From NCBI RefSeq assembly GCF_013912375.1, contig NZ_JACETV010000002.1:310001-374000 (forward strand): a DNA stretch of 64,000 bases, given 5' to 3'. The position numbers and the translations under genes were made by a program. This stretch comes from Emticicia sp. BO119. Its GTDB lineage: Bacteria; Bacteroidota; Bacteroidia; Cytophagales; Spirosomataceae. Below are positions 1 to 64,000 of the stretch, in pieces. The notes under the pieces were generated by a model. That model saw nothing but the letters and a program-made list of their open reading frames with translations, had not been told where the DNA came from and did not search any database. The stretch's first letter is position 1, and every line of letters begins with the position of its first letter.

Positions 1-1
1 A

Positions 2-193
2 CTTACTTCTGAAAACTCTACTGAAAGTACTTTTCGTCTGCCTTTTGGTTTATTTATACCTGTTGTTGCAGTTATTGCTATCCTGTGGTTTTTATCAAAT
101 CTGAAAGGTGAAGAATTTGCAGGAATGGGTATTGCGCTCCTAATACTTTCGGCTGTCTATGGTGTAATGAAGCTATTAAGACGAGGCAATTGA
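2..193 (+). CDS. C-terminal end of a probable APC-family amino-acid permease (partial)
   Basis: An open frame runs from the left edge to a TGA at 191-193 and lies upstream of ygiQ. The visible 63 residues contain two hydrophobic stretches (around FGLFIPVVAVIAILWFLSNL and GIALLILSAVYGVMKLL) and end in a short basic tail, RRGN. A STFRLPFG-like segment before the penultimate helix followed by a final helix and basic tail resembles the end of Bacteroidota amino-acid permeases of the APC superfamily. That family match is from memory and only the tail is visible, so another polytopic transporter is possible. Confidence 0.5.
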   Translation, partial: LTSENSTESTFRLPFGLFIPVVAVIAILWFLSNLKGEEFAGMGIALLILSAVYGVMKLLRRGN

Positions 194-279
194 AGCTGCT
201 AAAGGGACTTTTTCAGCGGTTTTTTTGTTCCATACAGGCGGATAACTCGGATAATACCGGTTTTCTCGTAAAAATCAGT

Positions 280-287
280 TAATTTTG
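280..287 (+). promoter_or_regulatory. Candidate Bacteroidota -7 box of ygiQ
   Basis: TAATTTTG fits the Bacteroidota -7 consensus TAnnTTTG and ends only 4 bases before the ygiQ ATG at 292. Transcription would start at or next to the start codon, giving a leaderless or near-leaderless mRNA. No clear TTG -33 element was found at the usual spacing, so this is tentative. Confidence 0.35.
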
Positions 288-291
288 TAGT

Positions 292-2199
292 ATGATTATA
301 AGACCGGAAAGACCCATAACAGATTGGCTGCCACTTACATTGAACGAAGTGGAGAAAAGGGGCTGGGACGAAGTAGACATTGTACTCGTTTCAGGCGATG
401 CCTATGTAGACCATCCTGCTTTTGGCACGGCTGTTATCGGGCGTATTATTGAAAGTGAAGGATTCAGAACCGCCATTATTGCCCAGCCCAACTGGAGAGA
501 TGATTTGCGGGACTTTAAGAAATATGGTCGCCCAAAGTATTTCTTTGGGGTAACAGCAGGTTGTATGGATTCGATGGTGAATCATTATACAGCCAACAAA
601 CGTTTGCGTTCGAATGACTCCTATACACCGGGTGGAGAGGCTGGCTACCGCCCTGACTATGCAACTACGGTTTATACCAGAATATTAAAAGAACTCTATC
701 CTGATGTACCAGTTCTAATCGGTGGTATAGAAGCCTCTTTAAGACGGGTAACCCATTATGATTACTGGAAAGACCAGTTAATGCCATCTATTCTGGCCGA
801 CTCAGGCGCAGATTTATTGGTCTACGGCATGGGTGAGCAACCTTTGCGTGAGATATTGAAACTGGTAAAAAAAGGTGTTCCGCTTAATACCATTAGGAAC
901 GTAAATCAGGTAGCTTATTTGCAGGATAGTTCAGAAGCTTTGCCAGATGACAGAGGTTGGAATACGGTTGAGTTGGCAAGCCACGAAATATGTCTGAAAG
1001 ATAAAATCAAATATGCTTCTAATTTCAAGATAGTGGAGGTAGAGTCGAACAAGTGGCAGGCGAATCGGATTATTCAGAAAGTTGGGAATGAGACATTAGT
1101 GATTAATCCTCCCTTCAAGATTATGGACGAGAAGGAAATCGACCAGTCGTTTGATTTACCTTATACCCGACTACCACACCCCAAATACAAAAAACGTGGA
1201 CCGATTCCGGCTTATGAAATGATCAAGTTCTCGATAAATATGCATCGGGGTTGTTTTGGGGGTTGTAGTTTCTGTACTATTTCGGCACATCAGGGTAAAT
1301 TCATTGCTTCCAGAAGTGAGGAATCTATCATGAAAGAGGTTGACCAGATTGTACAACATCCTGAATTTAAAGGGTATATCTCTGATTTGGGTGGGCCATC
1401 TGCCAATATGTACCGTATGAAAGGCAAAGATGAGTCTATCTGTGCCCGTTGTCAGGCACCGAGTTGCATTCATCCTGTTATCTGTTCTAATCTCGATACT
1501 TCGCATAAACCATTGACCAAAATCTATCAGAAAGTAGATGCGCATCCCGAAGTGAAAAAGGCTTTCGTGGGGTCAGGTATCCGCTACGATTTACTGGTGG
1601 ATGATTTCAATAAAAACAATCAGGACGGCAACCACGACGAATACATGGAGCAGTTGGTGACCCGCCACGTATCGGGACGGCTGAAAGTTGCCCCTGAGCA
1701 TACCTCAGATGATACTCTGCGTGTGATGCGTAAACCTTCGTTTAAGTATTTCAGGAAATTCAAACAGAAATACGATAAAATACAGGATAAACACGAGTTA
1801 AAGCAACCACTGATTCCTTATTTTATCTCCTCTCACCCGGGTTGCGAAGAAGCTGATATGGCTAATCTGGCTGCCGAAACCAAAGATTTAGGCTTTCAGT
1901 TAGAGCAGGTACAGGACTTTACGCCAACGCCTATGACCGTTGCCGAAGTTATCTATTATTCAGGCGTACACCCTTATACTTTACAGCCAATCAAAACTGC
2001 TAAAACCAAAGAAGAAAAACTGGCGCAAAACCGTTTCTTTTTCTGGTATAAACCTGAATTTAAAAGCTGGATTCGCAGCCGTTTGCATAAACTCAATCGC
2101 GCTGATTTAGCTGAACGATTGTTATCCAATCCGAAAAAGAAAATACAAGGTAATGAACCGACTGGAGCGGCGAAGAATAAGAAGAAGAGATTCAGATAA
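292..2199 (+). CDS. ygiQ: YgiQ family radical SAM protein
   Basis: A 635-residue protein of the YgiQ/UPF0313 radical SAM family. The [4Fe-4S] cluster motif CxxxCxxC is visible as C321-F-G-G-C325-S-F-C328 within MHRGCFGGCSFCTIS, and the N-terminus has the characteristic ITDWLP and VSGDAYVDHP segments of the family's cobalamin-binding-like domain. Length is normal for the family, and the tail is lysine/arginine-rich. The biochemical reaction of YgiQ is not established. The ATG at 292 is the right start because conserved sequence begins within 10 residues. The gene stands alone, followed convergently by the LytTR gene at 2202, whose stop is 2 bp away. Confidence 0.93.
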   Translation: MIIRPERPITDWLPLTLNEVEKRGWDEVDIVLVSGDAYVDHPAFGTAVIGRIIESEGFRTAIIAQPNWRDDLRDFKKYGRPKYFFGVTAGCMDSMVNHYTANKRLRSNDSYTPGGEAGYRPDYATTVYTRILKELYPDVPVLIGGIEASLRRVTHYDYWKDQLMPSILADSGADLLVYGMGEQPLREILKLVKKGVPLNTIRNVNQVAYLQDSSEALPDDRGWNTVELASHEICLKDKIKYASNFKIVEVESNKWQANRIIQKVGNETLVINPPFKIMDEKEIDQSFDLPYTRLPHPKYKKRGPIPAYEMIKFSINMHRGCFGGCSFCTISAHQGKFIASRSEESIMKEVDQIVQHPEFKGYISDLGGPSANMYRMKGKDESICARCQAPSCIHPVICSNLDTSHKPLTKIYQKVDAHPEVKKAFVGSGIRYDLLVDDFNKNNQDGNHDEYMEQLVTRHVSGRLKVAPEHTSDDTLRVMRKPSFKYFRKFKQKYDKIQDKHELKQPLIPYFISSHPGCEEADMANLAAETKDLGFQLEQVQDFTPTPMTVAEVIYYSGVHPYTLQPIKTAKTKEEKLAQNRFFFWYKPEFKSWIRSRLHKLNRADLAERLLSNPKKKIQGNEPTGAAKNKKKRFR

Positions 2200-2201
2200 T
2201 T

Positions 2202-2522
2202 TCAGGCTATTCTAAAAAATTTCTCCTGTAAAACCTCTCTTTTACGTCGTGAGACTAAAACAGAGGTTTTGTTTTTTAGTACTACTTTGTTTTTTTCTAT
2301 GGTTTCGATATGTTGCAGATTAACTAAAAAAGAACGGTGGGTTCGGTAGAAGAAATTAGTAACGATGAATCGTCTTTCTAATTCACCTAAAGTAGTTGCA
2401 ACAAAAACTTTTTTGCCATCTTCAAACATAATAAGTGTATAGTTAGCATCGGCCAACAGAAATAGCACTTCAGCCGAATTTACTTTTTGACGGCCACCGA
2501 TTGAGATTAAGTTAGTTTCCAT
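2202..2522 (-). CDS. Stand-alone LytTR DNA-binding domain protein
   Basis: A 106-residue protein made almost entirely of one LytTR domain, the DNA-binding fold of LytR/AlgR regulators. Typical features are VLFLLADANYTLIMFEDGK near the start and FYRTHRSFLVNLQHIETI in the second half, with a basic end (SRRKREVL). There is no receiver domain, so activity is not set by phosphorylation of the same chain. Such single-domain LytTR proteins are common in Bacteroidota. No target is evident from the context. It is separated from the upstream minus-strand operon by the hairpin at 2566-2592. Confidence 0.88.
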   Translation of the reverse strand: METNLISIGGRQKVNSAEVLFLLADANYTLIMFEDGKKVFVATTLGELERRFIVTNFFYRTHRSFLVNLQHIETIEKNKVVLKNKTSVLVSRRKREVLQEKFFRIA

Positions 2523-2565
2523 GATTCTAAAAGTTTTTAAGCAAAGGTTAATTGATAGTTTAAAG

Positions 2566-2592
2566 AAACCCTCTTCACATAGAAGAGGGTTT
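2566..2592 (-). terminator. Hairpin after the secreted-protein operon
   Basis: An 11-bp perfect stem (AAACCCTCTTC paired with GAAGAGGGTTT) with a 5-nt loop lies between the stop of the 2705 gene and the start of the LytTR gene. On the minus strand it is followed by a short T-containing run, so it probably ends the 5025-to-2705 operon. Confidence 0.6.
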
Positions 2593-2704
2593 AGTAGCTT
2601 AAACCGAAAGTATTATGTGAAGTGGGAATAACTCAATAGGACTAAACTACTTTAAAAATTGGCTCGGTACTCGGTAAATGATATTGAACCGTATTTTTAA
2701 GGGA

Positions 2705-3277
2705 TTATAAGTCGTCAGTGCCATTCCAAACCCGTTTCTTGATAAAATTCCATCCGTAAGAAGTAGGAGTACCAAGTGTGCCATTGGGTAAGCTGGGTGT
2801 ATATTCGATCCATGCCCCGCCTACTGCCATTTCTATTTCTTCAAAAAGACTATTCCCATCAGAAATAGCTTTAACAGCACAGATTTTAAATTTGTAAACC
2901 ATAAAGCTCAGCAATTGTTGTCCGTTATTCCCACCCCTTTTAAAAAACCTGATTTCAATCTCAGAAAAATGATTACCTGTAACATTATATCTATAAAAAA
3001 CAGGGGATGATTTACTTTTCAACTTTTTAAATGACAAAACTCCTGAAACAGGGAACACATTAGGGTTATTAACCTGGACAAATAGCTCATTACTAAAATT
3101 ATAAGACAGATCATAAATTTCAATGTAATGATTATCATTACCAAGGTCAATTTCTGTTTCTTTTGGAAGGTAATTACCATCAGTTCCTTTTAATTTAATC
3201 AGGGTTGTGATTGTTTGAGCAAAAAGCGTGGTTGACAGCAGTAACATGGATATAAGCAGGCATATATTTTTTTTCAT
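2705..3277 (-). CDS. Secreted protein of unknown function
   Basis: A 190-residue protein with a clear signal peptide (MKKNICLLISMLLLSTTLFA, cleavage after AQ). The mature part looks beta-rich (alternating polar and hydrophobic residues, LFVQVNNPNVFPVSGVLSF) and resembles the type VI tube/Hcp-like secreted proteins sometimes annotated in this phylum, but I do not recognise a family with confidence. It is the last of three consecutive minus-strand secreted genes, 19 bp after its upstream neighbour, so they are likely co-transcribed. Confidence 0.7.
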   Translation of the reverse strand: MKKNICLLISMLLLSTTLFAQTITTLIKLKGTDGNYLPKETEIDLGNDNHYIEIYDLSYNFSNELFVQVNNPNVFPVSGVLSFKKLKSKSSPVFYRYNVTGNHFSEIEIRFFKRGGNNGQQLLSFMVYKFKICAVKAISDGNSLFEEIEMAVGGAWIEYTPSLPNGTLGTPTSYGWNFIKKRVWNGTDDL

Positions 3278-3296
3278 AACATTTTCTGATTGAATA

Positions 3297-3905
3297 TTAA
3301 AAATTATTGATTGAGCAAGCCATGTTTTTGGAATAATCCCAACAAAACTTCTCTACGGTATTAGTAGAATAATCAAAATTATAAGTAATAAAAGCTGTAA
3401 GATTAGACTCAAATCTGATTTTCATTTTATATTTTGGAATTCCATCGCCATCCTGAGTTTGGTCAATAGAGGTAATATTTACGTTCGTCAATTTTATACG
3501 CATACGTTCTCTTTGTGGGTCGCCATTATTAGAAGGAGAGTCAATAAAAAGATTCATAGAAGGCGTAATTGTACGATTAAATAATCGCTTGCTTAATTCT
3601 ATAACCGACTGGTCTATTCTAAAAGTCAATTCCATTTCAGTACCTGTTGCTTTTCCTGCACCGGCACCACTGGAAGAACTGCCAATATATAAAGTATTTG
3701 TTTTTGAAATTGTATAATCATCAATGAGGATATTCTTTTGTTTAGGGCCAGGTGTTGTAACTATAGGTCTGGTATTAGGTACGGTGTATTCTCCGTCCAG
3801 ATTGGCTATATCTAAAAAGACAACCGTCTCGCCTTGTGCATACAATGTTACGCGGCACAAAAAGCATAAAAACGCCAGTATGAGAGACTTAAACTTGTTT
3901 TTCAT
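3297..3905 (-). CDS. Secreted protein of unknown function
   Basis: 202 residues from the ATG at 3905. The open frame extends upstream to 4055, but that extension overlaps the neighbouring gene and lacks a signal, whereas the chosen start gives a signal peptide (MKNKFKSLILAFLCFLCRVTLYA, cleavage before QG). The body is beta-rich and includes FLDIANLDGEYTVPNTRP and a glycine/serine-rich turn (GSSSSGAGAGKATG), followed by LTFRIDQSVIEL. It shares size, secretion signal and the placement of a central charged strand with the 2705 product, so the two may be distant paralogues. No family recognised. Confidence 0.7.
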   Translation of the reverse strand: MKNKFKSLILAFLCFLCRVTLYAQGETVVFLDIANLDGEYTVPNTRPIVTTPGPKQKNILIDDYTISKTNTLYIGSSSSGAGAGKATGTEMELTFRIDQSVIELSKRLFNRTITPSMNLFIDSPSNNGDPQRERMRIKLTNVNITSIDQTQDGDGIPKYKMKIRFESNLTAFITYNFDYSTNTVEKFCWDYSKNMACSINNF

Positions 3906-3933
3906 GTGTATATGAGTATAATAGAGAGTCAGA

Positions 3934-5025
3934 TTAAAATTTAACTTTTTTATCAGCAGGTAATCCATAGGCCTCCGGGTACAGATAGGTTCCTTTTTCT
4001 TCGGGCTTTTTTTCCACTTCATTTGGTATCCTGAATTTTCGGGCATAGGCATCATTTCTAATCCCGGTTACCTGCCAGCTTACCTCCACATTGGGCTTAT
4101 CAGTACGTATTTCAAACTGATTCCCCTTTACTTTTTCTGAAACAATCGCCTGGGCAAACGTACCTATTACTGTAAGTTGGTATCGGAAATCTGTATTCAG
4201 TGATTCGAAATAATCCGGTAGCTTCACTCTGGCTACTCCTTTGGCATCAGTCGTAATATTACCATTATATACATTCATCATATCAGGACTTTCTACAAAA
4301 CTGTGGTAGAGGTATTTATTTTCTGGGTCCATGGGGTGGTCAATCTTAAACGAACCTCCTCCTTTTGAAACCGTACCGCTCACTGCTAAATCACCATTAA
4401 TCACGGTATTTCTCAAAAAAGTACTGCTCCCTATAGTTAGTTTTCCGGCAATATTAGTTTCTCCATTAATACTTGTACTACCATTTACTCTCAGCGCATC
4501 ACCACCGGGAGTATTAATGGCCTCAATCAATACACCATTCGGATATGAATCATTTGTAACTGTCAGTTTAGCCTGTGGGTCCGTATTGGAGCCAATCTGC
4601 ACTGAATTAAAACTTGGGTTATCTGAAAGAATAGTACTGCCATTTACATGAAGCAGAGCAATGGTATCAGGGCTTGTGGTGCCAATTCCTATATTGCCCC
4701 TATCCGAAATTCTCATACTCTCTTTATTGCCCGAGTAAAAATTCAGATATTTACCTCCTGCAACACCAATCTGCAAATGGTCACTATAGGTTCCTAACTG
4801 CCCGATAATAGCTCCTCCGGATCCATCACCATTATTAGGCTCTCCCAACCTAAAGAAAAGGTCTGCACCGGAAGGATCAGTTGTTGAGAAGTGACCATAA
4901 ACATACTGTGAAGATTTAATAAGAAGATTACCGTTATTACCATTGTTAGGTAATAAGGTAACTGACTGAGCACGAAGAGCATAGGTCAGCCCGACAAATA
5001 AGAGAGTGTAAAGTGTTTTTTTCAT
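3934..5025 (-). CDS. Secreted tail-fibre-like repeat protein
   Basis: 363 residues with a signal peptide ending ALRAQ. The middle contains fibre-type elements: GNIGIGTTSPD followed by LLHVNGST, LRVNGSTSINGETNIAG and INGDLAVSGTVSKGGG, the short beta-strand repeats seen in phage-tail and adhesin stalks. From about residue 225 comes a conserved head segment (SFKIDHPMDPENKYLYHSFV, then GNITTDAKGVARVKLPDYF) that I know from many bacterial surface and tail-fibre proteins. First gene of the secreted operon 5025-2705. Likely surface-exposed or secreted adhesin-like; its ligand is unknown. There is no intramolecular chaperone or type IX sorting domain visible at the C-terminus. Confidence 0.75.
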   Translation of the reverse strand: MKKTLYTLLFVGLTYALRAQSVTLLPNNGNNGNLLIKSSQYVYGHFSTTDPSGADLFFRLGEPNNGDGSGGAIIGQLGTYSDHLQIGVAGGKYLNFYSGNKESMRISDRGNIGIGTTSPDTIALLHVNGSTILSDNPSFNSVQIGSNTDPQAKLTVTNDSYPNGVLIEAINTPGGDALRVNGSTSINGETNIAGKLTIGSSTFLRNTVINGDLAVSGTVSKGGGSFKIDHPMDPENKYLYHSFVESPDMMNVYNGNITTDAKGVARVKLPDYFESLNTDFRYQLTVIGTFAQAIVSEKVKGNQFEIRTDKPNVEVSWQVTGIRNDAYARKFRIPNEVEKKPEEKGTYLYPEAYGLPADKKVKF

Positions 5026-5244
5026 GGGTTTTTTATTCGGTTTAAATCAATTGAGCCGGATATTGCATCTGGTATATATTATGGGGCAAGTCAAAGTAAG
5101 AGAAAGCAGGTATTGGGATCCAAATTTGTTATTCAGTGGTGGTAAATCCTTTGCAAAGTGAGTTTTGCTAAAAAAGTTTTTTTGCAAAATGTTTTGCAAA
5201 AGAGTATTTTTATAAAACTTATTCCATGAAAAGGTCTATTAAAA

Positions 5245-6786
5245 ATGCTACTCAAAGACAGAGTATATCTGTACGAATTACGTGAGCAATTTCTACAGAA
5301 AATTGTAGATGAATGGGAAGTAAAATGGCAGGACGATTTTGATGAATTTGTAAGTTTTGATACGCTCAAAAGTAAAAATGCCTTTTTAGAATCGCTTCTG
5401 GCTGATATAGAAGAAAACCTGCATCAGCATTTGAATGGTGAGTCAAAAAAATACTTATTTAGTAAAGATTTTCTCCGAAGATTCATTTTTGAATACGGAG
5501 GTAGAGAAGTACGTATTCAGACACATTCCCGTACAGGCATTGCATTATATTTAGGTTACGAGAACTGGCGGGATTTTTTAGAGAAAAACAAGGATATTGA
5601 CAACCAGACTGTTAATATTAATTATGTAAATGTTAACGAATCGTTATTGCCTGCCCTTCGTAAATCGCATCTGCTCTCTTTAAATAATGAATCTTATACT
5701 GTTTTTCAGGAAGTAAAACCCAAATCTAAAAAAAATCTGCTTAGAGTTTTATATGGTATTATAGCTTTAGTTCTTGTAAGCATTAGTAGTTATTTCTTAA
5801 TTGGCTGGTGGATAAACCGTCCGTTTTCTGTTGACGAACTGAAAGATGTACAATTTAAAGTTATTAAAACAGTTGGCCAATACCCACAAGCGGTACGTAT
5901 AGCTTATGACCTGGGTAAAATAAGGCGGGCACGAAATGTAGAGGTAGAATTAGGCGTTGGTAGGATAGTTTCTGTTGGCAGTATAATCAGCTACATTACA
6001 CAAAGCAATAAACTCAGGGATACTATTTCTCAAACCTATTTTTATCCGGGTATTTACCATTTAAAACTGATTGTCAATAATAGAGTAATTAAGGAAATAA
6101 GTCATGTGGTTTATTCATATCCCAACCAATGGACCTCATGGGCGCATGGAGTAGCTTATGAAAAAAACTGGATAACCAGTATCAGTAGTGTAAATAACTA
6201 TATAAAAAATGGTGTGCTGCATTTTGACCCAGTACACATGCCTAATGAAATTAAGGATAATGATAAAGATTTCAGACAGGCAATTCATGCACTCACACAA
6301 AACCTTGGGGTTACTTTTGATAGCCTTACCTTTGAAGCAAGAATGAAGAATCCTGAAAGTGAGGGCGGAGAAGGATGCCATAATATGGAACTGGTAGCAG
6401 CAGATAAAAATTTTAATCATTTTGGCACTGGATTTACCATGATTGGCTGTACAGACTATGCAAGGATGGTAGTTGGGGAGTCGATTTTCAGAAGACCAAC
6501 ACCTCATCAAGGGAAAAACTACGACTTGCATGAATTTGGAGTGAATCAGGACGAGTGGAATAATCTTAAAGTAACAATCTCAGGGAATCTGGTAGAGGTG
6601 TTTATTAATAAAAGACAAGTTTTTAAGAATAGATTTGTATTAAAAGAAAAGGCCGCAGAAATAGTAGACATCCGGTTTATTTTTAATGGGGCTGGCTCTA
6701 TTGATTGGGTTAAAATCTCTAACTCTTATACCGGAAAAATCGTATATCAGACTAATTTCGATGAGGATGAGAATCTCCGGAAATAG
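5245..6786 (+). CDS. Membrane protein with cytoplasmic helical domain and extracytoplasmic lectin-like domain
   Basis: 513 residues. Residues 1-120 form a charged helical domain; the part FSKDFLRRFIFEYGGREVRI to ALYLGYENWRDFLEKN (about 72-115) resembles the small DNA-binding-like domain in Bacteroidota membrane regulators (pattern LS...LRRxF...LARYLGYxxWxxF). One transmembrane segment is at about 165-190 (LLRVLYGIIALVLVSISSYF). The remainder would lie outside the inner membrane; its last 200 residues look like a concanavalin/LamG-type beta sandwich (YDLHEFGVNQDEWNNLKVTI). It is divergent from the secreted operon at 5025. A one-piece transmembrane regulator is my inference; the family is not firmly identified. 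Confidence 0.6.
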   Translation: MLLKDRVYLYELREQFLQKIVDEWEVKWQDDFDEFVSFDTLKSKNAFLESLLADIEENLHQHLNGESKKYLFSKDFLRRFIFEYGGREVRIQTHSRTGIALYLGYENWRDFLEKNKDIDNQTVNINYVNVNESLLPALRKSHLLSLNNESYTVFQEVKPKSKKNLLRVLYGIIALVLVSISSYFLIGWWINRPFSVDELKDVQFKVIKTVGQYPQAVRIAYDLGKIRRARNVEVELGVGRIVSVGSIISYITQSNKLRDTISQTYFYPGIYHLKLIVNNRVIKEISHVVYSYPNQWTSWAHGVAYEKNWITSISSVNNYIKNGVLHFDPVHMPNEIKDNDKDFRQAIHALTQNLGVTFDSLTFEARMKNPESEGGEGCHNMELVAADKNFNHFGTGFTMIGCTDYARMVVGESIFRRPTPHQGKNYDLHEFGVNQDEWNNLKVTISGNLVEVFINKRQVFKNRFVLKEKAAEIVDIRFIFNGAGSIDWVKISNSYTGKIVYQTNFDEDENLRK

Positions 6787-6849
6787 TAGACTGCCTGATT
6801 TCTTACGTTCATAAAATCTCACCTAATAGCTAAATAGTATCTTCATTAA

Positions 6850-8124
6850 ATGATTAACGAATTATATCAGAAAGCCCTTGAACTGGATAAGAAAGATGAA
6901 TTAGCCCATTTCAAAGAGGCATTTGTAAGTGAACCCGGTATAATATATCTTGATGGTAATTCTCTGGGCAGACTCCCAAAGAAAACTATTACCCAGACTA
7001 ATGATTTGGTTCTTACTCAATGGGGTAAAGGACTGATACGTAGCTGGAACGAACGTTGGATAGACCTACCCCAAAAAACGGCGGCCAAAATTGCCCGGAT
7101 AGTTGGCGCACAACCTGATGAAATCTTCGTAGGAGATTCTACCTCTCTTAATCTCTACAAATTAGCTTTTGCGGCTTTAAGTATGAATCAGCAAAAGAAG
7201 AAAATTATTTCTGATAACCTCAACTTCCCGACTGATGTATATATTTTACAAGGTTTGATTGAGCAACAGTTCATAGACCATTCGTTAAGTGTAATTGAAA
7301 GCGAAGATGGTATTATGGTTAATGAAAATAGATTTGAGGAAGCAATAGATACTAATACAGCTTTAATAGTACTGAGCCATGTGGTTTTTAAAAGTGCATT
7401 TATGTATGACATGGCAAAAATCAATGCTTTGGCGCATCAGAAAGACGCCTTAGTCATCTGGGATTTAAGCCATTCGGTTGGCTCAGTGCCTGTTAGTCTT
7501 AATGATTCAGGGGCTGATATGGCAGTGGGTTGTACTTATAAATATCTTAACGGCGGGCCGGGTGCGCCTGCTTTTCTGTATGTTCGCAAAGATTTACAAA
7601 AGCAGCTGAAAAGCCCCATCTGGGCGTGGTTCAGCCATCAGGCACCTTTCGATTTTAGTCTTGATTATCAGCCAAAAGACAATATTCAGCGTTTTGCGGT
7701 AGGTACACCCTCTGTTTTGTCTTTAGCTGCCATTGAATCGGGTCTGGATATTACTCTGGAAGCAGGCATAAACCGATTACGAGCCAAGAGCGAGCAGCTA
7801 AGCGAGTTTCTGATTGAACTGATTCAGCAATTATTAGTGCCTTTAGGTTTCAGTATTGCTTCTCCACTTGATGTTAATAAAAGAGGCTCACATATATCTA
7901 TCCGCCATGCTGAAGGCTACCGCATTAGTCAGGCAATGATTAAGCCCTATGATGATTCTAAAGTGATTATCCCTGATTTTCGCCCACCAGATAATATACG
8001 TTTAGGCATTGCACCTCTGTATAATACCTTTGCTGAGTTAGTGGATACTGTGGAGCGTATATGGAAAATTGTAACAGAAGAACAGTTTAAGGGTTATAGT
8101 AATAGTAAAGATACTGTAACTTAA
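6850..8124 (+). CDS. kynU: Kynureninase
   Basis: Hydrolyses L-kynurenine to anthranilate and L-alanine (or 3-hydroxykynurenine to 3-hydroxyanthranilate) in tryptophan catabolism; cytoplasmic and PLP-dependent. 424 residues, normal length. Visible features: IIYLDGNSLGRLPK at the N-terminus, the PLP-contacting VIWDLSHSVGSVP, and the Schiff-base lysine K231 in GCTYKYLNGGPGAPAF. The C-terminal small domain includes KRGSHISIRH and IIPDFRPPDNIRLGIAPLY, typical of kynureninases. No other kyn gene is adjacent, and the following gene is an unrelated membrane protein 23 bp downstream. Confidence 0.95.
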   Translation: MINELYQKALELDKKDELAHFKEAFVSEPGIIYLDGNSLGRLPKKTITQTNDLVLTQWGKGLIRSWNERWIDLPQKTAAKIARIVGAQPDEIFVGDSTSLNLYKLAFAALSMNQQKKKIISDNLNFPTDVYILQGLIEQQFIDHSLSVIESEDGIMVNENRFEEAIDTNTALIVLSHVVFKSAFMYDMAKINALAHQKDALVIWDLSHSVGSVPVSLNDSGADMAVGCTYKYLNGGPGAPAFLYVRKDLQKQLKSPIWAWFSHQAPFDFSLDYQPKDNIQRFAVGTPSVLSLAAIESGLDITLEAGINRLRAKSEQLSEFLIELIQQLLVPLGFSIASPLDVNKRGSHISIRHAEGYRISQAMIKPYDDSKVIIPDFRPPDNIRLGIAPLYNTFAELVDTVERIWKIVTEEQFKGYSNSKDTVT

Positions 8125-8147
8125 AGTCGGCTATTATCACACAGCTT

Positions 8148-8648
8148 ATGAAAAATATGAACAACTTGAAATCTAAAATTGCTGTACTGGCATATTATCA
8201 GGTAGCGGGCGGTACTGTTGGTATCCTGCTTTTAGTCTGGCTGGTAGCATCTACATTTCCGGTGTCAGGGACAAACATTCTTTTATATTTTTTTATGGTG
8301 GTTTTCTTTGGAGCTTCTATCTGGAGTGGTTGGTTGTTAATAGACAAAAGAATTGAATCGGGTCTTAAACTTTCAAAAATTAACCAGTTATTACAGGTAT
8401 TCGGAGTAGCCTTTGGTGGCGTTGCTTATGAATATGTGGCAGGAGTAGCATTGTTGCCGGGAATTAATTTAGAAGACGGAGCCAATTTTACTTTTGATTT
8501 TACCTTCTCTAAATTGGAGCTGTATGTAAATACAAGCAAGGATTTCGTCAAAGTAAAATTTAACCTGATTGCCATATATCTGGTTTATTATATTGCAAAA
8601 TTGCAAAATATCATTGCTAATGAGAAAAGTTTGAAGGATCCAAAATAA
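8148..8648 (+). CDS. Polytopic membrane protein of unknown function
   Basis: 166 residues with about four hydrophobic segments (VAGGTVGILLLVWLVAS, ILLYFFMVVFFGASIWSGWLL, VFGVAFGGVAYEYVAG and FNLIAIYLVYYIAKL). The ATG at 8148 follows kynU by 23 bp; a second in-frame ATG at 8157 is equally usable. It resembles small DUF2975-like or other uncharacterised integral membrane proteins, but no diagnostic motif is visible. Probably transcribed with kynU and ended by the hairpin at 8692. No function proposed. Confidence 0.65.
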   Translation: MKNMNNLKSKIAVLAYYQVAGGTVGILLLVWLVASTFPVSGTNILLYFFMVVFFGASIWSGWLLIDKRIESGLKLSKINQLLQVFGVAFGGVAYEYVAGVALLPGINLEDGANFTFDFTFSKLELYVNTSKDFVKVKFNLIAIYLVYYIAKLQNIIANEKSLKDPK

Positions 8649-8691
8649 GGTGTTTATAGATTAGCCCAAATAGATTGTTTTCTGACTCGTG

Positions 8692-8723
8692 AAACCTTGA
8701 CTTGTGAAAGTCGAGGTTTTTTT
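8692..8723 (+). terminator. Rho-independent terminator after the kynU pair
   Basis: A 12-bp stem with one G-T pair (AAACCTTGACTT with AAGTCGAGGTTT) and a 4-nt loop, followed by TTTT, about 44 bp after the stop of the membrane protein gene. Confidence 0.8.
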
Positions 8724-8785
8724 ACTAACAAAACGTTTTGTCCATACAATATCTTTCGTTTAAATAAATCTGGCGAAGTATTTGC

Positions 8786-8827
8786 GTAACCGAATTGTTA
8801 CGGGTATATTTGTAACTGATTGGTTAC
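8786..8827 (+). promoter_or_regulatory. Twin inverted-repeat operator upstream of the arsR-type gene
   Basis: Two copies of GTAAC-N6-GTTAC, at 8786-8801 and 8812-8827, have centres 26 bp apart. They end 16 bp before the ATG at 8844. The dyads match the dimeric recognition expected of ArsR-type repressors and overlap the likely promoter, suggesting autorepression. Confidence 0.65.
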
Positions 8828-8843
8828 ATAATTGAATTTGATA

Positions 8844-9155
8844 ATGAGAAGAGATGTTTTTCAGGCTATAGCCGACCCTACCAGAAGAAATATTATTGGC
8901 TTAATAGCCAATCAGTCTATGAACCTGAATGCTGTTGCCGAACAATTTGACATAAGTCGCCCGGCAATATCAAAGCATATCAAGATTTTAACCGAGTGTG
9001 GCCTGATTGTTATCAGACAAGAAGGGAGAGAGCGATATTGTGAGGCAAAACTGGATAAACTGAATGAGGTATCGGCGTGGGCAGACCAGTATCGTAAATT
9101 CTGGACAAGTAAATTAGATGCTTTAGATAATTTTTTAAAAAATCAGCATAGTTAA
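8844..9155 (+). CDS. ArsR family winged-helix transcriptional regulator
   Basis: 103 residues from the ATG at 8844; an in-frame TTG at 8832 is less likely. The fold is a standard ArsR/SmtB winged helix: FQAIADPTRRNIIGLIA (first helices), LNAVAEQFDISRPAISKHIK (recognition helix) and IVIRQEGRERYCEA (wing). There are no metal-binding cysteines, so this belongs to the non-metal group that pairs with SRPBCC proteins. It sits 23 bp upstream of an SRPBCC gene and carries two matching dyads in front. It probably represses its own two-gene operon; the ligand is unknown. Confidence 0.9.
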   Translation: MRRDVFQAIADPTRRNIIGLIANQSMNLNAVAEQFDISRPAISKHIKILTECGLIVIRQEGRERYCEAKLDKLNEVSAWADQYRKFWTSKLDALDNFLKNQHS

Positions 9156-9178
9156 ATTCACAAAACCAGTACAAAACA

Positions 9179-9607
9179 ATGAACAATCAAGCTATTAAAA
9201 TCGAAAGAGTGTTTGATGCTCCTGTACAGAAAGTCTGGACAGCCCTCACCGAAAACGCACAACTGAAACAATGGTATTTTAATTTTGAAGAGTTTAAACC
9301 TGAAGTAGGCTTTGAATTTAAGTTCTACGGCGGCCCGGATGACGGGAAACAATATTTGCACATCTGTAAAATAACAGAAGTAATTGAAGAAAGAAAACTG
9401 GTTTATAGCTGGCGATACGATGGCTATCAGGGTGATTCACTGGTAAGCTTCGAGCTTTTCCCCGAAGGAGATAAAACAAAACTGGTATTGACACACGAAG
9501 GACTTGAAAACTTTGACCCAGCAAACCAGGATTTCGCAAGAAGCAACTTTGTTGAAGGCTGGACTTATATTGTAAATACCGGATTGAAAGAGTATCTTGA
9601 AAAGTAA
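9179..9607 (+). CDS. SRPBCC (AHSA1-type) domain protein
   Basis: 142 residues forming a single START-like/AHSA1 fold: IKIERVFDAPVQKVWTALTE at the N-terminus, then LKQWYFNFEEF, FYGGPDDGKQYLHIC and a closing long helix (SNFVEGWTYIVNTGLKEYLE). These proteins have a hydrophobic ligand cavity, but the ligand is usually unknown. It is paired with the ArsR-type regulator directly upstream, a common arrangement, and followed by a strong terminator. Confidence 0.9.
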   Translation: MNNQAIKIERVFDAPVQKVWTALTENAQLKQWYFNFEEFKPEVGFEFKFYGGPDDGKQYLHICKITEVIEERKLVYSWRYDGYQGDSLVSFELFPEGDKTKLVLTHEGLENFDPANQDFARSNFVEGWTYIVNTGLKEYLEK

Positions 9608-9619
9608 GTGGGTAGAGTC

Positions 9620-9650
9620 GCTATTCTCCGCAAAATATGCGGAGAATAGC
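9620..9650 (+). terminator. Terminator after the SRPBCC gene
   Basis: A perfect 12-bp stem (GCTATTCTCCGC with GCGGAGAATAGC) and 7-nt loop, followed by a T-rich tract (AGTTTTAATC), 12 bp beyond the stop codon at 9607. Confidence 0.8.
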
Positions 9651-9759
9651 AGTTTTAATCTCCGCGAAACAGGTTTGGAAATCCTTTCCTAATTAAAAAT
9701 GCTATCAATCAACCCAAAATCTTCCTACCTTTACCCCACAATTTCTGATAAATACCCGA

Positions 9760-10401
9760 ATGATACATATCTATTATTTTACATTTTCTCCTTTTTTAGA
9801 AAACACCTATGTGCTATGGGATGAAACCAAAGAAGCAGTAATTATAGACCCGGGTTGCCTGGCGCAATATGAAAAAGAAGAATTAGCTGATTTTATTGCT
9901 GATAACCAACTGACGGTTAAGCATCTGCTACAAACACATACCCACCTCGACCATGTTTTCGGTAGTGCTTATGTGAAACGTAAATTTGGAGTAAAAATGC
10001 TTATGCACAAAAAAGAATTGCCTGTGCTAAGCGATGTAGAAAGCCGTTGTAGAGTATGGGGCATACAAGGCTACGAGCCTGTAGAAGCTGATGGTTTTAT
10101 TGATGAAGGAGAGGTTATTAAATTCGGTAATTCTGCATTAGAAATTATTTTTGTACCCGGTCATGCACCCGGACATATAGCTTTTGTCAATCACGCACAG
10201 AAATTTATTATCGGTGGAGATGTACTTTTCAGAGGTAGCATTGGTCGCTATGATTTCCCACTTTGCAGCTATACCGACCTCATGAATAGTATTCAGACCA
10301 AATTCATGACTTTGAGCGACGATTACAAGGTCTATCCGGGGCATAACGAACCCACTACCATTGGGCTGGAACGCCGCACGAATCCGTATCTCAATCAATA
10401 A
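9760..10401 (+). CDS. MBL-fold metallo-hydrolase (glyoxalase II-like)
   Basis: 213 residues of the metallo-beta-lactamase fold. The zinc motif HxHxDH is H60-T-H62-L-D64-H65 (TH THLDHVFG), with further ligands in FVPGHAPGHIAF and the C-terminal VYPGHNEPTTIG. The compact size and lack of the glyoxalase II C-terminal helical domain fit the small hydroxyacylglutathione-hydrolase-like subgroup (GloB2/YcbL), whose substrates vary. The stop lies 1 bp from the convergent DUF1801 gene. A candidate -7-like box (TACCTTTA at 9726) lies upstream. Confidence 0.88.
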   Translation: MIHIYYFTFSPFLENTYVLWDETKEAVIIDPGCLAQYEKEELADFIADNQLTVKHLLQTHTHLDHVFGSAYVKRKFGVKMLMHKKELPVLSDVESRCRVWGIQGYEPVEADGFIDEGEVIKFGNSALEIIFVPGHAPGHIAFVNHAQKFIIGGDVLFRGSIGRYDFPLCSYTDLMNSIQTKFMTLSDDYKVYPGHNEPTTIGLERRTNPYLNQ

Positions 10402-10402
10402 G

Positions 10403-10795
10403 TTAAGCTTCAGCTTTTTTCTTTGCCGATTTAGATTTGGCTTTTTTGAGATTTTCTTCTGCTCGGAACAACGTAATCTTTTTTATGAGGTCGTAAGGAA
10501 TAGGTTCGTCCAGTTGAAACTGAATAGAGCCCTTGCCTGTTTTATATGGAGCCAGGTCTTCTTTAAATGCCTCAGTTCCGGTTGGGGCAGGATAGAAGCC
10601 GATATGGTTTTTAAAAGCCGCAAAGTGCACCAGATTACCATTCAAAACAAAGGTTGGCATCGCATATTTAATATCTTCTTTGGCCTCGGGTGCACAAGTT
10701 TGAATAAGTGCTCTGACTTTCTCTAAAATTTGCTGAATATCTTCCGGGAAGCTACCGATATATTCGTCAATGTTTTTTGCTGCATTATTTACCAT
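10403..10795 (-). CDS. DUF1801 (YdhG-like) domain protein
   Basis: 130 residues of the DUF1801/YdhG family: IDEYIGSFPEDIQQILEKVR, then EAKEDIKYAMPTFVLNGNLVHFAAFKNHIGFYP and GKGSIQFQLDEPIPYDLIKKI. The C-terminus is very lysine-rich (KKAKSKSAKKKAEA). The family shares a fold with frataxin-like proteins; a role as an iron chaperone was proposed for a Bacillus relative, but function is uncertain here. Single gene, convergent with the metallo-hydrolase. Confidence 0.85.
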   Translation of the reverse strand: MVNNAAKNIDEYIGSFPEDIQQILEKVRALIQTCAPEAKEDIKYAMPTFVLNGNLVHFAAFKNHIGFYPAPTGTEAFKEDLAPYKTGKGSIQFQLDEPIPYDLIKKITLFRAEENLKKAKSKSAKKKAEA

Positions 10796-10906
10796 AAAAG
10801 TGGGTGTTGAGATTGTATTGTATTCAAAAATATAAAATTATTTGATTTGGCGTAACCAAAATAACACATTTTTAAATGAAAGAAATAATCCTAAACAACT
10901 TCCTTA

Positions 10907-13336
10907 TTAAATCCTTCCACTCTCCTGCTCAGCACCGGTTTCATTATTCTTCCTTTTTCTTAAAAACTTCTCATTACCAAAATTATAATTGAAAGACAAA
11001 CCTATTCTGCGACTATCAAATTCGCTGGTACGATAAATCTGGAATTGATATACATTCACAGTATTGCCTTTCCGTTTCCATGTATAAAAAATATCTTCAA
11101 ATGATAGCTTGATACTGCCTTTGTTATGCAGGATTTTCTTCTGAATACCACCAAAAGCCATAAAGCGTGGTTGTACAAACATCTGTTCGCTAAACTCTCT
11201 GCTGTAATAAAGAAAAGTAAAATCAGCACTCCAGTTTTTACTTAAGGTAAACTGATTGACCAGATTAAATCTGAATTTCGGATTACGGATAGCCAGTATT
11301 TCATTATTGATAATACCATCATATACATGATACATATATTGGAAATTATAATTGGTTCTCCACCATTTGCTAATATTAAACGTGAGGTTGACACTTGCTG
11401 AAAATGCCTTTTCGCTGGAAATATTGGTGGGGCGCGAAACAATGATATTATCAATGGCCTCGGTAACAGTCATAATAATTCCATTTGATTGCCCATAGCC
11501 GACGCGTAGATTCAGCAATTGTTTGTACTGTAAAAAGGTTTCTACTCTATCCTGATAATAGGGACGTAGTGCCGGATTCCCTGTAGAAAAAGAGTAATTA
11601 TCAAGGAACGTACGGAAGGGGTTAAATTGATTATAATTAGGTCGGCTGATTCTTCTGGAATAACTGATGCCAATAGTATTATTTCCCAAACTATCCAGTT
11701 TGTAATTCATAAAAGCTGTTGGGAAGATATCTGTAAAATTCTGAGTAAATCTAAACCCTGTAAAGACTTCATTACTTACTAAATTCCCCTTCAATTGTGT
11801 ATTTTCAAGTCTTAACCCTAATTGTGCTCCTAACCTTTTCCAGTTTTTTCTGGTATTTACATAAGCCGCATTGATGTTTTCTTTATAAATAAAATGATTG
11901 GATTTTCCATAATCAGGCACACCCATATCATTCCAATCATTAAAATAGCGGGAATCATTGTCGTTATTGACGAAACTCGTTTTTATGCCTGCCTCAAACA
12001 AGGCTTTGTTTTTAAGAGGATGGCTATAATCAGCTTTGAAAGTATAAATACTTACGGCTGAGAGAAATCGATACATAAACTGGTGGGTTGGCGTTGGGGC
12101 TTCCCGAGATATTGCCATAAAATTGCTAAAATGCTGGCTACCAACTCCCTTATAATTGACATAATTTGCATCAGCCGAGAGTTCTGATTTTTTGAATTTA
12201 TGCAGAAAATTGAGGTTAATGTTTCTGTTCTTCCAATCATAGGCAATATCAGAATACCCACTACTGATAGAATCCAGAACAGCTATCTGACTGAAGGTCT
12301 GGCTTTCAAAAGTATTATGCTCTGTGCGGGGGATACGCATGAAATTAAACAACATACCTATGGTCGTATTTTTACCGATAGTATAATCAAAACCAAATCT
12401 TATATAGCGGGCATTATTGGCAAATTTGTTTCTATTGGTAAGTAATACATTTGAAATCAACCCACCACCCTCATTAAAATACCGACGGTCATTGTATTGA
12501 TTATAATAATTTGCTCCCCTGCCATATCCACCATTGGCAAACCAATTAACTTTACCCCGGTTATAATTAAGACTTAAAAACTCATTGGTTCTGAATGTAA
12601 CCCCCTTGCTCACACCCAATACGGTTGTTCCGGTTAATCCAAGCGTTTTGTTTTTCTTCAATTTGATATTAATTACCGCTCCTCCGGCTGCATCAAATCT
12701 GGCAGGGGGGGTATCCATCAATTCCAATTTATCCAACATAGCCCCGGGCAAAGATTTCAGATAATTTATTAAATCCTGAGCCGACATATAGGTAGATCTG
12801 CCATCAATCAGTACTAATACATTGCTTTTGCCATTCAGGTTAATATCTCCGTTTTCATTAATGCTTATTCCTGGTGTTTTTTCAAGCACCTCAACGGTAT
12901 TACTATTGGCACTCCCCACCATCGACTCCACATTCACAATCGTTTTATCAATATCCTGCTCTATTAATGGTTTTTTGGCTCTTATTATTACCTCCTTCAA
13001 TTCAGTATTTTTAGCTGGTAATAAAATAATAACAGGCAGAACCAGTTGGCTATGCGCCTCATCAAGGGTCAGGTTTGTACTCTTGTAGTTTTTGTAAGAA
13101 ATACCTGTAATCAATAAGGTATAAGTGCCGTTGGTCAGATTATTAAACTGAAATTTACCAGTGCCGTCACTTATCTCTCCTCGTACCAAGATAGAATCCT
13201 GCATCAGTTTTACAGTTGCCCCTATTACCCATTCGTTTTGGGTATCTTTAATAGTACCGCTAATGCTCTTGGTTTGGGCATTTGTCAATGCAGAAAGGAA
13301 GAAGGTGGAAAGGAGAAAGAGAAATAGCTTTTTCAT
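10907..13336 (-). CDS. TonB-dependent receptor-like outer-membrane beta-barrel protein
   Basis: 809 residues: signal peptide (LFLFLLSTFFLSALTNA), a carboxypeptidase-regulatory-like beta domain (SISGTIKDTQNEWVIGATVK, about 24-110), a plug domain with EVLEKTPGISINENGDINLNG, and a C-terminal outer-membrane beta-barrel (OMP_b-brl_3 type), rich in aromatic residues. Unlike SusC proteins it is shorter and lacks a SusD neighbour. It likely transports or senses a small ligand such as a siderophore or peptide. It is divergent from the LytS/LytTR two-component genes, which are plausible regulators. Confidence 0.88.
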   Translation of the reverse strand: MKKLFLFLLSTFFLSALTNAQTKSISGTIKDTQNEWVIGATVKLMQDSILVRGEISDGTGKFQFNNLTNGTYTLLITGISYKNYKSTNLTLDEAHSQLVLPVIILLPAKNTELKEVIIRAKKPLIEQDIDKTIVNVESMVGSANSNTVEVLEKTPGISINENGDINLNGKSNVLVLIDGRSTYMSAQDLINYLKSLPGAMLDKLELMDTPPARFDAAGGAVINIKLKKNKTLGLTGTTVLGVSKGVTFRTNEFLSLNYNRGKVNWFANGGYGRGANYYNQYNDRRYFNEGGGLISNVLLTNRNKFANNARYIRFGFDYTIGKNTTIGMLFNFMRIPRTEHNTFESQTFSQIAVLDSISSGYSDIAYDWKNRNINLNFLHKFKKSELSADANYVNYKGVGSQHFSNFMAISREAPTPTHQFMYRFLSAVSIYTFKADYSHPLKNKALFEAGIKTSFVNNDNDSRYFNDWNDMGVPDYGKSNHFIYKENINAAYVNTRKNWKRLGAQLGLRLENTQLKGNLVSNEVFTGFRFTQNFTDIFPTAFMNYKLDSLGNNTIGISYSRRISRPNYNQFNPFRTFLDNYSFSTGNPALRPYYQDRVETFLQYKQLLNLRVGYGQSNGIIMTVTEAIDNIIVSRPTNISSEKAFSASVNLTFNISKWWRTNYNFQYMYHVYDGIINNEILAIRNPKFRFNLVNQFTLSKNWSADFTFLYYSREFSEQMFVQPRFMAFGGIQKKILHNKGSIKLSFEDIFYTWKRKGNTVNVYQFQIYRTSEFDSRRIGLSFNYNFGNEKFLRKRKNNETGAEQESGRI

Positions 13337-13538
13337 AGTTAACGGGGTTGTTTTACTAAAGATTCTTCTATATCTTTTCCTTCAAAAACTTATTTGATAC
13401 CCCCCAGCCAAAGTTATGTAAACGCCCTTTATAGCGTTACAAACCCATTTACCCATCTTCAAAGACTGATTATCCTTTCCTGATGGTCATTGATATAAAA
13501 AATATGATTAGCTTGCCTTTACTTCGTTAATTTGTTAC

Positions 13539-14528
13539 ATGGCATATAGTACTAAAAATATCCTATATCATATTATTGGCTGGATAATCTATATTCTGGT
13601 GATTGGACTGGGTGCCGATGAAATTGATGAAGATTTTGTCTATAAGAATATAGCGACTATTATTCCGCTAATCATCGTATTTTATGCCAATACTGAGTTT
13701 ATTTTTCCACGCTATTTAGCCAGAGCAAAATACCTGCCGATGGTTTTATGGATATTGATAGTTTGTACACTGACAGTATTAATCAGGGAAGAGATTAGTT
13801 CGTGGTTGGGTCTGAAGACGTATTATGATTCTATCACATTCTGGAATCAGTTCCGGTATAATATTCTATTTGTGGGCATTGCTTTTGGATACTGGTTCGC
13901 GGTGAAAAACTATCAGCAGGAGAAGTATTCGCAGCAATTAGAGAAAGATGTATCTGAGGCACGGCTCACTATCCTGAAAAATCAGATTAATCCACACTTC
14001 CTGTATAATACCCTGAGCCTGCTATATGCTAAAACCTTGCCTTTGTCGGCAGAGGTGGCAGCATTGGTGGGGAAGTTATCAGACATGATGCGTTATTCGT
14101 TGGAAGAGGCCGAGGAGAATGGGGTAGTGCCCCTTGAAAAAGAGGTAGCCCACCTGAGAAACTTTGTTGACATTAACCAATTACGTTTCGACAATAAACT
14201 AAACATACTGTTTGAGGTAGTGGGCAATATCGAAAACCATCGGATTGCCCCACTATTATTAATTACGTTTGTAGAGAATGCCTTTAAGCACGGTAAAATG
14301 AATGACCCTGCGCATCCACTTAAAATTCAGTTGAAAGTGAGAGAAATCGAAATTGATTTCATGGTAGAAAACCTGAAAGCTACGGGTTTGAAAGACCCTT
14401 CGAGTGGAATCGGGTTGGCAAATGTGCAGAGCCGATTACAATTATTGTATCCCAACAACCATTCCTTATTCATAGCCGATGGTGAATATACTTATACAAT
14501 CCATTTAAAAATCTGGAAAGTTGCATGA
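13539..14528 (+). CDS. LytS-type sensor histidine kinase (His_kinase domain)
   Basis: 329 residues. Four hydrophobic segments fill the first 120 residues (IIGWIIYILVIGL, IIPLIIVFYA, MVLWILIVCTLTVLI and ILFVGIAFGYWFAV), then a coiled linker, then the LytS-family phosphoacceptor motif NQINPHFLYNTLSLLYAK with H153, and an HATPase region with ITFVENAFKHGK and GIGLANVQSRL. The extracellular part is minimal, so the signal is probably sensed in the membrane. Its stop overlaps the start of the response regulator by 4 bp (ATGA), indicating translational coupling. Confidence 0.93.
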   Translation: MAYSTKNILYHIIGWIIYILVIGLGADEIDEDFVYKNIATIIPLIIVFYANTEFIFPRYLARAKYLPMVLWILIVCTLTVLIREEISSWLGLKTYYDSITFWNQFRYNILFVGIAFGYWFAVKNYQQEKYSQQLEKDVSEARLTILKNQINPHFLYNTLSLLYAKTLPLSAEVAALVGKLSDMMRYSLEEAEENGVVPLEKEVAHLRNFVDINQLRFDNKLNILFEVVGNIENHRIAPLLLITFVENAFKHGKMNDPAHPLKIQLKVREIEIDFMVENLKATGLKDPSSGIGLANVQSRLQLLYPNNHSLFIADGEYTYTIHLKIWKVA

Positions 14529-15259
14529 TACAATGTATGATAGTTGACGACGAGCGACACGCCATTGAGGTTTTGCAGATGCATATCTCGAAAGTACCGC
14601 TATTGGAGATACAAATGGCTACTACCGACCCCATTGAAGCATTTCAATACCTGCAACAGAATACGATAGACTTGATTTTTCTGGATATTCAGATGCCGGA
14701 ATTAAATGGGATGCAGTTTCTGAGACTATTGAACGGGCGTACAAAAGTGATTCTGACTACCGCTTATCGGGAACATGCCTTAGATGGCTATGAGTTTGAT
14801 GTGGTAGACTACCTGCTTAAACCCGTGTTATTCGACAGATTTCTGAAAGCTATACAGAAAGTGCTCAAAAATAAGACAGAGAATGAAGTCGTACCCGTAG
14901 AAGTCCCTCAAACACAACCGACAGAAAAAGAATCTTTGTTTGTGAAAACAGGTGTCAGGAACAAGGTGGTGAAGATAGTATTGAAGGAGATTGACTACAT
15001 TGAAAGCAAAGGCAATTATGTGATTTTTATGATGCCGACCGATAAGATAATGACCTTGCTAAGCCTGAAAGATTTAGGAAACGAATTGCCTGTCAACCGG
15101 TTTATGCGAGTGCATCACTCTTATATAGTCAATACCGATAAAATTGATGCCATTGAAGGGAATCAACTGAAAATCGGGAAATATACTTTACCGATTGGTG
15201 ACGCTTATAAACGGAGCATTACCACCTTAATTAATAATCAGGTACTCAATAAAAAATAA
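14525..15259 (+). CDS. LytTR family response regulator
   Basis: 244 residues: receiver domain 1-120 with acidic pocket (VDDE) and phospho-acceptor D54 in LIFLDIQMPELNG, conserved lysine in DYLLKPV, then a linker and a LytTR DNA-binding domain (about 138-240; DYIESKGNYVIFMM, RFMRVHHSYIVNTDKIDAIE). Partner of the kinase immediately upstream. Candidate targets are the divergent outer-membrane protein gene and the lipoprotein gene 4 bp downstream. Confidence 0.94.
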   Translation: MIQCMIVDDERHAIEVLQMHISKVPLLEIQMATTDPIEAFQYLQQNTIDLIFLDIQMPELNGMQFLRLLNGRTKVILTTAYREHALDGYEFDVVDYLLKPVLFDRFLKAIQKVLKNKTENEVVPVEVPQTQPTEKESLFVKTGVRNKVVKIVLKEIDYIESKGNYVIFMMPTDKIMTLLSLKDLGNELPVNRFMRVHHSYIVNTDKIDAIEGNQLKIGKYTLPIGDAYKRSITTLINNQVLNKK

Positions 15260-15263
15260 ATCT

Positions 15264-15788
15264 ATGAAAACGCTCTTATGCCTCTTATTGCTTCTATCGT
15301 GTCGTTTGAACACAGATATACTTTTAAATGAAATTGTTATTGGTGATAATTCTACCGATGCAAAGCCTTATGTACTGACCGCACAGGAAGCGCAACAGAT
15401 TCTGGGTGAACCCGGGCATATCATAGAAAATTCCGACTCATTGAAAACCGGGGTGCATGAATATAAAAGTACTTATCTGGCCAATGCTTTAGATGTGTCT
15501 ACCAATAAAACGGGCAATGTATATTATATCTATGAAGACTATAAAAGTGAAACCGCAGCTAAAAAGACCTATGAAGGTTTCTGGACATCCAACAAAAGGT
15601 CACAGGGTATTGAACCACTGACACAATTTGGCGACGAAGCTTTTTATCATTCTGATGGCCGGAACTTCTATTTAATCATAGCCCGCAAAGGCAATAAAAT
15701 GATCCGGTTAAAGGTGAATAAGGTCACTTCTAAAACCTCGGCGGAGGTATTGAAGAGGGTGGCGAAGGAGGTTTTGGGTAGGGTGTGA
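15264..15788 (+). CDS. Putative lipoprotein of unknown function
   Basis: 174 residues with a lipoprotein signal (MKTLLCLLLLLSC, lipobox LLSC). The mature part is mixed alpha/beta with YVLTAQEAQQILGEPGHIIE at the start and an ending rich in lysine and valine. Start is 4 bp after the response regulator stop, so it is probably the third gene of that operon. I do not recognise the family; the layout (AEAQ...ILG-P) resembles proteins with a cystatin- or PASTA-like small fold, but this is not established. Confidence 0.65.
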   Translation: MKTLLCLLLLLSCRLNTDILLNEIVIGDNSTDAKPYVLTAQEAQQILGEPGHIIENSDSLKTGVHEYKSTYLANALDVSTNKTGNVYYIYEDYKSETAAKKTYEGFWTSNKRSQGIEPLTQFGDEAFYHSDGRNFYLIIARKGNKMIRLKVNKVTSKTSAEVLKRVAKEVLGRV

Positions 15789-15807
15789 GCGGTACACTAA
15801 ATAAAAT

Positions 15808-16341
15808 TTACTGAAACTCCCAATACTTAGGCGGAACGATACCTTTTAAACGTAGATAAACCAGTATCTGTGCCCGATGATGCGTTACATGGTCTGACAT
15901 CAGCATCAGGAATTGCCTTCTGGTTCGCATCATGGTTCCATACTTGGCTGTTTCATCCAGACGGTTTGGGTTATAGCTTTTAAGCAGGGTATTGCTCCGT
16001 TCAAATTCACGCTTCAAAACATCAATAATCTGCTGTTTGCTTAGGCCATCTGCTTTGTAATCATCATAGCGGAGTTGAGTTTCCTGTCCGTCAACTTTGG
16101 CGAAAGCGTGCCAGTCAAGTACTGCGGCAATGTGCATTAGTTGCTGAGCAAAGCTCATCTCGTCGGGTGTGGGTTTGAAATTGTACTCACTTTCAGGCAT
16201 GGCTTCGGCTACTGTAATCATGTATTTGCCGGATTGTTCCCAACGTTCGTAGTAATCTTTCAGAAAACTGTCCTTTTGTGCAAAGAGTGGCGAATAAACA
16301 AGAGATACTCCAAGAAGTGAAAGAAGAATGATTTTTTTCAT
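15808..16341 (-). CDS. Secreted DinB-family protein
   Basis: 177 residues with a signal peptide (MKKIILLSLLGVSLVYSPLFA). The mature part is a DinB four-helix bundle: YYERWEQSGKYMITVAEAMP, MSFAQQLMHIAAVLDWHAF, then the metal-site region TRRQFLMLMSDHVTHHRAQILVYLRLKGIVPP. The three-histidine metal site is visible (HIA, SDHVTHH). DinB-like proteins include metal-dependent thiol-transferases, but the substrate here is unknown; export is typical of many Bacteroidota members. Convergent with the preceding lipoprotein gene (19 bp). Confidence 0.85.
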   Translation of the reverse strand: MKKIILLSLLGVSLVYSPLFAQKDSFLKDYYERWEQSGKYMITVAEAMPESEYNFKPTPDEMSFAQQLMHIAAVLDWHAFAKVDGQETQLRYDDYKADGLSKQQIIDVLKREFERSNTLLKSYNPNRLDETAKYGTMMRTRRQFLMLMSDHVTHHRAQILVYLRLKGIVPPKYWEFQ

Positions 16342-16546
16342 AAGTGTTTGTTAAGGTTTTAAGAGTTTAGATAAGAAATATATATTTTACAGATACTATT
16401 AAGCAAGCCTAATTTGATTAATGGAAGAATATAAGGATTAGCGTAAGACTTTGGCTGACTTAATATTATTACGGTAGTACCGAAGTTTATTCACTTTTTT
16501 TTATATTTGATTAATCAAGTGTATTCCTGACCTAAACCATCTACAA

Positions 16547-16927
16547 ATGAAAATCAACAATACTTTTTTACTGCGAGTCGCAGTAACTATTATTCTAATT
16601 ATGCATAGTATTCCGGGGATGTTTAATAATGGCGTAAATGATTTTGGGAAACATTATTTGAATGAAGTAGGCTTTGCTCCTTATGGCGTACCATTAGCAT
16701 GGGCTATTAAACTTTCTCATGTGGCTGCGGCGTTCTGTCTGATATTTGAGAAATACGTTAAATGGGCCTGCATAGTTACCATCATCATACTAATCGCAGG
16801 CATCATTATGATACACATGAAAGAAGGCTGGTTTGTAGTAGGAGGGGGCAGAAATGGAGTGGAATTTAACTTTTTATTGATTGTGGTATTGCTGACGATA
16901 ATGTATCCAAAGGGGATGAAGAAATGA
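16547..16927 (+). CDS. DoxX-like membrane protein
   Basis: 126 residues with four hydrophobic segments (FLLRVAVTIILIMHSIPGMF, VPLAWAIKLSHVAAAFCLIF, WACIVTIIILIAGIIMIH and FNLLFIVVLLTIMYP-like end). The arrangement, with GKHYLNEVGFAPYGVPLAW after helix 1, fits the DoxX/DUF417-type family; function unknown in bacteria. Single gene, followed by the palindromic element at 16932. Confidence 0.8.
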   Translation: MKINNTFLLRVAVTIILIMHSIPGMFNNGVNDFGKHYLNEVGFAPYGVPLAWAIKLSHVAAAFCLIFEKYVKWACIVTIIILIAGIIMIHMKEGWFVVGGGRNGVEFNFLLIVVLLTIMYPKGMKK

Positions 16928-16931
16928 ATCT

Positions 16932-16996
16932 GAACTATGATTTAGCTGATTAAAGGATTGCATTGATACATCTATCAATCAGCTAAATCATAGTTC
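16932..16996. repeat. Long palindromic element (20-bp perfect inverted repeat)
   Basis: GAACTATGATTTAGCTGATT at 16932-16951 is repeated exactly, inverted, at 16977-16996, with a 25-nt loop that itself contains a smaller dyad (TTGATA/TATCAA). It lies between two convergent genes. It could act as a bidirectional terminator, but it is longer than usual and looks like a REP-type dispersed element. Only one copy is present in this window. Confidence 0.75.
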
Positions 16997-17007
16997 AAGA
17001 CAAAATT

Positions 17008-18090
17008 TTACTCCAATTTCTTCAACTCCTTTAACAAATTATCTACTTGCTCCGGTGTATTTGATGGGAAGTTTGAGATACGGATCTGGGAATCTTTGTT
17101 TGGGCCATATCCGCTGCCCAGAATCATATTTTTTTCTTTTAGCGCATCAATAATCACTTTTGATGGTTTAGTAGTATTCGCCACAATCACCGTTCTTGAA
17201 CGGTGCTCCGGATTTGCCACGGCAATACTGCAAAGACTGCTGGTCTCTAAGTATTTGTAGATTTTCTTCGCCTTCTCGTCAGTTTCTTTTCTGATGGTAT
17301 CAATCCCTGTCTTATTCATATCTTCAGCTACTTTGCCTAATAGATAAATGCCTAAAACATTGGGTGTAGCAGGGGTTTCAAAGGTTTCGAAGTTTTTCCA
17401 GAGTGTTGGCAAAGTATGATGAGCTCCTATATGCATACCTTCTTGCTTAGCTAATTTTTTAGCTTTATCTAAACACTTCTCATTGGCGATCCATACCCCT
17501 AAGCCTGCCGGTAAACCAAAGGCTTTTTGAACTGAAAAGAAGGCTGTATCTATCAGATCTAAATCCAATTCCGGGATTGGGGCAGATGATACCATATCTA
17601 CCGCTACAAATCTTTTCTGGTTGCTGCGTTTCAGTTTATGAATATCAGCCTCACGCATTTGTACGCCTGTACTGGTTTCGTTCTGGGTGGTACAAATCAA
17701 CTCGGCGTATTCGGGTACTTCTATTTCTGCATAGCTAAAACCCTCGCCGATAGGTTTCTCCTGTTTATGGGCAAATTTGTTGAGGCTTCCGGCATATTTG
17801 TAGAATTTTTCAGAGAACGAGCCATTCACCAAATGGAAACTCTCGTGCTCTACCATATTTAGCAGAATACGTTCCCATACCTCCGAGGCTGAACCTGTGA
17901 AGAAAATACCTGATGTTTCAGGAATACGCATCAAAATGCGAAGATTCTCGACACAATGCTGATAGATTTTTCTGAATTGGCCGCTTCTGTGCGAGATGGA
18001 GCCTATTTGCTCATCAACAGCTTGTTTAAGAAATTCCTCAAATTTGGGATATAATTCGGCTGGACCGGCAGTAAAATAGATATTCTTCAT
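17008..18090 (-). CDS. Class V aminotransferase (phosphoserine aminotransferase-like)
   Basis: 360 residues of the PLP aspartate-aminotransferase fold, class V. N-terminus IYFTAGPAELYPKFEEFLK matches the start of SerC-like enzymes; GIFFTGSASEVWERIL is the PLP phosphate loop; VDMVSSAPIPELDLDLIDTAFFSVQKAFGLPAGLGVWI carries the Asp and the Schiff-base lysine (SVQKAFG). It resembles SerC-related proteins that lack clear biochemical assignment, so phosphoserine transaminase activity is likely but not certain. Single gene, convergent with doxX across the palindrome, divergent neighbours none. Confidence 0.82.
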   Translation of the reverse strand: MKNIYFTAGPAELYPKFEEFLKQAVDEQIGSISHRSGQFRKIYQHCVENLRILMRIPETSGIFFTGSASEVWERILLNMVEHESFHLVNGSFSEKFYKYAGSLNKFAHKQEKPIGEGFSYAEIEVPEYAELICTTQNETSTGVQMREADIHKLKRSNQKRFVAVDMVSSAPIPELDLDLIDTAFFSVQKAFGLPAGLGVWIANEKCLDKAKKLAKQEGMHIGAHHTLPTLWKNFETFETPATPNVLGIYLLGKVAEDMNKTGIDTIRKETDEKAKKIYKYLETSSLCSIAVANPEHRSRTVIVANTTKPSKVIIDALKEKNMILGSGYGPNKDSQIRISNFPSNTPEQVDNLLKELKKLE

Positions 18091-18194
18091 TGCGCCAAGA
18101 GTTTCAAGAAAATCAAATGTAAAAAAAGTCAGTGAAAGGCTGATTCAGCCTGCCGTAAATGCTTTAAAAAGTATAATTCTTTCTTGATTTGTTT

Positions 18195-19424
18195 TTATTC
18201 AGGCAAGAAAGTCAGATAGCTTAACTGATTCTCATCGAACATTTGCTGTGTGATGGTTTGCAGGTCGTCAGCTTCAATTTTTCGTATTTCTGTAAAGATA
18301 TTTTCTAATGATTCTACCCGTCCGAGATCCAAAATACTTTTGGCCATCATCAGCATATAGCTTTGGTTACTCTCTTCGGCCATCGCCAGTTGCCCCATCA
18401 ACTGCTCTTTGGCTGTATGCAATTGTAGCTTACCCAATGGTTTGTCTTTCAGCAACTGCATTTCTTTTAAGATAAGTGCATTGGCTTTGTCAAGGTTTGT
18501 CTTGTCAGTAGCAAAGTAAATACCAATGAAGCCTGTATCAATAAATGGTGAGTAATTGGCATCAATACTATATACCAGACCGTATTTTTCACGCAGGGTC
18601 ATGTTCAGACGAGAGTTCATACCTGGCCCTCCGAAAAGATTTACCAGCATGAAGAATGGCAAACGACGTTCGTCTGTCAAAGCATAAGACGGGCGACCAA
18701 TGGCACAATGTGCCTGAGTAATGCTTTTAGTGATATTGACTCTTTGTGGAAGATAGCTTTGTGGAGGTATGCGTTTCAGATGAGTTTTACGCTGAGGTAC
18801 ATCTTTCAGGTATTTTTCAGCAATATGAACTGCTTTTTTGAAAGGGATATTTCCGACAATGGCAAAAACAATCTTGTCGGTATCCATATTTTCGTTGATA
18901 AAATGTTGTAAGCTCTTACGTGTAAAAGACTTTATGCTATCTTGTGTTCCTAAGATATTGGCGCCTAACTGGTGATTGGCAAAGACAATTTCGTCGAAAT
19001 CGTCTTGTATGGCATCTTCGGGAGAGTCCTGATACATCGACATTTCTTCTAAAATCACCCCACGCTCTTTTTCAATCTGATTTTCAGGAAAAATGGAGTG
19101 AAAAGTAATATCAGCCAGCAATTCTACTGATTTTTCGAAATGATTATCTAAAACTGAAGCGTAAAAACAAATTTTTTCTTTCGTAGTATAGGCATTTAAT
19201 TCACCCCCTACCGATTCTAATCGATTTATTATATGATAAGATTTACGCTTTTTTGTACCTTTGAACGCCATGTGCTCCCAGAAATGGGCTAAACCTACCT
19301 GATTGGGTTTTTCATCACGGCTACCCATGTCGAGCATTAGCCCGCAGTGCACTATTTGTGTATAAGGTACCTGACGGTGTGCAATGCGAATACCATTGGG
19401 TAATGTATAAATTTGATATTCCAT
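18195..19424 (-). CDS. M16 family zinc peptidase
   Basis: 409 residues from the ATG at 19424 (start MEYQIYTLPNGIRIAHRQV). An open frame continues upstream to 19541 but would overlap the divergent glycosyltransferase promoter and has no homologous look. The inverted zinc motif HxxEH is H47-F-W-E50-H51 (LAHFWEHMAFKGTKK), with the third ligand about 76 residues later in EERGVILEEMSMYQDSPED. A C-terminal non-catalytic M16 half (GGPGMNSRLNMTLREKYGLVYSID) is present, so it is a full single-chain peptidase. Confidence 0.93.
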   Translation of the reverse strand: MEYQIYTLPNGIRIAHRQVPYTQIVHCGLMLDMGSRDEKPNQVGLAHFWEHMAFKGTKKRKSYHIINRLESVGGELNAYTTKEKICFYASVLDNHFEKSVELLADITFHSIFPENQIEKERGVILEEMSMYQDSPEDAIQDDFDEIVFANHQLGANILGTQDSIKSFTRKSLQHFINENMDTDKIVFAIVGNIPFKKAVHIAEKYLKDVPQRKTHLKRIPPQSYLPQRVNITKSITQAHCAIGRPSYALTDERRLPFFMLVNLFGGPGMNSRLNMTLREKYGLVYSIDANYSPFIDTGFIGIYFATDKTNLDKANALILKEMQLLKDKPLGKLQLHTAKEQLMGQLAMAEESNQSYMLMMAKSILDLGRVESLENIFTEIRKIEADDLQTITQQMFDENQLSYLTFLPE

Positions 19425-19519
19425 AAAGCCCCTGAAGGGAAAAATATTGAGTGTATATGTGGGGTATATTAAAGATAACCCCCAATGATTATTTACAAAA
19501 TTAATGAAAAGATAGTTCA

Positions 19520-20647
19520 ATGCGAATAGGTTTTGATGCAAAGCGGGCTTTTAATAATTATACGGGTTTGGGTAATTATAGCAGATTCATCATTGAAGCA
19601 CTGTTAGAATATTCCCCTGAGCATCAATACTTTGCCTACACCCCCAAAATCAAGGGCAATTGGCATAATTCGCTGGCTGATTTTCCAAGTGAGTTGCATG
19701 TGCAATTACCAAGGGCCTATGCTCAACTTCCTGCTGCCTTGTGGCGAAGCTGGTTTATTGCCAAAGACTTGCAGCAAGATAAAATCCACATCTTTCATGG
19801 ATTGAGTAATGAGATTCCTTATGGACTAAAGAAGACTGGGGTAAAATCAGTCGTAAGTATTCACGATTTGATATTCCTGCGTTATCCTGAGCAATACCCC
19901 GTCATAGACAGATTTGTATATCAACGTAAGTTTAGATACGCTTGTGAAAATGCAGATGCTATTGTAGCTGTAAGTGAACAGACAAAGCGGGATATTATAG
20001 ATTTTTATCAGATACCATCAGAAAGGATTGAGGTTATTTATCAGGGCTGCCAGCCTACATTTTGCCAGAGAATTGCAGATAAGACAATCATTAACCAGGT
20101 ATTGCAAAAATATGGCTTAAAAAAATCTTATATTTTGTGTGTAGCATCTTTTACTGAAAGAAAAAACCAGTTAAGGTTAATCAAAGCGTTTCAGCAATTA
20201 CCTGCCAAAGAGCATGATTTGGTTTTAGTAGGGGGGAAGTCTGAATATCTGTCAAAATTAAAGCAATATGTCCACCAATCACATATGCAAGAAAGAGTAC
20301 ATTTTGTGACAGGTGTGCCTGCCGGAGATTTACCTGCTTTATATCAGGGTTGTTCTTTATTTGTTTACCCATCTTTATTTGAAGGCTTCGGTATTCCCAT
20401 CATAGAAGCCCTGCATAGTGGAGTGCCTGTAGTAGCTGCCACAGGTTCATGCCTTGAAGAAGCCGGGGGAGCAGGGGCATTATATGCGAACCCCCTGGAT
20501 GTAAATGATATTGCTGAAAAGATGCATCATGTGCTTACCAGCGAAGTCTTGCAGAATCGATTAATTAATAAAGGAACCGAACACGTGAAGAAATTTGCCG
20601 CTAAACCAATTGCTGAAAAATTAGTAAAACTCTATACAGACCTTTAG
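19520..20647 (+). CDS. Glycosyltransferase family 1 (GT4-type)
   Basis: 375 residues of the GT-B fold: MRIGFDAKRAFNNYTGLGNYSRFIIEAL at the start (nucleotide-sugar acceptor site), and the C-terminal retaining-GT signature FVYPSLFEGFGIPIIEALHSGVPVVAATGSCLEEAGGAGA, with the EX7E acidic pair. Likely transfers a sugar from an NDP donor onto lipid or glycan; acceptor unknown. Divergent from the M16 gene, and convergent with LysE (1-bp gap). Confidence 0.9.
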   Translation: MRIGFDAKRAFNNYTGLGNYSRFIIEALLEYSPEHQYFAYTPKIKGNWHNSLADFPSELHVQLPRAYAQLPAALWRSWFIAKDLQQDKIHIFHGLSNEIPYGLKKTGVKSVVSIHDLIFLRYPEQYPVIDRFVYQRKFRYACENADAIVAVSEQTKRDIIDFYQIPSERIEVIYQGCQPTFCQRIADKTIINQVLQKYGLKKSYILCVASFTERKNQLRLIKAFQQLPAKEHDLVLVGGKSEYLSKLKQYVHQSHMQERVHFVTGVPAGDLPALYQGCSLFVYPSLFEGFGIPIIEALHSGVPVVAATGSCLEEAGGAGALYANPLDVNDIAEKMHHVLTSEVLQNRLINKGTEHVKKFAAKPIAEKLVKLYTDL

Positions 20648-20648
20648 A

Positions 20649-21278
20649 TTATTTCTTTAAGGCAATGTGTAAGCCTAAACCTACCAATATCCCTCCAGAG
20701 ATTTTATTCTGCCATTTCCAGAATTGCTGAAACTTGTTTAAGCGGGCAACTATTTTACTGAATAGCAGTGCAATTAATACATTCACTACCGTACCCGAAA
20801 TATTGAACCAAAGCCCCAAAAGCAGTATTTGGGTAGTTACATTATCAGGCTGGTTATCAATAAACTGCGGTAAAAATGCTAAAAAGAAAAGTGAAACCTT
20901 TGGATTCAATACATTAGTGATTGATCCTTGCTGAAGCGTTTTAAGCGAAGAAATTTTTTTTACCTGATTCTGATTGATAAGCATGGTTGCCGGCTTTTCT
21001 AAAAAACTTTTGACACCAATGTAAATAAGGTAGGCAGCTCCTGCATAGCGAATCAGGTTAAACAGGAACGCTGACTGACGAATAAGGAGCGATAAGCCCA
21101 CTACCGAAGCAAAAATATGTACAAAGCAGCCCACACCAATACCTAAAGCCGCAAAGATTCCTGCTTTAGTTCCATAGCTCAGGCTTCGGGTAATGACAAA
21201 AAGCATATCGTTGCCCGGCGTGAGATTAAGCATCAAAGCAGCTAATGCGAATAAAAGAAAGTGTTGTAAGTCAGGCAT
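20649..21278 (-). CDS. LysE family amino-acid exporter
   Basis: 209 residues with six hydrophobic segments and the LysE/RhtB signature LTPGNDMLFVITRSLSYGTKAGIFAALGIGVG near the start. The pattern is typical of RhtB-type exporters of amino acids and derivatives. Substrate cannot be read from the sequence. Single gene. Confidence 0.92.
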   Translation of the reverse strand: MPDLQHFLLFALAALMLNLTPGNDMLFVITRSLSYGTKAGIFAALGIGVGCFVHIFASVVGLSLLIRQSAFLFNLIRYAGAAYLIYIGVKSFLEKPATMLINQNQVKKISSLKTLQQGSITNVLNPKVSLFFLAFLPQFIDNQPDNVTTQILLLGLWFNISGTVVNVLIALLFSKIVARLNKFQQFWKWQNKISGGILVGLGLHIALKK

Positions 21279-21370
21279 GGGTTAATGGGGTCAGGTTATG
21301 TAAACAAAATAGGGACAAAATATCTTTTGCCCCTATCCTTACCAAACTACTGTAACAAAATATTGTTGTC

Positions 21371-22357
21371 TTAAAACTCTTCGTCAAGCGAGAATGACAT
21401 TTGTTCTTTCCCGGACATCACACCTGCTTTCTGGTATTCCCCTACACGTTTTTCAAAGAAATTGGTTTTACCTTGCAGCGAAATCATATCCATGAAATCG
21501 AAAGGATTTGTTGCGTTATACACTTTTTCTAATCCTAACGATTCTAACAGGTGGTCGGCTACGAACTCGATATACTGGCACATCAATTCGGCGTTCATGC
21601 CTATTAATGAAACAGGCAAAGCATCGGTTACGAATTCTTTCTCAATTGCTACTGCATCTTTTACCAAATCATATACTTTTTCTGCCGGGTATTTATTCTT
21701 GATGTATTCCGTATAGAGTAAACAGGCAAAATCTCGGTGCAGGCCTTCATCGCGTGAAATTAATTCGTTAGAGAAAGTAAGACCTGGCATCAAACCACGT
21801 TTTTTTAGCCAGAAGATCGAGCAGAATGAACCCGAGAAAAAGATACCTTCTACTACCGCAAAGGCTAAAAGACGATCGATGAAATTACCATTGTCAATCC
21901 AACGCAAGGCCCAATCGGCTTTTTTCTTTACACAAGGAATATGGTCAATCGCATTAAGCATTTTATCACGCTCAACAGGGTCTTTGATATAGGTATCAAT
22001 CAGAAGTGAGTAGGTTTCTGAGTGAATGTTTTCCATCATAATCTGGAAACCATAGAAGCATTTGGCTTCGGCAAATTGTACACGTGAGATAAAATTGACA
22101 GCTAAATTTTCGTTAACGATACCATCAGAAGCAGCAAAGAAGGCTAATACATGAGAGATAAAATGGCGTTCACCATCACTTAGCCCTTCCCAGTCTTTCA
22201 AATCCGGCGACAGGTCTATTTCTTCTGCAGTCCAGAAAGAAGCTTCGTGTTTTTTATAAAATTGCCAGATGTCGTTGTGCTTGATAGGAAAAAGAACAAA
22301 TCTTGTTTTATCCTCAATAAGTAAAGGTTCTTCTGCTAATAATTGCTCGTCAGTCAT
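21371..22357 (-). CDS. nrdB: Ribonucleoside-diphosphate reductase beta subunit
   Basis: 328 residues from the ATG at 22357; an in-frame TTG at 22384 (MAKPKNILS extension) is possible but less likely. The class Ia beta subunit supplies the diferric-tyrosyl radical for dNTP synthesis. Metal ligands are recognisable in [36 protein letters not shown] and [21 protein letters not shown], and the C-terminal tail ends FSLDEEF, which binds the large subunit. Unusually for an operon, no nrdA is next to it in the window. Confidence 0.95.
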
Positions 22358-22610
22358 ACTTAATATATTTTTAGGTTTTGCCAATCGTTTTCATGATCAC
22401 GTAATCAAACTTACTTATTTTAACACCAGTTTGCAATAATTGGTTTTAGAAATTTTCTAAATAGTTTCTAAATTACTGATAATCAACCCAAATACAGGTA
22501 AATAAATTTTCCACATCAAAACCTTGTCTGATTGATAATATTTAGTGTAAATTTCCCTCCTGATAGCAGCACAACTTTACCAATATTTTTTAACCCAAAC
22601 CATTATCCTG

Positions 22611-23759
22611 ATGTTTAAAAAACTCGTTATTGCCCTTACGGCAATTACCTTTCTATTGTTCGGTCTTTTGTTTTTGCCACCTTTCGAGCATATCCGTAAT
22701 TATCTTTCGTGGGGGAAGCATTCTATTTTTGATTTCAGAACACATCCTACCCGCTTGGTAGAAAACGGGAATGCGCCGCAATTCTGGCCTATAGATTCTG
22801 CCTATAACAAACGGCAAATTCCTGATGCGCTCCTGGCACAGATCGATTCTAATAATACACATGCTTTTTTGATAATTCAGAATGGTAGATTATTATATGA
22901 ACAGTACTGGGATGGCTACACCAAAGATAGCATCAGTGGGTCTTTTTCGGCAGCAAAGAGTATTATTTCCATGTTGATTGGTATTGGTCTGGGTGAGGGG
23001 AAAATAAAATCCCTGGATGAGCCTGTAGGCAACTATGTTACACATTTCAAAGAAGGTGATTTAAGCAAGGTTCGTATTAAAGATCTGCTGACCATGAGTT
23101 CGGGCAGTAACTATAAGGAATCTGATCAGAGTTACCTGGGGCTTTCGGCTAAAATGTATTATGCCGATGATGAGGCATATGTAGTAAACCTAATGCGGAA
23201 AAAGGAAGTGCCGGGTATTAACTGGGAGTATAGAAGTGGTGATACACAGGTTTTAGGCCTGATATTGGAAAAGGCATTCGGCAAAAATATTTCTGCCCTG
23301 ACATCAGAGTATTTTATGAAACCGATGGGGGCAGAAAAAGACGCTTTATGGTTATTAGATGGCGAAAAAAAACATGAGAAGGCCTTTTGTTGTTTTAATG
23401 GGGTCGCGCGTGATTATGCACGTTTTGGTGAGTTGATGCTTACGGATGGCAAATGGAAAAACGAACAAATTGTGCCGGAAACTTTCATGAAGGCTGCTTT
23501 GACACCCGCCAGCTATCTGAAAGACCCGACAGAGGGAGGTAAACCGGTTGATTATTATGGCTATCAGTTCTGGATTGTGAATCATAAAGGCATGGCAATT
23601 CCATCAATGAATGGCTTATTCGGACAATACGTATTTGCAATTAAGGAGAAGAATGCCATTATTGTTCGTTTAGGAGAAACGAAGGTAGTAAAACCTATTC
23701 ACCATTTTCAACCGGAGAATTATACGTATATTGATGCTGCACTTTCGATATTAGAATAA
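22611..23759 (+). CDS. Serine hydrolase of the beta-lactamase/class C superfamily
   Basis: 382 residues. An N-terminal hydrophobic segment (LVIALTAITFLLFGLLFLPP) anchors or exports it. The active serine is S113 in S113-A-A-K116 (SFSAAKSIISMLIG), followed by a YxN-like tyrosine in WEYRSGDTQVLGLI. The C-terminal catalytic triad element is KGMAIPSMNGLFGQYVF. Members include penicillin-recycling and esterase enzymes. Single gene with no informative neighbours; substrate unknown. Confidence 0.9.
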   Translation: MFKKLVIALTAITFLLFGLLFLPPFEHIRNYLSWGKHSIFDFRTHPTRLVENGNAPQFWPIDSAYNKRQIPDALLAQIDSNNTHAFLIIQNGRLLYEQYWDGYTKDSISGSFSAAKSIISMLIGIGLGEGKIKSLDEPVGNYVTHFKEGDLSKVRIKDLLTMSSGSNYKESDQSYLGLSAKMYYADDEAYVVNLMRKKEVPGINWEYRSGDTQVLGLILEKAFGKNISALTSEYFMKPMGAEKDALWLLDGEKKHEKAFCCFNGVARDYARFGELMLTDGKWKNEQIVPETFMKAALTPASYLKDPTEGGKPVDYYGYQFWIVNHKGMAIPSMNGLFGQYVFAIKEKNAIIVRLGETKVVKPIHHFQPENYTYIDAALSILE

Positions 23760-23893
23760 AAAATATCTTTTTAAATACCAGCAATTGAAAGGAGTGCTTA
23801 AGTATTTTTTTTGAAAATTTGTTACTTTTAATAAACAATTGCTTCTAATTTTAGTACTTACACCATAGAAACGCGTTATAAATATTTCAATCT

Positions 23894-24709
23894 ATGAGAT
23901 CATCGGGCTTTAAACTAAGACTTATCATCGGAGTAATAATGGCAGTTATTGCTGCGATAAGTTATTATAGCAAAAATCAGGTAAATCCGCTTACCGGAGA
24001 AGACCAGCATATTGCTTTAACCCCTGAACAGGAAGTAGCAATGGGCTTACAAAGCGCTCCCCAAATGGCACAGGAATACGGCGGAGTATATCAGGACAAT
24101 GAGGTGCAGCAAGAAACTAAAGCTGTTGGGTATAAAATAGTGAGCCGATTAGAAGAGGAAGCAAAGGCCAAGGGCATACAGATACCCTATCAGTTTGATT
24201 TCCATGTGTTGGCTGATGATGAAACCGTGAATGCTTTTGCATTACCAGGAGGTCAAATATTTATTACTGTAGGTTTGTTGAAACGCCTGAAAAGTGAAGC
24301 CCAACTGGCAGGCGTATTAGGGCATGAAGTAGGGCATGTGGTGCATAGACATTCGGCACAACAAATGGCAAAATCAGATTTTTATCAAGGCCTGGTAGGT
24401 GCAGTAGCCACTGCCACTACCGATCCTTATTCGGGTATGGGGGCAGGGCAGATAGCTCAGTATGTAGCGCAGATCCAGCAAATGAAATTTGGGCGTAATG
24501 ATGAGTTACAATCAGATGAGTTTGGAGTAAAGTATATGATTCAGGCAGGCTATGATCCTAATGCCATGATTGAGGTAATGCGGATTCTGGAAGAAGCAAG
24601 CGGAGGGGCCCGTCAGGACGAATTTATGAGTACACATCCAAGTCCTGAAAACCGGATTGCGAAAATAAAAGAACATATAGCTAAATATGGCGGCGAGAAA
24701 TATCAGTAA
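23894..24709 (+). CDS. M48 family metallopeptidase
   Basis: 271 residues with an N-terminal hydrophobic segment (LRLIIGVIMAVIAAISYYS), so membrane-anchored or exported. The zinc motif HExxH is H144-E145-V-G-H148 (GVLGHEVGHVVHRHS), with the third ligand in FGRNDELQSDEFGVKYM. The gene resembles the periplasmic BepA/YfgC or HtpX-like single-domain M48 peptidases; it probably takes part in envelope protein quality control. It ends with MSTHPSPENRIAKIKEHI, typical of the family. A terminator follows. Confidence 0.92.
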   Translation: MRSSGFKLRLIIGVIMAVIAAISYYSKNQVNPLTGEDQHIALTPEQEVAMGLQSAPQMAQEYGGVYQDNEVQQETKAVGYKIVSRLEEEAKAKGIQIPYQFDFHVLADDETVNAFALPGGQIFITVGLLKRLKSEAQLAGVLGHEVGHVVHRHSAQQMAKSDFYQGLVGAVATATTDPYSGMGAGQIAQYVAQIQQMKFGRNDELQSDEFGVKYMIQAGYDPNAMIEVMRILEEASGGARQDEFMSTHPSPENRIAKIKEHIAKYGGEKYQ

Positions 24710-24728
24710 TGAACGAGGGGCTTAATGA

Positions 24729-24758
24729 AGGGGTAGTTTTGAAAAGACTACCCTTTTT
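24729..24758 (+). terminator. Terminator after the M48 peptidase gene
   Basis: An inverted repeat (GGGTAGT ... ACTACCC) with an 8-9 nt loop followed by TTTTTT, beginning about 20 bp downstream of the stop codon. Confidence 0.75.
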
Positions 24759-24876
24759 TGTATCTGATTGCTCATAAAAGATATATCTTTGTAAGTATAT
24801 ATAAGTAAATATAGGATCAGGAAAGAAATATTTCCGGAAGTTTTACGTATTAATCCTGAAAATCCTGTTTTGAAAC

Positions 24877-25404
24877 ATGAACGTGCTTGACTTAATTTTT
24901 ATCATAATTCTTTTATATGGAGCGTATCGCGGTTATGTAAAAGGGTTGTTTATTGAAATCATCGGCGTCGTAGCTTTTGTTATAGCTATTGTAGTAGGTT
25001 TTAAGTTTTTAGGCTATGGTATGAACTTACTGGCACCTACGATAGGCGAAAGTATGGCGAATCGTTTTCTGCCTTATCTGAGTTTTTCTATCATCTTTTT
25101 TCCTACTATTTTCTTAATTAACAAATTGGGGTGGATGCTCCGCAGGGCTTTGAGATTTACGATTTTAGGAACTATTGATGGTTTTGCCGGAGCAATGGTT
25201 GGTGTATTTACATGGGTATTTGGTATCAGTACGTTTCTGTGGTTGATGAGTGCTATTGATATAGTATTGCCAAAGAACCTGACCAGAGATTCTATTACTT
25301 ATCCTGCCGTAACCAAGGTAGCTCCTACAGTTATTTCTAAGGTTTCAGACTGGATTCCGGCAGGAGGTAATCTTATCCGTCAATTAACAGAACAGAATAA
25401 ATAG
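24877..25404 (+). CDS. CvpA family membrane protein
   Basis: 175 residues with four transmembrane segments: VLDLIFIIILLYGAYRGYVKG, IEIIGVVAFVIAIVVGFKFL, LSFSIIFFPTIFLINKLGW and AMVGVFTWVFGISTFLWLM. The GYRGYxKGLFIEI start is the CvpA/colicin V production signature. Family members affect colicin export and septum/envelope functions, but the activity is unclear. The last four codons lead to the mscL remnant 4 bp downstream. Confidence 0.88.
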   Translation: MNVLDLIFIIILLYGAYRGYVKGLFIEIIGVVAFVIAIVVGFKFLGYGMNLLAPTIGESMANRFLPYLSFSIIFFPTIFLINKLGWMLRRALRFTILGTIDGFAGAMVGVFTWVFGISTFLWLMSAIDIVLPKNLTRDSITYPAVTKVAPTVISKVSDWIPAGGNLIRQLTEQNK

Positions 25405-25408
25405 TTTT

Positions 25409-25763
25409 ATGAGTACTTTTAAGCGCATCAAGACCTTTTTGATGCGGGGCAATATTCTTGACCTTGCCACTGGAGTAGTGATTGGTACTGCCTTTCAGAA
25501 AATTATTTTGGCTTTGATAGATAAAGTCTTTATGCTTATTATGGCTGTAATGATAGGTGGGATTGATTTAAAGTATAGAGATACCGATGGTATTATTGGT
25601 AAAGATTGGACGAGAAGAAGCCTTGCAATCTACTTTTGACTTTATGAAAGTTGGTATAATGCTATATTTTTTCCTGAAAGTATTGGGACAAAGTACCAAA
25701 GCCAAACCACAGGTTGATGATTTATTAATTAAAATATGTGATGTCTACATCAATTCATTATAA
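25409..25763 (+). pseudogene. mscL: mscL-like gene disrupted by a frameshift
   Basis: The first frame (25409-25639) encodes MSTFKRIKTFLMRGNILDLATGVVIGTAFQKI, then IDKVFM and MIGGIDLKY, a close match to the start and first helix of the large-conductance mechanosensitive channel MscL. It then stops. From about 25610 the +1 frame carries on to 25763 (GREEALQSTFDFMKVGIMLYFFLKVLGQ ... QVDDLLIKICD), which looks like a TM2 plus C-terminal helix. Together they are about as long as MscL, so one frameshift, real or from sequencing, has split the gene. A functional short protein is less likely. Confidence 0.65.
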
Positions 25764-25927
25764 TATAGAATGAAAACTACATTTTAGTACGCATTTAACC
25801 ATACCAATTATTGGTGTATCGCCTCCATTTACAAAACTGAAACCTCCAACTTCAAATTCCGGCTTTCAGCACAGAGTTTTTCCTTGCAACTTTGAGAGGT
25901 ATATCAAACAAAAACTCATTAAATGCC

Positions 25928-26563
25928 ATGAAAACTTTAGTTTCTATTGTATTTATACTTATGCTGACAGGAACAATAGCTGCACAAACCGGTGCATGGA
26001 AAATTGAGGAAGGCAAATTGCCTAACGGTAAATCTTACACAGGAAACCTGACAATCAAAGCCGTAGGCAAAGCTTATGATGTAGACTGGGTTACCTCGGC
26101 TGGCAGCTATGGAGGTATCGGCCTTTTAGCTGACGGGAAACTATTTGTTGGCTATGGTATTGGCGGTGGCGATTATGGAATAGTAGTTTATAAGGCGAAT
26201 ACTGCCGGAAAAACCTTTGAGGGTGTATGGACAACCGGAAAAATGAACGGTTCTACAGGAACTGAGGTGATTGCTAAAAACAATGAAGGGAATTTTGATG
26301 TAGTTGGTAAAAATCCGAATGGTGCACCATATAAAGGTAAATTGATGCTACAAAAAACAGGAGATACGTATCAGGTACAATGGAATGTGGGAGGGGCAAC
26401 GTATAATGGGGTAGGCTTTATGTCAGGCGATTATCTGATTATCGGTTATGGTTTCGGGCAAGCCTTCGGCACGGTAGAGTACCACCTAATAGGAGGCAAA
26501 GCACGCGGGCGTTGGGCAATGGGCGGAGGCTCAGCAATGGGTACTGAAAATATCACAAGATAA
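25928..26563 (+). CDS. Secreted two-domain protein of unknown function
   Basis: 211 residues from the ATG at 25928; an upstream in-frame ATG at 25892 lacks a signal peptide. The signal peptide is LVSIVFILMLTGTIAA. The mature part is two tandem repeats of about 90 residues: GKLPNGKSYTGNLTI to GKLFVGYGIGGGDYGIVVY, and NPNGAPYKGKLMLQ to GDYLIIGYGFGQAFGTVEYH, sharing the pattern GNL...YxVxW...YxGxGxL..G.L.VGYG.G. This repeat suggests a beta-sheet binding domain, ending RARGRWAMGGGSAMGTENI. Function unknown. Confidence 0.75.
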   Translation: MKTLVSIVFILMLTGTIAAQTGAWKIEEGKLPNGKSYTGNLTIKAVGKAYDVDWVTSAGSYGGIGLLADGKLFVGYGIGGGDYGIVVYKANTAGKTFEGVWTTGKMNGSTGTEVIAKNNEGNFDVVGKNPNGAPYKGKLMLQKTGDTYQVQWNVGGATYNGVGFMSGDYLIIGYGFGQAFGTVEYHLIGGKARGRWAMGGGSAMGTENITR

Positions 26564-26661
26564 CTGCCACAGAAATTTAAACATTTATAATAACTAATTC
26601 GTTAAATTACCGGATCATCTATTATTAAACAGAACACTAATCCTAAAAACCTTTTATAGAG

Positions 26662-27132
26662 ATGGATAACTCTCAGAATATTTCGGCCAATGCTCATGAT
26701 GTACATTATAACCGTGTTACAGAAATGGTTCATTGCTATGCCGAATCGGTTGGCCTTACCCGTGAGCAGGTGTATAATGTAGAAAAAAATAACTGGCAAT
26801 GGAAAAACGGCTCTGCCAGTATTGAGGTGTGGATTCAGAAATTAAATTTTGCTAATGGAACACGCAGAGATTTTTTACGCGTTTTTTGCCCGATTATGGA
26901 TATACCTCTGGCAAATCCGATGGCCTTCTATCGTCGTTTGCTCGAACTGAACGATATTAAGTTAGGTATTAAATTTGCATTGACGCCTAACTCATCTAAA
27001 GTTTGGGCAAGTTTTGAAAGAGATATTAAAGGGATTGATTATAATGAGTTGTCGACCTTTATTTCAGACTTTGAATATTGGGCTGATAAATTAGATGATG
27101 AGTTAAAAGCAGAATTTCCGGTGCTCAATTAA
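26662..27132 (+). CDS. YbjN / T3S-chaperone-like protein
   Basis: 156 residues, no signal. Its mix of helix and beta, with DNSQNISANAHDVHYNRVTEMVH at the start and ASIEVWIQKLNFANGTRRDFLRVF in the middle, is similar to YbjN/CesT-like small acidic proteins. The ending FEYWADKLDDELKAEFPVLN is a typical amphipathic last helix. In Bacteroidota such proteins are widespread but uncharacterised. Followed by a strong terminator. Confidence 0.6.
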   Translation: MDNSQNISANAHDVHYNRVTEMVHCYAESVGLTREQVYNVEKNNWQWKNGSASIEVWIQKLNFANGTRRDFLRVFCPIMDIPLANPMAFYRRLLELNDIKLGIKFALTPNSSKVWASFERDIKGIDYNELSTFISDFEYWADKLDDELKAEFPVLN

Positions 27133-27155
27133 AGCTTGTTTATTTACATATTGCC

Positions 27156-27184
27156 AAAAGCCATCAAGTTTTCTGATGGCTTTT
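27156..27184 (+). terminator. Terminator after the YbjN-like gene
   Basis: Perfect stem AAAAGCCATCA / TGATGGCTTTT (11 bp) with a 7-nt loop, followed by additional T residues. Confidence 0.85.
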
Positions 27185-27350
27185 TTTGCGAAAAACCAAC
27201 TGTCAGATTGTGAATACTAAACCCGCAAATAATAGAGCAAGCTTAAGATAGAATTAGCTTATGATATTGTTACCAAAGGGTATGAGGGAGCTATTGAAGT
27301 AAATAGCACAGAAAGTACAGGATTACTTTTACTATGAAAGTAGGGATCAA

Positions 27351-27626
27351 TTATCTTCTTGAAGCCGCACGGCGACCACCCCCGCCAAGCCCAAAAATTC
27401 CTATGATAAAACCTAACCAATAGAAGAAACCAGTGTTGTTTTCGGCATACAAACCGTATTCATTGGTAAATAATTTACTTATTAAAGCAAATGGGAAAAC
27501 AAGTCCATGAATAACTCCATAAAAGAACCCATGCTGATGCGCAGTATATCCATTTGATGCGCAAGATGAAAATAGGGTCATTACTAAGATGGTTATTAAT
27601 GGTAATACAATTTTCGATTTTTTCAT
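27351..27626 (-). CDS. Small lipoprotein-like membrane protein
   Basis: 91 residues. Signal and lipobox: ITILVMTLFSSCASNG. Two further hydrophobic segments (GFFYGVIHGLVFPFALISKLF and GFFYWLGFIIGIFGLGGGG) give a membrane-associated small protein. The tail is GRRAASRR. I know short proteins of this layout as common in Bacteroidota, without assigned function. Confidence 0.6.
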   Translation of the reverse strand: MKKSKIVLPLITILVMTLFSSCASNGYTAHQHGFFYGVIHGLVFPFALISKLFTNEYGLYAENNTGFFYWLGFIIGIFGLGGGGRRAASRR

Positions 27627-27808
27627 CTTATTAAAGAGGTATGGGTGAATCTACTTCTAATCAGATAACTATTAAATGTGGGGTTAAGGTTATTAAAATT
27701 AAGGATTTTTTTTGAAGAAAGCAATAGGGCACTCATTAAAAACAACCACCGCAATAATAAGTCAATGGGTATCAACATTTTTCAGGAAAAGACGAAAACA
27801 AGAAAAAA

Positions 27809-27829
27809 GCCCTCAACAGAGGGCCTTTT
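27809..27829 (-). terminator. Terminator of the susCD operon
   Basis: On the minus strand GCCCTC (left arm) and GAGGGC (right arm) enclose a 4-nt loop and are followed by TTTTTTC, about 80 bp past the SusD stop codon. Confidence 0.6.
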
Positions 27830-27906
27830 CGGAAAAACTATGATGAAACAATTCTACTTAATAATTTTTAATTATATGTTCAAATATAATGGTTTCTTTC
27901 TGGAAA

Positions 27907-29502
27907 TTATTGTGCTATCCACAATTTTGTTGAGTTCAGATTCGTTCCGCCTGAAGCTGATTTAAAGTTGTCAGCATTATAAGAGATTTCATTATCAGGA
28001 TATACGAAACGGCTGTAATTACCAAAATTGCCCGTGTAATACTGTGTATTTGAAGTTGACATCGGCGTTTTGTTTCCGGTTCTTCTTTTCAAAGTCCAGG
28101 CATCAAATGGTTGTCTGAACTGGTCAATCCACAATTGTGCATAGATCTGGTTCAATGCAGTGGCAGGGTCAGCAGAATATGCTACCATTGGGTTGGTTAA
28201 TAAAGTATTCAATTCAGCCGCAGTTGCTGTAGCAGAAGTTGGTTTCGCTACTGTCCATACAGAAGAACTGACAGCAATACCTTTCCACATATCCACTGAT
28301 GCTTTGATACCCGCTTCGTATTCAGCTTTAGCAGTAGCGGCATTGGCGGTTACACCCATGCCTCTGTTATAGATTTCAGCTTTGATGAACCGTACCTGTG
28401 CAGCCGTCAGGATTAACTCAGGGATTGAAGTTAAATCCTGCTCGAAATAAAGGTTTACCGGTGAGTAAAGGTTGCTTGCCCCTTTATCACTCCAGGCTGT
28501 ATAGCGTTTTTTGTCGTAAGGCAAACCACCTTCAGTTGGGGTTACACCTGATATCGGGTTTTGAGGATAGGCTACCCATTCTCCGGCATTGTTTGGCTCG
28601 TAGAAGATTTTTGCACGAGGGTCAAAAATACCACTGCCGTCTTTATTATCATTAGCCGACATCATATGCCACATCGTAGAACCCATTCTTAGATAACAGT
28701 TAGCTGAGAATGACCATTCACGCCATTGTAAAGAAAGGTTCAGTTTTGAAGGCCATATTCCGATATTGTCAGTATCTGTCAATAATGGTTTGGTCAATGC
28801 CTCTGTGATATGCGTAGTTGCTAATGTTTTGTCTTTGTCATAGATAGTGGCTGCTATGTACAAACGAAGACTGTTAGCAAACTTAGTCCACATTGCAATG
28901 TCACCTTTGAAAAGGGTTTCATAATTACCTAAAGAAACCTGTGAGGCATCAGCTTTCAGGTTATCAACGGCCCATTTCAGATTAGTTAAAATATCGGTAT
29001 ATATTTCCTGTTGGGTGTTGTATTTGGCTTTATACACACCTGTACCTTTATCGGCCGCCAATGCAGCATAACCGGCATCTTTATAAGGCATGGCTCCAAA
29101 GTAGTTGGTAGCTTTGAAACTCTTATAAGCCATGATAGTTTTGAGCATTGCAGAGATGTTATTCATTGAAGCCGGATTATCGCTTTTTTCAATGCGGTCT
29201 TCAATAACACGTACATTCGCCAGGGTATAATAATAGTTATCCCAAACTGCACCTTTGGCGTTATCGTAAGGATAAGAACCCGATGTGATAGCCGCCTGCT
29301 GGGTAATTGGGTATATCCAGGCGTTCATTACTGACTGTTCGCCGCCTGTTAATGGTAGTGAACTCACTACTGCATTGAACATTTCAGGAGTAGAAGCACT
29401 ATTAGGTTTATCCCAGGGTGCATTGATTTCTTCAAAATCTTTCTTACACGATACCGAAGTAACAAGTAAGGCAACGATAGCTATTTTTGATAAATTTTTC
29501 AT
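27907..29502 (-). CDS. susD: SusD/RagB-type outer-membrane glycan-binding lipoprotein
   Basis: 531 residues with a lipoprotein signal (lipobox VTSVSC, cysteine near residue 20) followed by KKDFEEINAPWDKPN. It has the TPR-like helical fold of SusD-like_2 proteins: YNTQQEIYTDILTNLKWAVD and ITEALTKPLL are recognisable repeats, and GQFRQ/DAWTLKRRTG-like residues near the end. It would cap the SusC channel and bind the glycan at the cell surface. It follows SusC by 18 bp (same operon). Part of the glycan locus. Confidence 0.93.
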   Translation of the reverse strand: MKNLSKIAIVALLVTSVSCKKDFEEINAPWDKPNSASTPEMFNAVVSSLPLTGGEQSVMNAWIYPITQQAAITSGSYPYDNAKGAVWDNYYYTLANVRVIEDRIEKSDNPASMNNISAMLKTIMAYKSFKATNYFGAMPYKDAGYAALAADKGTGVYKAKYNTQQEIYTDILTNLKWAVDNLKADASQVSLGNYETLFKGDIAMWTKFANSLRLYIAATIYDKDKTLATTHITEALTKPLLTDTDNIGIWPSKLNLSLQWREWSFSANCYLRMGSTMWHMMSANDNKDGSGIFDPRAKIFYEPNNAGEWVAYPQNPISGVTPTEGGLPYDKKRYTAWSDKGASNLYSPVNLYFEQDLTSIPELILTAAQVRFIKAEIYNRGMGVTANAATAKAEYEAGIKASVDMWKGIAVSSSVWTVAKPTSATATAAELNTLLTNPMVAYSADPATALNQIYAQLWIDQFRQPFDAWTLKRRTGNKTPMSTSNTQYYTGNFGNYSRFVYPDNEISYNADNFKSASGGTNLNSTKLWIAQ

Positions 29503-29520
29503 GATTCTGTGTTTAATAGA

Positions 29521-32500
29521 TTATAGCCTTGCTTTTAATGAGAAACCTAAATCACGAGTACCCGGATATTGTGACCATTGGAAACCTTGTGCGTTGCCAA
29601 TACCGTTTACAGCCTCCGGATTCATTCTGTCAGGCAAGGTTGTGAATAAATAGAACAGGTTACGGCCCACAAATGAGATGTCTAAACCTTGTAGTACTTT
29701 GGTGCGTTTTACGATAGCCGATGGAACCGAGTAAGTAAGATTTACCTCACGTAATTTAGCCCACGAGTTTTCAAAAACGAGGTTGCTTCTTGGCATTTTC
29801 ACGTTAGACCAACCCATGTACTGACCTGCATATTTATACATATAATGTACTACGTCTGTATTTTTGGTACCGTCGGCAAATACACCTTCTAAAATCACAC
29901 CATGGTTGGCTGTGCTACCATCAGGATAAGTGTATGGTAAACCACCACCGTTTCTTTCAAGCAAAGTGCTTGGCGACAAACCATGACCCATAGAAGCACC
30001 GTAGTCGGCTGAGTAAATATCACCACCCAATTTGAAATCAGTCAATAAATATAAACTGAAGTTTTTGTAGCGAAGGGTGTTGCTCAAACCACCTGTTAGT
30101 TTCGGAGTTGTGTTACCAATAGCTACAGGATCGGCAGTGGTTACATATTGTGTGCCTACTACTTTATCAGTGGTTTTGTCAATTACTTTCTGTACAACTT
30201 TCTGGCCGTTCAGGTAAGTGTAATCATAACCATAGATGGTGCCATAGTTTTCACCAGCTTTTACGTACATCAATGCCCCGTTAGTTCCCCAAAGGTCAGC
30301 CAATGGATAACGATCTATACCTTCGGCCAATGAGATAACCTTATTCTGGTTATGTGCTCCGTTTAAAGCCAAATCCCATCTGAAAGAACCTGTATTGATT
30401 GGCGTAGCTCTGACAATAAACTCAAAGCCTTTGTTAGCCAACTCTCCTGTATTGAAAGTAACCGCAGTAGCACCTGAAGAAGTTGCTAAAGAAGAACTTA
30501 AAATCTGGCTTGTGGCTCTTGTCTGGTAGTAGGTCAGTTCCATGCTTAATTTACCAGCAAGGAAGCCTAACTCGGTACCGATTTCAAATGATTTGTTTCT
30601 TTGCGGTTGTAATAAACCAGCCGGAGGTAAAGTAGTTTGTAAGCTACGCACAGGCAAACCACCGAATGACGTGGCCGCAGTACCATTGATTGTATTGGTA
30701 ATGGTAGATGTATTGTAGGTGTATTGAGTCTGATACGGGCTTGCACCATTGGCGCTTTCGGCTAATGATACTTTTAATTTACCATAGCTCAGGAAGTTCT
30801 GATTTTTGAAAGCATCAATAGCTTCGGTAAACACAAAGCTTAAGCTTCCTGATGGGAAGAAATAAGAAGAAGTAGCAATTGGTAGTGTAGAAGACCAGTC
30901 ATTTCTTCCTGTCAATTGCAAGAACAAATAGTTATTATAGGATAAATCAGCGATACCAAACAATGAGTTCAGATTCAAATCATAGCGGGTTTCACCAGTA
31001 GTGATTTTAGTTTTATCAAGGTTGTTATTCAGATAGTATTTGAATGGTACGTCAAAGTTACCAGCATTCCAGGTATTTACGCCGTGGCTTCTGCTGCGTA
31101 GTGCAGAGTTACCAACTAATAAACTACCATTGAATTTAGAGCCAAACAAACCATCTTTATGTAATGTAGTGAAAGCCTCAAAGTTTACGTCCTGATTAGC
31201 GATGTTTTCCATGCCATATTGTCCTTGAATACCTGCTACGTCTATTGGGGTATTTTTACTTTCGATTGAAGTAGTTGCATTGTTGATGGAGGCGCGTCCT
31301 GCCAGGTTCAACCAGGGTGTCACATCAGCTGAAAGGCGGATAGAGCCTAATAATTGATTACGAGTGAGGTACTGGTTGTTTTCGTAGAATTTCCAGAACA
31401 TATCCTTAAACGCATTGTTGTTATAAGGATAATATTTGAATGGAGAAGACTGATCGAAGATATTTTTGCTTCCGTCAGCGTTTTTATACGAATCCAATTC
31501 TAATGGAATGTAATCGCGCGACATACCATGAATCATGAAGTTGGCCCAACCATTATCGTTAGCAGATTCAGGTGTATTCAAACGATTGTAGTTTGTATAA
31601 CTACCGGTAATTTCAGCTTTTACTTTTTTCGAAATATTTAAAGATGACCCTAAATTTACGTTAGTCTGGTCGTAGTTACTATTAGGGATAATCGCTTTAT
31701 TGTCTAATCTGGTTAAACCTACACGTAGTGTACCGTACTCACCACCACCACTGAAAGAGAGGTTATGAGTGTTGGTATTACCAGTCTGAAAATAAGCTTT
31801 TCTGTTATCAGGTTGAGCTTCCCATTTACGTTTTACGCCATCCCACCAGATTAATTCGGTACCATCTAATTTATGACCCCACGAAGACGCAGGCCCATAC
31901 CAACTGAAAATATCCCAAGAAGAATAACCACCCGGAATGGCACCACCACTACGATAATTGTTGTTTACATCCTGAGCATCCCAAGGGTAGTTACCAGGAT
32001 AACGCAGTTGACCGTCAGCAGTAGTTGGGAAAGGTTGAGTTGCCGACCATAGGGCTGAAGCTCCACCATATCCATACTCATTTTGCATATCCATGAAACG
32101 ATACGCAGTAGTCGTTAAAGAAGAGAAATTATAGTCTAAACCAAAATCTTCTCTTTTACCACCTTTTTTGCTGGTAATCATGATTACACCATTGGCACCA
32201 CGTGCCCCGTAAAGAGCAGCTGCGTTGGCACCTTTCAATACAGTAATATCTTCTACCTCGTCTGTATTGATAAAATTAAGGAACGAACCCCAGTCTTTCG
32301 GGCTTGTTACATCGCTGCTTTTGCCTTGTGTACCACCTACAGGGTCGTTTTGTACTTGAATACCGTCAATTACGATTAGCGGCTGGTTAGTGCCTAAGAT
32401 ACTGTTATTGCCTCTTATAACGATTCTCTGAGAACCCCCTTGCACCCCATTAGGCACAGAGATGTTTAAACCTGCTGATTTACCCATCAAACCCGAAGCG

Positions 32501-32910
32501 ATATCAGGTGGTGCGGCTTGTACTAACTCTTTAGAAGCAATTTTTTGAGCAGAATAACCAATTGATTTTGATTCTCTTTTGATACCGAGGGCAGTTACTA
32601 CTACCTCATTTAATTGTTTACTGTCTTCTACTAATTCAATATCAATGACTGAGCGTCCGTTTACCTCTATATTCTGGGTAGCGAAACCAATGAACGAAAC
32701 AACGAGTGTAGTTTTTGCATTCGGGACACTCAAAGAGTACTTTCCTTCAGGGTCAGTTATGGTTCCGTTGTTTGTACCTTTTACGGTTACCGACACGCCA
32801 GGTATGGGTTCTCCGCCAGAAGTTACCTTACCTGTAACAGTCTGTGCTAATACCGGTAGGCTAAAGCCCATCAATAATATCAGCACCAGCTTTGGTAAAA
32901 AATTTCTCAT
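29521..32910 (-). CDS. susC: SusC/RagA-type TonB-linked outer-membrane transporter
   Basis: 1129 residues: signal peptide, a CarboxypepD_reg-like domain (VTGKVTSGGEPIPGVSVTVK, about 24-105), the plug with ESKSIGYSAQKI, ALGIKRESKS and the SusC signature GANAAALYGARGANGVIMITSKKG, then a large beta-barrel. The N-terminal region bears the short linker typical of SusC. It pairs with SusD 18 bp downstream; the pair forms the import gate of the locus. The gene is divergent from the ROK regulator across a 679-bp intergenic region. Confidence 0.95.
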   Translation of the reverse strand: MRNFLPKLVLILLMGFSLPVLAQTVTGKVTSGGEPIPGVSVTVKGTNNGTITDPEGKYSLSVPNAKTTLVVSFIGFATQNIEVNGRSVIDIELVEDSKQLNEVVVTALGIKRESKSIGYSAQKIASKELVQAAPPDIASGLMGKSAGLNISVPNGVQGGSQRIVIRGNNSILGTNQPLIVIDGIQVQNDPVGGTQGKSSDVTSPKDWGSFLNFINTDEVEDITVLKGANAAALYGARGANGVIMITSKKGGKREDFGLDYNFSSLTTTAYRFMDMQNEYGYGGASALWSATQPFPTTADGQLRYPGNYPWDAQDVNNNYRSGGAIPGGYSSWDIFSWYGPASSWGHKLDGTELIWWDGVKRKWEAQPDNRKAYFQTGNTNTHNLSFSGGGEYGTLRVGLTRLDNKAIIPNSNYDQTNVNLGSSLNISKKVKAEITGSYTNYNRLNTPESANDNGWANFMIHGMSRDYIPLELDSYKNADGSKNIFDQSSPFKYYPYNNNAFKDMFWKFYENNQYLTRNQLLGSIRLSADVTPWLNLAGRASINNATTSIESKNTPIDVAGIQGQYGMENIANQDVNFEAFTTLHKDGLFGSKFNGSLLVGNSALRSRSHGVNTWNAGNFDVPFKYYLNNNLDKTKITTGETRYDLNLNSLFGIADLSYNNYLFLQLTGRNDWSSTLPIATSSYFFPSGSLSFVFTEAIDAFKNQNFLSYGKLKVSLAESANGASPYQTQYTYNTSTITNTINGTAATSFGGLPVRSLQTTLPPAGLLQPQRNKSFEIGTELGFLAGKLSMELTYYQTRATSQILSSSLATSSGATAVTFNTGELANKGFEFIVRATPINTGSFRWDLALNGAHNQNKVISLAEGIDRYPLADLWGTNGALMYVKAGENYGTIYGYDYTYLNGQKVVQKVIDKTTDKVVGTQYVTTADPVAIGNTTPKLTGGLSNTLRYKNFSLYLLTDFKLGGDIYSADYGASMGHGLSPSTLLERNGGGLPYTYPDGSTANHGVILEGVFADGTKNTDVVHYMYKYAGQYMGWSNVKMPRSNLVFENSWAKLREVNLTYSVPSAIVKRTKVLQGLDISFVGRNLFYLFTTLPDRMNPEAVNGIGNAQGFQWSQYPGTRDLGFSLKARL

Positions 32911-33589
32911 ATAATTTGACTTGGGTTAAAAATGATTGCTTTAAAAGTTCTTGATTGATTTTCCGGTGTCTGTTACTTAATAGTAGGCAAACCAACGGAA
33001 AAATATTGAACACCGGCTTCCTGACGGGAGTCATACAGGAGCAATGCAGAAGTGTCTAATAAGTACTACCTACTATATACTTTGCTTCTATAGTGAGGCG
33101 AGGTTCTTTGTGAATTTTAGCGATACTTTGACGATTTAGGGTTAAACATTCTTAATTAATAAATACTATGTTTTCTGCAACTCTGATAAGAATATCAGTC
33201 TGAAATGGCACAAAAAGGTAATTAGTACTGAGTGGATTTAAGAATGCGGGTTAAGGCTACTGTCTGAAATAGGTTATAGTTTAAGTTAAGTTATTTTTAA
33301 AAAAATGTTAAATATGGATACAAACATAAATAAAAATTATTTAATAAAAAGTAATTATTAAATTTTTTTAAAAATATATGATATGTTATTAAATTTTATA
33401 TGATATTTAGGCTCGATTTAGAAAAAAGAGCCTGATGGAGAAGAGTCTTGGCTTTTTTTTAATAAATTGCTTAGCGATTATTAAAATTCTGATCCCTAAG
33501 CTAAACCAGACATCTGCTTGCATGCCATTCAGATTGCTCACCCGGGCATGTATAGTATGAGCCTAACCTTATTTTAACTATAAAAAACA
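32911..33589. other. Divergent regulatory region between susC and the ROK gene
   Basis: 679 bp without a credible gene. The part from about 33290 to 33420 is extremely AT-rich (runs of A and T). There is a small dyad CTGATA-N4-TATCAG at 33183-33198 and a terminator-like hairpin at 33422-33460. It must hold the promoters of both the susCD and the ROK/glycosidase transcripts. No promoter box was convincing. Confidence 0.5.
33422..33460 (+). terminator. Terminator-like hairpin inside the intergenic region
   Basis: AAAAAAGAGCC pairs with GGCTTTTTTTT (11 bp, one G-T) around a 17-nt loop. It sits about 130 bp upstream of the ROK gene with no coding sequence before it, so it may be an attenuator of a leader transcript or the end of a small RNA. 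Confidence 0.4.
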
Positions 33590-34825
33590 ATGTCAGAAAT
33601 TACCCTCGATAACGAGATTGAAATGGTCAGCAAAGAGTCGGTCATTGACATCAAAAAGAACAAGCAAAAAAAAGGAATCGTATCTGAGCTGTATTTCAAT
33701 GAAACGAACACCATCGCAGAACTATCTCATTCATTACACATCAGTATCCCTTCTATTACTGCCCTTATTGAAGAATTAGTTGAAGAAAAATGGATTGTTG
33801 AAACAGGTTTCGGGGTATCCAAGCAAGGCCGTCGCCCTGCAATTTATGGTATTAATCCCAAAGAAAAATTTGTGTTGGTACTGGACATAAATACGCACGA
33901 CACCAAGGTGTTTATTCTGAACCTTCGCAATCAGGTGGTGTTTACACAAGTATTTGACCTGCAATTGAAAAACAACCCTTCTTTTTTGGAGACACTATTT
34001 ACTATAGTTGATAATGTAATTGAACAGAAAATTACGAAAGGTAAAAAACTGATTGCATTGGGGGTATCTATGCCCGGTCTGATAAACAAGAATACTGGGA
34101 TTAACTACACGTATAAAAGCCTGAACAGTGAGAATAAATCGTTAGGCAAGTCAATTGAAGAACATTTCAAATTGCCGGCCTATGTTATCAACGACTCTAA
34201 AGCTAATGCTTTTGGAGAATATCGTTTCGGCTTAGCCAAAGGCAAGCACCATGTATTATCTATCAACGTCGACTGGGGTATTGGCTTGGGTGTAGTAGTG
34301 AATGGAGAGATTTTCGACGGAGCATCAGGTTTTGCAGGTGAATTAGGGCATATTCAGGTAAATCCTGACGGGGTGCTTTGTACTTGTGGAAAGGTGGGCT
34401 GTTTGGATACCATCACGTCTGCCTCTTCGCTACTCAAAAACATTAAAGATGGTCTGCGGCAGGGGAAAGTATCTAAATTGGGTGAATATAAAGACCGTGT
34501 AGAGGATATTAATCTCGAAATGGTAATTGAAGCTGCCCAACAAGGTGATGCTTTTGCCATAGACATTATTCATAATATAGGTTTAGAATTAGGTAAAGGG
34601 CTTTCAATAGCTGTACACCTGTTTAACCCGCAGATTATTATTATTGATGGTGTATTATCAAAAGCGCAAAAGCTTATTGTAAATCCGATTGAACATGCTA
34701 TTAACAAATATTGTCTGACAGATTTCAAAGAAGATTTAAGAATCGAGATTTCGCAATTGGGTGAAAACGCAAAAATTTACGGTGTTCATACCTATGTCGT
34801 AGAAAGTTTATTGAAAACAGCTTAA
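33590..34825 (+). CDS. ROK family transcriptional regulator / sugar kinase-like
   Basis: 411 residues. N-terminal winged helix (NTIAELSHSLHISIPSITALIEELVEEKW, about 40-80) followed by an actin-like ROK domain with the glycine-rich loop VLVLDINTHDTKVFI, the FDGASGFAGELGHIQVNPDGVLCTCGKVGCLDTITSASSL zinc motif (CxCGxxGC), and a C-terminal IIIIDGVLS. NagC/XylR-type regulators bind sugars such as GlcNAc-6-P or xylose. It heads the plus-strand glycosidase cluster and is divergent from susC, so it is the likely sugar-responsive regulator of the locus. Confidence 0.92.
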   Translation: MSEITLDNEIEMVSKESVIDIKKNKQKKGIVSELYFNETNTIAELSHSLHISIPSITALIEELVEEKWIVETGFGVSKQGRRPAIYGINPKEKFVLVLDINTHDTKVFILNLRNQVVFTQVFDLQLKNNPSFLETLFTIVDNVIEQKITKGKKLIALGVSMPGLINKNTGINYTYKSLNSENKSLGKSIEEHFKLPAYVINDSKANAFGEYRFGLAKGKHHVLSINVDWGIGLGVVVNGEIFDGASGFAGELGHIQVNPDGVLCTCGKVGCLDTITSASSLLKNIKDGLRQGKVSKLGEYKDRVEDINLEMVIEAAQQGDAFAIDIIHNIGLELGKGLSIAVHLFNPQIIIIDGVLSKAQKLIVNPIEHAINKYCLTDFKEDLRIEISQLGENAKIYGVHTYVVESLLKTA

Positions 34826-34836
34826 TCTTATTTACA

Positions 34837-36378
34837 ATGAAAAGATATTTTATTAAAGCAATCACCTTTGTCATGATAGCTTTTTCATTTTCTTCATTTA
34901 ATAAGAAAGCACCCGCCTCGCCCCGGCCTAATATTCTGGTTATTTTCTCTGACGACCACGCCTTACAGGCAATCAGTGCTTATGGTAGCCCACATATTCA
35001 AACCCCCAATATTGACCGGATTGCCAAAGATGGAGCTATTTTCAGAAATATGTTCTGTACTAATTCTATCTGTGGCCCGAGTAGAGCCACTTTGTTAACA
35101 GGCAAGTTCAGTCATAAAAACGGGCATATCAATAATAAAACGAGGTTTGATACAAACCAGGATATTTTTACAAAGTATTTACAGGAGGCTGGCTACGAAA
35201 CAGGCTGGATTGGTAAATGGCACTTAGTGAATTTACCGAAGTATTTTAATTACTGGTCGATTCTTCCGGGACAAGGGTCTTACTATAATCCTGATTTTAT
35301 TGAAATGGATGGGCAAACCCGTAGGCAAGAGGGCTATGCTTCTGATGTGATTGCAGGCAGAGCCATAGACTGGTTACAGAACAAGCATGATACTGCCAAA
35401 CCTTTTTGCCTGATTGTCGGACAAAACGCACCACACCGTACTTGGTTACCCGACACAGCAGACCTCCATGCTTTTGATGGTATAAAATTTAAAATGCCCG
35501 ATACCTTCTATGATACCTATGAAGGTAGAATAGCTGCGCAGAAACAAAAAATGCACATTGCCAAAGACCTGCGCATGGATTATGACCTGAAAGTAGATGA
35601 TAACCATCTGCCTCATAAAAAACGTATGAACGAGGCACAACTAAAAGCCTATAATGCCTATTACGAGCCTTTAAACGAGGAGTTTAAAAAGCAAAAACTG
35701 ACTGGTAAAGCATTAGACGAATGGAAGTTTCAGCGGTATATGCATGATTATATGGCCTGTGTGAAATCATTAGATAGAAATGTCGGGAAGGTATTAGATT
35801 ATCTGGATAAAAATGGTTTGACAGAGAATACACTCATAGTTTATGCCTCAGACCAGGGTTTTTATTTAGGTGAGCATGGCTGGTTTGATAAACGCTTTAT
35901 GTACGAAGAATCTTTCCATATGCCATTGGCAATGAAATATCCGAAACTGATAAAGAAAGGCACAGTTGTTAATGGTTTTGCCCAGAATATTGATTTTGCC
36001 CCGACTTTTCTTGAATTAGCAGGAGTGGGTATTCCGAATGACATTCAAGGCAGGTCTTTGCTGCCGCTTATGAAAAATCAGAAGCCTGCTTCCTGGCGTA
36101 AATCATTATATTATCATTATTATGAATATCCTGATGAGCATAATACTATGCCCCATTTCGGTGTGCGGACTGACCGCTATAAACTTATCAGATTTTATGA
36201 AGATGGCGATTTCTGGGAGTTGTATGACCTGAAAAATGACCGGAAAGAACTGAAGAATATTTATGCTTCTGCTCCTGAAACTCTGATAAATTCATTAAAA
36301 CAGGAATTGAACCGATTAATAGAGGAATATGATGATAAAGAAGCCGCAGCCATTTTAGCTAAAGAAACAAAGCCATAA
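34837..36378 (+). CDS. Secreted sulfatase
   Basis: 513 residues with a short signal (FIKAITFVMIAFSFSSF). Formylglycine motif C79-G-P-S-R83 (SICGPSRATLLTGKF), metal-binding D39-D40 in ILVIFSDDHALQAIS and the DQGFYLGEHGWFDKRFMYE segment mark a S1-family sulfatase. The C-terminus has HFGVRTDRYKLIRFYEDGDFWELYDLKNDRKELKNI. Acts in the periplasm or outside, releasing sulfate from glycan. In a locus of N-glycan enzymes it may remove sulfate from GlcNAc, Gal or Man. Starts 12 bp after ROK. Confidence 0.93.
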   Translation: MKRYFIKAITFVMIAFSFSSFNKKAPASPRPNILVIFSDDHALQAISAYGSPHIQTPNIDRIAKDGAIFRNMFCTNSICGPSRATLLTGKFSHKNGHINNKTRFDTNQDIFTKYLQEAGYETGWIGKWHLVNLPKYFNYWSILPGQGSYYNPDFIEMDGQTRRQEGYASDVIAGRAIDWLQNKHDTAKPFCLIVGQNAPHRTWLPDTADLHAFDGIKFKMPDTFYDTYEGRIAAQKQKMHIAKDLRMDYDLKVDDNHLPHKKRMNEAQLKAYNAYYEPLNEEFKKQKLTGKALDEWKFQRYMHDYMACVKSLDRNVGKVLDYLDKNGLTENTLIVYASDQGFYLGEHGWFDKRFMYEESFHMPLAMKYPKLIKKGTVVNGFAQNIDFAPTFLELAGVGIPNDIQGRSLLPLMKNQKPASWRKSLYYHYYEYPDEHNTMPHFGVRTDRYKLIRFYEDGDFWELYDLKNDRKELKNIYASAPETLINSLKQELNRLIEEYDDKEAAAILAKETKP

Positions 36379-36398
36379 AAGTTAACCCTAACCTTAAC

Positions 36399-37820
36399 AT
36401 GTACGATCTGAATCGAAGAAATTTCATTAAAACAACATCTCTTGCCGGAATCGGTATGATGGCTGGTAATTCTGCTTTTGGGGCTGATTTTCCAACTGTA
36501 CGTGTGGCACCTGCTAAAAGAAATTTTAGTAGTCCGGTTATTGAGGCCACGATTCATCGAATGAAATCGTCGATTAAAGATGCTGAATTAGGTTGGTTAT
36601 TTGAGAATTGTTTTCCGAATACATTAGATACTACAGTTATTTTTAAAACCAAAAATGGCAGACCAGATACTTTCGTAATTACAGGTGATATTCATGCCAT
36701 GTGGTTGCGTGACAGTTCTGCACAGGTATGGCCTTATCTGCCTTTAATCAGGCAAGACCCTAAGTTGAAGGACTTAATAGCTGGAGTTATTAACCGTCAG
36801 ACAGAATGTATTCTGATAGACCCTTATGCCAATGCCTTTAATGATGGACCGGGTAAATCTGAATGGTTATCAGACCACACGGAAATGAAGCCTGAATTGC
36901 ACGAGCGCAAGTGGGAACTGGATTCATTGTGTTATACCGTTCGTCTGGCCTATCATTACTGGAAAATATCGGGTGATATTAGTGTTTTTGATGAAAAATG
37001 GTTAAAAGCTGCCAAATTGATAATTGCTACCTGTCGTGTACAACAACGCCTGACAGATAGAGGACCATATCATTTTGGCCGTACTACCTCATGGTCGACA
37101 GATACCGTACCAGGCAATGGTTATGGAAATAATACCAAGCCTAATGGCTTGATTCACAGTATCTTCCGTCCATCTGACGATGCTACGTTATACCCATTCC
37201 TGATTCCGTCCAATCTGTTTGCCGTTATTTCTTTTCGTCAGTTAGCAGAGATTTCGGAGAAAGTTATAAAAGATACGGCCTTTGCCAAAGAATGTACAGC
37301 TTTTGCGAATCAGGTAGAAGCCGCTATTAAGAAATTTGCCATTATCAGCCATCCGGTTTACGGACAAATCTATGCAATGGAAGTTGATGGCTTCGGCAAT
37401 CGTTTATTGCAGGATGATGCCAATGTACCGAATCTATTAAGTCTGCCGTATCTGGGAGCTATAAAAGCTAATGACCCAATCTATCAGAATACCCGTCGAT
37501 TTGTATTAAGTGATAGCAACCCGTATTTCTTTAAAGGCAAAGCCGCAGAAGGTATTGGTAGTCCGCATACGCTTGTTAACCAGATATGGCCGATGAGTAT
37601 CATTATGCGGGCTATGACTTCAAACAATGACCAGGAAATATTGGCGCAATTAAGATTCCTGAAAAATACACACGCAGAGACAGGCTTTATACATGAGTCT
37701 TTCGATAAAGACGATGCCAGCAAATTCACCCGTAAATGGTTTGCCTGGGCAAATACACTTTTCGGTGAATTGATGCTAAAGATTGAGCGTGAGCGACCAC
37801 ATTTATTGAAGAATGTTTAG
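36399..37820 (+). CDS. GH125 exo-alpha-1,6-mannosidase
   Basis: 473 residues with a twin-arginine-like start (NRRNFIKTTSLAGIGMMAGN) ending at a cleavable GAD. The core matches GH125: ITGDIHAMWLRDSSAQVWPYLPL, GVINRQTECILIDPYANAFN, and HGKWELDSLCYTVRLAYHYW-type segment, WSTDTVPGNGYGNNTKPNGLI and SFDKDDASKFTRKWFAWANTLFGELML. GH125 hydrolyses alpha-1,6-linked mannose of N-glycans (and yeast mannan), one of the clearest hints of the substrate of the locus. 20 bp after the sulfatase. Confidence 0.92.
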   Translation: MYDLNRRNFIKTTSLAGIGMMAGNSAFGADFPTVRVAPAKRNFSSPVIEATIHRMKSSIKDAELGWLFENCFPNTLDTTVIFKTKNGRPDTFVITGDIHAMWLRDSSAQVWPYLPLIRQDPKLKDLIAGVINRQTECILIDPYANAFNDGPGKSEWLSDHTEMKPELHERKWELDSLCYTVRLAYHYWKISGDISVFDEKWLKAAKLIIATCRVQQRLTDRGPYHFGRTTSWSTDTVPGNGYGNNTKPNGLIHSIFRPSDDATLYPFLIPSNLFAVISFRQLAEISEKVIKDTAFAKECTAFANQVEAAIKKFAIISHPVYGQIYAMEVDGFGNRLLQDDANVPNLLSLPYLGAIKANDPIYQNTRRFVLSDSNPYFFKGKAAEGIGSPHTLVNQIWPMSIIMRAMTSNNDQEILAQLRFLKNTHAETGFIHESFDKDDASKFTRKWFAWANTLFGELMLKIERERPHLLKNV

Positions 37821-37961
37821 CTGAATTTTATTTCATTAAGCAATAAAGTTTTTAATGTAGAATAATATAGAGAATGGAGTAGACCCTATCCTTAACCCTT
37901 GTTCATTGTTGAGGACAGAGGTTGCAAAGTGGGGTTCATACTTCTTCCAAATCCTGAACAA

Positions 37962-39401
37962 ATGAAGAAAGTAGTAGTAGCAGCAGTTCTTATGGCATTA
38001 TTAGGGCAAACCCTTTTTGCCCAACAACATTCTGAGCAGAATCACGAGAAATACGTCGTTCCGAAAGACCCCAAAGTAAAAGAAAAACTGAACCAGTGGC
38101 AGAATGTGAAATTCGGGTTAATGATGCACTGGGGTACTTATAGCCAATGGGGAATTGTAGAAAGCTGGAGCCTTTGCCCTGAAGACGAGGGCTGGTGTGA
38201 GCGTCGAGGGCCTTATAAAGATAATTGGTATGAGTACAAAAAGGCTTACGAAAATCTGCCAAAGACTTTTAATCCTGTGCAGTTTAACCCTGAAAAATGG
38301 TCGGCTGCTGCTAAGAATGCAGGAATGAAATACCTGGTTTTTACTACCAAGCACCATGATGGTTTCTGTATGTTTGATACCAAGCAAACAGATTATAAGA
38401 TTACCAATACACCTTTTGCGTCAAATCCAAGAAGCAATGTGGCTAAAGAGATTTTCAGCGCATTCCGAAAAGATGATTTCATGATTGGGGCATATTTCTC
38501 TAAACCTGACTGGCATACCAATGATTACTGGTGGTCTTACTTCCCTCCTAAGGACCGTAATCCATCTTATCATCCGGCAAAGTATCCTGACAAATGGAAA
38601 AGCTTTAAGCAATTTACTTATAACCAGATTGAAGAATTGATGAGTGATTACGGCAAAATGGATATTCTCTGGTTAGATGGTGGTTGGGTGCGCCCATTCA
38701 GCACGATTGATTCTTCTGTGTCATGGCAAAGAACGATTCCGTTCGATCAGGACATTGATATGGCGCGCATTGCTAAAATGGGAAGAGAACATCAGCCGGG
38801 TTTGTTAGTAGTAGATAGAACGGTGAGTGGTGAATTTGAAAACTATGTAACACCAGAGCAACAGATTCCTGACCATTATATGCCGATTCCGTGGGAAACC
38901 TGTATGACAATGGGCGATTCATGGAGTTATATTCCTAAAGAAAACTTCAAGCCTGCCAGAAAATTAATACATATTCTGACAGATGTAGTATCAAAAAATG
39001 GTAACTTGCTATTGAATATAGCACCAAGCCCACAAGGAGATTTCCATCCCGAAGCCTACCAGCGTCTGGAAGAAATCGGTAAATGGATGAAAGTAAATAG
39101 TGAGGCTATTTATAATACCAGGGGTGATAATGAGATAGGCAAGCAAAACAAACTGGTGTTTACGCACAATGCCAATACTACTTATGCCATTTATAGAGCA
39201 GATGAAGGCGAGAGCATTCCGGCAAGTATTGAAATAAACAATCTGGCTTTATCTAAAAATACTCTGATGAGTCTACTTGGCAGCACTGAAAAACTGAAAT
39301 GGGTAGCGAAAGACGGGAAAGTAATAGTTGAAATCCCGGAAAAAGTGAGAAAGACAGCTTGGAGCAACTACGCATGGGTATTGAAAATAGTCAGGCAATA
39401 A
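37962..39401 (+). CDS. GH29 alpha-L-fucosidase
   Basis: 479 residues from the ATG at 37962 (signal MKKVVVAAVLMALLGQTLFA); a longer frame from a TTG at 37899 lacks a signal. The GH29 hallmark FGLMMHWGTYSQWGIVESW is present, KHHDGFCMFDTKQTDYKI follows, and the nucleophile is D239 in DILWLDGGW. The acid/base is not assigned. It probably removes alpha-linked fucose from N-glycan antennae or core. Preceded by a 141-bp gap after GH125. Confidence 0.93.
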   Translation: MKKVVVAAVLMALLGQTLFAQQHSEQNHEKYVVPKDPKVKEKLNQWQNVKFGLMMHWGTYSQWGIVESWSLCPEDEGWCERRGPYKDNWYEYKKAYENLPKTFNPVQFNPEKWSAAAKNAGMKYLVFTTKHHDGFCMFDTKQTDYKITNTPFASNPRSNVAKEIFSAFRKDDFMIGAYFSKPDWHTNDYWWSYFPPKDRNPSYHPAKYPDKWKSFKQFTYNQIEELMSDYGKMDILWLDGGWVRPFSTIDSSVSWQRTIPFDQDIDMARIAKMGREHQPGLLVVDRTVSGEFENYVTPEQQIPDHYMPIPWETCMTMGDSWSYIPKENFKPARKLIHILTDVVSKNGNLLLNIAPSPQGDFHPEAYQRLEEIGKWMKVNSEAIYNTRGDNEIGKQNKLVFTHNANTTYAIYRADEGESIPASIEINNLALSKNTLMSLLGSTEKLKWVAKDGKVIVEIPEKVRKTAWSNYAWVLKIVRQ

Positions 39402-39414
39402 TCTTACAAATTTT

Positions 39415-40332
39415 ATGAATCGTCGTCGTTTTCTGAGAAATAGTGCCCTGGCAGGTACATTAGCAGGTTTTGATGCTACTGCTGCAACCATACGCAAGAA
39501 ATCGTTAAGAGTAGCCTATCTAAGTGATGTACACGTATTCCCAAGCAAGATAGCCGAGGAAGGAATGACAAAAGCCTACCATAGTGCCAACGCACTAAAC
39601 CCTAAACCTGATTTTATCATTAATGGGGGAGATGCTATTTTCGATGGCCTGGAGAAATCAAAAGACGAAACACAGACCCAGTTTAAACTCTTTCAGAAAC
39701 TATTAAAAGAGAACAATAAATTAGAAGTAAAGCATATTATCGGCAACCACGACATCTGGGGTTGGTTCAGCAAAACAGAAGATATAAAAGGCGACCGATT
39801 GTATGGAAAACAATGGATAACAGACGAATTTCAGATGCCGAAAAGGTATTATTCGTTTGTGAAAAAAGGCTGGAAATTTATTATTCTGGATTCTACCCAA
39901 CTGAATCCTAAAGGCGGATATATTGCTTATTTTGACCCTGAGCAATTAGAGTGGCTTAAAGGCGAATTGGCAGCAACTCCACCAAATCAATATATTTGTA
40001 TTGCTTCTCATATTCCGATTTTATCAGCGGCCTCGGGCTTATTCCTGAATAAAAATCAGGAAAACGGCGATATTGTTATGCCTCGTAACCTGATACATAC
40101 GGATGTGTTTGATATGATAAAACTTTTCAGAAATTACCCCAATATCAAAACTTGTCTGAGTGGGCACCTGCACATGCAGGAATCGCTTACGTATTGGGAT
40201 TTAACTTATCTAAATAATGGGGCAGTTTCGGGTGGTTGGTGGAAAGGAGCTTTCAGAGATTTTGAGCCAGCCTATGCTATTCTTGATTTTTATGACGATG
40301 GCACCTTTGAAAGGACATTTGTAAAATACTAA
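39415..40332 (+). CDS. Secreted metallophosphoesterase
   Basis: 305 residues with a twin-arginine-like N-terminus (MNRRRFLRNSALAGTLAGF). Calcineurin-like phosphoesterase motifs are visible in order: AYLSDVHVFP, NGGDAIFDG, IGNHDIWGW, ASHIPIL and LSGHLHMQ (metal-binding D, H, D, N, H, H). Located 13 bp after GH29 in the middle of the glycosidase cluster; it may remove phosphate or phosphodiester groups from glycans, but this is inference, as the family is broad. Confidence 0.88.
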   Translation: MNRRRFLRNSALAGTLAGFDATAATIRKKSLRVAYLSDVHVFPSKIAEEGMTKAYHSANALNPKPDFIINGGDAIFDGLEKSKDETQTQFKLFQKLLKENNKLEVKHIIGNHDIWGWFSKTEDIKGDRLYGKQWITDEFQMPKRYYSFVKKGWKFIILDSTQLNPKGGYIAYFDPEQLEWLKGELAATPPNQYICIASHIPILSAASGLFLNKNQENGDIVMPRNLIHTDVFDMIKLFRNYPNIKTCLSGHLHMQESLTYWDLTYLNNGAVSGGWWKGAFRDFEPAYAILDFYDDGTFERTFVKY

Positions 40333-40368
40333 CAATCTTTTTTCATAACCTAACGAACCAACAAACTA

Positions 40369-41412
40369 ATGCAATCGAGAAGAAAGTTTATACAATGGTC
40401 GGCACTCAGCCTGCCTTTTATTTCTGCAACTAAGGGTTTTTCGAATAAGAATACTATTGCTAATAAACCCATTGTTGTTTCTACATGGGATAGTGGCTTA
40501 GCTGTCAATGCCGAGGCATGGAAAGTGTTGAAGAAAAACGGGCGTGCTCTGGATGCCGTAGAAGTAGCTGCTAATTCAATTGAAGATACCATTAATTGTT
40601 GTGTTGGCCTGGGAGGTAACCCTGACCGTGACGGGAAAGTAACCTTAGATGCCTGTATTATGGACGAAAAAGCTAATTGTGGTTCAGTGGCTTTTTTGCA
40701 GCATATCAAACACCCGATTTCAGTAGCTCGCAAGTTGATGGAAACTACCCCGCATGTGATGCTTGCCGGTGATGGTGCTTTGCAATTTGCTTTGGCTAAT
40801 GGCTTTAAAAGAGAGCCTGATAAGCTATCAGCCGACGCTGAGAAAGCCTATAAGGAATGGTTGAAGAAATCAGAATACAAGCCTGTTATTAATATTGAAC
40901 AGCAACAGATAAAGGCTAAAAAATCTGATGGTGGCCCTTTTGCTCCAAGCTATTTTGATGATGGTACACCCAACCACGATACAATGGGTACGATTGCGCT
41001 TGATGCCTCGGGTAATTTGTCAGGTGCTTGTACTACCAGTGGCATGGCTTTTAAACTGCATGGTCGTATTGGTGATTCGCCTATTATCGGAGCGGGTTTG
41101 TTTGTTGATAACGAAATCGGGGCAGCCACCTCATCTGGTCAGGGCGAAGAAGTAATCAGAGTAGCCGGCACGCACCTGGTTGTAGAAATGATGCGTTTAG
41201 GCAAGACGCCGGAAGAAGCCTGCAAAATTGCGGTAGAACGTATTGTAAAAATAAACCCTGAAAAAGCCAAAGGCTTTCAGGTGGGTTTTATTGCCATTAA
41301 TAAGCAAGGTGAGTACGGAGCCTATTCAATCCAACATGGTTTTAGCTATTCAGTTACCCTTGCCGACGATGGTGGTAAGGTCTTTATGGCCAAGAGTCAT
41401 TTCCCTAAATAG
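40369..41412 (+). CDS. Glycosylasparaginase (N4-(beta-GlcNAc)-asparaginase)
   Basis: 347 residues with a twin-arginine-like N-terminus (MQSRRKFIQWSALSLPFIS). An Ntn hydrolase that cleaves the bond between GlcNAc and asparagine. The autoprocessing site is NHD-T205-MGTIALDASGNLSGACTTSG; T205 becomes the nucleophile of the beta chain. The substrate pocket segment GRIGDSPIIGAGLFVDNEIGAATSSGQGEEVIR is typical. It explains complete degradation of N-glycan stubs in this locus. Confidence 0.93.
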   Translation: MQSRRKFIQWSALSLPFISATKGFSNKNTIANKPIVVSTWDSGLAVNAEAWKVLKKNGRALDAVEVAANSIEDTINCCVGLGGNPDRDGKVTLDACIMDEKANCGSVAFLQHIKHPISVARKLMETTPHVMLAGDGALQFALANGFKREPDKLSADAEKAYKEWLKKSEYKPVINIEQQQIKAKKSDGGPFAPSYFDDGTPNHDTMGTIALDASGNLSGACTTSGMAFKLHGRIGDSPIIGAGLFVDNEIGAATSSGQGEEVIRVAGTHLVVEMMRLGKTPEEACKIAVERIVKINPEKAKGFQVGFIAINKQGEYGAYSIQHGFSYSVTLADDGGKVFMAKSHFPK

Positions 41413-41522
41413 CAAACTTATATCCTATAATAATTAGTGCCTGTGTTTAGGCGTGCTACGGTCTTTAAACTGTGTCACGCCTTTCTTTGCGCCTTTATTT
41501 AATATTATTCGACCTATTTCGC

Positions 41523-42899
41523 ATGAAAAAAATCCTTCTAATCCTGACAACGCTGTTATGTTTACAGACAAATGCTCAATATCAGCCTAACTGGCAAAGT
41601 CTTGACCAGCGTCAGACTCCTGCCTGGTTTGAAGATGCCAAGTTTGGGATATTTATCCATTGGGGAATCTACTCAGTGCCTGCATGGGCAACCAATTCAA
41701 ATGCCGATGGTTTTGGCAGCGGCTATGCCGAATGGTACTGGCAACGCCTGTTTGCACCTAATCTCAAAATCCATAAAGAATTTGTAGCGTTTCATGAGAA
41801 AAACTACGGTAAAGCTTCTTATCAGGACTTTGTGCAACAATTTAAAGCCGAGCTATTTAAGCCGGAGGATTGGGCCAGCATATTCGAACAAGCCGGAGCC
41901 AAATACGTGGTACTGACTTCTAAGCATCATGAAGGATTCACTATGTGGCCGAGCCCTCAATCCTGGAACTGGAATGCTGTTGATGTTGGGCCTCATAGAG
42001 ATTTAGCTGGAGATTTATCAAAAGCCGTAAAAGCAAAAAATCTGCACATGGGCTATTATTATTCTTTGTATGAATGGTTTAATCCGGTTTATAAAACTGA
42101 TGTAAATGCTTATGTAAATGAGCGTATGATTCCGCAAATGAAAGATTTGGTAACCAAGTATCAACCTGATATTTTGTGGACAGATGGCGAGTGGGACCAT
42201 CCGGCTAAAACATGGAAAAGTGAGGAGTTTCTGACATGGTTATACAATGATTCGCCTGTAAAAAACAGTGTGGTAGTAAACGACCGTTGGGGTAATGATA
42301 CCAAGAGTAAACACGGGAGTTTTTATACTTCTGAATATGGTCATGGCGGAGCAGACAATTCGCCCACCAACGGTTTTGCCAGACCCTGGGAAGAGTGTAG
42401 AGGAATAGGTGAATCTTTCGGATATAATCGTAATGAAAACCTGGAAGTGTATCAGACAGGCGAACAGTTAGTGCATCAATTGGTAGATATTGTGGCACGC
42501 GGAGGTAATTTTCTGCTCAATATCGGACCAACGGCTGACGGGCGAATTCCTGTGATTATGCAACAGAGATTAAAAGAAATGGGAGATTGGCTGAACGTGA
42601 ATGGTGGGGCTATTTATGGTACACGCAAATGGGCTAAAGCACCTGCTTATAGCAAGGAATCAAAAGTGCATTTTACGCAGAAAGGGAAGAATGTCTATGC
42701 AATTGTGAGTAAATGGCAGGAAACTATTACCGTTGAAAATGTAGAGAAACCAACGAAAGTAAAACTATTGGGTTTTGATGGAGATATAAAATTTACTTAT
42801 AAAAATAAGGTACTTACCATTACTGCCCCACTGGTAAATCCGAATACAATTCCTTGCCAATATGCATGGACTTATGAATTAACGGACGCGCAGAAATAA
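41523..42899 (+). CDS. GH29 alpha-L-fucosidase (second copy)
   Basis: 458 residues from the ATG at 41523 (signal MKKILLILTTLLCLQTNA); the frame starting at 41472 gives a less natural N-terminus. GH29 signatures: AKFGIFIHWGIYSVPAWATN, TSKHHEGFTMWPS, and the nucleophile D221 in DILWTDGEWD. It is distinct from the first copy (about 39401), so the two fucosidases may target different linkages. It ends 10 bp before the next gene. Confidence 0.93.
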   Translation: MKKILLILTTLLCLQTNAQYQPNWQSLDQRQTPAWFEDAKFGIFIHWGIYSVPAWATNSNADGFGSGYAEWYWQRLFAPNLKIHKEFVAFHEKNYGKASYQDFVQQFKAELFKPEDWASIFEQAGAKYVVLTSKHHEGFTMWPSPQSWNWNAVDVGPHRDLAGDLSKAVKAKNLHMGYYYSLYEWFNPVYKTDVNAYVNERMIPQMKDLVTKYQPDILWTDGEWDHPAKTWKSEEFLTWLYNDSPVKNSVVVNDRWGNDTKSKHGSFYTSEYGHGGADNSPTNGFARPWEECRGIGESFGYNRNENLEVYQTGEQLVHQLVDIVARGGNFLLNIGPTADGRIPVIMQQRLKEMGDWLNVNGGAIYGTRKWAKAPAYSKESKVHFTQKGKNVYAIVSKWQETITVENVEKPTKVKLLGFDGDIKFTYKNKVLTITAPLVNPNTIPCQYAWTYELTDAQK

Positions 42900-42909
42900 T
42901 TTACTGACT

Positions 42910-45069
42910 ATGAAAACTATATACTATGTTTTAATTATAGCTGTATTGACGGTTCATAAAGGATTCGCTCAATCAACCCTAAAGGATTGGTTGGTTCAGC
43001 CTTTCACCCAAAAAAGCGAAGTGAAGGTTTTGCATAATGGAAAATTACTTGAAATCACTAATGGGTTGATTAGCCGACAGATACGTGTAAGCCCGAATGC
43101 GGCTACAATTAGTTTCAAAAACCTGACTACCAATGAGCAGTTTGTCCGTTCGGTAAGACCTGAAGCCCGCGTAGTGATGAATGGCGTATCTTATAATATA
43201 GGAGGGTTATACGGGCAAAAAGAACATGGGTATTTATTAGAAGAATGGATTGATAAATTTACGGGTCATTCTGACGACTTTCAGTTTATGCGTTATGAAA
43301 TTAATGAAGTGAAATCTCATTTTGACTGGAAATCTACTACATGGACAGCCAATAAAAACCTGCCAACAGGCAAAAGCCTTGTGCTATTTTTTAAATCTGA
43401 TTTACCCGCACTAAAAGGTATTGAAGTAGCAGTTCATTATGAAATTTTTGACGGTATTCCACTTTTAAGTAAATGGGTAAGTATTGAGAATAAATCGAGA
43501 GGTGCATGTAAACTGACACAGGTTGTTAACGAAATACTGGCTACGCCAGAAGAAGAATCGGCCGTAGTAGGCAAGCCCGAAAAGATGAAAAAACCACAGA
43601 AGCTATACATCGAAAACAACTATGCCTATAATAATGCGATGCGCTACGAGCTTTCGGATCAGGCAACACATTGGAAGATTGATAGCTCTTATACCTCTCA
43701 GGTAAATTATAATTATGAAACACCTTGTGTGGTAGAGGTTTATCCGACTTTAGGTGTGGGAATTGACTTAGCATCAAATGCCCGATATAAGTCAATCCGT
43801 TCGTATGAATTGCTTTTAGATAGTTACGATAGAGAGCGAAACGGATTGGCACGTCGGAAAATGTATCGTACCATTGCCCCCTGGACAACCCAGAACCCAA
43901 TTTTTATGCACCTGATTAGTACTGACCCAGCCAAGGTAAAAACTGTAATTGACCAATGTGCTGAAACAGGCTATGAAATGGTGATCCTGAGTTTTGGTAG
44001 TGGTCTGAATATGGAAGATGCTTCTGAGGGAAATATCAAAAAGTTTAAAGAACTGGCAGATTATGCCCATAGCCAGGGGATCAAATTAGGAGGATATTCA
44101 TTATTCAGTAGCCGCAGGATTGATGATGAAAATGATGTAATAGACCCAATAACCGGCTTGCCAGACAAAGGTGCCTTCTTTGGAAATGCCCCTTGTCTGG
44201 CAAGTAAATGGGGTATTAATTACATCAATAGCTTGAAAAAGTTTATTAGTGAAACAGGTTTTGATTTGCTCGAACATGATGGTCCATATCCGGGTGATGT
44301 TTGTGCTTCTACCACTCATCCAGGCCATAAAGGGTTAGACGATTCTCAATGGGTACAGATGCAAATGCAGAAAGAGTTTTACCAATGGCTTAATGCCCGT
44401 GGGGTATATATAAATGCCCCTGACTGGTACTTTTTAGATGGTACTCATAAAATTGCCCTGGGCTATCGGGAGGTGAATTTTTCGCTGTCAAGGGAACAAC
44501 AGAAGGTACTGAACCGACAAAATATCTTTGATGGCACCTGGGATAAAATTCCATCAATGGGTTGGGGTTTTGTGCCATTGACTAAATATCAGGGTGGGGG
44601 AACTGAGGCAGTGTTGGAACCCCTAAGCGAACATCTGAACGATTATAAACAATTAATGATGCAATACTATGGGGCAGGAATTCAGGCCTGTTATCGTGGA
44701 CCAAGATTATATGATACTGATGCTACCAAAAAAGTAGTGATTGAAACTATTGACTGGTATAAAAAATACAGAGATATTCTGAATTCGGATATTATGCATC
44801 TGCGCCGCCCTGACGGCAGAGATTGGGACGGGATCATGCACGTTAATCCGGCTTTAAATTCCAAAGGTCTGGTAATGTTGTATAATCCATTAAAAGATGC
44901 CATTATCCGAAAGATTAGACTTCCTTTATACTATACGGGTCTTTCAAAAGAAGCCAAAGTAAGAATAGAAAACGGGAAACCTGCCTCCTACCCACTCAAT
45001 AGAGACTATTCCATTGAAATTACAGTTCAATTGCCTGCCGAAGGTTATACATGGCTGGTAGTTGAGTAA
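42910..45069 (+). CDS. Large secreted glycosidase-like protein, family not assigned
   Basis: 719 residues, signal MKTIYYVLIIAVLTVHKGFA. Residues about 20-330 form a beta-rich domain (VLHNGKLLEITNGLISRQIR, TISFKNLTTNEQFVRSVRP), then a TIM-barrel-like part (TVIDQCAETGYEMVILSFGSG; KELADYAHSQGIKLGGYSLF) with a candidate catalytic Asp D457 in FDLLEHDGPYPGD. This layout is that of clan GH-D (GH27/31/36, alpha-galactosidase-type), yet I do not see the GH36 KWDMNR motif. It is a likely alpha-galactosidase or related glycosidase of the N-glycan cluster; specificity unknown. Confidence 0.65.
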   Translation: MKTIYYVLIIAVLTVHKGFAQSTLKDWLVQPFTQKSEVKVLHNGKLLEITNGLISRQIRVSPNAATISFKNLTTNEQFVRSVRPEARVVMNGVSYNIGGLYGQKEHGYLLEEWIDKFTGHSDDFQFMRYEINEVKSHFDWKSTTWTANKNLPTGKSLVLFFKSDLPALKGIEVAVHYEIFDGIPLLSKWVSIENKSRGACKLTQVVNEILATPEEESAVVGKPEKMKKPQKLYIENNYAYNNAMRYELSDQATHWKIDSSYTSQVNYNYETPCVVEVYPTLGVGIDLASNARYKSIRSYELLLDSYDRERNGLARRKMYRTIAPWTTQNPIFMHLISTDPAKVKTVIDQCAETGYEMVILSFGSGLNMEDASEGNIKKFKELADYAHSQGIKLGGYSLFSSRRIDDENDVIDPITGLPDKGAFFGNAPCLASKWGINYINSLKKFISETGFDLLEHDGPYPGDVCASTTHPGHKGLDDSQWVQMQMQKEFYQWLNARGVYINAPDWYFLDGTHKIALGYREVNFSLSREQQKVLNRQNIFDGTWDKIPSMGWGFVPLTKYQGGGTEAVLEPLSEHLNDYKQLMMQYYGAGIQACYRGPRLYDTDATKKVVIETIDWYKKYRDILNSDIMHLRRPDGRDWDGIMHVNPALNSKGLVMLYNPLKDAIIRKIRLPLYYTGLSKEAKVRIENGKPASYPLNRDYSIEITVQLPAEGYTWLVVE

Positions 45070-45093
45070 AAATCAAACCAAATCCAAAGAAAA

Positions 45094-46053
45094 ATGAAAA
45101 TTAAAAATCTGTTACTTCCTTTATTAATTATTTACCTGGTTACCTTTTCTGCATCAGCTCAAACTAAAGATTTTAAGGTAGTAGGGTATTATACCCCATC
45201 CATTCCGCCTGAAAAATTGCCTTTCGATTTGCTGACACATATTAATTATGCCTTTGCGATTCCTGCTAAGACAGGGGATACTTTATTCCCAATTGGCCAA
45301 CCTGACAATTTGAAAAGTTTAGTTAAGATAGCGCATCAACATAAAAAGTCAGTTTTCATCTCTATCGGCGGTTGGGGAATTGGTGATGGTGGCGGTGATG
45401 ATACCCGTTTCCATAAAATGGCTGAACGTGCCGAAGGTAGACATACTTTTGTGAAGAACGTAATGAAATTTGTGAAAACTTATCAGGTTGATGGTGTGGA
45501 TTTAGATTGGGAATATCCTGATGAAAATAGCCCGTCGGCTGACCATTATGTGAGTTTAGTATCAGAATTAGCAGACTCATTACATAAAAAAGGCAAAAAA
45601 CTAACAGCAGCAGTCATTTCCAAAGGCGTTAAAGGTGGTGGTATTAAAAAGGAAGCTTTCGATAAAATGGACTGGCTGAATCTGATGGCTTATGATGATG
45701 ATTACGGCCCAAGTTACGTGATAGCGCACTCGCCTTATTCTTTAGCTCTAAAAAGTCTCGATTACTGGATAAAAGAGCGTGGCTTACCTGCCCATAAAGC
45801 CTTATTAGGCCTACCATTCTACTCTAAAAAAGGCATGGGTAATTATGGTCCGGGCTACAGCGATTTAATCAAAGATGGTGCAAGCCAGTATGACGATTAC
45901 TGGAAAGGAGCTTTCTATAATGGAACTATCACCATAGAAAACAAAGTAAAATTAGCCAAAAATCGTGGTTGTGGTGGGGTGATGATATGGGAAATAGCTT
46001 TAGACACTACTGACGACACTTCGTTGCTGAAAGCTATTCGGAGGAGTAAATAA
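45094..46053 (+). CDS. GH18 enzyme (chitinase or endo-beta-N-acetylglucosaminidase)
   Basis: 319 residues with signal LLLPLLIIYLVTFSASA. The GH18 motif DxxDxDxE is D133-G-V-D136-L-D138-W-E140; SVFISIGGWG and MAYDDDYGP are the other signature strands. GH18 endo-glycosidases cleave the chitobiose core of N-glycans, which fits this locus, but short chitinases share the fold. No carbohydrate-binding module is visible. Last plus-strand gene of the cluster, followed by a convergent terminator. Confidence 0.9.
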   Translation: MKIKNLLLPLLIIYLVTFSASAQTKDFKVVGYYTPSIPPEKLPFDLLTHINYAFAIPAKTGDTLFPIGQPDNLKSLVKIAHQHKKSVFISIGGWGIGDGGGDDTRFHKMAERAEGRHTFVKNVMKFVKTYQVDGVDLDWEYPDENSPSADHYVSLVSELADSLHKKGKKLTAAVISKGVKGGGIKKEAFDKMDWLNLMAYDDDYGPSYVIAHSPYSLALKSLDYWIKERGLPAHKALLGLPFYSKKGMGNYGPGYSDLIKDGASQYDDYWKGAFYNGTITIENKVKLAKNRGCGGVMIWEIALDTTDDTSLLKAIRRSK

Positions 46054-46086
46054 GCTTAAAACCCTTTATTAAGCCTTTTAAGTTTA

Positions 46087-46117
46087 GAAGATATAGAGAA
46101 TGGTTCTCTATATCTTC
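46087..46117. terminator. Bidirectional hairpin between GH18 and the acyltransferase gene
   Basis: A perfect 14-bp inverted repeat (GAAGATATAGAGAA and its complement) with a 3-nt loop; it overlaps the last codons of the minus-strand acyltransferase gene and serves both convergent transcripts. Confidence 0.7.
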
Positions 46118-47286
46118 AATTTAATACCAATCTTCCCAAGTAAGGCTGTAATCCCGATAATCAATAAAGCAAATAGCATCGATTTGATTAAACCTACTAT
46201 ACCGAAAGTCAGGCTTACTGGTAAAGCAACATAGAAAGAATAGACAATGTATGGTATCAGATAACAGGTTAGTGTACTTGTACCTGCTGGTTTAATAATA
46301 TTGAACCAATGGGCTTTGTGTTGCAAATCTACCAGCCAGTAAATAAAGGCATAGGTAATAAAAGCAACTCCACAACAAATAAACACCCAGGTTGGTGTAG
46401 CATAAATCTTCGATATGATAAAGAACTTCCGTAAGACGAACCCTAAAAGTAACATCACTATCCCAATACCGAGATAGATAAAGGTTAGTCTTACTTTCTT
46501 ATCTGCTGTATAAAAACGTTCGAGTAATACTGTCGCTAATATACCCGTAAATGTAAAAGCCGAAAAAGCGCCATTCCCTAAAATCCAGTCATTCGGGCCA
46601 TTAAGCCATATTGATTTTAACCACCCGGCGTGCCCTGCAATAGACATCAGATTGAGAAATACCCAAACTGCTATCAATAAGTTTGTCTTTTTATAGAAGA
46701 AAAGATATAAGATAGCGCAGGTAAGATAGGTCCAGCCGATAAGCCCCAGAATACCCCACCAATGCGGTTTCATCATTTCTGCTTTTTCACCACCTCTGAA
46801 TTTATAAATCAGGAAGACTAAAATAGCCACTCCAAGGACTTGTAAGGCAATGAAAAGATACTTTTTAGAGTCTTGGTTTTTCGGATAAACATTCCATATA
46901 AGAAAGAAACCTATTACAGGGCTCACCTGAAAAGTCGATTGGCTCATACCAGTCGCCTCTGCATTCATTTCAGGGATATTTACTGTGAAAAAACCCATGA
47001 TTAATAAAGCGATAGAACGGAAAACAATGTGTTTAATAATCTGCAAATTGTTTTCGCCTTTGGCAATTCTGGCTTTGATAGCAAATGGAATAGACATACC
47101 TACAATGAACAGAAAACAGGGGAAGATAATATCTGAAAAGCCCAGAAAATCTACATGTGCTTCGGAATGTTGCAGCCAGTCAGGGATACCTGTCAGCGTC
47201 CAGAAATCATTCACAAAAATCATCAGGAGCATGGTCAATGCCCGAAATACATCAATAGAAGCAATACGTTTCAGAGAGATTTCCAT
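46108..47286 (-). CDS. HGSNAT-like (DUF5009) membrane acyltransferase
   Basis: 392 residues, about ten transmembrane segments. The opening SIDVFRALTMLLMIFVNDFW, then DFLGFSDIIFPCFLFIVGMSIPFAI is characteristic of the heparan-alpha-glucosaminide N-acetyltransferase/DUF5009 family; the animal enzyme acetylates terminal glucosamine across a membrane. Bacteroidota homologues often sit in glycan loci. It may acetylate released glucosamine, an inference. Begins 7 bp after the stop of the GH20-like gene, same operon. Confidence 0.88.
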   Translation of the reverse strand: MEISLKRIASIDVFRALTMLLMIFVNDFWTLTGIPDWLQHSEAHVDFLGFSDIIFPCFLFIVGMSIPFAIKARIAKGENNLQIIKHIVFRSIALLIMGFFTVNIPEMNAEATGMSQSTFQVSPVIGFFLIWNVYPKNQDSKKYLFIALQVLGVAILVFLIYKFRGGEKAEMMKPHWWGILGLIGWTYLTCAILYLFFYKKTNLLIAVWVFLNLMSIAGHAGWLKSIWLNGPNDWILGNGAFSAFTFTGILATVLLERFYTADKKVRLTFIYLGIGIVMLLLGFVLRKFFIISKIYATPTWVFICCGVAFITYAFIYWLVDLQHKAHWFNIIKPAGTSTLTCYLIPYIVYSFYVALPVSLTFGIVGLIKSMLFALLIIGITALLGKIGIKLKI

Positions 47287-47293
47287 AGTTTTC

Positions 47294-48409
47294 TTATTTG
47301 CTTTCTTCTATTTTTTTAATCTCCTCAAATATCGCCTTAAAACAAGCTGATTGTGTATTTTCTCCGGCTTCAGGATTTACCTTTACTCCATAAAATTCAT
47401 CCAGAAACTGCCCGGCTCCCGACCATACCGTTTGCATCATACCCTGAAAACGTTCTTTCATCACGGGTGTAACCGATTTTCTGAATCTTACCATATCCTG
47501 CGTTTGTAGTACAGCGTTTTTCGGGTTTCTCCAAGGGCAGGTTATAACGTTTAACCCTTTTGAAGCAAAGAGCACAGCTGTCTGGTCAGGCCTTTCATAG
47601 TGCCAGTCACAAATCATTACATCTTTTTCTATCAGGTCAATCGCTCTGTGAGTATTATTAAAGCTACCTTCCCACATACCTATACCAGTGGTTTTGCCGT
47701 CAATCAATCTGTCGCCCCAAATCCAGAGTTTTCTGTTTTTGAGTGCCAGATGATTTCTGATTTTATTTACTTCTCCTGCAAATAACTCTGCTTTATCTCT
47801 TCCGCCACATCTTGGGCATTTATCGTCACCGATATAAAATACTTCGTCCATTCCTGCGTGAAAAGCATCTGTTTCAAACACCTCGCATATTTCATCTACC
47901 AGTTCAAACACTATTTTGTGTACTTCTGGGTGTAGCGGGCAATAGCTTTTGCAATACAATCCGTCAGCATTAGGCCATACATATTTCTCGGGCATTTTTA
48001 CATGTGGAGTCTCATCAAATTGCGGGTAGACTCTAAGCAAATTATGAGTAGTTTTAGCCCATGACTGATGCCCTAATAAATTGATTTGCGGTATAATTCG
48101 GATATTGTTTTTCTGACAGGCTTTTACCATCTTTTTCACATCCTGCTTTGATAGCGCAATACTATCACGCAATTCGGGGTGGGTCTGAAACTGGTAGTTC
48201 CAGTCTACACGTAGTATCAGTGTATTTACTTTTCTGGTCGCTAATTCTTCATTAATAAATTTTACAAAAGTATCTACTTGCTTAGGCTGTGGAGCGGCAA
48301 TACAAAAGCCGCGGACTGGGAGGAGACTGTCTGTTTTTGACTGTGCCAGGAGCGATTCTGAAACAATCAGGCAAACGAAAGTAAACAACAAAGAAATTTG
48401 TCTGTTCAT
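47294..48409 (-). CDS. GH20-like beta-N-acetylhexosaminidase
   Basis: 371 residues with signal FTFVCLIVSESLLAQ. A TIM-barrel of GH20 type: NNIRIIPQINLLGHQSWAK, VDEICEVFETDAFHAGMDEVF with the catalytic D188-E189 dyad. It is shorter than typical GH20 enzymes, having no N-terminal GH20b domain, and has a CPRCGG motif near 199-204, perhaps a zinc or disulfide site. Acts on terminal GlcNAc or GalNAc. In an operon with the acyltransferase. Confidence 0.85.
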   Translation of the reverse strand: MNRQISLLFTFVCLIVSESLLAQSKTDSLLPVRGFCIAAPQPKQVDTFVKFINEELATRKVNTLILRVDWNYQFQTHPELRDSIALSKQDVKKMVKACQKNNIRIIPQINLLGHQSWAKTTHNLLRVYPQFDETPHVKMPEKYVWPNADGLYCKSYCPLHPEVHKIVFELVDEICEVFETDAFHAGMDEVFYIGDDKCPRCGGRDKAELFAGEVNKIRNHLALKNRKLWIWGDRLIDGKTTGIGMWEGSFNNTHRAIDLIEKDVMICDWHYERPDQTAVLFASKGLNVITCPWRNPKNAVLQTQDMVRFRKSVTPVMKERFQGMMQTVWSGAGQFLDEFYGVKVNPEAGENTQSACFKAIFEEIKKIEESK

Positions 48410-48810
48410 AAAGGTGCAGGTTTTTATAGAGTTGAATTAGGCTACAAGTTAGAAACACTTTCAGGTAAATACAAAATGAAGGATATTTATATTCAACGAA
48501 ACCAGTGAAGATGTTTAACAGACAACTTTAGAAAATTTTAATTTTGGTCGGTAATGTTTAACATTTAACTTGCGGTTTGTTTGATTAAGATTTTCTGGTA
48601 AGCCTAAGTAAAATTCTACCTAACCATAAATTTGTAATAATAAAGTATAAGACTCTTACATGTTTGTTGTGTATTATATTTTCTTACCTAAGTGATGGGT
48701 CTGCTGTTAGAATCTAACTCCATTTTTACCGCACCTTATCAAGATTAGAAATTTATATGATTATAGGTCTGCAATAAACCTTATTGCGCTATACCTAACC
48801 CTAACTTTTA
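48410..48810. other. Intergenic region between GH20-like and kelch genes
   Basis: 401 bp, divergently flanked, AT-rich, with no credible ORF or RNA gene. A TAAATTTG motif at 48627-48634 matches the -7 consensus for rightward transcription, but the spacing to the kelch ATG is 176 bp and no -33 box was identified. Confidence 0.4.
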
Positions 48811-49827
48811 ATGAAGAAGTATATTATTCTTTCATCGACATTGCTTGTTCTCTATTTCTTATCCAAATGGTGGTTTGTTTCATGGAGCCCTTTTACGCTT
48901 CCATCATCAATTAGCTCAGAAAACGGAACATTTACTTTAGAAACTGAATTGCCGGAGCCACGAACAGAAGCCGGGGGTATTACGCATAATGGCTCTTTTT
49001 ATATTTTTGGGGGTATTAACCAATTCGGGCAGACGCTGATTAGTTCGTACAGCTATTTGTCAGAAACTAAAAAATGGCAGAAAATTAAAGATACGCCGCA
49101 ACCGATTAATCATGCAGGGGTAGTACAGGATAGTACATATGTGTACTTAGTGGGGGGCTTTAAGCCTCTGTCTCTGAGAATCCGCGGATTTATGTTTGCC
49201 AACTGGGAGCCTCTGAATACTTTACACAGATATAATCCTGAAACTGATAATTGGGAACCCCTGGCTCCTATGCCTGAACCCAGAGGAGCCGGAGGCGTAT
49301 GTATAAGTAATGATACAATCTGGTATGTTGGGGGTATCAATCAAAACAAAGCCGTCTCCAATACTTTATTCGGTTATTCAATCAGGCATAATCAATGGTT
49401 TAAAGCACCCGCAATGACGCACCCTCGTGACCACCTGAGAGCCGAAAGTGTAAATGGAAAAATATATGCTATTTCAGGAAGAAAAGATGACCTGAGATTT
49501 AATTTAGCTTTTGTTGAGGAGTATGATCCTGCCTCGAAAAAATGGAGGAGAATGACAGATATACCAACTCCAAGAGGAGGGTTTGGCTCTTCTGTGTACA
49601 AGGATAAAATTTATACCTATGGAGGTGAAAATGTTTGGTCTTGTTTTGATGTGATGGAGGTTTTTGATCCTGCCACGAATATCTGGAAGAAATGTGCGTC
49701 AATTCCTGAAGCGCGCCATGGAATTATTAGTGGCTGGATAGGGGATGAGTTACATTTAGTGTCAGGGGGTAGGCATCCAAGATTATCCATCAGTAGTATT
49801 CATCGAGTATATACACCAAAAAAATAA
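48811..49827 (+). CDS. Membrane-anchored kelch-repeat protein
   Basis: 338 residues. N-terminal hydrophobic anchor (YIILSSTLLVLYFLSKWWFV) followed by about five kelch blades with repeated GG and W residues: FYIFGGINQFGQTLI, TYVYLVGGFKPLSL, TIWYVGGINQNKAV, GKIYAISGRKDD and DKIYTYGGENVWSCF. Probably a beta-propeller facing the periplasm that binds protein or glycan. It sits directly before a GT2 glycosyltransferase and may be functionally linked. Confidence 0.88.
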   Translation: MKKYIILSSTLLVLYFLSKWWFVSWSPFTLPSSISSENGTFTLETELPEPRTEAGGITHNGSFYIFGGINQFGQTLISSYSYLSETKKWQKIKDTPQPINHAGVVQDSTYVYLVGGFKPLSLRIRGFMFANWEPLNTLHRYNPETDNWEPLAPMPEPRGAGGVCISNDTIWYVGGINQNKAVSNTLFGYSIRHNQWFKAPAMTHPRDHLRAESVNGKIYAISGRKDDLRFNLAFVEEYDPASKKWRRMTDIPTPRGGFGSSVYKDKIYTYGGENVWSCFDVMEVFDPATNIWKKCASIPEARHGIISGWIGDELHLVSGGRHPRLSISSIHRVYTPKK

Positions 49828-49832
49828 TAGGC

Positions 49833-50525
49833 ATGAGAGATATTTCATTAATTATATTGGCGTATAACGATGCAGATTCATTGCTTAATCTTGTGCCTGA
49901 TGCTTATTCAGTACTGGAGGCAAATTTTGATAAGTTTGAATTGATTGTGGTAGATGATTGCAGTAGTGATAATACTGCTGAGATGATGGAGTCATTTAAA
50001 AGAAAGTATAATAATTTAGTTTATCAAAGAAATCCAACTAATAAAGGAGTGGGATATAATTTTCAGAAAGGTGTAAAATTAGCTAAATATCGTTCGGTTG
50101 CCTATACTGATGGAGATGGACAATTCAATCTGAACGATTTAGTAATTTTGTATAACAACAAGGATGAGTTTGAGGTTGTGTCTGGCAACAGAGAAACAAG
50201 AGCAGATGGCATTGGAAGATGGGCTATTTCTAAAGTTTATAATTTACTATTGAAACTACTCTTCAATGTAAAATTGAAGGATACAAATTCTGCGCTAAAA
50301 ATTTACAGGAGAGAAATTTTTGATAATGTTCTGCCGCTAAGGTCTAATGATGGGTTTTATGATGCTGAAGTGATTATTAAATCTATGAAGTATCATTATA
50401 CAATAAAGGAGATTCCTGTTATGCATTATCCACGGCAGTTTGGGGTGGCCAATGGAGTAAAATGGAAAAGTGTGCTAAGTGTTTTAAAATCAATGATGTA
50501 TTTCTGGTATGGTTCAAAAAAGTAG
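49833..50525 (+). CDS. GT2 family glycosyltransferase
   Basis: 230 residues of the GT-A fold: ISLIILAYNDADSLLNLVPD, the metal-binding/donor motif AYTDGDGQFNLND with DGDG, and RREIFDNVLPLRSNDGFYDAEVIIKSM. It resembles dolichol-phosphate mannose synthase-like GT2 enzymes that make lipid-linked sugar donors, lacking C-terminal membrane helices. Followed by overlapping GT-C-like gene (17-bp overlap), so the pair may transfer a sugar across the membrane. Confidence 0.9.
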   Translation: MRDISLIILAYNDADSLLNLVPDAYSVLEANFDKFELIVVDDCSSDNTAEMMESFKRKYNNLVYQRNPTNKGVGYNFQKGVKLAKYRSVAYTDGDGQFNLNDLVILYNNKDEFEVVSGNRETRADGIGRWAISKVYNLLLKLLFNVKLKDTNSALKIYRREIFDNVLPLRSNDGFYDAEVIIKSMKYHYTIKEIPVMHYPRQFGVANGVKWKSVLSVLKSMMYFWYGSKK

Positions 50526-51765
50526 TTTGGTTTTATATATAACGCTAATCGCCTGGGTTACTCTTATAGCACTTATTGTTTTTTCTCCAGGTAGGCTCAT
50601 AGATGCTGAATCTATTTATTATGAAAACCTGCATTCAAAGTTTTCGCCATTTTCAATAGAGTTTATCAGAGATTACAAAGGAACAGCAGGGATTATCACT
50701 ACCTGGTTTAATCTGCTGATAATGGATATTACGAAGGGAGATATCGTCAGGATGCGGATTGCCAATCTCTTCTGGCTATTTCTGACAGCTTTATTATTTA
50801 ACAGGAGCCTTAAGGAAGAAAGACCTGATTCAGTTAAATTCTTAGGTTATACGCTCATTCTGGCACCCTATATTTTTCAGATGACTGCAAGAGTGATGGG
50901 AGATTATCCGACTTTCTTTTTCGGATTTGCCTATTACATTTTATTGAGTAACCTTGGTAAAAGGTATTATAGTTGGTATTGGTATCTACTAACCGGGATA
51001 TGCGGTTCTCTTGCTATTGCGGGTAAACAAACCTTTATTTTTTTATTGGTTTTCCCGGTGTATTTTGTAATAACTAATAAGGGAAATTTCTGGAATAAAC
51101 TCGTATTGCTCGTGAGCACCTGTGCCTTACCTGCTTATTTTTATTGGGTTTGGGGTGGATTTGTGCCAAAAAGCTCGTCTTATAACCATATAAAGATGGT
51201 AAATACAGACTTTATTTATGTATTTATTTTTTTATTTGTTTTAGTGTTTATTTTCTTCAGTAATTATATGAAGGTTTTTTTTGTCAAGCATATCAGCATA
51301 TTACTACTTACAGCTATTATCGCTCATCTGATACTCGGCGTAATTGCACCTTTTCCATTTCTGAGGTCTTATTCAGCCCAATTCTCCGGTTCTTCAATGA
51401 TAATGGTAGCAAAATATCTCTGGAGTATTGCAATGGTTTTGTTTGGATTAATAGCAATAGTGTTTTTTTATAGTTGTTGTAAAGAAATTGTATCAGATAG
51501 AAAAAACATACCTTTGATTATATTTGTTATTTTATGCCTTTTAGTTGCTTTAAGAGTGCCGTACTTTCACGGTAGATATCTGGCTTTAATTATGCCTTTT
51601 ATTCTGATGGTATTTTTTAAGGCAAAGGAGGTAAGTATTACTCCTTTCGCGGCAATTACCGGTTATTTTCTTAATCTGATGGCCATAGCATTATTATATC
51701 ATGCAGAAGCGATTACAGAGACAATCCGATTAATTATGAAAAGTATAGGTATTGAGAAATTTTAA
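50509..51765 (+). CDS. Polytopic membrane protein, GT-C-like glycosyltransferase
   Basis: 418 residues with about ten hydrophobic segments (LYITLIAWVTLIALIVFSP, ILAPYIFQMTARVMGD, LLVFPVYFVIT and others). The first loop, VFSPGRLIDAESIYYEN, and multiple aromatic membrane segments resemble GT-C enzymes (ArnT/PMT-type), which use lipid-linked sugar donors. Overlap with the upstream GT2 gene suggests joint function. I see no firm catalytic motif, so GT-C assignment is tentative. Confidence 0.6.
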   Translation: MVQKSSLVLYITLIAWVTLIALIVFSPGRLIDAESIYYENLHSKFSPFSIEFIRDYKGTAGIITTWFNLLIMDITKGDIVRMRIANLFWLFLTALLFNRSLKEERPDSVKFLGYTLILAPYIFQMTARVMGDYPTFFFGFAYYILLSNLGKRYYSWYWYLLTGICGSLAIAGKQTFIFLLVFPVYFVITNKGNFWNKLVLLVSTCALPAYFYWVWGGFVPKSSSYNHIKMVNTDFIYVFIFLFVLVFIFFSNYMKVFFVKHISILLLTAIIAHLILGVIAPFPFLRSYSAQFSGSSMIMVAKYLWSIAMVLFGLIAIVFFYSCCKEIVSDRKNIPLIIFVILCLLVALRVPYFHGRYLALIMPFILMVFFKAKEVSITPFAAITGYFLNLMAIALLYHAEAITETIRLIMKSIGIEKF

Positions 51766-51888
51766 TGAATTGATAATAGGTAAATTATATTGTATTCTGA
51801 TTTCAAAAAAACATTTCGCTTAATTTTTTATCCGGTCATACAACTTTTTGTGTCTTTTCTGCATTTTGTATAAAAGCCCCGTTTAAAC

Positions 51889-52443
51889 TTGGTTCTAACC
51901 TCTACAATCGAACGTCTGCGACACAAAGACGCTGCTGCTCAGAAGGAAATTTTTGAGCACTATTGTAGCTTTTTGTACCGTATAGCCTATCGGTACGTAA
52001 GAGAACGTATGTTGGCTGAGGATTTGATGGTGGAATCTTTTTTGAAGATTTTTGAAGGGATTATCAATTTCAGGTTTGATAATCTCAGGTCTTTTGAAGC
52101 ATGGATGAAAAAAATTGTAGTTAATGAAGCATTGATGTTGCTTCGCCGGCAAGCAAGTTTTCATATGATGCCTGAAAGTGAAGCAATCGAAATACCGATT
52201 GATGATAATGTGTTAGACAAGATTTCGACCGAAGAGATTTATCGGCTGATAGCCGAGTTGCCAGATGGCTACCGCACAGTATTTAACCTTTATGCCATTG
52301 AGGGCTACACGCATAAAGAAATTGCTGAACAACTGCATATAAGTGAGGGAACCTCAAAGTCGCAGTTGAATCATGCCCGAAAATTATTACAAAAGAAAAT
52401 ATTAATGACCGATAAAAGTCATGCAAGCAGAGGAATTCTATAA
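51889..52443 (+). CDS. ECF RNA polymerase sigma factor
   Basis: 184 residues with sigma region 2 (YCSFLYRIAYRYVRERMLAEDLMVESFLKIFE) and region 4 (YRTVFNLYAIEGYTHKEIAEQLHISEGTSKSQLNHARKLL). The start is a TTG at 51889; there is no ATG before residue 43 and a stop lies upstream at 51871, so the TTG is favoured. The stop overlaps the next gene's ATG region by 23 bp. It likely drives its own transcription with the anti-sigma partner. Confidence 0.92.
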   Translation: MVLTSTIERLRHKDAAAQKEIFEHYCSFLYRIAYRYVRERMLAEDLMVESFLKIFEGIINFRFDNLRSFEAWMKKIVVNEALMLLRRQASFHMMPESEAIEIPIDDNVLDKISTEEIYRLIAELPDGYRTVFNLYAIEGYTHKEIAEQLHISEGTSKSQLNHARKLLQKKILMTDKSHASRGIL

Positions 52444-53209
52444 TAAAATCCGGGAAAATCTCGATAATTCTGACTTTACTCCAGATTGGAATAGAAGTGA
52501 GGTTTGGCAACGTATTGAGCAGAAAGATGAAAAGAAAATGACATCTTTCTGGTGGGGAGCTATAGCAGCGAGCATTGCTATGGTAATTTTGTTTGGTGGG
52601 TATCTCTTAATTGAAAACAGAAATGCTATTACCAGTAACCCTAATGTGAAAAATCAAGAAGCTACTAAGCCCACACAACTGATTTTACCTGAAACTATTA
52701 CTGCCAAACCTTTGGCGATAATGCCTAAAAGTAATACTGTAATTTCGGTTAACCGGCCGATTCAGAAAAGAATTGTTCAGCCTGTGAATGTAGCAAAGCC
52801 AGAGCCAATTGCTGAAAATGAGATGCCGAATGAAGAGTTTGATAGTATGGTAACAACAGCAGAAGGGGAACAGGAGTTTAGTTATAACAATGTGACATCA
52901 AGAAATGAACCTGCTTTTGTGCGACCTGTCATATTTGATGCGCCAATTATTTTCAGGCCTAATAAGGTAACAGAGAAACCTGCTGCGCCTTTTAAACGTG
53001 AGCGTGTAGCTATTTTAGAGATTCCGGAAGATCAGGAAGATTATGTGATAGCTCCGAAAGAGAAGAGGAAAAAACGCCATGAGCGTTTAGCTAAGCAAGT
53101 AGAGAAAACACCTGAGGCTACAGACCCTAACAAGCCTAATAAGATATGGGCATTTGTAAAGCAAAGTTTCAAAAATGAAGCGATGCCTGTCGATTCTACA
53201 ATTAAGTAA
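52421..53209 (+). CDS. Putative transmembrane anti-sigma factor
   Basis: 262 residues. Residues 1-40 are charged and helical (cytoplasmic, could bind sigma), transmembrane segment at about 41-63 (TSFWWGAIAASIAMVILFGG), and the rest is a charged, low-complexity extracytoplasmic region rich in proline, lysine and glutamate, with a short amphipathic end. The overlap with the sigma gene is the only direct evidence. No known anti-sigma motif (HxxxCxxC zinc) is present, so this is inferred from position and layout. Confidence 0.6.
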   Translation: MQAEEFYNKIRENLDNSDFTPDWNRSEVWQRIEQKDEKKMTSFWWGAIAASIAMVILFGGYLLIENRNAITSNPNVKNQEATKPTQLILPETITAKPLAIMPKSNTVISVNRPIQKRIVQPVNVAKPEPIAENEMPNEEFDSMVTTAEGEQEFSYNNVTSRNEPAFVRPVIFDAPIIFRPNKVTEKPAAPFKRERVAILEIPEDQEDYVIAPKEKRKKRHERLAKQVEKTPEATDPNKPNKIWAFVKQSFKNEAMPVDSTIK

Positions 53210-53289
53210 TACTAAAATATACCTGCGGAATTCTTTTCGTATGTAGATGCCTACGAACGTATTTTTTCAGAATGCTGACCTGTTTCCAC

Positions 53290-54369
53290 ATGAAAAAGAT
53301 TCTTTTTTTATTATTTTTTGTCATAAGCATTGATACTTATGGGTTTATGGTCATTAATAAAACCGAAATGGATTCGATCATAGTAAATATAGGCAAAAGA
53401 AAAAGAATTGTTTTGTGGGGGGCAACCAGAGAAGACCTGAAAGCTCTGGAGAAGTACGATCTGAACAGGATTGTCAGACAGATGAATCAGGATCTGGAGG
53501 AAATGCCTTCTAATGTAAGAAGAAGTATCAGGCAGGATTATGAAGGGAATAATTATACAAAAGAAGCGACTCGTCAACAGGAATTAGAAGGTCTGACTCC
53601 CTGGCAGAGACTGACACGCAATACGTATCTTAATTTTTCATTTGGTTTTACTTCTGTCAAGTATCTGCAAAGAGGGAGCTCTGCTTTTAAAAATAGTGAT
53701 GAGCTTTTCAGGTATAAAATTTTAGCTTCTCCTAATTTGAATATAGGGCTCATAAGGCAGGAGAGTTTCATTCGTACAGGTCGTAAAGAAGTCTTATTAC
53801 GTTATGGATTTGATATCAGTTGGTATTACTTAAGTAGTATAAGTACTCAAAATACTTCTTATCTGCTACGGGTAAATAGTACTAATACCAGTGTTTATGA
53901 TACAGTTGCCATTTATAAACCAGTGCCAAATGGCAATTATTATACAGTTGAAAATTATTTGAGTTCAGATAATATCAAGCGTAATCCTGAAAGTACTTAT
54001 AACCAATCTTTGTTTTATGCCAACTTTAAGATTAATCCTACGATTAACTTTTACGGAGCAGATAATCGGAAAACTTTTCATTTTGGCTTTGGTGCCTATA
54101 TAGGCCGATTGATAGGGGGAAGCCAGATTCTTTCAGAAATAAAGGCGATAAATCAAAGGGAAGCAAAGATACCTATCAGAAGCAGCGATAATCCTTATCG
54201 CTATGGATTACTATTGAATATAGGTTATAAGGCGTTCAGTTTGTTTTTAGAGGGCGATGTTAATAATTTTTTTCAGCGTCGTGATGTCCGTAACGGATTT
54301 TTACCCTATGAGGCATCTGACAGGTGGTCGCAGAATCTGACAACATTTGGTATCAGAATTGGCAGATAA
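53290..54369 (+). CDS. Secreted protein, probable outer-membrane beta barrel
   Basis: 359 residues from the ATG at 53290 (signal ILFLLFFVISIDTYG); a start at 53272 is weaker. After a charged helical segment (about 50-110) the rest has many alternating aromatic strands (YKILASPNLNIGLIRQESFI, VLLRYGFDISWYYLSS, HFGFGAYIGRLIGG, LFLEGDVNNFF) and ends with TTFGIRIGR. The terminal aromatic-free R is unusual, yet the pattern of strands indicates an outer-membrane barrel. It may be the target or sensor partner of the upstream sigma/anti-sigma pair. Confidence 0.7.
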   Translation: MKKILFLLFFVISIDTYGFMVINKTEMDSIIVNIGKRKRIVLWGATREDLKALEKYDLNRIVRQMNQDLEEMPSNVRRSIRQDYEGNNYTKEATRQQELEGLTPWQRLTRNTYLNFSFGFTSVKYLQRGSSAFKNSDELFRYKILASPNLNIGLIRQESFIRTGRKEVLLRYGFDISWYYLSSISTQNTSYLLRVNSTNTSVYDTVAIYKPVPNGNYYTVENYLSSDNIKRNPESTYNQSLFYANFKINPTINFYGADNRKTFHFGFGAYIGRLIGGSQILSEIKAINQREAKIPIRSSDNPYRYGLLLNIGYKAFSLFLEGDVNNFFQRRDVRNGFLPYEASDRWSQNLTTFGIRIGR

Positions 54370-54370
54370 C

Positions 54371-54401
54371 AATAATCCCCGAAGTTTCTTCGGGGATTAT
54401 T
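54371..54401. terminator. Bidirectional terminator between the barrel gene and pdhB
   Basis: Perfect 14-bp stem (AATAATCCCCGAAG and its complement) with a TTT loop; T-rich on the right and A-rich on the left, so it can stop transcription from both convergent genes. Confidence 0.85.
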
Positions 54402-54425
54402 TACTTGGGTAAAGAATATTATATC

Positions 54426-55409
54426 TTATTTTTTGTACATCACACTTTTTACAGCATCAATTGTACGCTTTACGTTAGGTAAAGTTGCCTCGATTAATGT
54501 TGGCGCATAATGTAGTGGTATATCCATATTATTTACACGAATCACCGGAGCATCTAAATAATCAAAAGCATAACGTTGTAAGTGATAAGTGATTTCAGAA
54601 GAAATTGCTGCTAATGGCCAGGCTTCTTCTACAACCACACAACGGTTGGTTTTCTTTACTGAGTTAATCACGGTTGCGTAATCAATTGGTCTTACTGTAC
54701 GTAAATCAATCAATTCAGCTTTGATACCTTCTTTCTCTAATTCTGTAATGGCAGGTAATACCACTCTTGGAATCATCTTACCAAATGAAACGATAGTTAC
54801 ATCTGAACCTTCTTTCATAATATTGGCCTGGCCTAAAGGAATCAGGTATTCTTCTTCAGGTACCCCACCCTTATCACCATACATTACTTCAGATTCCATG
54901 AAAATAACCGGGTCATTATCTCTGATAGATGATTTCAATAAACCTTTGGCATCGTAAGGGTTATGAGGTACTACTACTTTCAAGCCTGGGGTATTGGCAA
55001 ACCAGTTTTCAAAGTTTTGTGAGTGTTGCGCGCCTAACTGTCCGGCATTCCCGGTTGGACCACGGAATACAATCGGACAAGTATATTGACCGGCTGACAT
55101 AGCCATTATTTTTGCTGCCGAGTTAATAATCTGGTCGATGGCAACCAGGGAAAAGTTAAAAGTCATGAACTCAATTACGGGGCGTAAACCATTGGCTGCC
55201 GCACCAACGCCAATACCCGCAAAGCCAAGCTCTGCGATTGGGGTATCGATGACACGCTTAGGGCCAAACTCATCAAGCATTCCTTGGCTTACTTTATAGG
55301 CACCGTTGTATTCGGCTACTTCTTCACCCATCAGAAAAACGTTTTCATCACGTCTCATCTCTTCTGAAAGGGCTTCACGCAGGGCTTCTCTAAATTGGAT
55401 CTCTCTCAT
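54426..55409 (-). CDS. pdhB: Pyruvate dehydrogenase E1 component subunit beta
   Basis: 327 residues; the beta chain of the E1 heterotetramer converting pyruvate with thiamine diphosphate to hydroxyethyl-TPP for transfer to lipoate. Signature segments: REALREALSEEMRRDENVFLMGEEVAEYNGAY, KRVIDTPIAELGFAGIGVGAA, PIVFRGPTGNAGQLGAQHSQ and PIVVPHNPYDAKG. Length normal. The alpha subunit gene is not adjacent here, so the complex genes are dispersed. Convergent with the barrel gene. Confidence 0.94.
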   Translation of the reverse strand: MREIQFREALREALSEEMRRDENVFLMGEEVAEYNGAYKVSQGMLDEFGPKRVIDTPIAELGFAGIGVGAAANGLRPVIEFMTFNFSLVAIDQIINSAAKIMAMSAGQYTCPIVFRGPTGNAGQLGAQHSQNFENWFANTPGLKVVVPHNPYDAKGLLKSSIRDNDPVIFMESEVMYGDKGGVPEEEYLIPLGQANIMKEGSDVTIVSFGKMIPRVVLPAITELEKEGIKAELIDLRTVRPIDYATVINSVKKTNRCVVVEEAWPLAAISSEITYHLQRYAFDYLDAPVIRVNNMDIPLHYAPTLIEATLPNVKRTIDAVKSVMYKK

Positions 55410-55525
55410 GTATTTTGACTTAGAATAAAAGCTAATTTTTGGTGTAAAATTAGGTAATTTAATTCACTTTTCTAATTTTCACCAAAATTCGTCATTTCTG
55501 ATGCACTTTGTTGTTTTTTAAAATT

Positions 55526-55547
55526 ATCGGTACAACATCGGTACAAC
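55526..55547 (+). repeat. Tandem 11-bp direct repeat
   Basis: ATCGGTACAAC occurs twice in immediate succession, in the region upstream of pdhB and beside the CRISPR array tail. Role unknown; could be a protein binding site, for example of a recombinase or regulator. Confidence 0.55.
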
Positions 55548-55681
55548 AAATTTGAACTTCCTTAGCATCAAACAATTTTGTTTTCAGGGCAAAGTTACCT
55601 GTAATCAGACTTTTTTTAAAATATACACGTAAATATTTTTTAAGTTTTAAAATGTATATGGAATGCTCACAAAGTGTATAA

Positions 55682-58600
55682 AAAACAGAATAATATAGGT
55701 ACGATTAGAGGGAAATTTGAGAAATGAACGAGGCGTCTACTGATAATGTTTCAATTCCATAAGGTACGATTAGAGGCAAGCTCTTCACCATGCGTATGGT
55801 TAGGCAACGTAAAGTTTCAATTCTATAAGGTACGATTAGAGGAGTCGCGGCAACAATCATCCTGATGATGCAAACCGTGTTTCAATTCCATAAGGTACGA
55901 TTAGAGGTGTGCTTGGCTATGGCTAATGCATTTCCGGTACTAAAGTTTCAATTCCATAAGGTACGATTAGAGGATAGATGCCGGAACTGCTCTCAATCCG
56001 AATGGTAGGTTTCAATTCCATAAGGTACGATTAGAGGGTACATTGATTGAAGCTGATAATGTTCGTAAGGCAAGTTTCAATTCCATAAGGTACGATTAGA
56101 GGCCACTTCACGATGCAGACTCTCGGCCTGTATCATAAGGTTTCAATTCCATAAGGTACGATTAGAGGTCCTGATCATCAACTATGTCAGCATCAGGAAA
56201 ATCAAGTTTCAATTCCATAAGGTACGATTAGAGGAAAAAAAGCCTGGGAGGAAAAGAAAAGCGAAGATATGTTTCAATTCCATAAGGTACGATTAGAGGT
56301 AGCTTTCTCCCACTTCCGTAGTGCCGGATCAAAGAAGTTTCAATTCCATAAGGTACGATTAGAGGCATCTACTCACGTTTCAATTTGCCCTGTCTATCTA
56401 ATGTTTCAATTCCATAAGGTACGATTAGAGGACCGGATCGTTCTCATTCATCTCTACCCATATCGGAGTTTCAATTCCATAAGGTACGATTAGAGGGAAA
56501 ACAGTTCGGCGGTTCATCTACGTGAATAGTCTGTTTCAATTCCATAAGGTACGATTAGAGGAGAGTGATTAATATCAGCGGTGTAGGCACAAATCAGTTT
56601 CAATTCCATAAGGTACGATTAGAGGATACTAATTCATCTTTCATTCCTGAAGATGTGACAAGTTTCAATTCCATAAGGTACGATTAGAGGTCTATTATAA
56701 AATCTGTGTTTGAACCTGAATATGATTGTTTCAATTCCATAAGGTACGATTAGAGGGGAAGGTGATGAGCTCTATCCCTATTTTGACAAGTAGTTTCAAT
56801 TCCATAAGGTACGATTAGAGGTTTGCGGCGTATCCTTGATAACAAGACTATACTTGTAGTTTCAATTCCATAAGGTACGATTAGAGGCCTTTTGTTCTGC
56901 CGCCACTTTCAAGTCAAGATAATGTTTCAATTCCATAAGGTACGATTAGAGGGAAGGCCCTGTATAGTCATTTTCTTTTTCACCCAATTGTTTCAATTCC
57001 ATAAGGTACGATTAGAGGGCCTTTCGTTCTGATATAGCTGCAGGAAGTGGACAAGTTTCAATTCCATAAGGTACGATTAGAGGCTATTGAACAGCGGTGG
57101 ACAAATAGGGATAAATAACGTTTCAATTCCATAAGGTACGATTAGAGGATAATATAATTAAGTCGGGCACAGCTGCTATTCAGAAGTTTCAATTCCATAA
57201 GGTACGATTAGAGGATACAGCTCTGACATAACGCAGATATATACCTGTAGGTTTCAATTCCATAAGGTACGATTAGAGGTTTATGTTCGTGTCAAAGGAT
57301 TGTCAATGATTAATGCGTTTCAATTCCATAAGGTACGATTAGAGGTCGTTGATCGGGCTGGCATCACCTGATTTGGATAGGCGTTTCAATTCCATAAGGT
57401 ACGATTAGAGGAAACCATTATCATCACACTTTAAGTACGGGTAAATTGTTTCAATTCCATAAGGTACGATTAGAGGGCGGATTGGAAATTATTCCAACAA
57501 CCGCAATGACAGCGTTTCAATTCCATAAGGTACGATTAGAGGTTACTACGGATTTCGTTCTGAGCAGGACGAGAGAGAGTTTCAATTCCATAAGGTACGA
57601 TTAGAGGTAGTTCATTCGCTTGTTCAATTGTCATATCTTTTTACGTTTCAATTCCATAAGGTACGATTAGAGGAGGAGGTTCAAGCTATTTGCGAGGCAG
57701 TGATGTTTACGTTTCAATTCCATAAGGTACGATTAGAGGAAACTGTGCTTTTGTGGCGGCGTTGGGGTCAGGCGTGTTTCAATTCCATAAGGTACGATTA
57801 GAGGTACTAATAGAAAGTTTATAATACCCCTGCGCTACATTGTTTCAATTCCATAAGGTACGATTAGAGGCCTCAAATTCATCCTTTCTGTAAATCTGCT
57901 CAGGATGTTTCAATTCCATAAGGTACGATTAGAGGTAAGACATTTGACTCTATTTGTGAGAGGCTTGAGAAGTTTCAATTCCATAAGGTACGATTAGAGG
58001 ATCCATAGGTCTGGTTAACAGTTTCATACAGCAGAGTGTTTCAATTCCATAAGGTACGATTAGAGGTTAAATAAGTTCTCATAGTGTTGTGTGGTCATTG
58101 TGGTTTCAATTCCATAAGGTACGATTAGAGGTCGAAACCGTATTTCTTGACAATCAGATCTTGAAAGTTTCAATTCCATAAGGTACGATTAGAGGTACGG
58201 TGTGAATGTGGAATGAATGAACAATCCACTGTTTCAATTCCATAAGGTACGATTAGAGGTATTCCGAGTTGTATATAGCGATGAATCAGACTATGGTTTC
58301 AATTCCATAAGGTACGATTAGAGGCCTACTTTTTAAAAGTTCAAACTGATGTAAAGCAGAGTTTCAATTCCATAAGGTACGATTAGAGGTGCAGTTTCCC
58401 AACAATACAGTCAGTACGCCACATAGTTTCAATTCCATAAGGTACGATTAGAGGCAAATAGGGCCACACGTTGCAATATCTCTTTAGACGTTTCAATTCC
58501 ATAAGGTACGATTAGAGGTTGAGTGCATCCAAGGGTGTCATAAAAAATAATTTAGTTTCAATTCCATAAGGTACGATTAGAGGTTTTGTATTAGTTACTA

Positions 58601-61523
58601 AAACTAAAATCAAATCAATGTTTCAATTCCATAAGGTACGATTAGAGGTGAGGCTATTGCAAAAGCAACACTTACACGAAGCGAAGTTTCAATTCCATAA
58701 GGTACGATTAGAGGCCTCACGCCTTGCTCTGACTGCATCAGCAATTTTTTGGTTTCAATTCCATAAGGTACGATTAGAGGTGCATATAGCCAGAAGAAAG
58801 CCAAAGGACGAAAACGTTTCAATTCCATAAGGTACGATTAGAGGATCAATCGGCGAAAAATATGCTGATTTACAGGGAATGTTTCAATTCCATAAGGTAC
58901 GATTAGAGGCTCAATGGGATAGCGCGGTAAAGTTTATTAAAGAGGGGTTTCAATTCCATAAGGTACGATTAGAGGACACTCTATTCAATACACTATAAAC
59001 TAACGGGCAAGTTTCAATTCCATAAGGTACGATTAGAGGTTTTAGCAGATGAATGCCCTTTTATCAGAAAGATAGAGTTTCAATTCCATAAGGTACGATT
59101 AGAGGAGATATTTCAACCAATTTCTCACAGGGCACTAAAATGTTTCAATTCCATAAGGTACGATTAGAGGCCTCTTTAGAGGTCGAACATAGACACGTTC
59201 TTATCGAGTTTCAATTCCATAAGGTACGATTAGAGGTAACCTATACTACCCGATACATCTAAATCATAGGTGTTTCAATTCCATAAGGTACGATTAGAGG
59301 CGTGAATGTCTGGTTTGTTCCGTTCTTCGTACCGGAGTTTCAATTCCATAAGGTACGATTAGAGGATGCACCTGTAGCACATACATATATACCGTTTTGA
59401 CGTTTCAATTCCATAAGGTACGATTAGAGGTTATTTTTAGTTCTTTCAGCCATTAGTTTATAGAAAAGTTTCAATTCCATAAGGTACGATTAGAGGAGCT
59501 AAAGCAAATCCAAGACCTTTAGATTTGTCAGGCGTTTCAATTCCATAAGGTACGATTAGAGGCTTGCCATTGCCCTGGTTTTTACCGCTTTCAGCACGAG
59601 TTTCAATTCCATAAGGTACGATTAGAGGTGGGTTGAATACCGATATGATTTTCGGTAGTACAACGTTTCAATTCCATAAGGTACGATTAGAGGATTTAAG
59701 AGGATTGTACTACAAAGCAAAGGCGATGTTTCAATTCCATAAGGTACGATTAGAGGAAAGATAAATCGGCAGAAGCTCAGGCAGAATTACATGTTTCAAT
59801 TCCATAAGGTACGATTAGAGGCGGAAGTACCTTCGTTTGATTCAGGTGGCCCGACGGAGTTTCAATTCCATAAGGTACGATTAGAGGTGCCCGTCATTTT
59901 TCCTGATAATTTTATTGATTATGTTTCAATTCCATAAGGTACAATTAGAGGGCTGACATTGACCGTTTAAAAAATGATAAGAAGTCTGGTTTCAATTCCA
60001 TAAGGTACGATTAGAGGACCACTATTGTAGTCCATACCTATTTTTAAAGGTAGCTTGTTTCAATTCCATAAGGTACGATTAGAGGTGTTAAAGGGATTGA
60101 TATAAAAGCCCCTGCAAAAATTGTTTCAATTCCATAAGGTACGATTAGAGGTTTTTATCGAAATAAATCACTTAGAAGTAATCAATTAGTTTCAATTCCA
60201 TAAGGTACGATTAGAGGGTCGAAACCGTATTTCTTGACAATCAGATCTTGAAAGTTTCAATTCCATAAGGTACGATTAGAGGAAATATACAACAATTATT
60301 GAAACAAAAAAACAATTAGTTTCAATTCCATAAGGTACGATTAGAGGATTTGATGTATATCAAGGTTTTTTATACGCTTGTAGGTTTCAATTCCATAAGG
60401 TACGATTAGAGGTTCCTTTGAAATAACTAAAGGTTGTTCGCCTTTTTCTGTTTCAATTCCATAAGGTACGATTAGAGGCAATGGTTCTCGAATAGGCATC
60501 AATACAGTTACTCCGTTTCAATTCCATAAGGTACGATTAGAGGACCAACCAGTTTTGTAGACATTCCGGCGGCTTGCTGTGTTTCAATTCCATAAGGTAC
60601 GATTAGAGGAGGTGCGGAATGTCATATAATTTTTATGTGCCGGAAGGTTTCAATTCCATAAGGTACGATTAGAGGTCAGCCTGATTTAGTAAAATTACCG
60701 AGTGGCGCAATGTTTCAATTCCATAAGGTACGATTAGAGGACTTTGTTATCATCTTTTTAAAGGGAGTAGAAAACGGTTTCAATTCCATAAGGTACGATT
60801 AGAGGATACCGACACTTTGAAAGCCTATTATACTTTCAATTGTTTCAATTCCATAAGGTACGATTAGAGGAAATGATGATGATTGTGCAAAATTACTTTT
60901 AGTTACGTTTCAATTCCATAAGGTACGATTAGAGGGAAATGCCAAAGGATTGCGACGGTACCACCGACAAGCGTTTCAATTCCATAAGGTACGATTAGAG
61001 GAATAGGCTTTCAAAGTGTCGGTATAATCCAGAAACCGTTTCAATTCCATAAGGTACGATTAGAGGTCATGCAAAAAACAAATCTTCACACACATAGTAA
61101 TATGTTTCAATTCCATAAGGTACGATTAGAGGAGTTTTTATGCGAACAATGCGCCGGGGGGCTGGAAGTTTCAATTCCATAAGGTACGATTAGAGGAGTC
61201 AACGATATTATTATTTATCTCAGGAGTGCCATTGTTTCAATTCCATAAGGTACGATTAGAGGTGATGAATATACGAGAATTTTTCCGATGTAGGGTTAGT
61301 TTCAATTCCATAAGGTACGATTAGAGGACCCCCAACCCCACACAACCAAAGGACATCAAACACCGTTTCAATTCCATAAGGTACGATTAGAGGCAGGCTA
61401 TTGCCACGGCGGCGGCTACTACGGCTCAAGTTTCAATTCCATAAGGTACGATTAGAGGAATAAGTCCTGAAAGGCAACAGGAGATTGAGATTAAGTTTCA
61501 ATTCCATAAGGTACGATTAGAGG
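55682..61523 (-). CRISPR. CRISPR array, 90 repeat units and 89 spacers, type I-B-like repeat
   Basis: The repeat is 29 nt, beginning GTTTCAATTCC and ending GATTAGAGG on the plus strand; spacers are 34-39 nt, mostly 35-37, period about 65. By hand count there are 90 units from 55682 to 61523. Almost all are identical; variants are at 55814 (position 11 C to T), 59923 (position 21 G to A) and the first unit at 55682, which keeps only the last 15 bases plus scattered matches. Read on the minus strand, repeats end ATTGAAAC, the standard 8-nt crRNA handle of Cas6-processed I-B systems, and cas genes lie on the same strand. The decayed unit is thus the leader-distal end. Confidence 0.98.
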
Positions 61524-61725
61524 CCGTCAAAAAAACGGCCTTTCAGATACAAATAAAACGATTTTTTGACATAAAACAATCATAAAAGTCGTCGGACTTC
61601 GGTTGTATGTTTTTACCCCGTGTCCGACGACCACTCATTATCAATCATTTACATTACCCCATCTTAAATTACAAGATGTCAAAGAGCAGAATTTGTATTG
61701 TTTTTTTACTACCGACGACACCCTC
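61524..61725 (-). promoter_or_regulatory. CRISPR leader
   Basis: 202 bp between the last repeat and cas2, AT-rich and free of long ORFs on the minus strand. It contains a hairpin against the repeat (61521-61541), GTCGTCGGAC at 61588-61597 with its inverse GTCCGACGAC at 61622-61631, and a third CCGACGAC at 61712-61719. On the minus strand, the array promoter must lie here; no exact box was identified. Confidence 0.75.
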
Positions 61726-61989
61726 CTATAAAAAATTATCGGTTGTCATCCGTTCAATTCCGATAATCTCCTTGTCTAACCACCTTTCATCACGGCTTTT
61801 AAAGAGAATAATGCTATCGGCCGCCTCATCCATTATTTTTCTGGCTCCGGCCAGTAATTCTTTTAACTTTACCTCCGTAATTTCTCCTTCAAAGACCGAG
61901 TTCTGTATCCAGTTGAGATACTTTCTGCAATGTTTCAGCATCTTACCAACGCGCTTTTCACCCATATCATAAACTAAAATTACATACAT
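61726..61989 (-). CDS. cas2: CRISPR-associated endoribonuclease Cas2
   Basis: 87 residues, ferredoxin-like fold. Start MYVILVYDMGEKRVGKMLKHCRKYL with the acidic D8 of the Cas2 motif, then WIQNSVFEGEITEVKLKELL. It forms the integrase complex with Cas1. Follows cas1 with a 48-bp gap, end is 203 bp before the first array repeat. Confidence 0.95.
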   Translation of the reverse strand: MYVILVYDMGEKRVGKMLKHCRKYLNWIQNSVFEGEITEVKLKELLAGARKIMDEAADSIILFKSRDERWLDKEIIGIERMTTDNFL

Positions 61990-62037
61990 TATTTTTAAAA
62001 ATCTATGTCAATCAATAAAAAAACAAATAGGTTTAAC

Positions 62038-63042
62038 TCACCACAACATCCTGAAAGGCTTGTACTCCTCCATGCCCAGCAGATGCTTCTGCAACTTGTA
62101 GCATTCTAATTTTATCAGGTGCTTGTAAGACACATTCCTGCTTAGTTTCCGGTGTTTAAAGGTCTCTTTCAGTTTTTCTTCAAAAGCCTGCACAAACGTC
62201 TTTCTGGCTGAATCTTTCATGACACAAGCATTCATCTCTTTCCTGAAATCGCTTGCTTTTAGCTGACGTTTATTCAATACCGTAAATATCACCCTGTCTA
62301 CCAGCATAGGTTTGAAAATCTCCGCCAAATCAAGTGCCAAAGAGTATCTTCTATAACCCGGCTCGTGCAGAAAACTAATCGTAGGGTTCAACTGCGTATG
62401 ATAAATCTGGCTCAGGCACGCAGTATAACATAACATATTCCCAAACGAAATCAACGCATTTATTTCGTTGTTAGGAGGCTGCCTTGTTCTGCTCCCCATC
62501 TCAAAATCATTAATGATCTCGTCGAATCCTGCATAATAAGTCTGTCGGATATTGCCTTCTATACCCATCAATTCGTCTATTTTGTAGGCATTGGAGATTA
62601 ACGACTGATAATTACCCAGGCGGTCGATATTTTCGCTGAGGCCTTTCCCTCGATTAGCATAATATGTAAGATTCTTCAGCATATTAAATGAAGCCCCTTC
62701 TATAAATTTTCGGGCAATACCCAGCCGCTTTTTAGCCGAGCTATAGTATCTCGTTTGTTCGATCTGCATTTTTCCGGCCAGCAGATAATCTTTCGACATA
62801 AACGAGCCTGTATAATTTTCGTAATAATCAAAAAAATGAACCGATACATGGTTTTTGCCTAAGAAATTATACAACGCCGAGTTAGCGTCCAGACTCCCGA
62901 AACAATAGATATTATCTACCGTTTCAATTGGTATATAACGGGTCTGCCCCTCAACATTATTTTCGTCCACAGGCGTAAAACTCAAAGTATTGTCTTTGCG
63001 CGACATCCTGCCCGGATTGAACAGATAATAAGATTTTTTCAT
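62038..63042 (-). CDS. cas1: CRISPR-associated endonuclease Cas1 (type I-B)
   Basis: 334 residues from the ATG at 63042; the open frame extends to 63150 but overlaps cas4, and conserved sequence (MKKSYYLFNPGRMSRKDNTL) begins at this codon. Catalytic metal residues appear as E in MGIEGNIRQTYY, H in SFLHEPGYRRY and D in LALDLAEIFKP. The start matches Cas1b of I-B systems. It lies 10 bp after cas4's stop. Confidence 0.95.
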   Translation of the reverse strand: MKKSYYLFNPGRMSRKDNTLSFTPVDENNVEGQTRYIPIETVDNIYCFGSLDANSALYNFLGKNHVSVHFFDYYENYTGSFMSKDYLLAGKMQIEQTRYYSSAKKRLGIARKFIEGASFNMLKNLTYYANRGKGLSENIDRLGNYQSLISNAYKIDELMGIEGNIRQTYYAGFDEIINDFEMGSRTRQPPNNEINALISFGNMLCYTACLSQIYHTQLNPTISFLHEPGYRRYSLALDLAEIFKPMLVDRVIFTVLNKRQLKASDFRKEMNACVMKDSARKTFVQAFEEKLKETFKHRKLSRNVSYKHLIKLECYKLQKHLLGMEEYKPFRMLW

Positions 63043-63052
63043 GATAAAAGGT

Positions 63053-63598
63053 TTATTCTTCTCCAACCCAGCAGAACTCAAAGAAACTGCATGATTTACA
63101 TTTACTAATCGGTAGCCGCTCAGGGCATGCCTCCTGCTGTATAATTTCATGGGCCTTCAGAATCTGGCTTTGCATAGATAGTATATCCTCATCCGTCAGA
63201 CTAACTCTTTCGGTTATACGTAATTTCGGATACTCTATCAGTCCATACATGGCATTGATTCCATTGAGGCGAAGCAAATATAAATAAAACTGCACCTGCG
63301 CAATGTGCGCCTGCTCTTTGGCCGCCGACTTCTTCACCTCATGCACAATGCCCAGATGAGGATCAAAGAAATCAATCTTGGCCGACAATTCAATTGGCGT
63401 TTCAGCAGGGTAGGAGAGCATCCCGGAGACCTCAATTTCTGTCCACCGTTCCGCCCGTTGCGGATAACTCTCCAACCCGATAAGCCGACCCTCAGCCACA
63501 ACCTCAGAAGTATGCTCCATCCTGATGCCATGCGCATGCAGCCAAACCTTCCGACGGCAAAGCATCCGGTAATTGATGAGTGTAGCGGTGATGGGCAT
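63053..63598 (-). CDS. cas4: CRISPR-associated Cas4 nuclease
   Basis: 181 residues, RecB-like. N-terminal TLINYRMLCRRKVWLHAHGI carries C14; C167, C170 and C176 (CKSCSFFEFC) complete the four-cysteine iron-sulfur site. Active-site residues in KIDFFD and HEVKKSAAKE. Cas4 trims prespacers and sets PAM choice with Cas1-Cas2. Preceded by a hairpin that may act as a terminator 3 bp before the start. Confidence 0.95.
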   Translation of the reverse strand: MPITATLINYRMLCRRKVWLHAHGIRMEHTSEVVAEGRLIGLESYPQRAERWTEIEVSGMLSYPAETPIELSAKIDFFDPHLGIVHEVKKSAAKEQAHIAQVQFYLYLLRLNGINAMYGLIEYPKLRITERVSLTDEDILSMQSQILKAHEIIQQEACPERLPISKCKSCSFFEFCWVGEE

Positions 63599-63602
63599 AA
63601 TG

Positions 63603-63632
63603 AAAAAAGGTAAGTCCTTCAGAACTTACCTT
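63603..63632 (-). terminator. Terminator-like hairpin between the cas7-like gene and cas4
   Basis: On the minus strand AAGGTAAGT pairs with ACTTACCTT (9 bp, 8-nt loop), with a T run (CTTTTTTCA) completing a rho-independent terminator shape just before the cas4 ATG at 63598. Confidence 0.6.
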
Positions 63633-63639
63633 CAATTAG

Positions 63640-64000
63640 TTATTTAACTTGATTTTCGTAGTCAAAGCCAGAAAGTAATTTAATTAAATGCTCTTCTGCT
63701 TTTTCTAGAGCATCAAATGTTTCCCCTTTAGTCTGAATATAACCACCGGCTTGAAGAGTTATAAACGTATTGACACCCCTTAAGGATTCATCGATAATCG
63801 GATTTGCTTTTTCCGAGTCTTCTTCTGAGAGTTTAGCTCTTATACTTCCAGCGATTAGATTCGCATTATCACTAACAGAAATTGCCAATGTATCCATAAG
63901 GCTAAATGTTCTTGATTGGTTAGAAGTTATTTTCCAATCAATAATTGCTTTGGCTAAGCCTTTAATCCATTCTTCTCGAAGGTTTTTTGGGGCAACTAAG
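63640..64000 (-). CDS. cas7: Probable Cas7-family protein (DevR/Cst2-type), C-terminal part
   Basis: The frame is open from the right edge to a stop at 63640, so the start is outside the window; an internal ATG at 63897 is not the real start. About 119 residues are visible: LREEWIKGLAKAIIDWKITS, NQSRTFSLMDTLAISVSDNA, NLIAGSIRAKL, then a helical tail FDALEKAEEHLIKLLSG. Cst2/DevR Cas7 proteins have a similar N-x-[AS]-R...LVAG stretch near the end, from memory. Cas7 forms the crRNA backbone of type I effectors. Position before cas4 supports a cas gene; Cas7 is the best guess. Confidence 0.5.
   Translation of the reverse strand, partial: LVAPKNLREEWIKGLAKAIIDWKITSNQSRTFSLMDTLAISVSDNANLIAGSIRAKLSEEDSEKANPIIDESLRGVNTFITLQAGGYIQTKGETFDALEKAEEHLIKLLSGFDYENQVK

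Follow-up and report, generated by a model that had tools for sequence, protein, structure and literature searches.

A polysaccharide-utilization-type locus of Emticicia sp. BO119 is probably devoted to core-fucosylated N-glycans of the plant or invertebrate kind, and would work through a route that we propose to run from SusC/SusD import to ROK derepression. It lies in a 64,000-nucleotide stretch of the genome, which we call the window (Table 1). The locus is a variant of an already known locus type and carries an enzyme, X719, unclassified in Pfam and NCBIfam and, on sequence comparison, its new element. Most of what is established about bacterial N-glycan use comes from gut species and pathogens. 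The locus would show environmental Bacteroidota recycling the glycoproteins of plants or invertebrates in full, the GlcNAc-Asn bond of the glycopeptide included.

Gene content and organization

From the ROK gene to the GH18 gene, nine close-packed genes follow one another on the + strand with intergenic gaps of 10 to 78 bases, and the SusC/SusD pair is divergent from this run; an importer adjoining enzyme genes is what is expected of a Bacteroidota N-glycan utilization locus. The families named in a preliminary description of this DNA are all present, with Pfam, NCBIfam or PDB matches, and the active-site motifs are intact where checked: those of the sulfatase and GH20 (Table 1), NHDT in the glycosylasparaginase (AGA), DGVDLDWE in GH18, and LWLDG/LWTDG in the GH29 enzymes. 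That description had overlooked two genes, those of the phosphoesterase and of X719. Its single 20-kb cluster stands as far as the nine-gene run is concerned, but the GH20 and NagX/HGSNAT-like genes look like a separate unit, since they are convergent to the run and were not found near the related cassettes L106, L043 and L151 described below.

Table 1. Features of the locus (positions in the window)
Feature	Position	Strand	Basis
SusD-like surface lipoprotein	27907..29502	-	Pfam SusD-like_2 E 5e-46; lipobox-like ...SVSC at N-terminus
SusC/RagA TonB-dependent importer	29521..32910	-	TIGR04056 E 9e-169
Candidate paired operator, SusC/ROK intergenic region	33292..33376	.	two AT-rich palindromes, 71 bases apart
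ROK/NagC-like regulator, 411 aa	33590..34825	+	PF00480 E 3e-57
Sulfatase	34837..36378	+	SGSH_C E 3e-67; CGPSR motif
GH125 exo-alpha-1,6-mannosidase, Tat-type signal	36399..37820	+	PF06824 E 1e-170
GH29a alpha-L-fucosidase	37899..39401 (start probably ATG 37962)	+	PF01120 E 2e-96; PDB 6gn6 E 9e-54
Calcineurin-like metallophosphoesterase, Tat-type signal	39415..40332	+	PF00149 (Metallophos) E 4e-11
Glycosylasparaginase (AGA), Tat-like signal	40369..41412	+	PF01112 E 2e-65
GH29b alpha-L-fucosidase, human FUCA1 type	41472..42899 (start probably ATG 41523)	+	E 3e-124; PDB 7pls
X719, 719 aa, unclassified (Pfam/NCBIfam) secreted GH36-like protein	42910..45069	+	AlphaFold model and Foldseek
GH18, chitobiose-cleaving or endo-glycosidase candidate	45094..46053	+	PF00704 E 9e-45; PDB 6xyz E 5e-35
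DUF5009/NagX- and HGSNAT-like membrane acyltransferase	46108..47286	-	PF16401 E 3e-10; NagX E 3e-5, below cut-off
GH20 beta-N-acetylhexosaminidase	47294..48409	-	PF00728 E 1e-15; PDB 8bal E 6e-94; HAGMDE

The core alpha-mannosidase that an N-glycan locus requires is represented by GH125, which matches PDB 2p0v (BT3781, E 1e-181) and the alpha-1,6-mannosidase 5m7i (E 5e-123); no alpha-1,3-mannosidase or beta-mannosidase was recognized in the locus. GH29b finds its best PDB match in the tissue alpha-L-fucosidase 7pls (E 1e-120), and the GH18 call of the preliminary description holds at the family level, though the motif is of the chitinase type. A glycan-releasing enzyme (PNGase, GH85 or GH18 endo-beta-GlcNAcase) is also to be expected in an N-glycan locus, and this GH18 is a candidate for it. 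The phosphoesterase has the motifs DVH, GD, GNHD and GHLH and no PDB relative at E 0.01. Orthologs of GH29a and GH29b may conceivably be among Eo0918, Eo3066 and Eo3812 of E. oligotrophica (PMC10154630, PMC11189522, PMC12854890).

The PF01112 protein would be a genuine glycosylasparaginase, being nearest to solved glycosylasparaginases (PDB 3ljq/1p4k, E ~1e-118), with isoaspartyl peptidases at E 1e-36, and having its autoproteolysis site intact (NHD/T205, NHDT at residue 202). Within the 7.7 to 19.9 kb around AGA, GH29 was found in 10 of 24 loci, and ROK likewise in 10; neither turned up in any of 20 control stretches, each 19.9 kb long and 19 of them taken from the genomes that carry the loci. 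The loci are related, Emticicia providing 6 of the 10 with GH29 and 8 of the 10 with ROK, and the tblastn queries were the proteins of the window itself, with a threshold of bits >80 at which distant GH29 genes escape in both sets. Fourteen of the 24 AGA loci contain no further cluster gene except SusC/D or ROK.

Proposed route

From these gene identities and motifs, we infer the substrates, the order of the steps and the regulation. SusC/SusD would import glycopeptides or Asn-linked glycans, which would lose their caps in the periplasm to the sulfatase, the phosphoesterase and X719. GH125 would trim alpha-1,6-mannose, and fucose would be removed by the GH29 pair, of which GH29b is the candidate for core fucose; AGA would next cleave the GlcNAc-Asn bond and GH18 split the GlcNAc-GlcNAc core, whereupon a GlcNAc-like product would relieve the NagC-type ROK repressor. 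No match to PNGase F_C (PF09113) or PNGase A was found in the window genome, and AGA acting after proteolysis, aided by the human-FUCA1-like fucosidase, is therefore the likely route in Emticicia. In mammalian lysosomes, N-glycans are disassembled by FUCA1, AGA, chitobiase and hexosaminidase. The locus resembles that system in that GH29b is nearest the tissue fucosidase 7pls, AGA and GH18 are present, and defucosylation would precede AGA; it differs in the chitinase-type motif of GH18 and in its compartment, which would be the bacterial periplasm.

Related cassettes and known systems

PNGaseRz, a PNGase of Runella zeae that selects core alpha-1,3-fucosylated glycans, likely belongs to an operon with fucosidases, an alpha-mannosidase, a GH18 enzyme and an asparaginase, according to the accessible part of its description (PMC12381499, 2025), and a run of that kind is present in the genomes compared here, in Runella sp. 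CRIBMP (L151) and in L043. Both have GH125-GH29a-AGA-X719-GDSL-GH18-PNGase F-II in one run. We assign G190, the genome of L043, to Runella on the strength of its PNGase and GDSL genes, which share 97% and 94% identity with their counterparts in Runella sp. CRIBMP. The order GH125, GH29a, AGA, X719, GH18 is common to the window, the Emticicia locus L106, L043 and L151, with other genes interspersed, and GH125, GH29a, AGA and X719 are found together in two genera; of the other Emticicia relatives, L104 and L105 have no GH18, and L104 has no GH29b either. The locus of Emticicia agri is almost identical to that of the window, except that GH18 is missing. Compared with the PNGaseRz-type operon, the window locus is without PNGase and GDSL esterase and adds SusC/D, ROK, the sulfatase, the phosphoesterase and the FUCA1-type GH29. 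The type-II PNGase of that operon was missing from the whole window genome in the PF09113 search. That search covered 58 genomes, 36 of them from the same family, and none of these 36 gave a match; G190, which came from the phylum set and not from the relatives set, was not one of the 58. Emticicia would rely on AGA as its amidase once proteolysis has taken place, and Runella would place a core alpha-1,3-fucose-specific PNGase ahead of the same later steps.

Like the alf-2 cluster of Lactobacillus casei, which comprises a GH29 enzyme (AlfC), a glycosylasparaginase (AsnA2) and a ROK protein (SugK) and whose use of Fuc-GlcNAc-Asn was proven via knock-outs, the window locus pairs GH29 and AGA with a ROK gene. 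In alf-2, however, an MFS permease takes the place of SusC/D, AsnA2 has no signal peptide, and the ROK protein is a sugar kinase, whereas that of the window is probably an HTH regulator; the accessible part of the report on alf-2 (PMC6960285) names no mannosidase, sulfatase or GH18. Neither the MFS permease AlfH nor the aspartate decarboxylase AsdA of alf-2 is among the genes of the window locus. Within Bacteroidota, the plant N-glycan pathway of Bacteroides massiliensis combines a PNGase acting on core alpha-1,3-fucosylated glycans with a GH29 core alpha-1,3-fucosidase; the pathway, as presented in the available main text, names GH92, GH3 and GH2, and GH125 and asparaginase do not appear there (PMC9522356).

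The target glycan

The preliminary description had proposed core-fucosylated N-glycans as the target, which is supported by the type-II PNGase F in the orthologous Runella cassette and by the specificity given for PNGaseRz in the accessible part of its description (PMC12381499). It had also taken GH125 and AGA in one locus as strong pointers; both are indeed in the locus, but of the 17 relatives-set genomes in which both occur, only 4 have them no more than 10 kb apart (some of the remaining 13 are fragmented drafts). AGA by itself is not diagnostic, since 288 of the 395 phylum genomes carry homologs, isoaspartyl peptidases included.

It is quite unlikely that the locus targets a sulfated, fucosylated glycan from outside the N-glycans (mucin-like, algal or blood-group-like) and that AGA serves merely as a side activity for the salvage of GlcNAc-Asn or further beta-aspartyl amides. 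The sulfatase is nearest to mucin-desulfating and GlcNAc-6-sulfatase structures (PDB 7p24, E 6e-168; 5g2v, N-acetylglucosamine-6-sulfatase, E 7e-152), as such a target would suggest, and the neighbors of X719 in other genera, listed below, also suit O-glycans. The sulfatase was not found in the cassette of L106 or Runella, however, and so falls outside its core; moreover, that cassette has a PNGase in Runella, and GH125 is described as specific for alpha-1,6-mannose only in the accessible part of a review (PMC10154615). The same source has GH125 acting alongside phosphatases in the degradation of yeast mannan, which, together with the chitinase-type motif of GH18, would suit a fungal alpha-mannan or chitin-mannoprotein, with GH125 acting on alpha-1,6-mannan, GH18 and GH20 on chitin and the phosphoesterase on phosphomannan. 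We regard this as very improbable: neither GH76 nor GH92 is among the annotated locus genes, the two fucosidases and AGA would have no evident role, and the Runella cassette contains a PNGase F-II. Least probable is a loose set of separate salvage genes under a common regulator and without a single substrate: AGA, GH125 and X719 do stand at separate places in most relatives, but the tight packing of the nine genes, the joint retention of GH125, GH29a, AGA and X719 in Emticicia and Runella, and the enrichment of GH29 and ROK near AGA over the controls all argue against it.

GH92 is absent among the locus genes, as the preliminary description had said, but its argument from this absence to a short-chain target is weak, since the genome has two GH92 genes elsewhere, and chain length is hence unreadable from the absence of GH92 at the locus. 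GH130 and GH2 also occur elsewhere in the genome, and GH38 was not found in it. Neither GH92 gene clearly marks a second N-glycan locus, the neighbors scanned being BNR, YdjC, propeller, DUF3748 and S58 for one and a sulfatase, GH78 and an oxidoreductase for the other. A GH2 gene lies about 18 kb from one GH92.

X719, a GH36-like protein

X719 matches none of the families of Pfam or NCBIfam at E<=0.001 and has no sequence relative in the PDB, where rows were at chance level (best E 0.47). Its AlphaFold model (pLDDT 83.6, pTM 0.86) gave, among the best 20 Foldseek matches, alpha-galactosidases only (E 1.9e-22 to 2.6e-19; TM 0.61 for the match with the best E), and identity to GH36 alpha-galactosidases was 10 to 13% with a whole-chain rmsd of about 9 to 10 A. 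Glyco_hydro_36N matches 15 of 18 X719 members weakly (best 1e-6). An ordinary GH36 enzyme was rejected: the 15 families that the 18 members match at E<=1 do not include Melibiase (PF02065), and hhalign to eight GH36 proteins gave a probability of 1%. The modeled fold is thus GH36-like, and GH36 membership fails at the sequence level. Invariant in the 18 members are E455-x-D457-G, D505 and R520-E521. GH36 enzymes have an Asp nucleophile on strand 4 and an Asp acid/base on strand 6; in the X719 model, D457 follows strand 4, and strand 6 bears E521, not Asp, in a low-confidence stretch (pLDDT <50 at model residues 495-497).

X719 is spread through Bacteroidota, with at least 565 tblastn-confirmed stretches, and often stands without homologs of other cluster genes nearby. 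Neighbors, taken as same-strand ORFs of >=180 aa at gaps of <250 bases, numbered 158 in 59 of 80 loci. The 75 immediate neighbors scanned, from 56 loci (the first in either direction, if no longer than 900 aa; L151 and L162 excluded), included GH29 (18), GH20 (3), GH95 (2), sulfatases (2), GH35 (1), GH123 (1) and GH92 (1); GH29 fucosidase is the commonest neighbor, although the 18 cases are not 18 independent events, several coming from Chitinophaga loci, and the tally is without a matched control set. A relative of the phosphoesterase (bits >45) was near X719 in 5 of the 80 named loci (one of them in E. agri), 2 of 20 others and 0 of 20 controls.

Its wide spread, fairly confident fold, fucosidase neighbors and want of a Pfam or NCBIfam name at E 0.001 make X719 a concrete target for study. 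A bolder reading, speculative and rather unlikely as it stands, is that X719 founds a new, widespread GH36-like alpha-glycosidase family removing an alpha-linked cap beside fucose on N-glycans, and that the Emticicia route is lysosome-like and PNGase-free (caps, core fucose, AGA, chitobiose), acting on a glycan decorated with sulfate and a phosphodiester as well. Core alpha-1,3-fucose is combined with such caps in the N-glycans of amoeboid and invertebrate organisms, so soil amoebae or invertebrates are a possible food source.

Regulator and candidate operator

The ROK protein matches the NagC model at E 7e-73, far below that model's equivalog cut-off, and its N-terminal HTH match is weak (HTH_24, E 4e-4, slightly short of the curated cut-off). 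The paired palindromes in the SusC/ROK region may be regarded as a weak candidate for an operator: their spacing is the same, with 1 to 2 mismatches, in three Emticicia relatives that share the SusC-ROK arrangement (L104-L106), against ~0.1 expected per region, an expectation that comes from single-base shuffles of AT-rich DNA, the relatives being close. A ROK gene of the same family adjoins AGA in some genomes and GH125 in others (L127, L132).

Gene content of the locus

Curated models place every gene family named in the preliminary description where it had put them, in a genome of 6.57 Mb (64-kb window, G000:C12:310001-374000), and the active-site motifs that we looked for in the locus enzymes are present. 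That gene list stands, except for two omissions midway along the run: a gene for a calcineurin-like phosphoesterase and one for X719, a protein of 719 residues with a signal peptide. The novelty lies in X719, an unclassified enzyme family; the kind of locus is otherwise known and occurs here as a variant. Nine genes, separated by 10-78 bases, follow one another in the order ROK, sulfatase, GH125, GH29a, phosphoesterase, glycosylasparaginase (AGA), GH29b, X719, and GH18, with SusC/SusD transcribed divergently and GH20 and an HGSNAT-like gene after the run on the opposite strand. The latter pair is retained in the Emticicia loci L104 and L105, and neither gene was found near the cassette (GH125, GH29a, AGA, and X719, plus GH18) in Emticicia L106 or Runella L043 and L151, so that we treat the pair as a neighbouring unit.

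Among solved structures, AGA is nearest to glycosylasparaginases, at E 4e-118 compared with E 1e-36 for isoaspartyl peptidases, GH29a to 6gn6 (E 9e-54), and GH29b to the tissue alpha-L-fucosidase 7pls (human FUCA1; E 1e-120). Structure matches were BT3781 and alpha-1,6-mannosidase chains for GH125, mucin-desulfating and GlcNAc-6-sulfatases for the sulfatase, and 8bal for GH20, while GH18, with the motif DGVDLDWE, resembles chitinases and chitotriosidase. As we read the N-termini by eye, GH125, the phosphoesterase, and AGA probably carry Tat-type (RR) signals, and SusD a lipobox. The palindromes upstream of ROK, a possible looping operator, are kept in three Emticicia relatives with the SusC-ROK arrangement.

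Coordinates of the features discussed
Feature	Sequence	Position	Strand
Two AT-rich palindromes, 71 bases apart	window	33292-33376	
GH125	window	36399-37820	
GH29a	window	37899-39401	
AGA	window	40369-41412	+
GH29b	window	41472-42899	
X719	window	42910-45069	+
Runella PNGase, 559 aa	L043	4713-6392	
Two-domain GDSL esterase	L043	7417-9240	
Two-domain GDSL esterase	L151	12131-13951	
HGSNAT/NagX-like genes	L165, L166, L172	about 12100-13700	
Phosphoesterase relative	L054	10871-11455	
Phosphoesterase relative	L182	6402-7277	
Phosphoesterase relative	L185	9014-9802	

X719, a predicted GH36-like family

X719 matched no Pfam or NCBIfam model at E 0.001, and no solved sequence relative was found. With an AlphaFold model built from 37 sequences (pLDDT 83.6, pTM 0.86; low confidence at model residues 193-205, 221-227, 241-250, 495-497, and 540-542), Foldseek ranks 1-20 were all alpha-galactosidases, six rows being labelled GH36 (best E 1.9e-22, TM 0.61; 10-13% identity, rmsd about 9-10 Å), followed by a Flavonifractor alpha-galactosaminidase and then GH97 enzymes. 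Glyco_hydro_36N gave a weak match (E≤1) in 15 of 18 members, at best 1e-6 and 0.049 for the window protein; hhalign against GH36 returned a probability of 1%, and one of the 18 members scanned also bears an NPCBM domain. The candidate catalytic residues are invariant: E455-x-D457 and D505 follow strands 4 and 5, respectively, and R520-E521 lies at strand 6. X719 occurs in 14 of 395 genomes of the phylum sample, in 24 of 58 relatives (one at E 9e-4 only), and, among the matches listed (L151-L230), in many named genera of Cytophagales, Chitinophagales, and Sphingobacteriales. Judged by its predicted structure, X719 would be a large GH36-like family of Bacteroidota lying outside both collections at that threshold.

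With the Runella locus L151 and the E. agri locus L162 left out, 75 immediate same-strand neighbours of X719 were scanned across 56 loci; GH29 matched 18 of them, and GH20, GH95, and sulfatases were also present. Taken with the modelled fold, this GH29-rich neighbourhood makes X719 look like an alpha-glycosidase for fucose-bearing glycans; its occurrence is not limited to N-glycan loci. At three Dyadobacter loci, an HGSNAT/NagX-like gene, 49-50% identical to that near X719 in the window, follows X719 directly or shortly after, and in other genera relatives of the phosphoesterase (27-33%) lie beside or near X719.

The cassette and its substrate

Six loci were picked for sharing GH125, GH29a, AGA, and X719: the window, L104, L105 (= L162), L106, L043, and L151. 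Beyond these selection genes, GH18, the phosphoesterase, ROK, and SusC each occur in four, the sulfatase and GH29b in three, and PNGase F-II in two, both from Runella. The E. agri locus is nearly the same as the window's (X719 90%, AGA 97% identical), without GH18. The L043 PNGase matches all three PNGase F/F-II models; PNGase F was found in 4 of 58 genomes over the whole searched set and in none of 36 same-family genomes, and neither PNGase F nor PNGase A was found in the window genome. A GDSL esterase within the Runella cassette suggests that the substrate in this genus bears acyl groups.

PMC12381499 describes PNGaseRz of Runella zeae as selective for core alpha-1,3-fucosylated glycans and likely in an operon with fucosidases, an alpha-mannosidase, a GH18, and an asparaginase; this kind of locus is thus already in print. 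That operon is the strongest outside support for the proposed substrate, and with the Runella PNGase it upholds, with caveats, the earlier claim that the locus targets N-glycans.

In the route that we propose, SusC/D would import glycopeptides, the sulfatase, phosphoesterase, and X719 would take off caps, GH125 would act on alpha-1,6-mannose, the GH29 enzymes on fucose, GH18 on the chitobiose core, and AGA on GlcNAc-Asn, and a GlcNAc-type signal may reach ROK. Alpha-1,3-mannose and beta-mannose would require enzymes encoded outside the locus; elsewhere the genome has two matches each to GH92, GH130, and GH2, and none to GH38. GH92 is indeed absent from the locus, but the short chains read from that absence do not follow, since with GH92 encoded elsewhere it says little about chain length. 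Lysosomal N-glycan breakdown offers a point of comparison: as no PNGase was found, the Emticicia route would be closer to the lysosomal order than to the PNGase route.

AGA, GH125, and ROK in relatives

Counting one-piece matches at at least 65% identity, AGA was found in 21 and GH125 in 22 of 58 relatives. Both are present in 17 genomes and lie within 10 kb in four (the window, G395, G402, and G396), some of the other 13 being fragmented drafts; the pairing, offered as a telling sign, is therefore not general. The association of AGA with GH29 and ROK is somewhat wider: each occurs in 10 of 24 AGA stretches (7.7-19.9 kb) versus 0 of 20 control stretches (19.9 kb; 19 from the same genomes), although the AGA stretches are related, Emticicia supplying six of the GH29 ten and eight of the ROK ten. 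Against it, 14 of the 24 hold no further cluster gene except SusC/D or ROK. Knock-outs of the Lactobacillus casei alf-2 cluster (PMC6960285) show that a GH29, AGA, and a ROK protein jointly use Fuc-GlcNAc-Asn. At L127 and L132, a ROK gene related to the window's adjoins or lies near GH125, with SusC/D, and L132 also has an M28 peptidase and GH29a.

In Emticicia L107-L109, ROK-AGA-GH29b leads into genes for DUF2264, a PfkB kinase, and a GlcNAc-2-epimerase-like protein; GH29b is missing from this arrangement in L110, and L136 has ROK-AGA only (Pfam scan on L108, the remaining loci by clustering). Judged by gene content, L107-L110 would carry a different downstream programme. If L108 stems from E. 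oligotrophica DSM 17448, its AGA-linked GH29b may be one of that strain's published fucosidases, Eo0918, Eo3066, or Eo3812. L108 and L109 add xylose-isomerase-like and mandelate-racemase-like genes.
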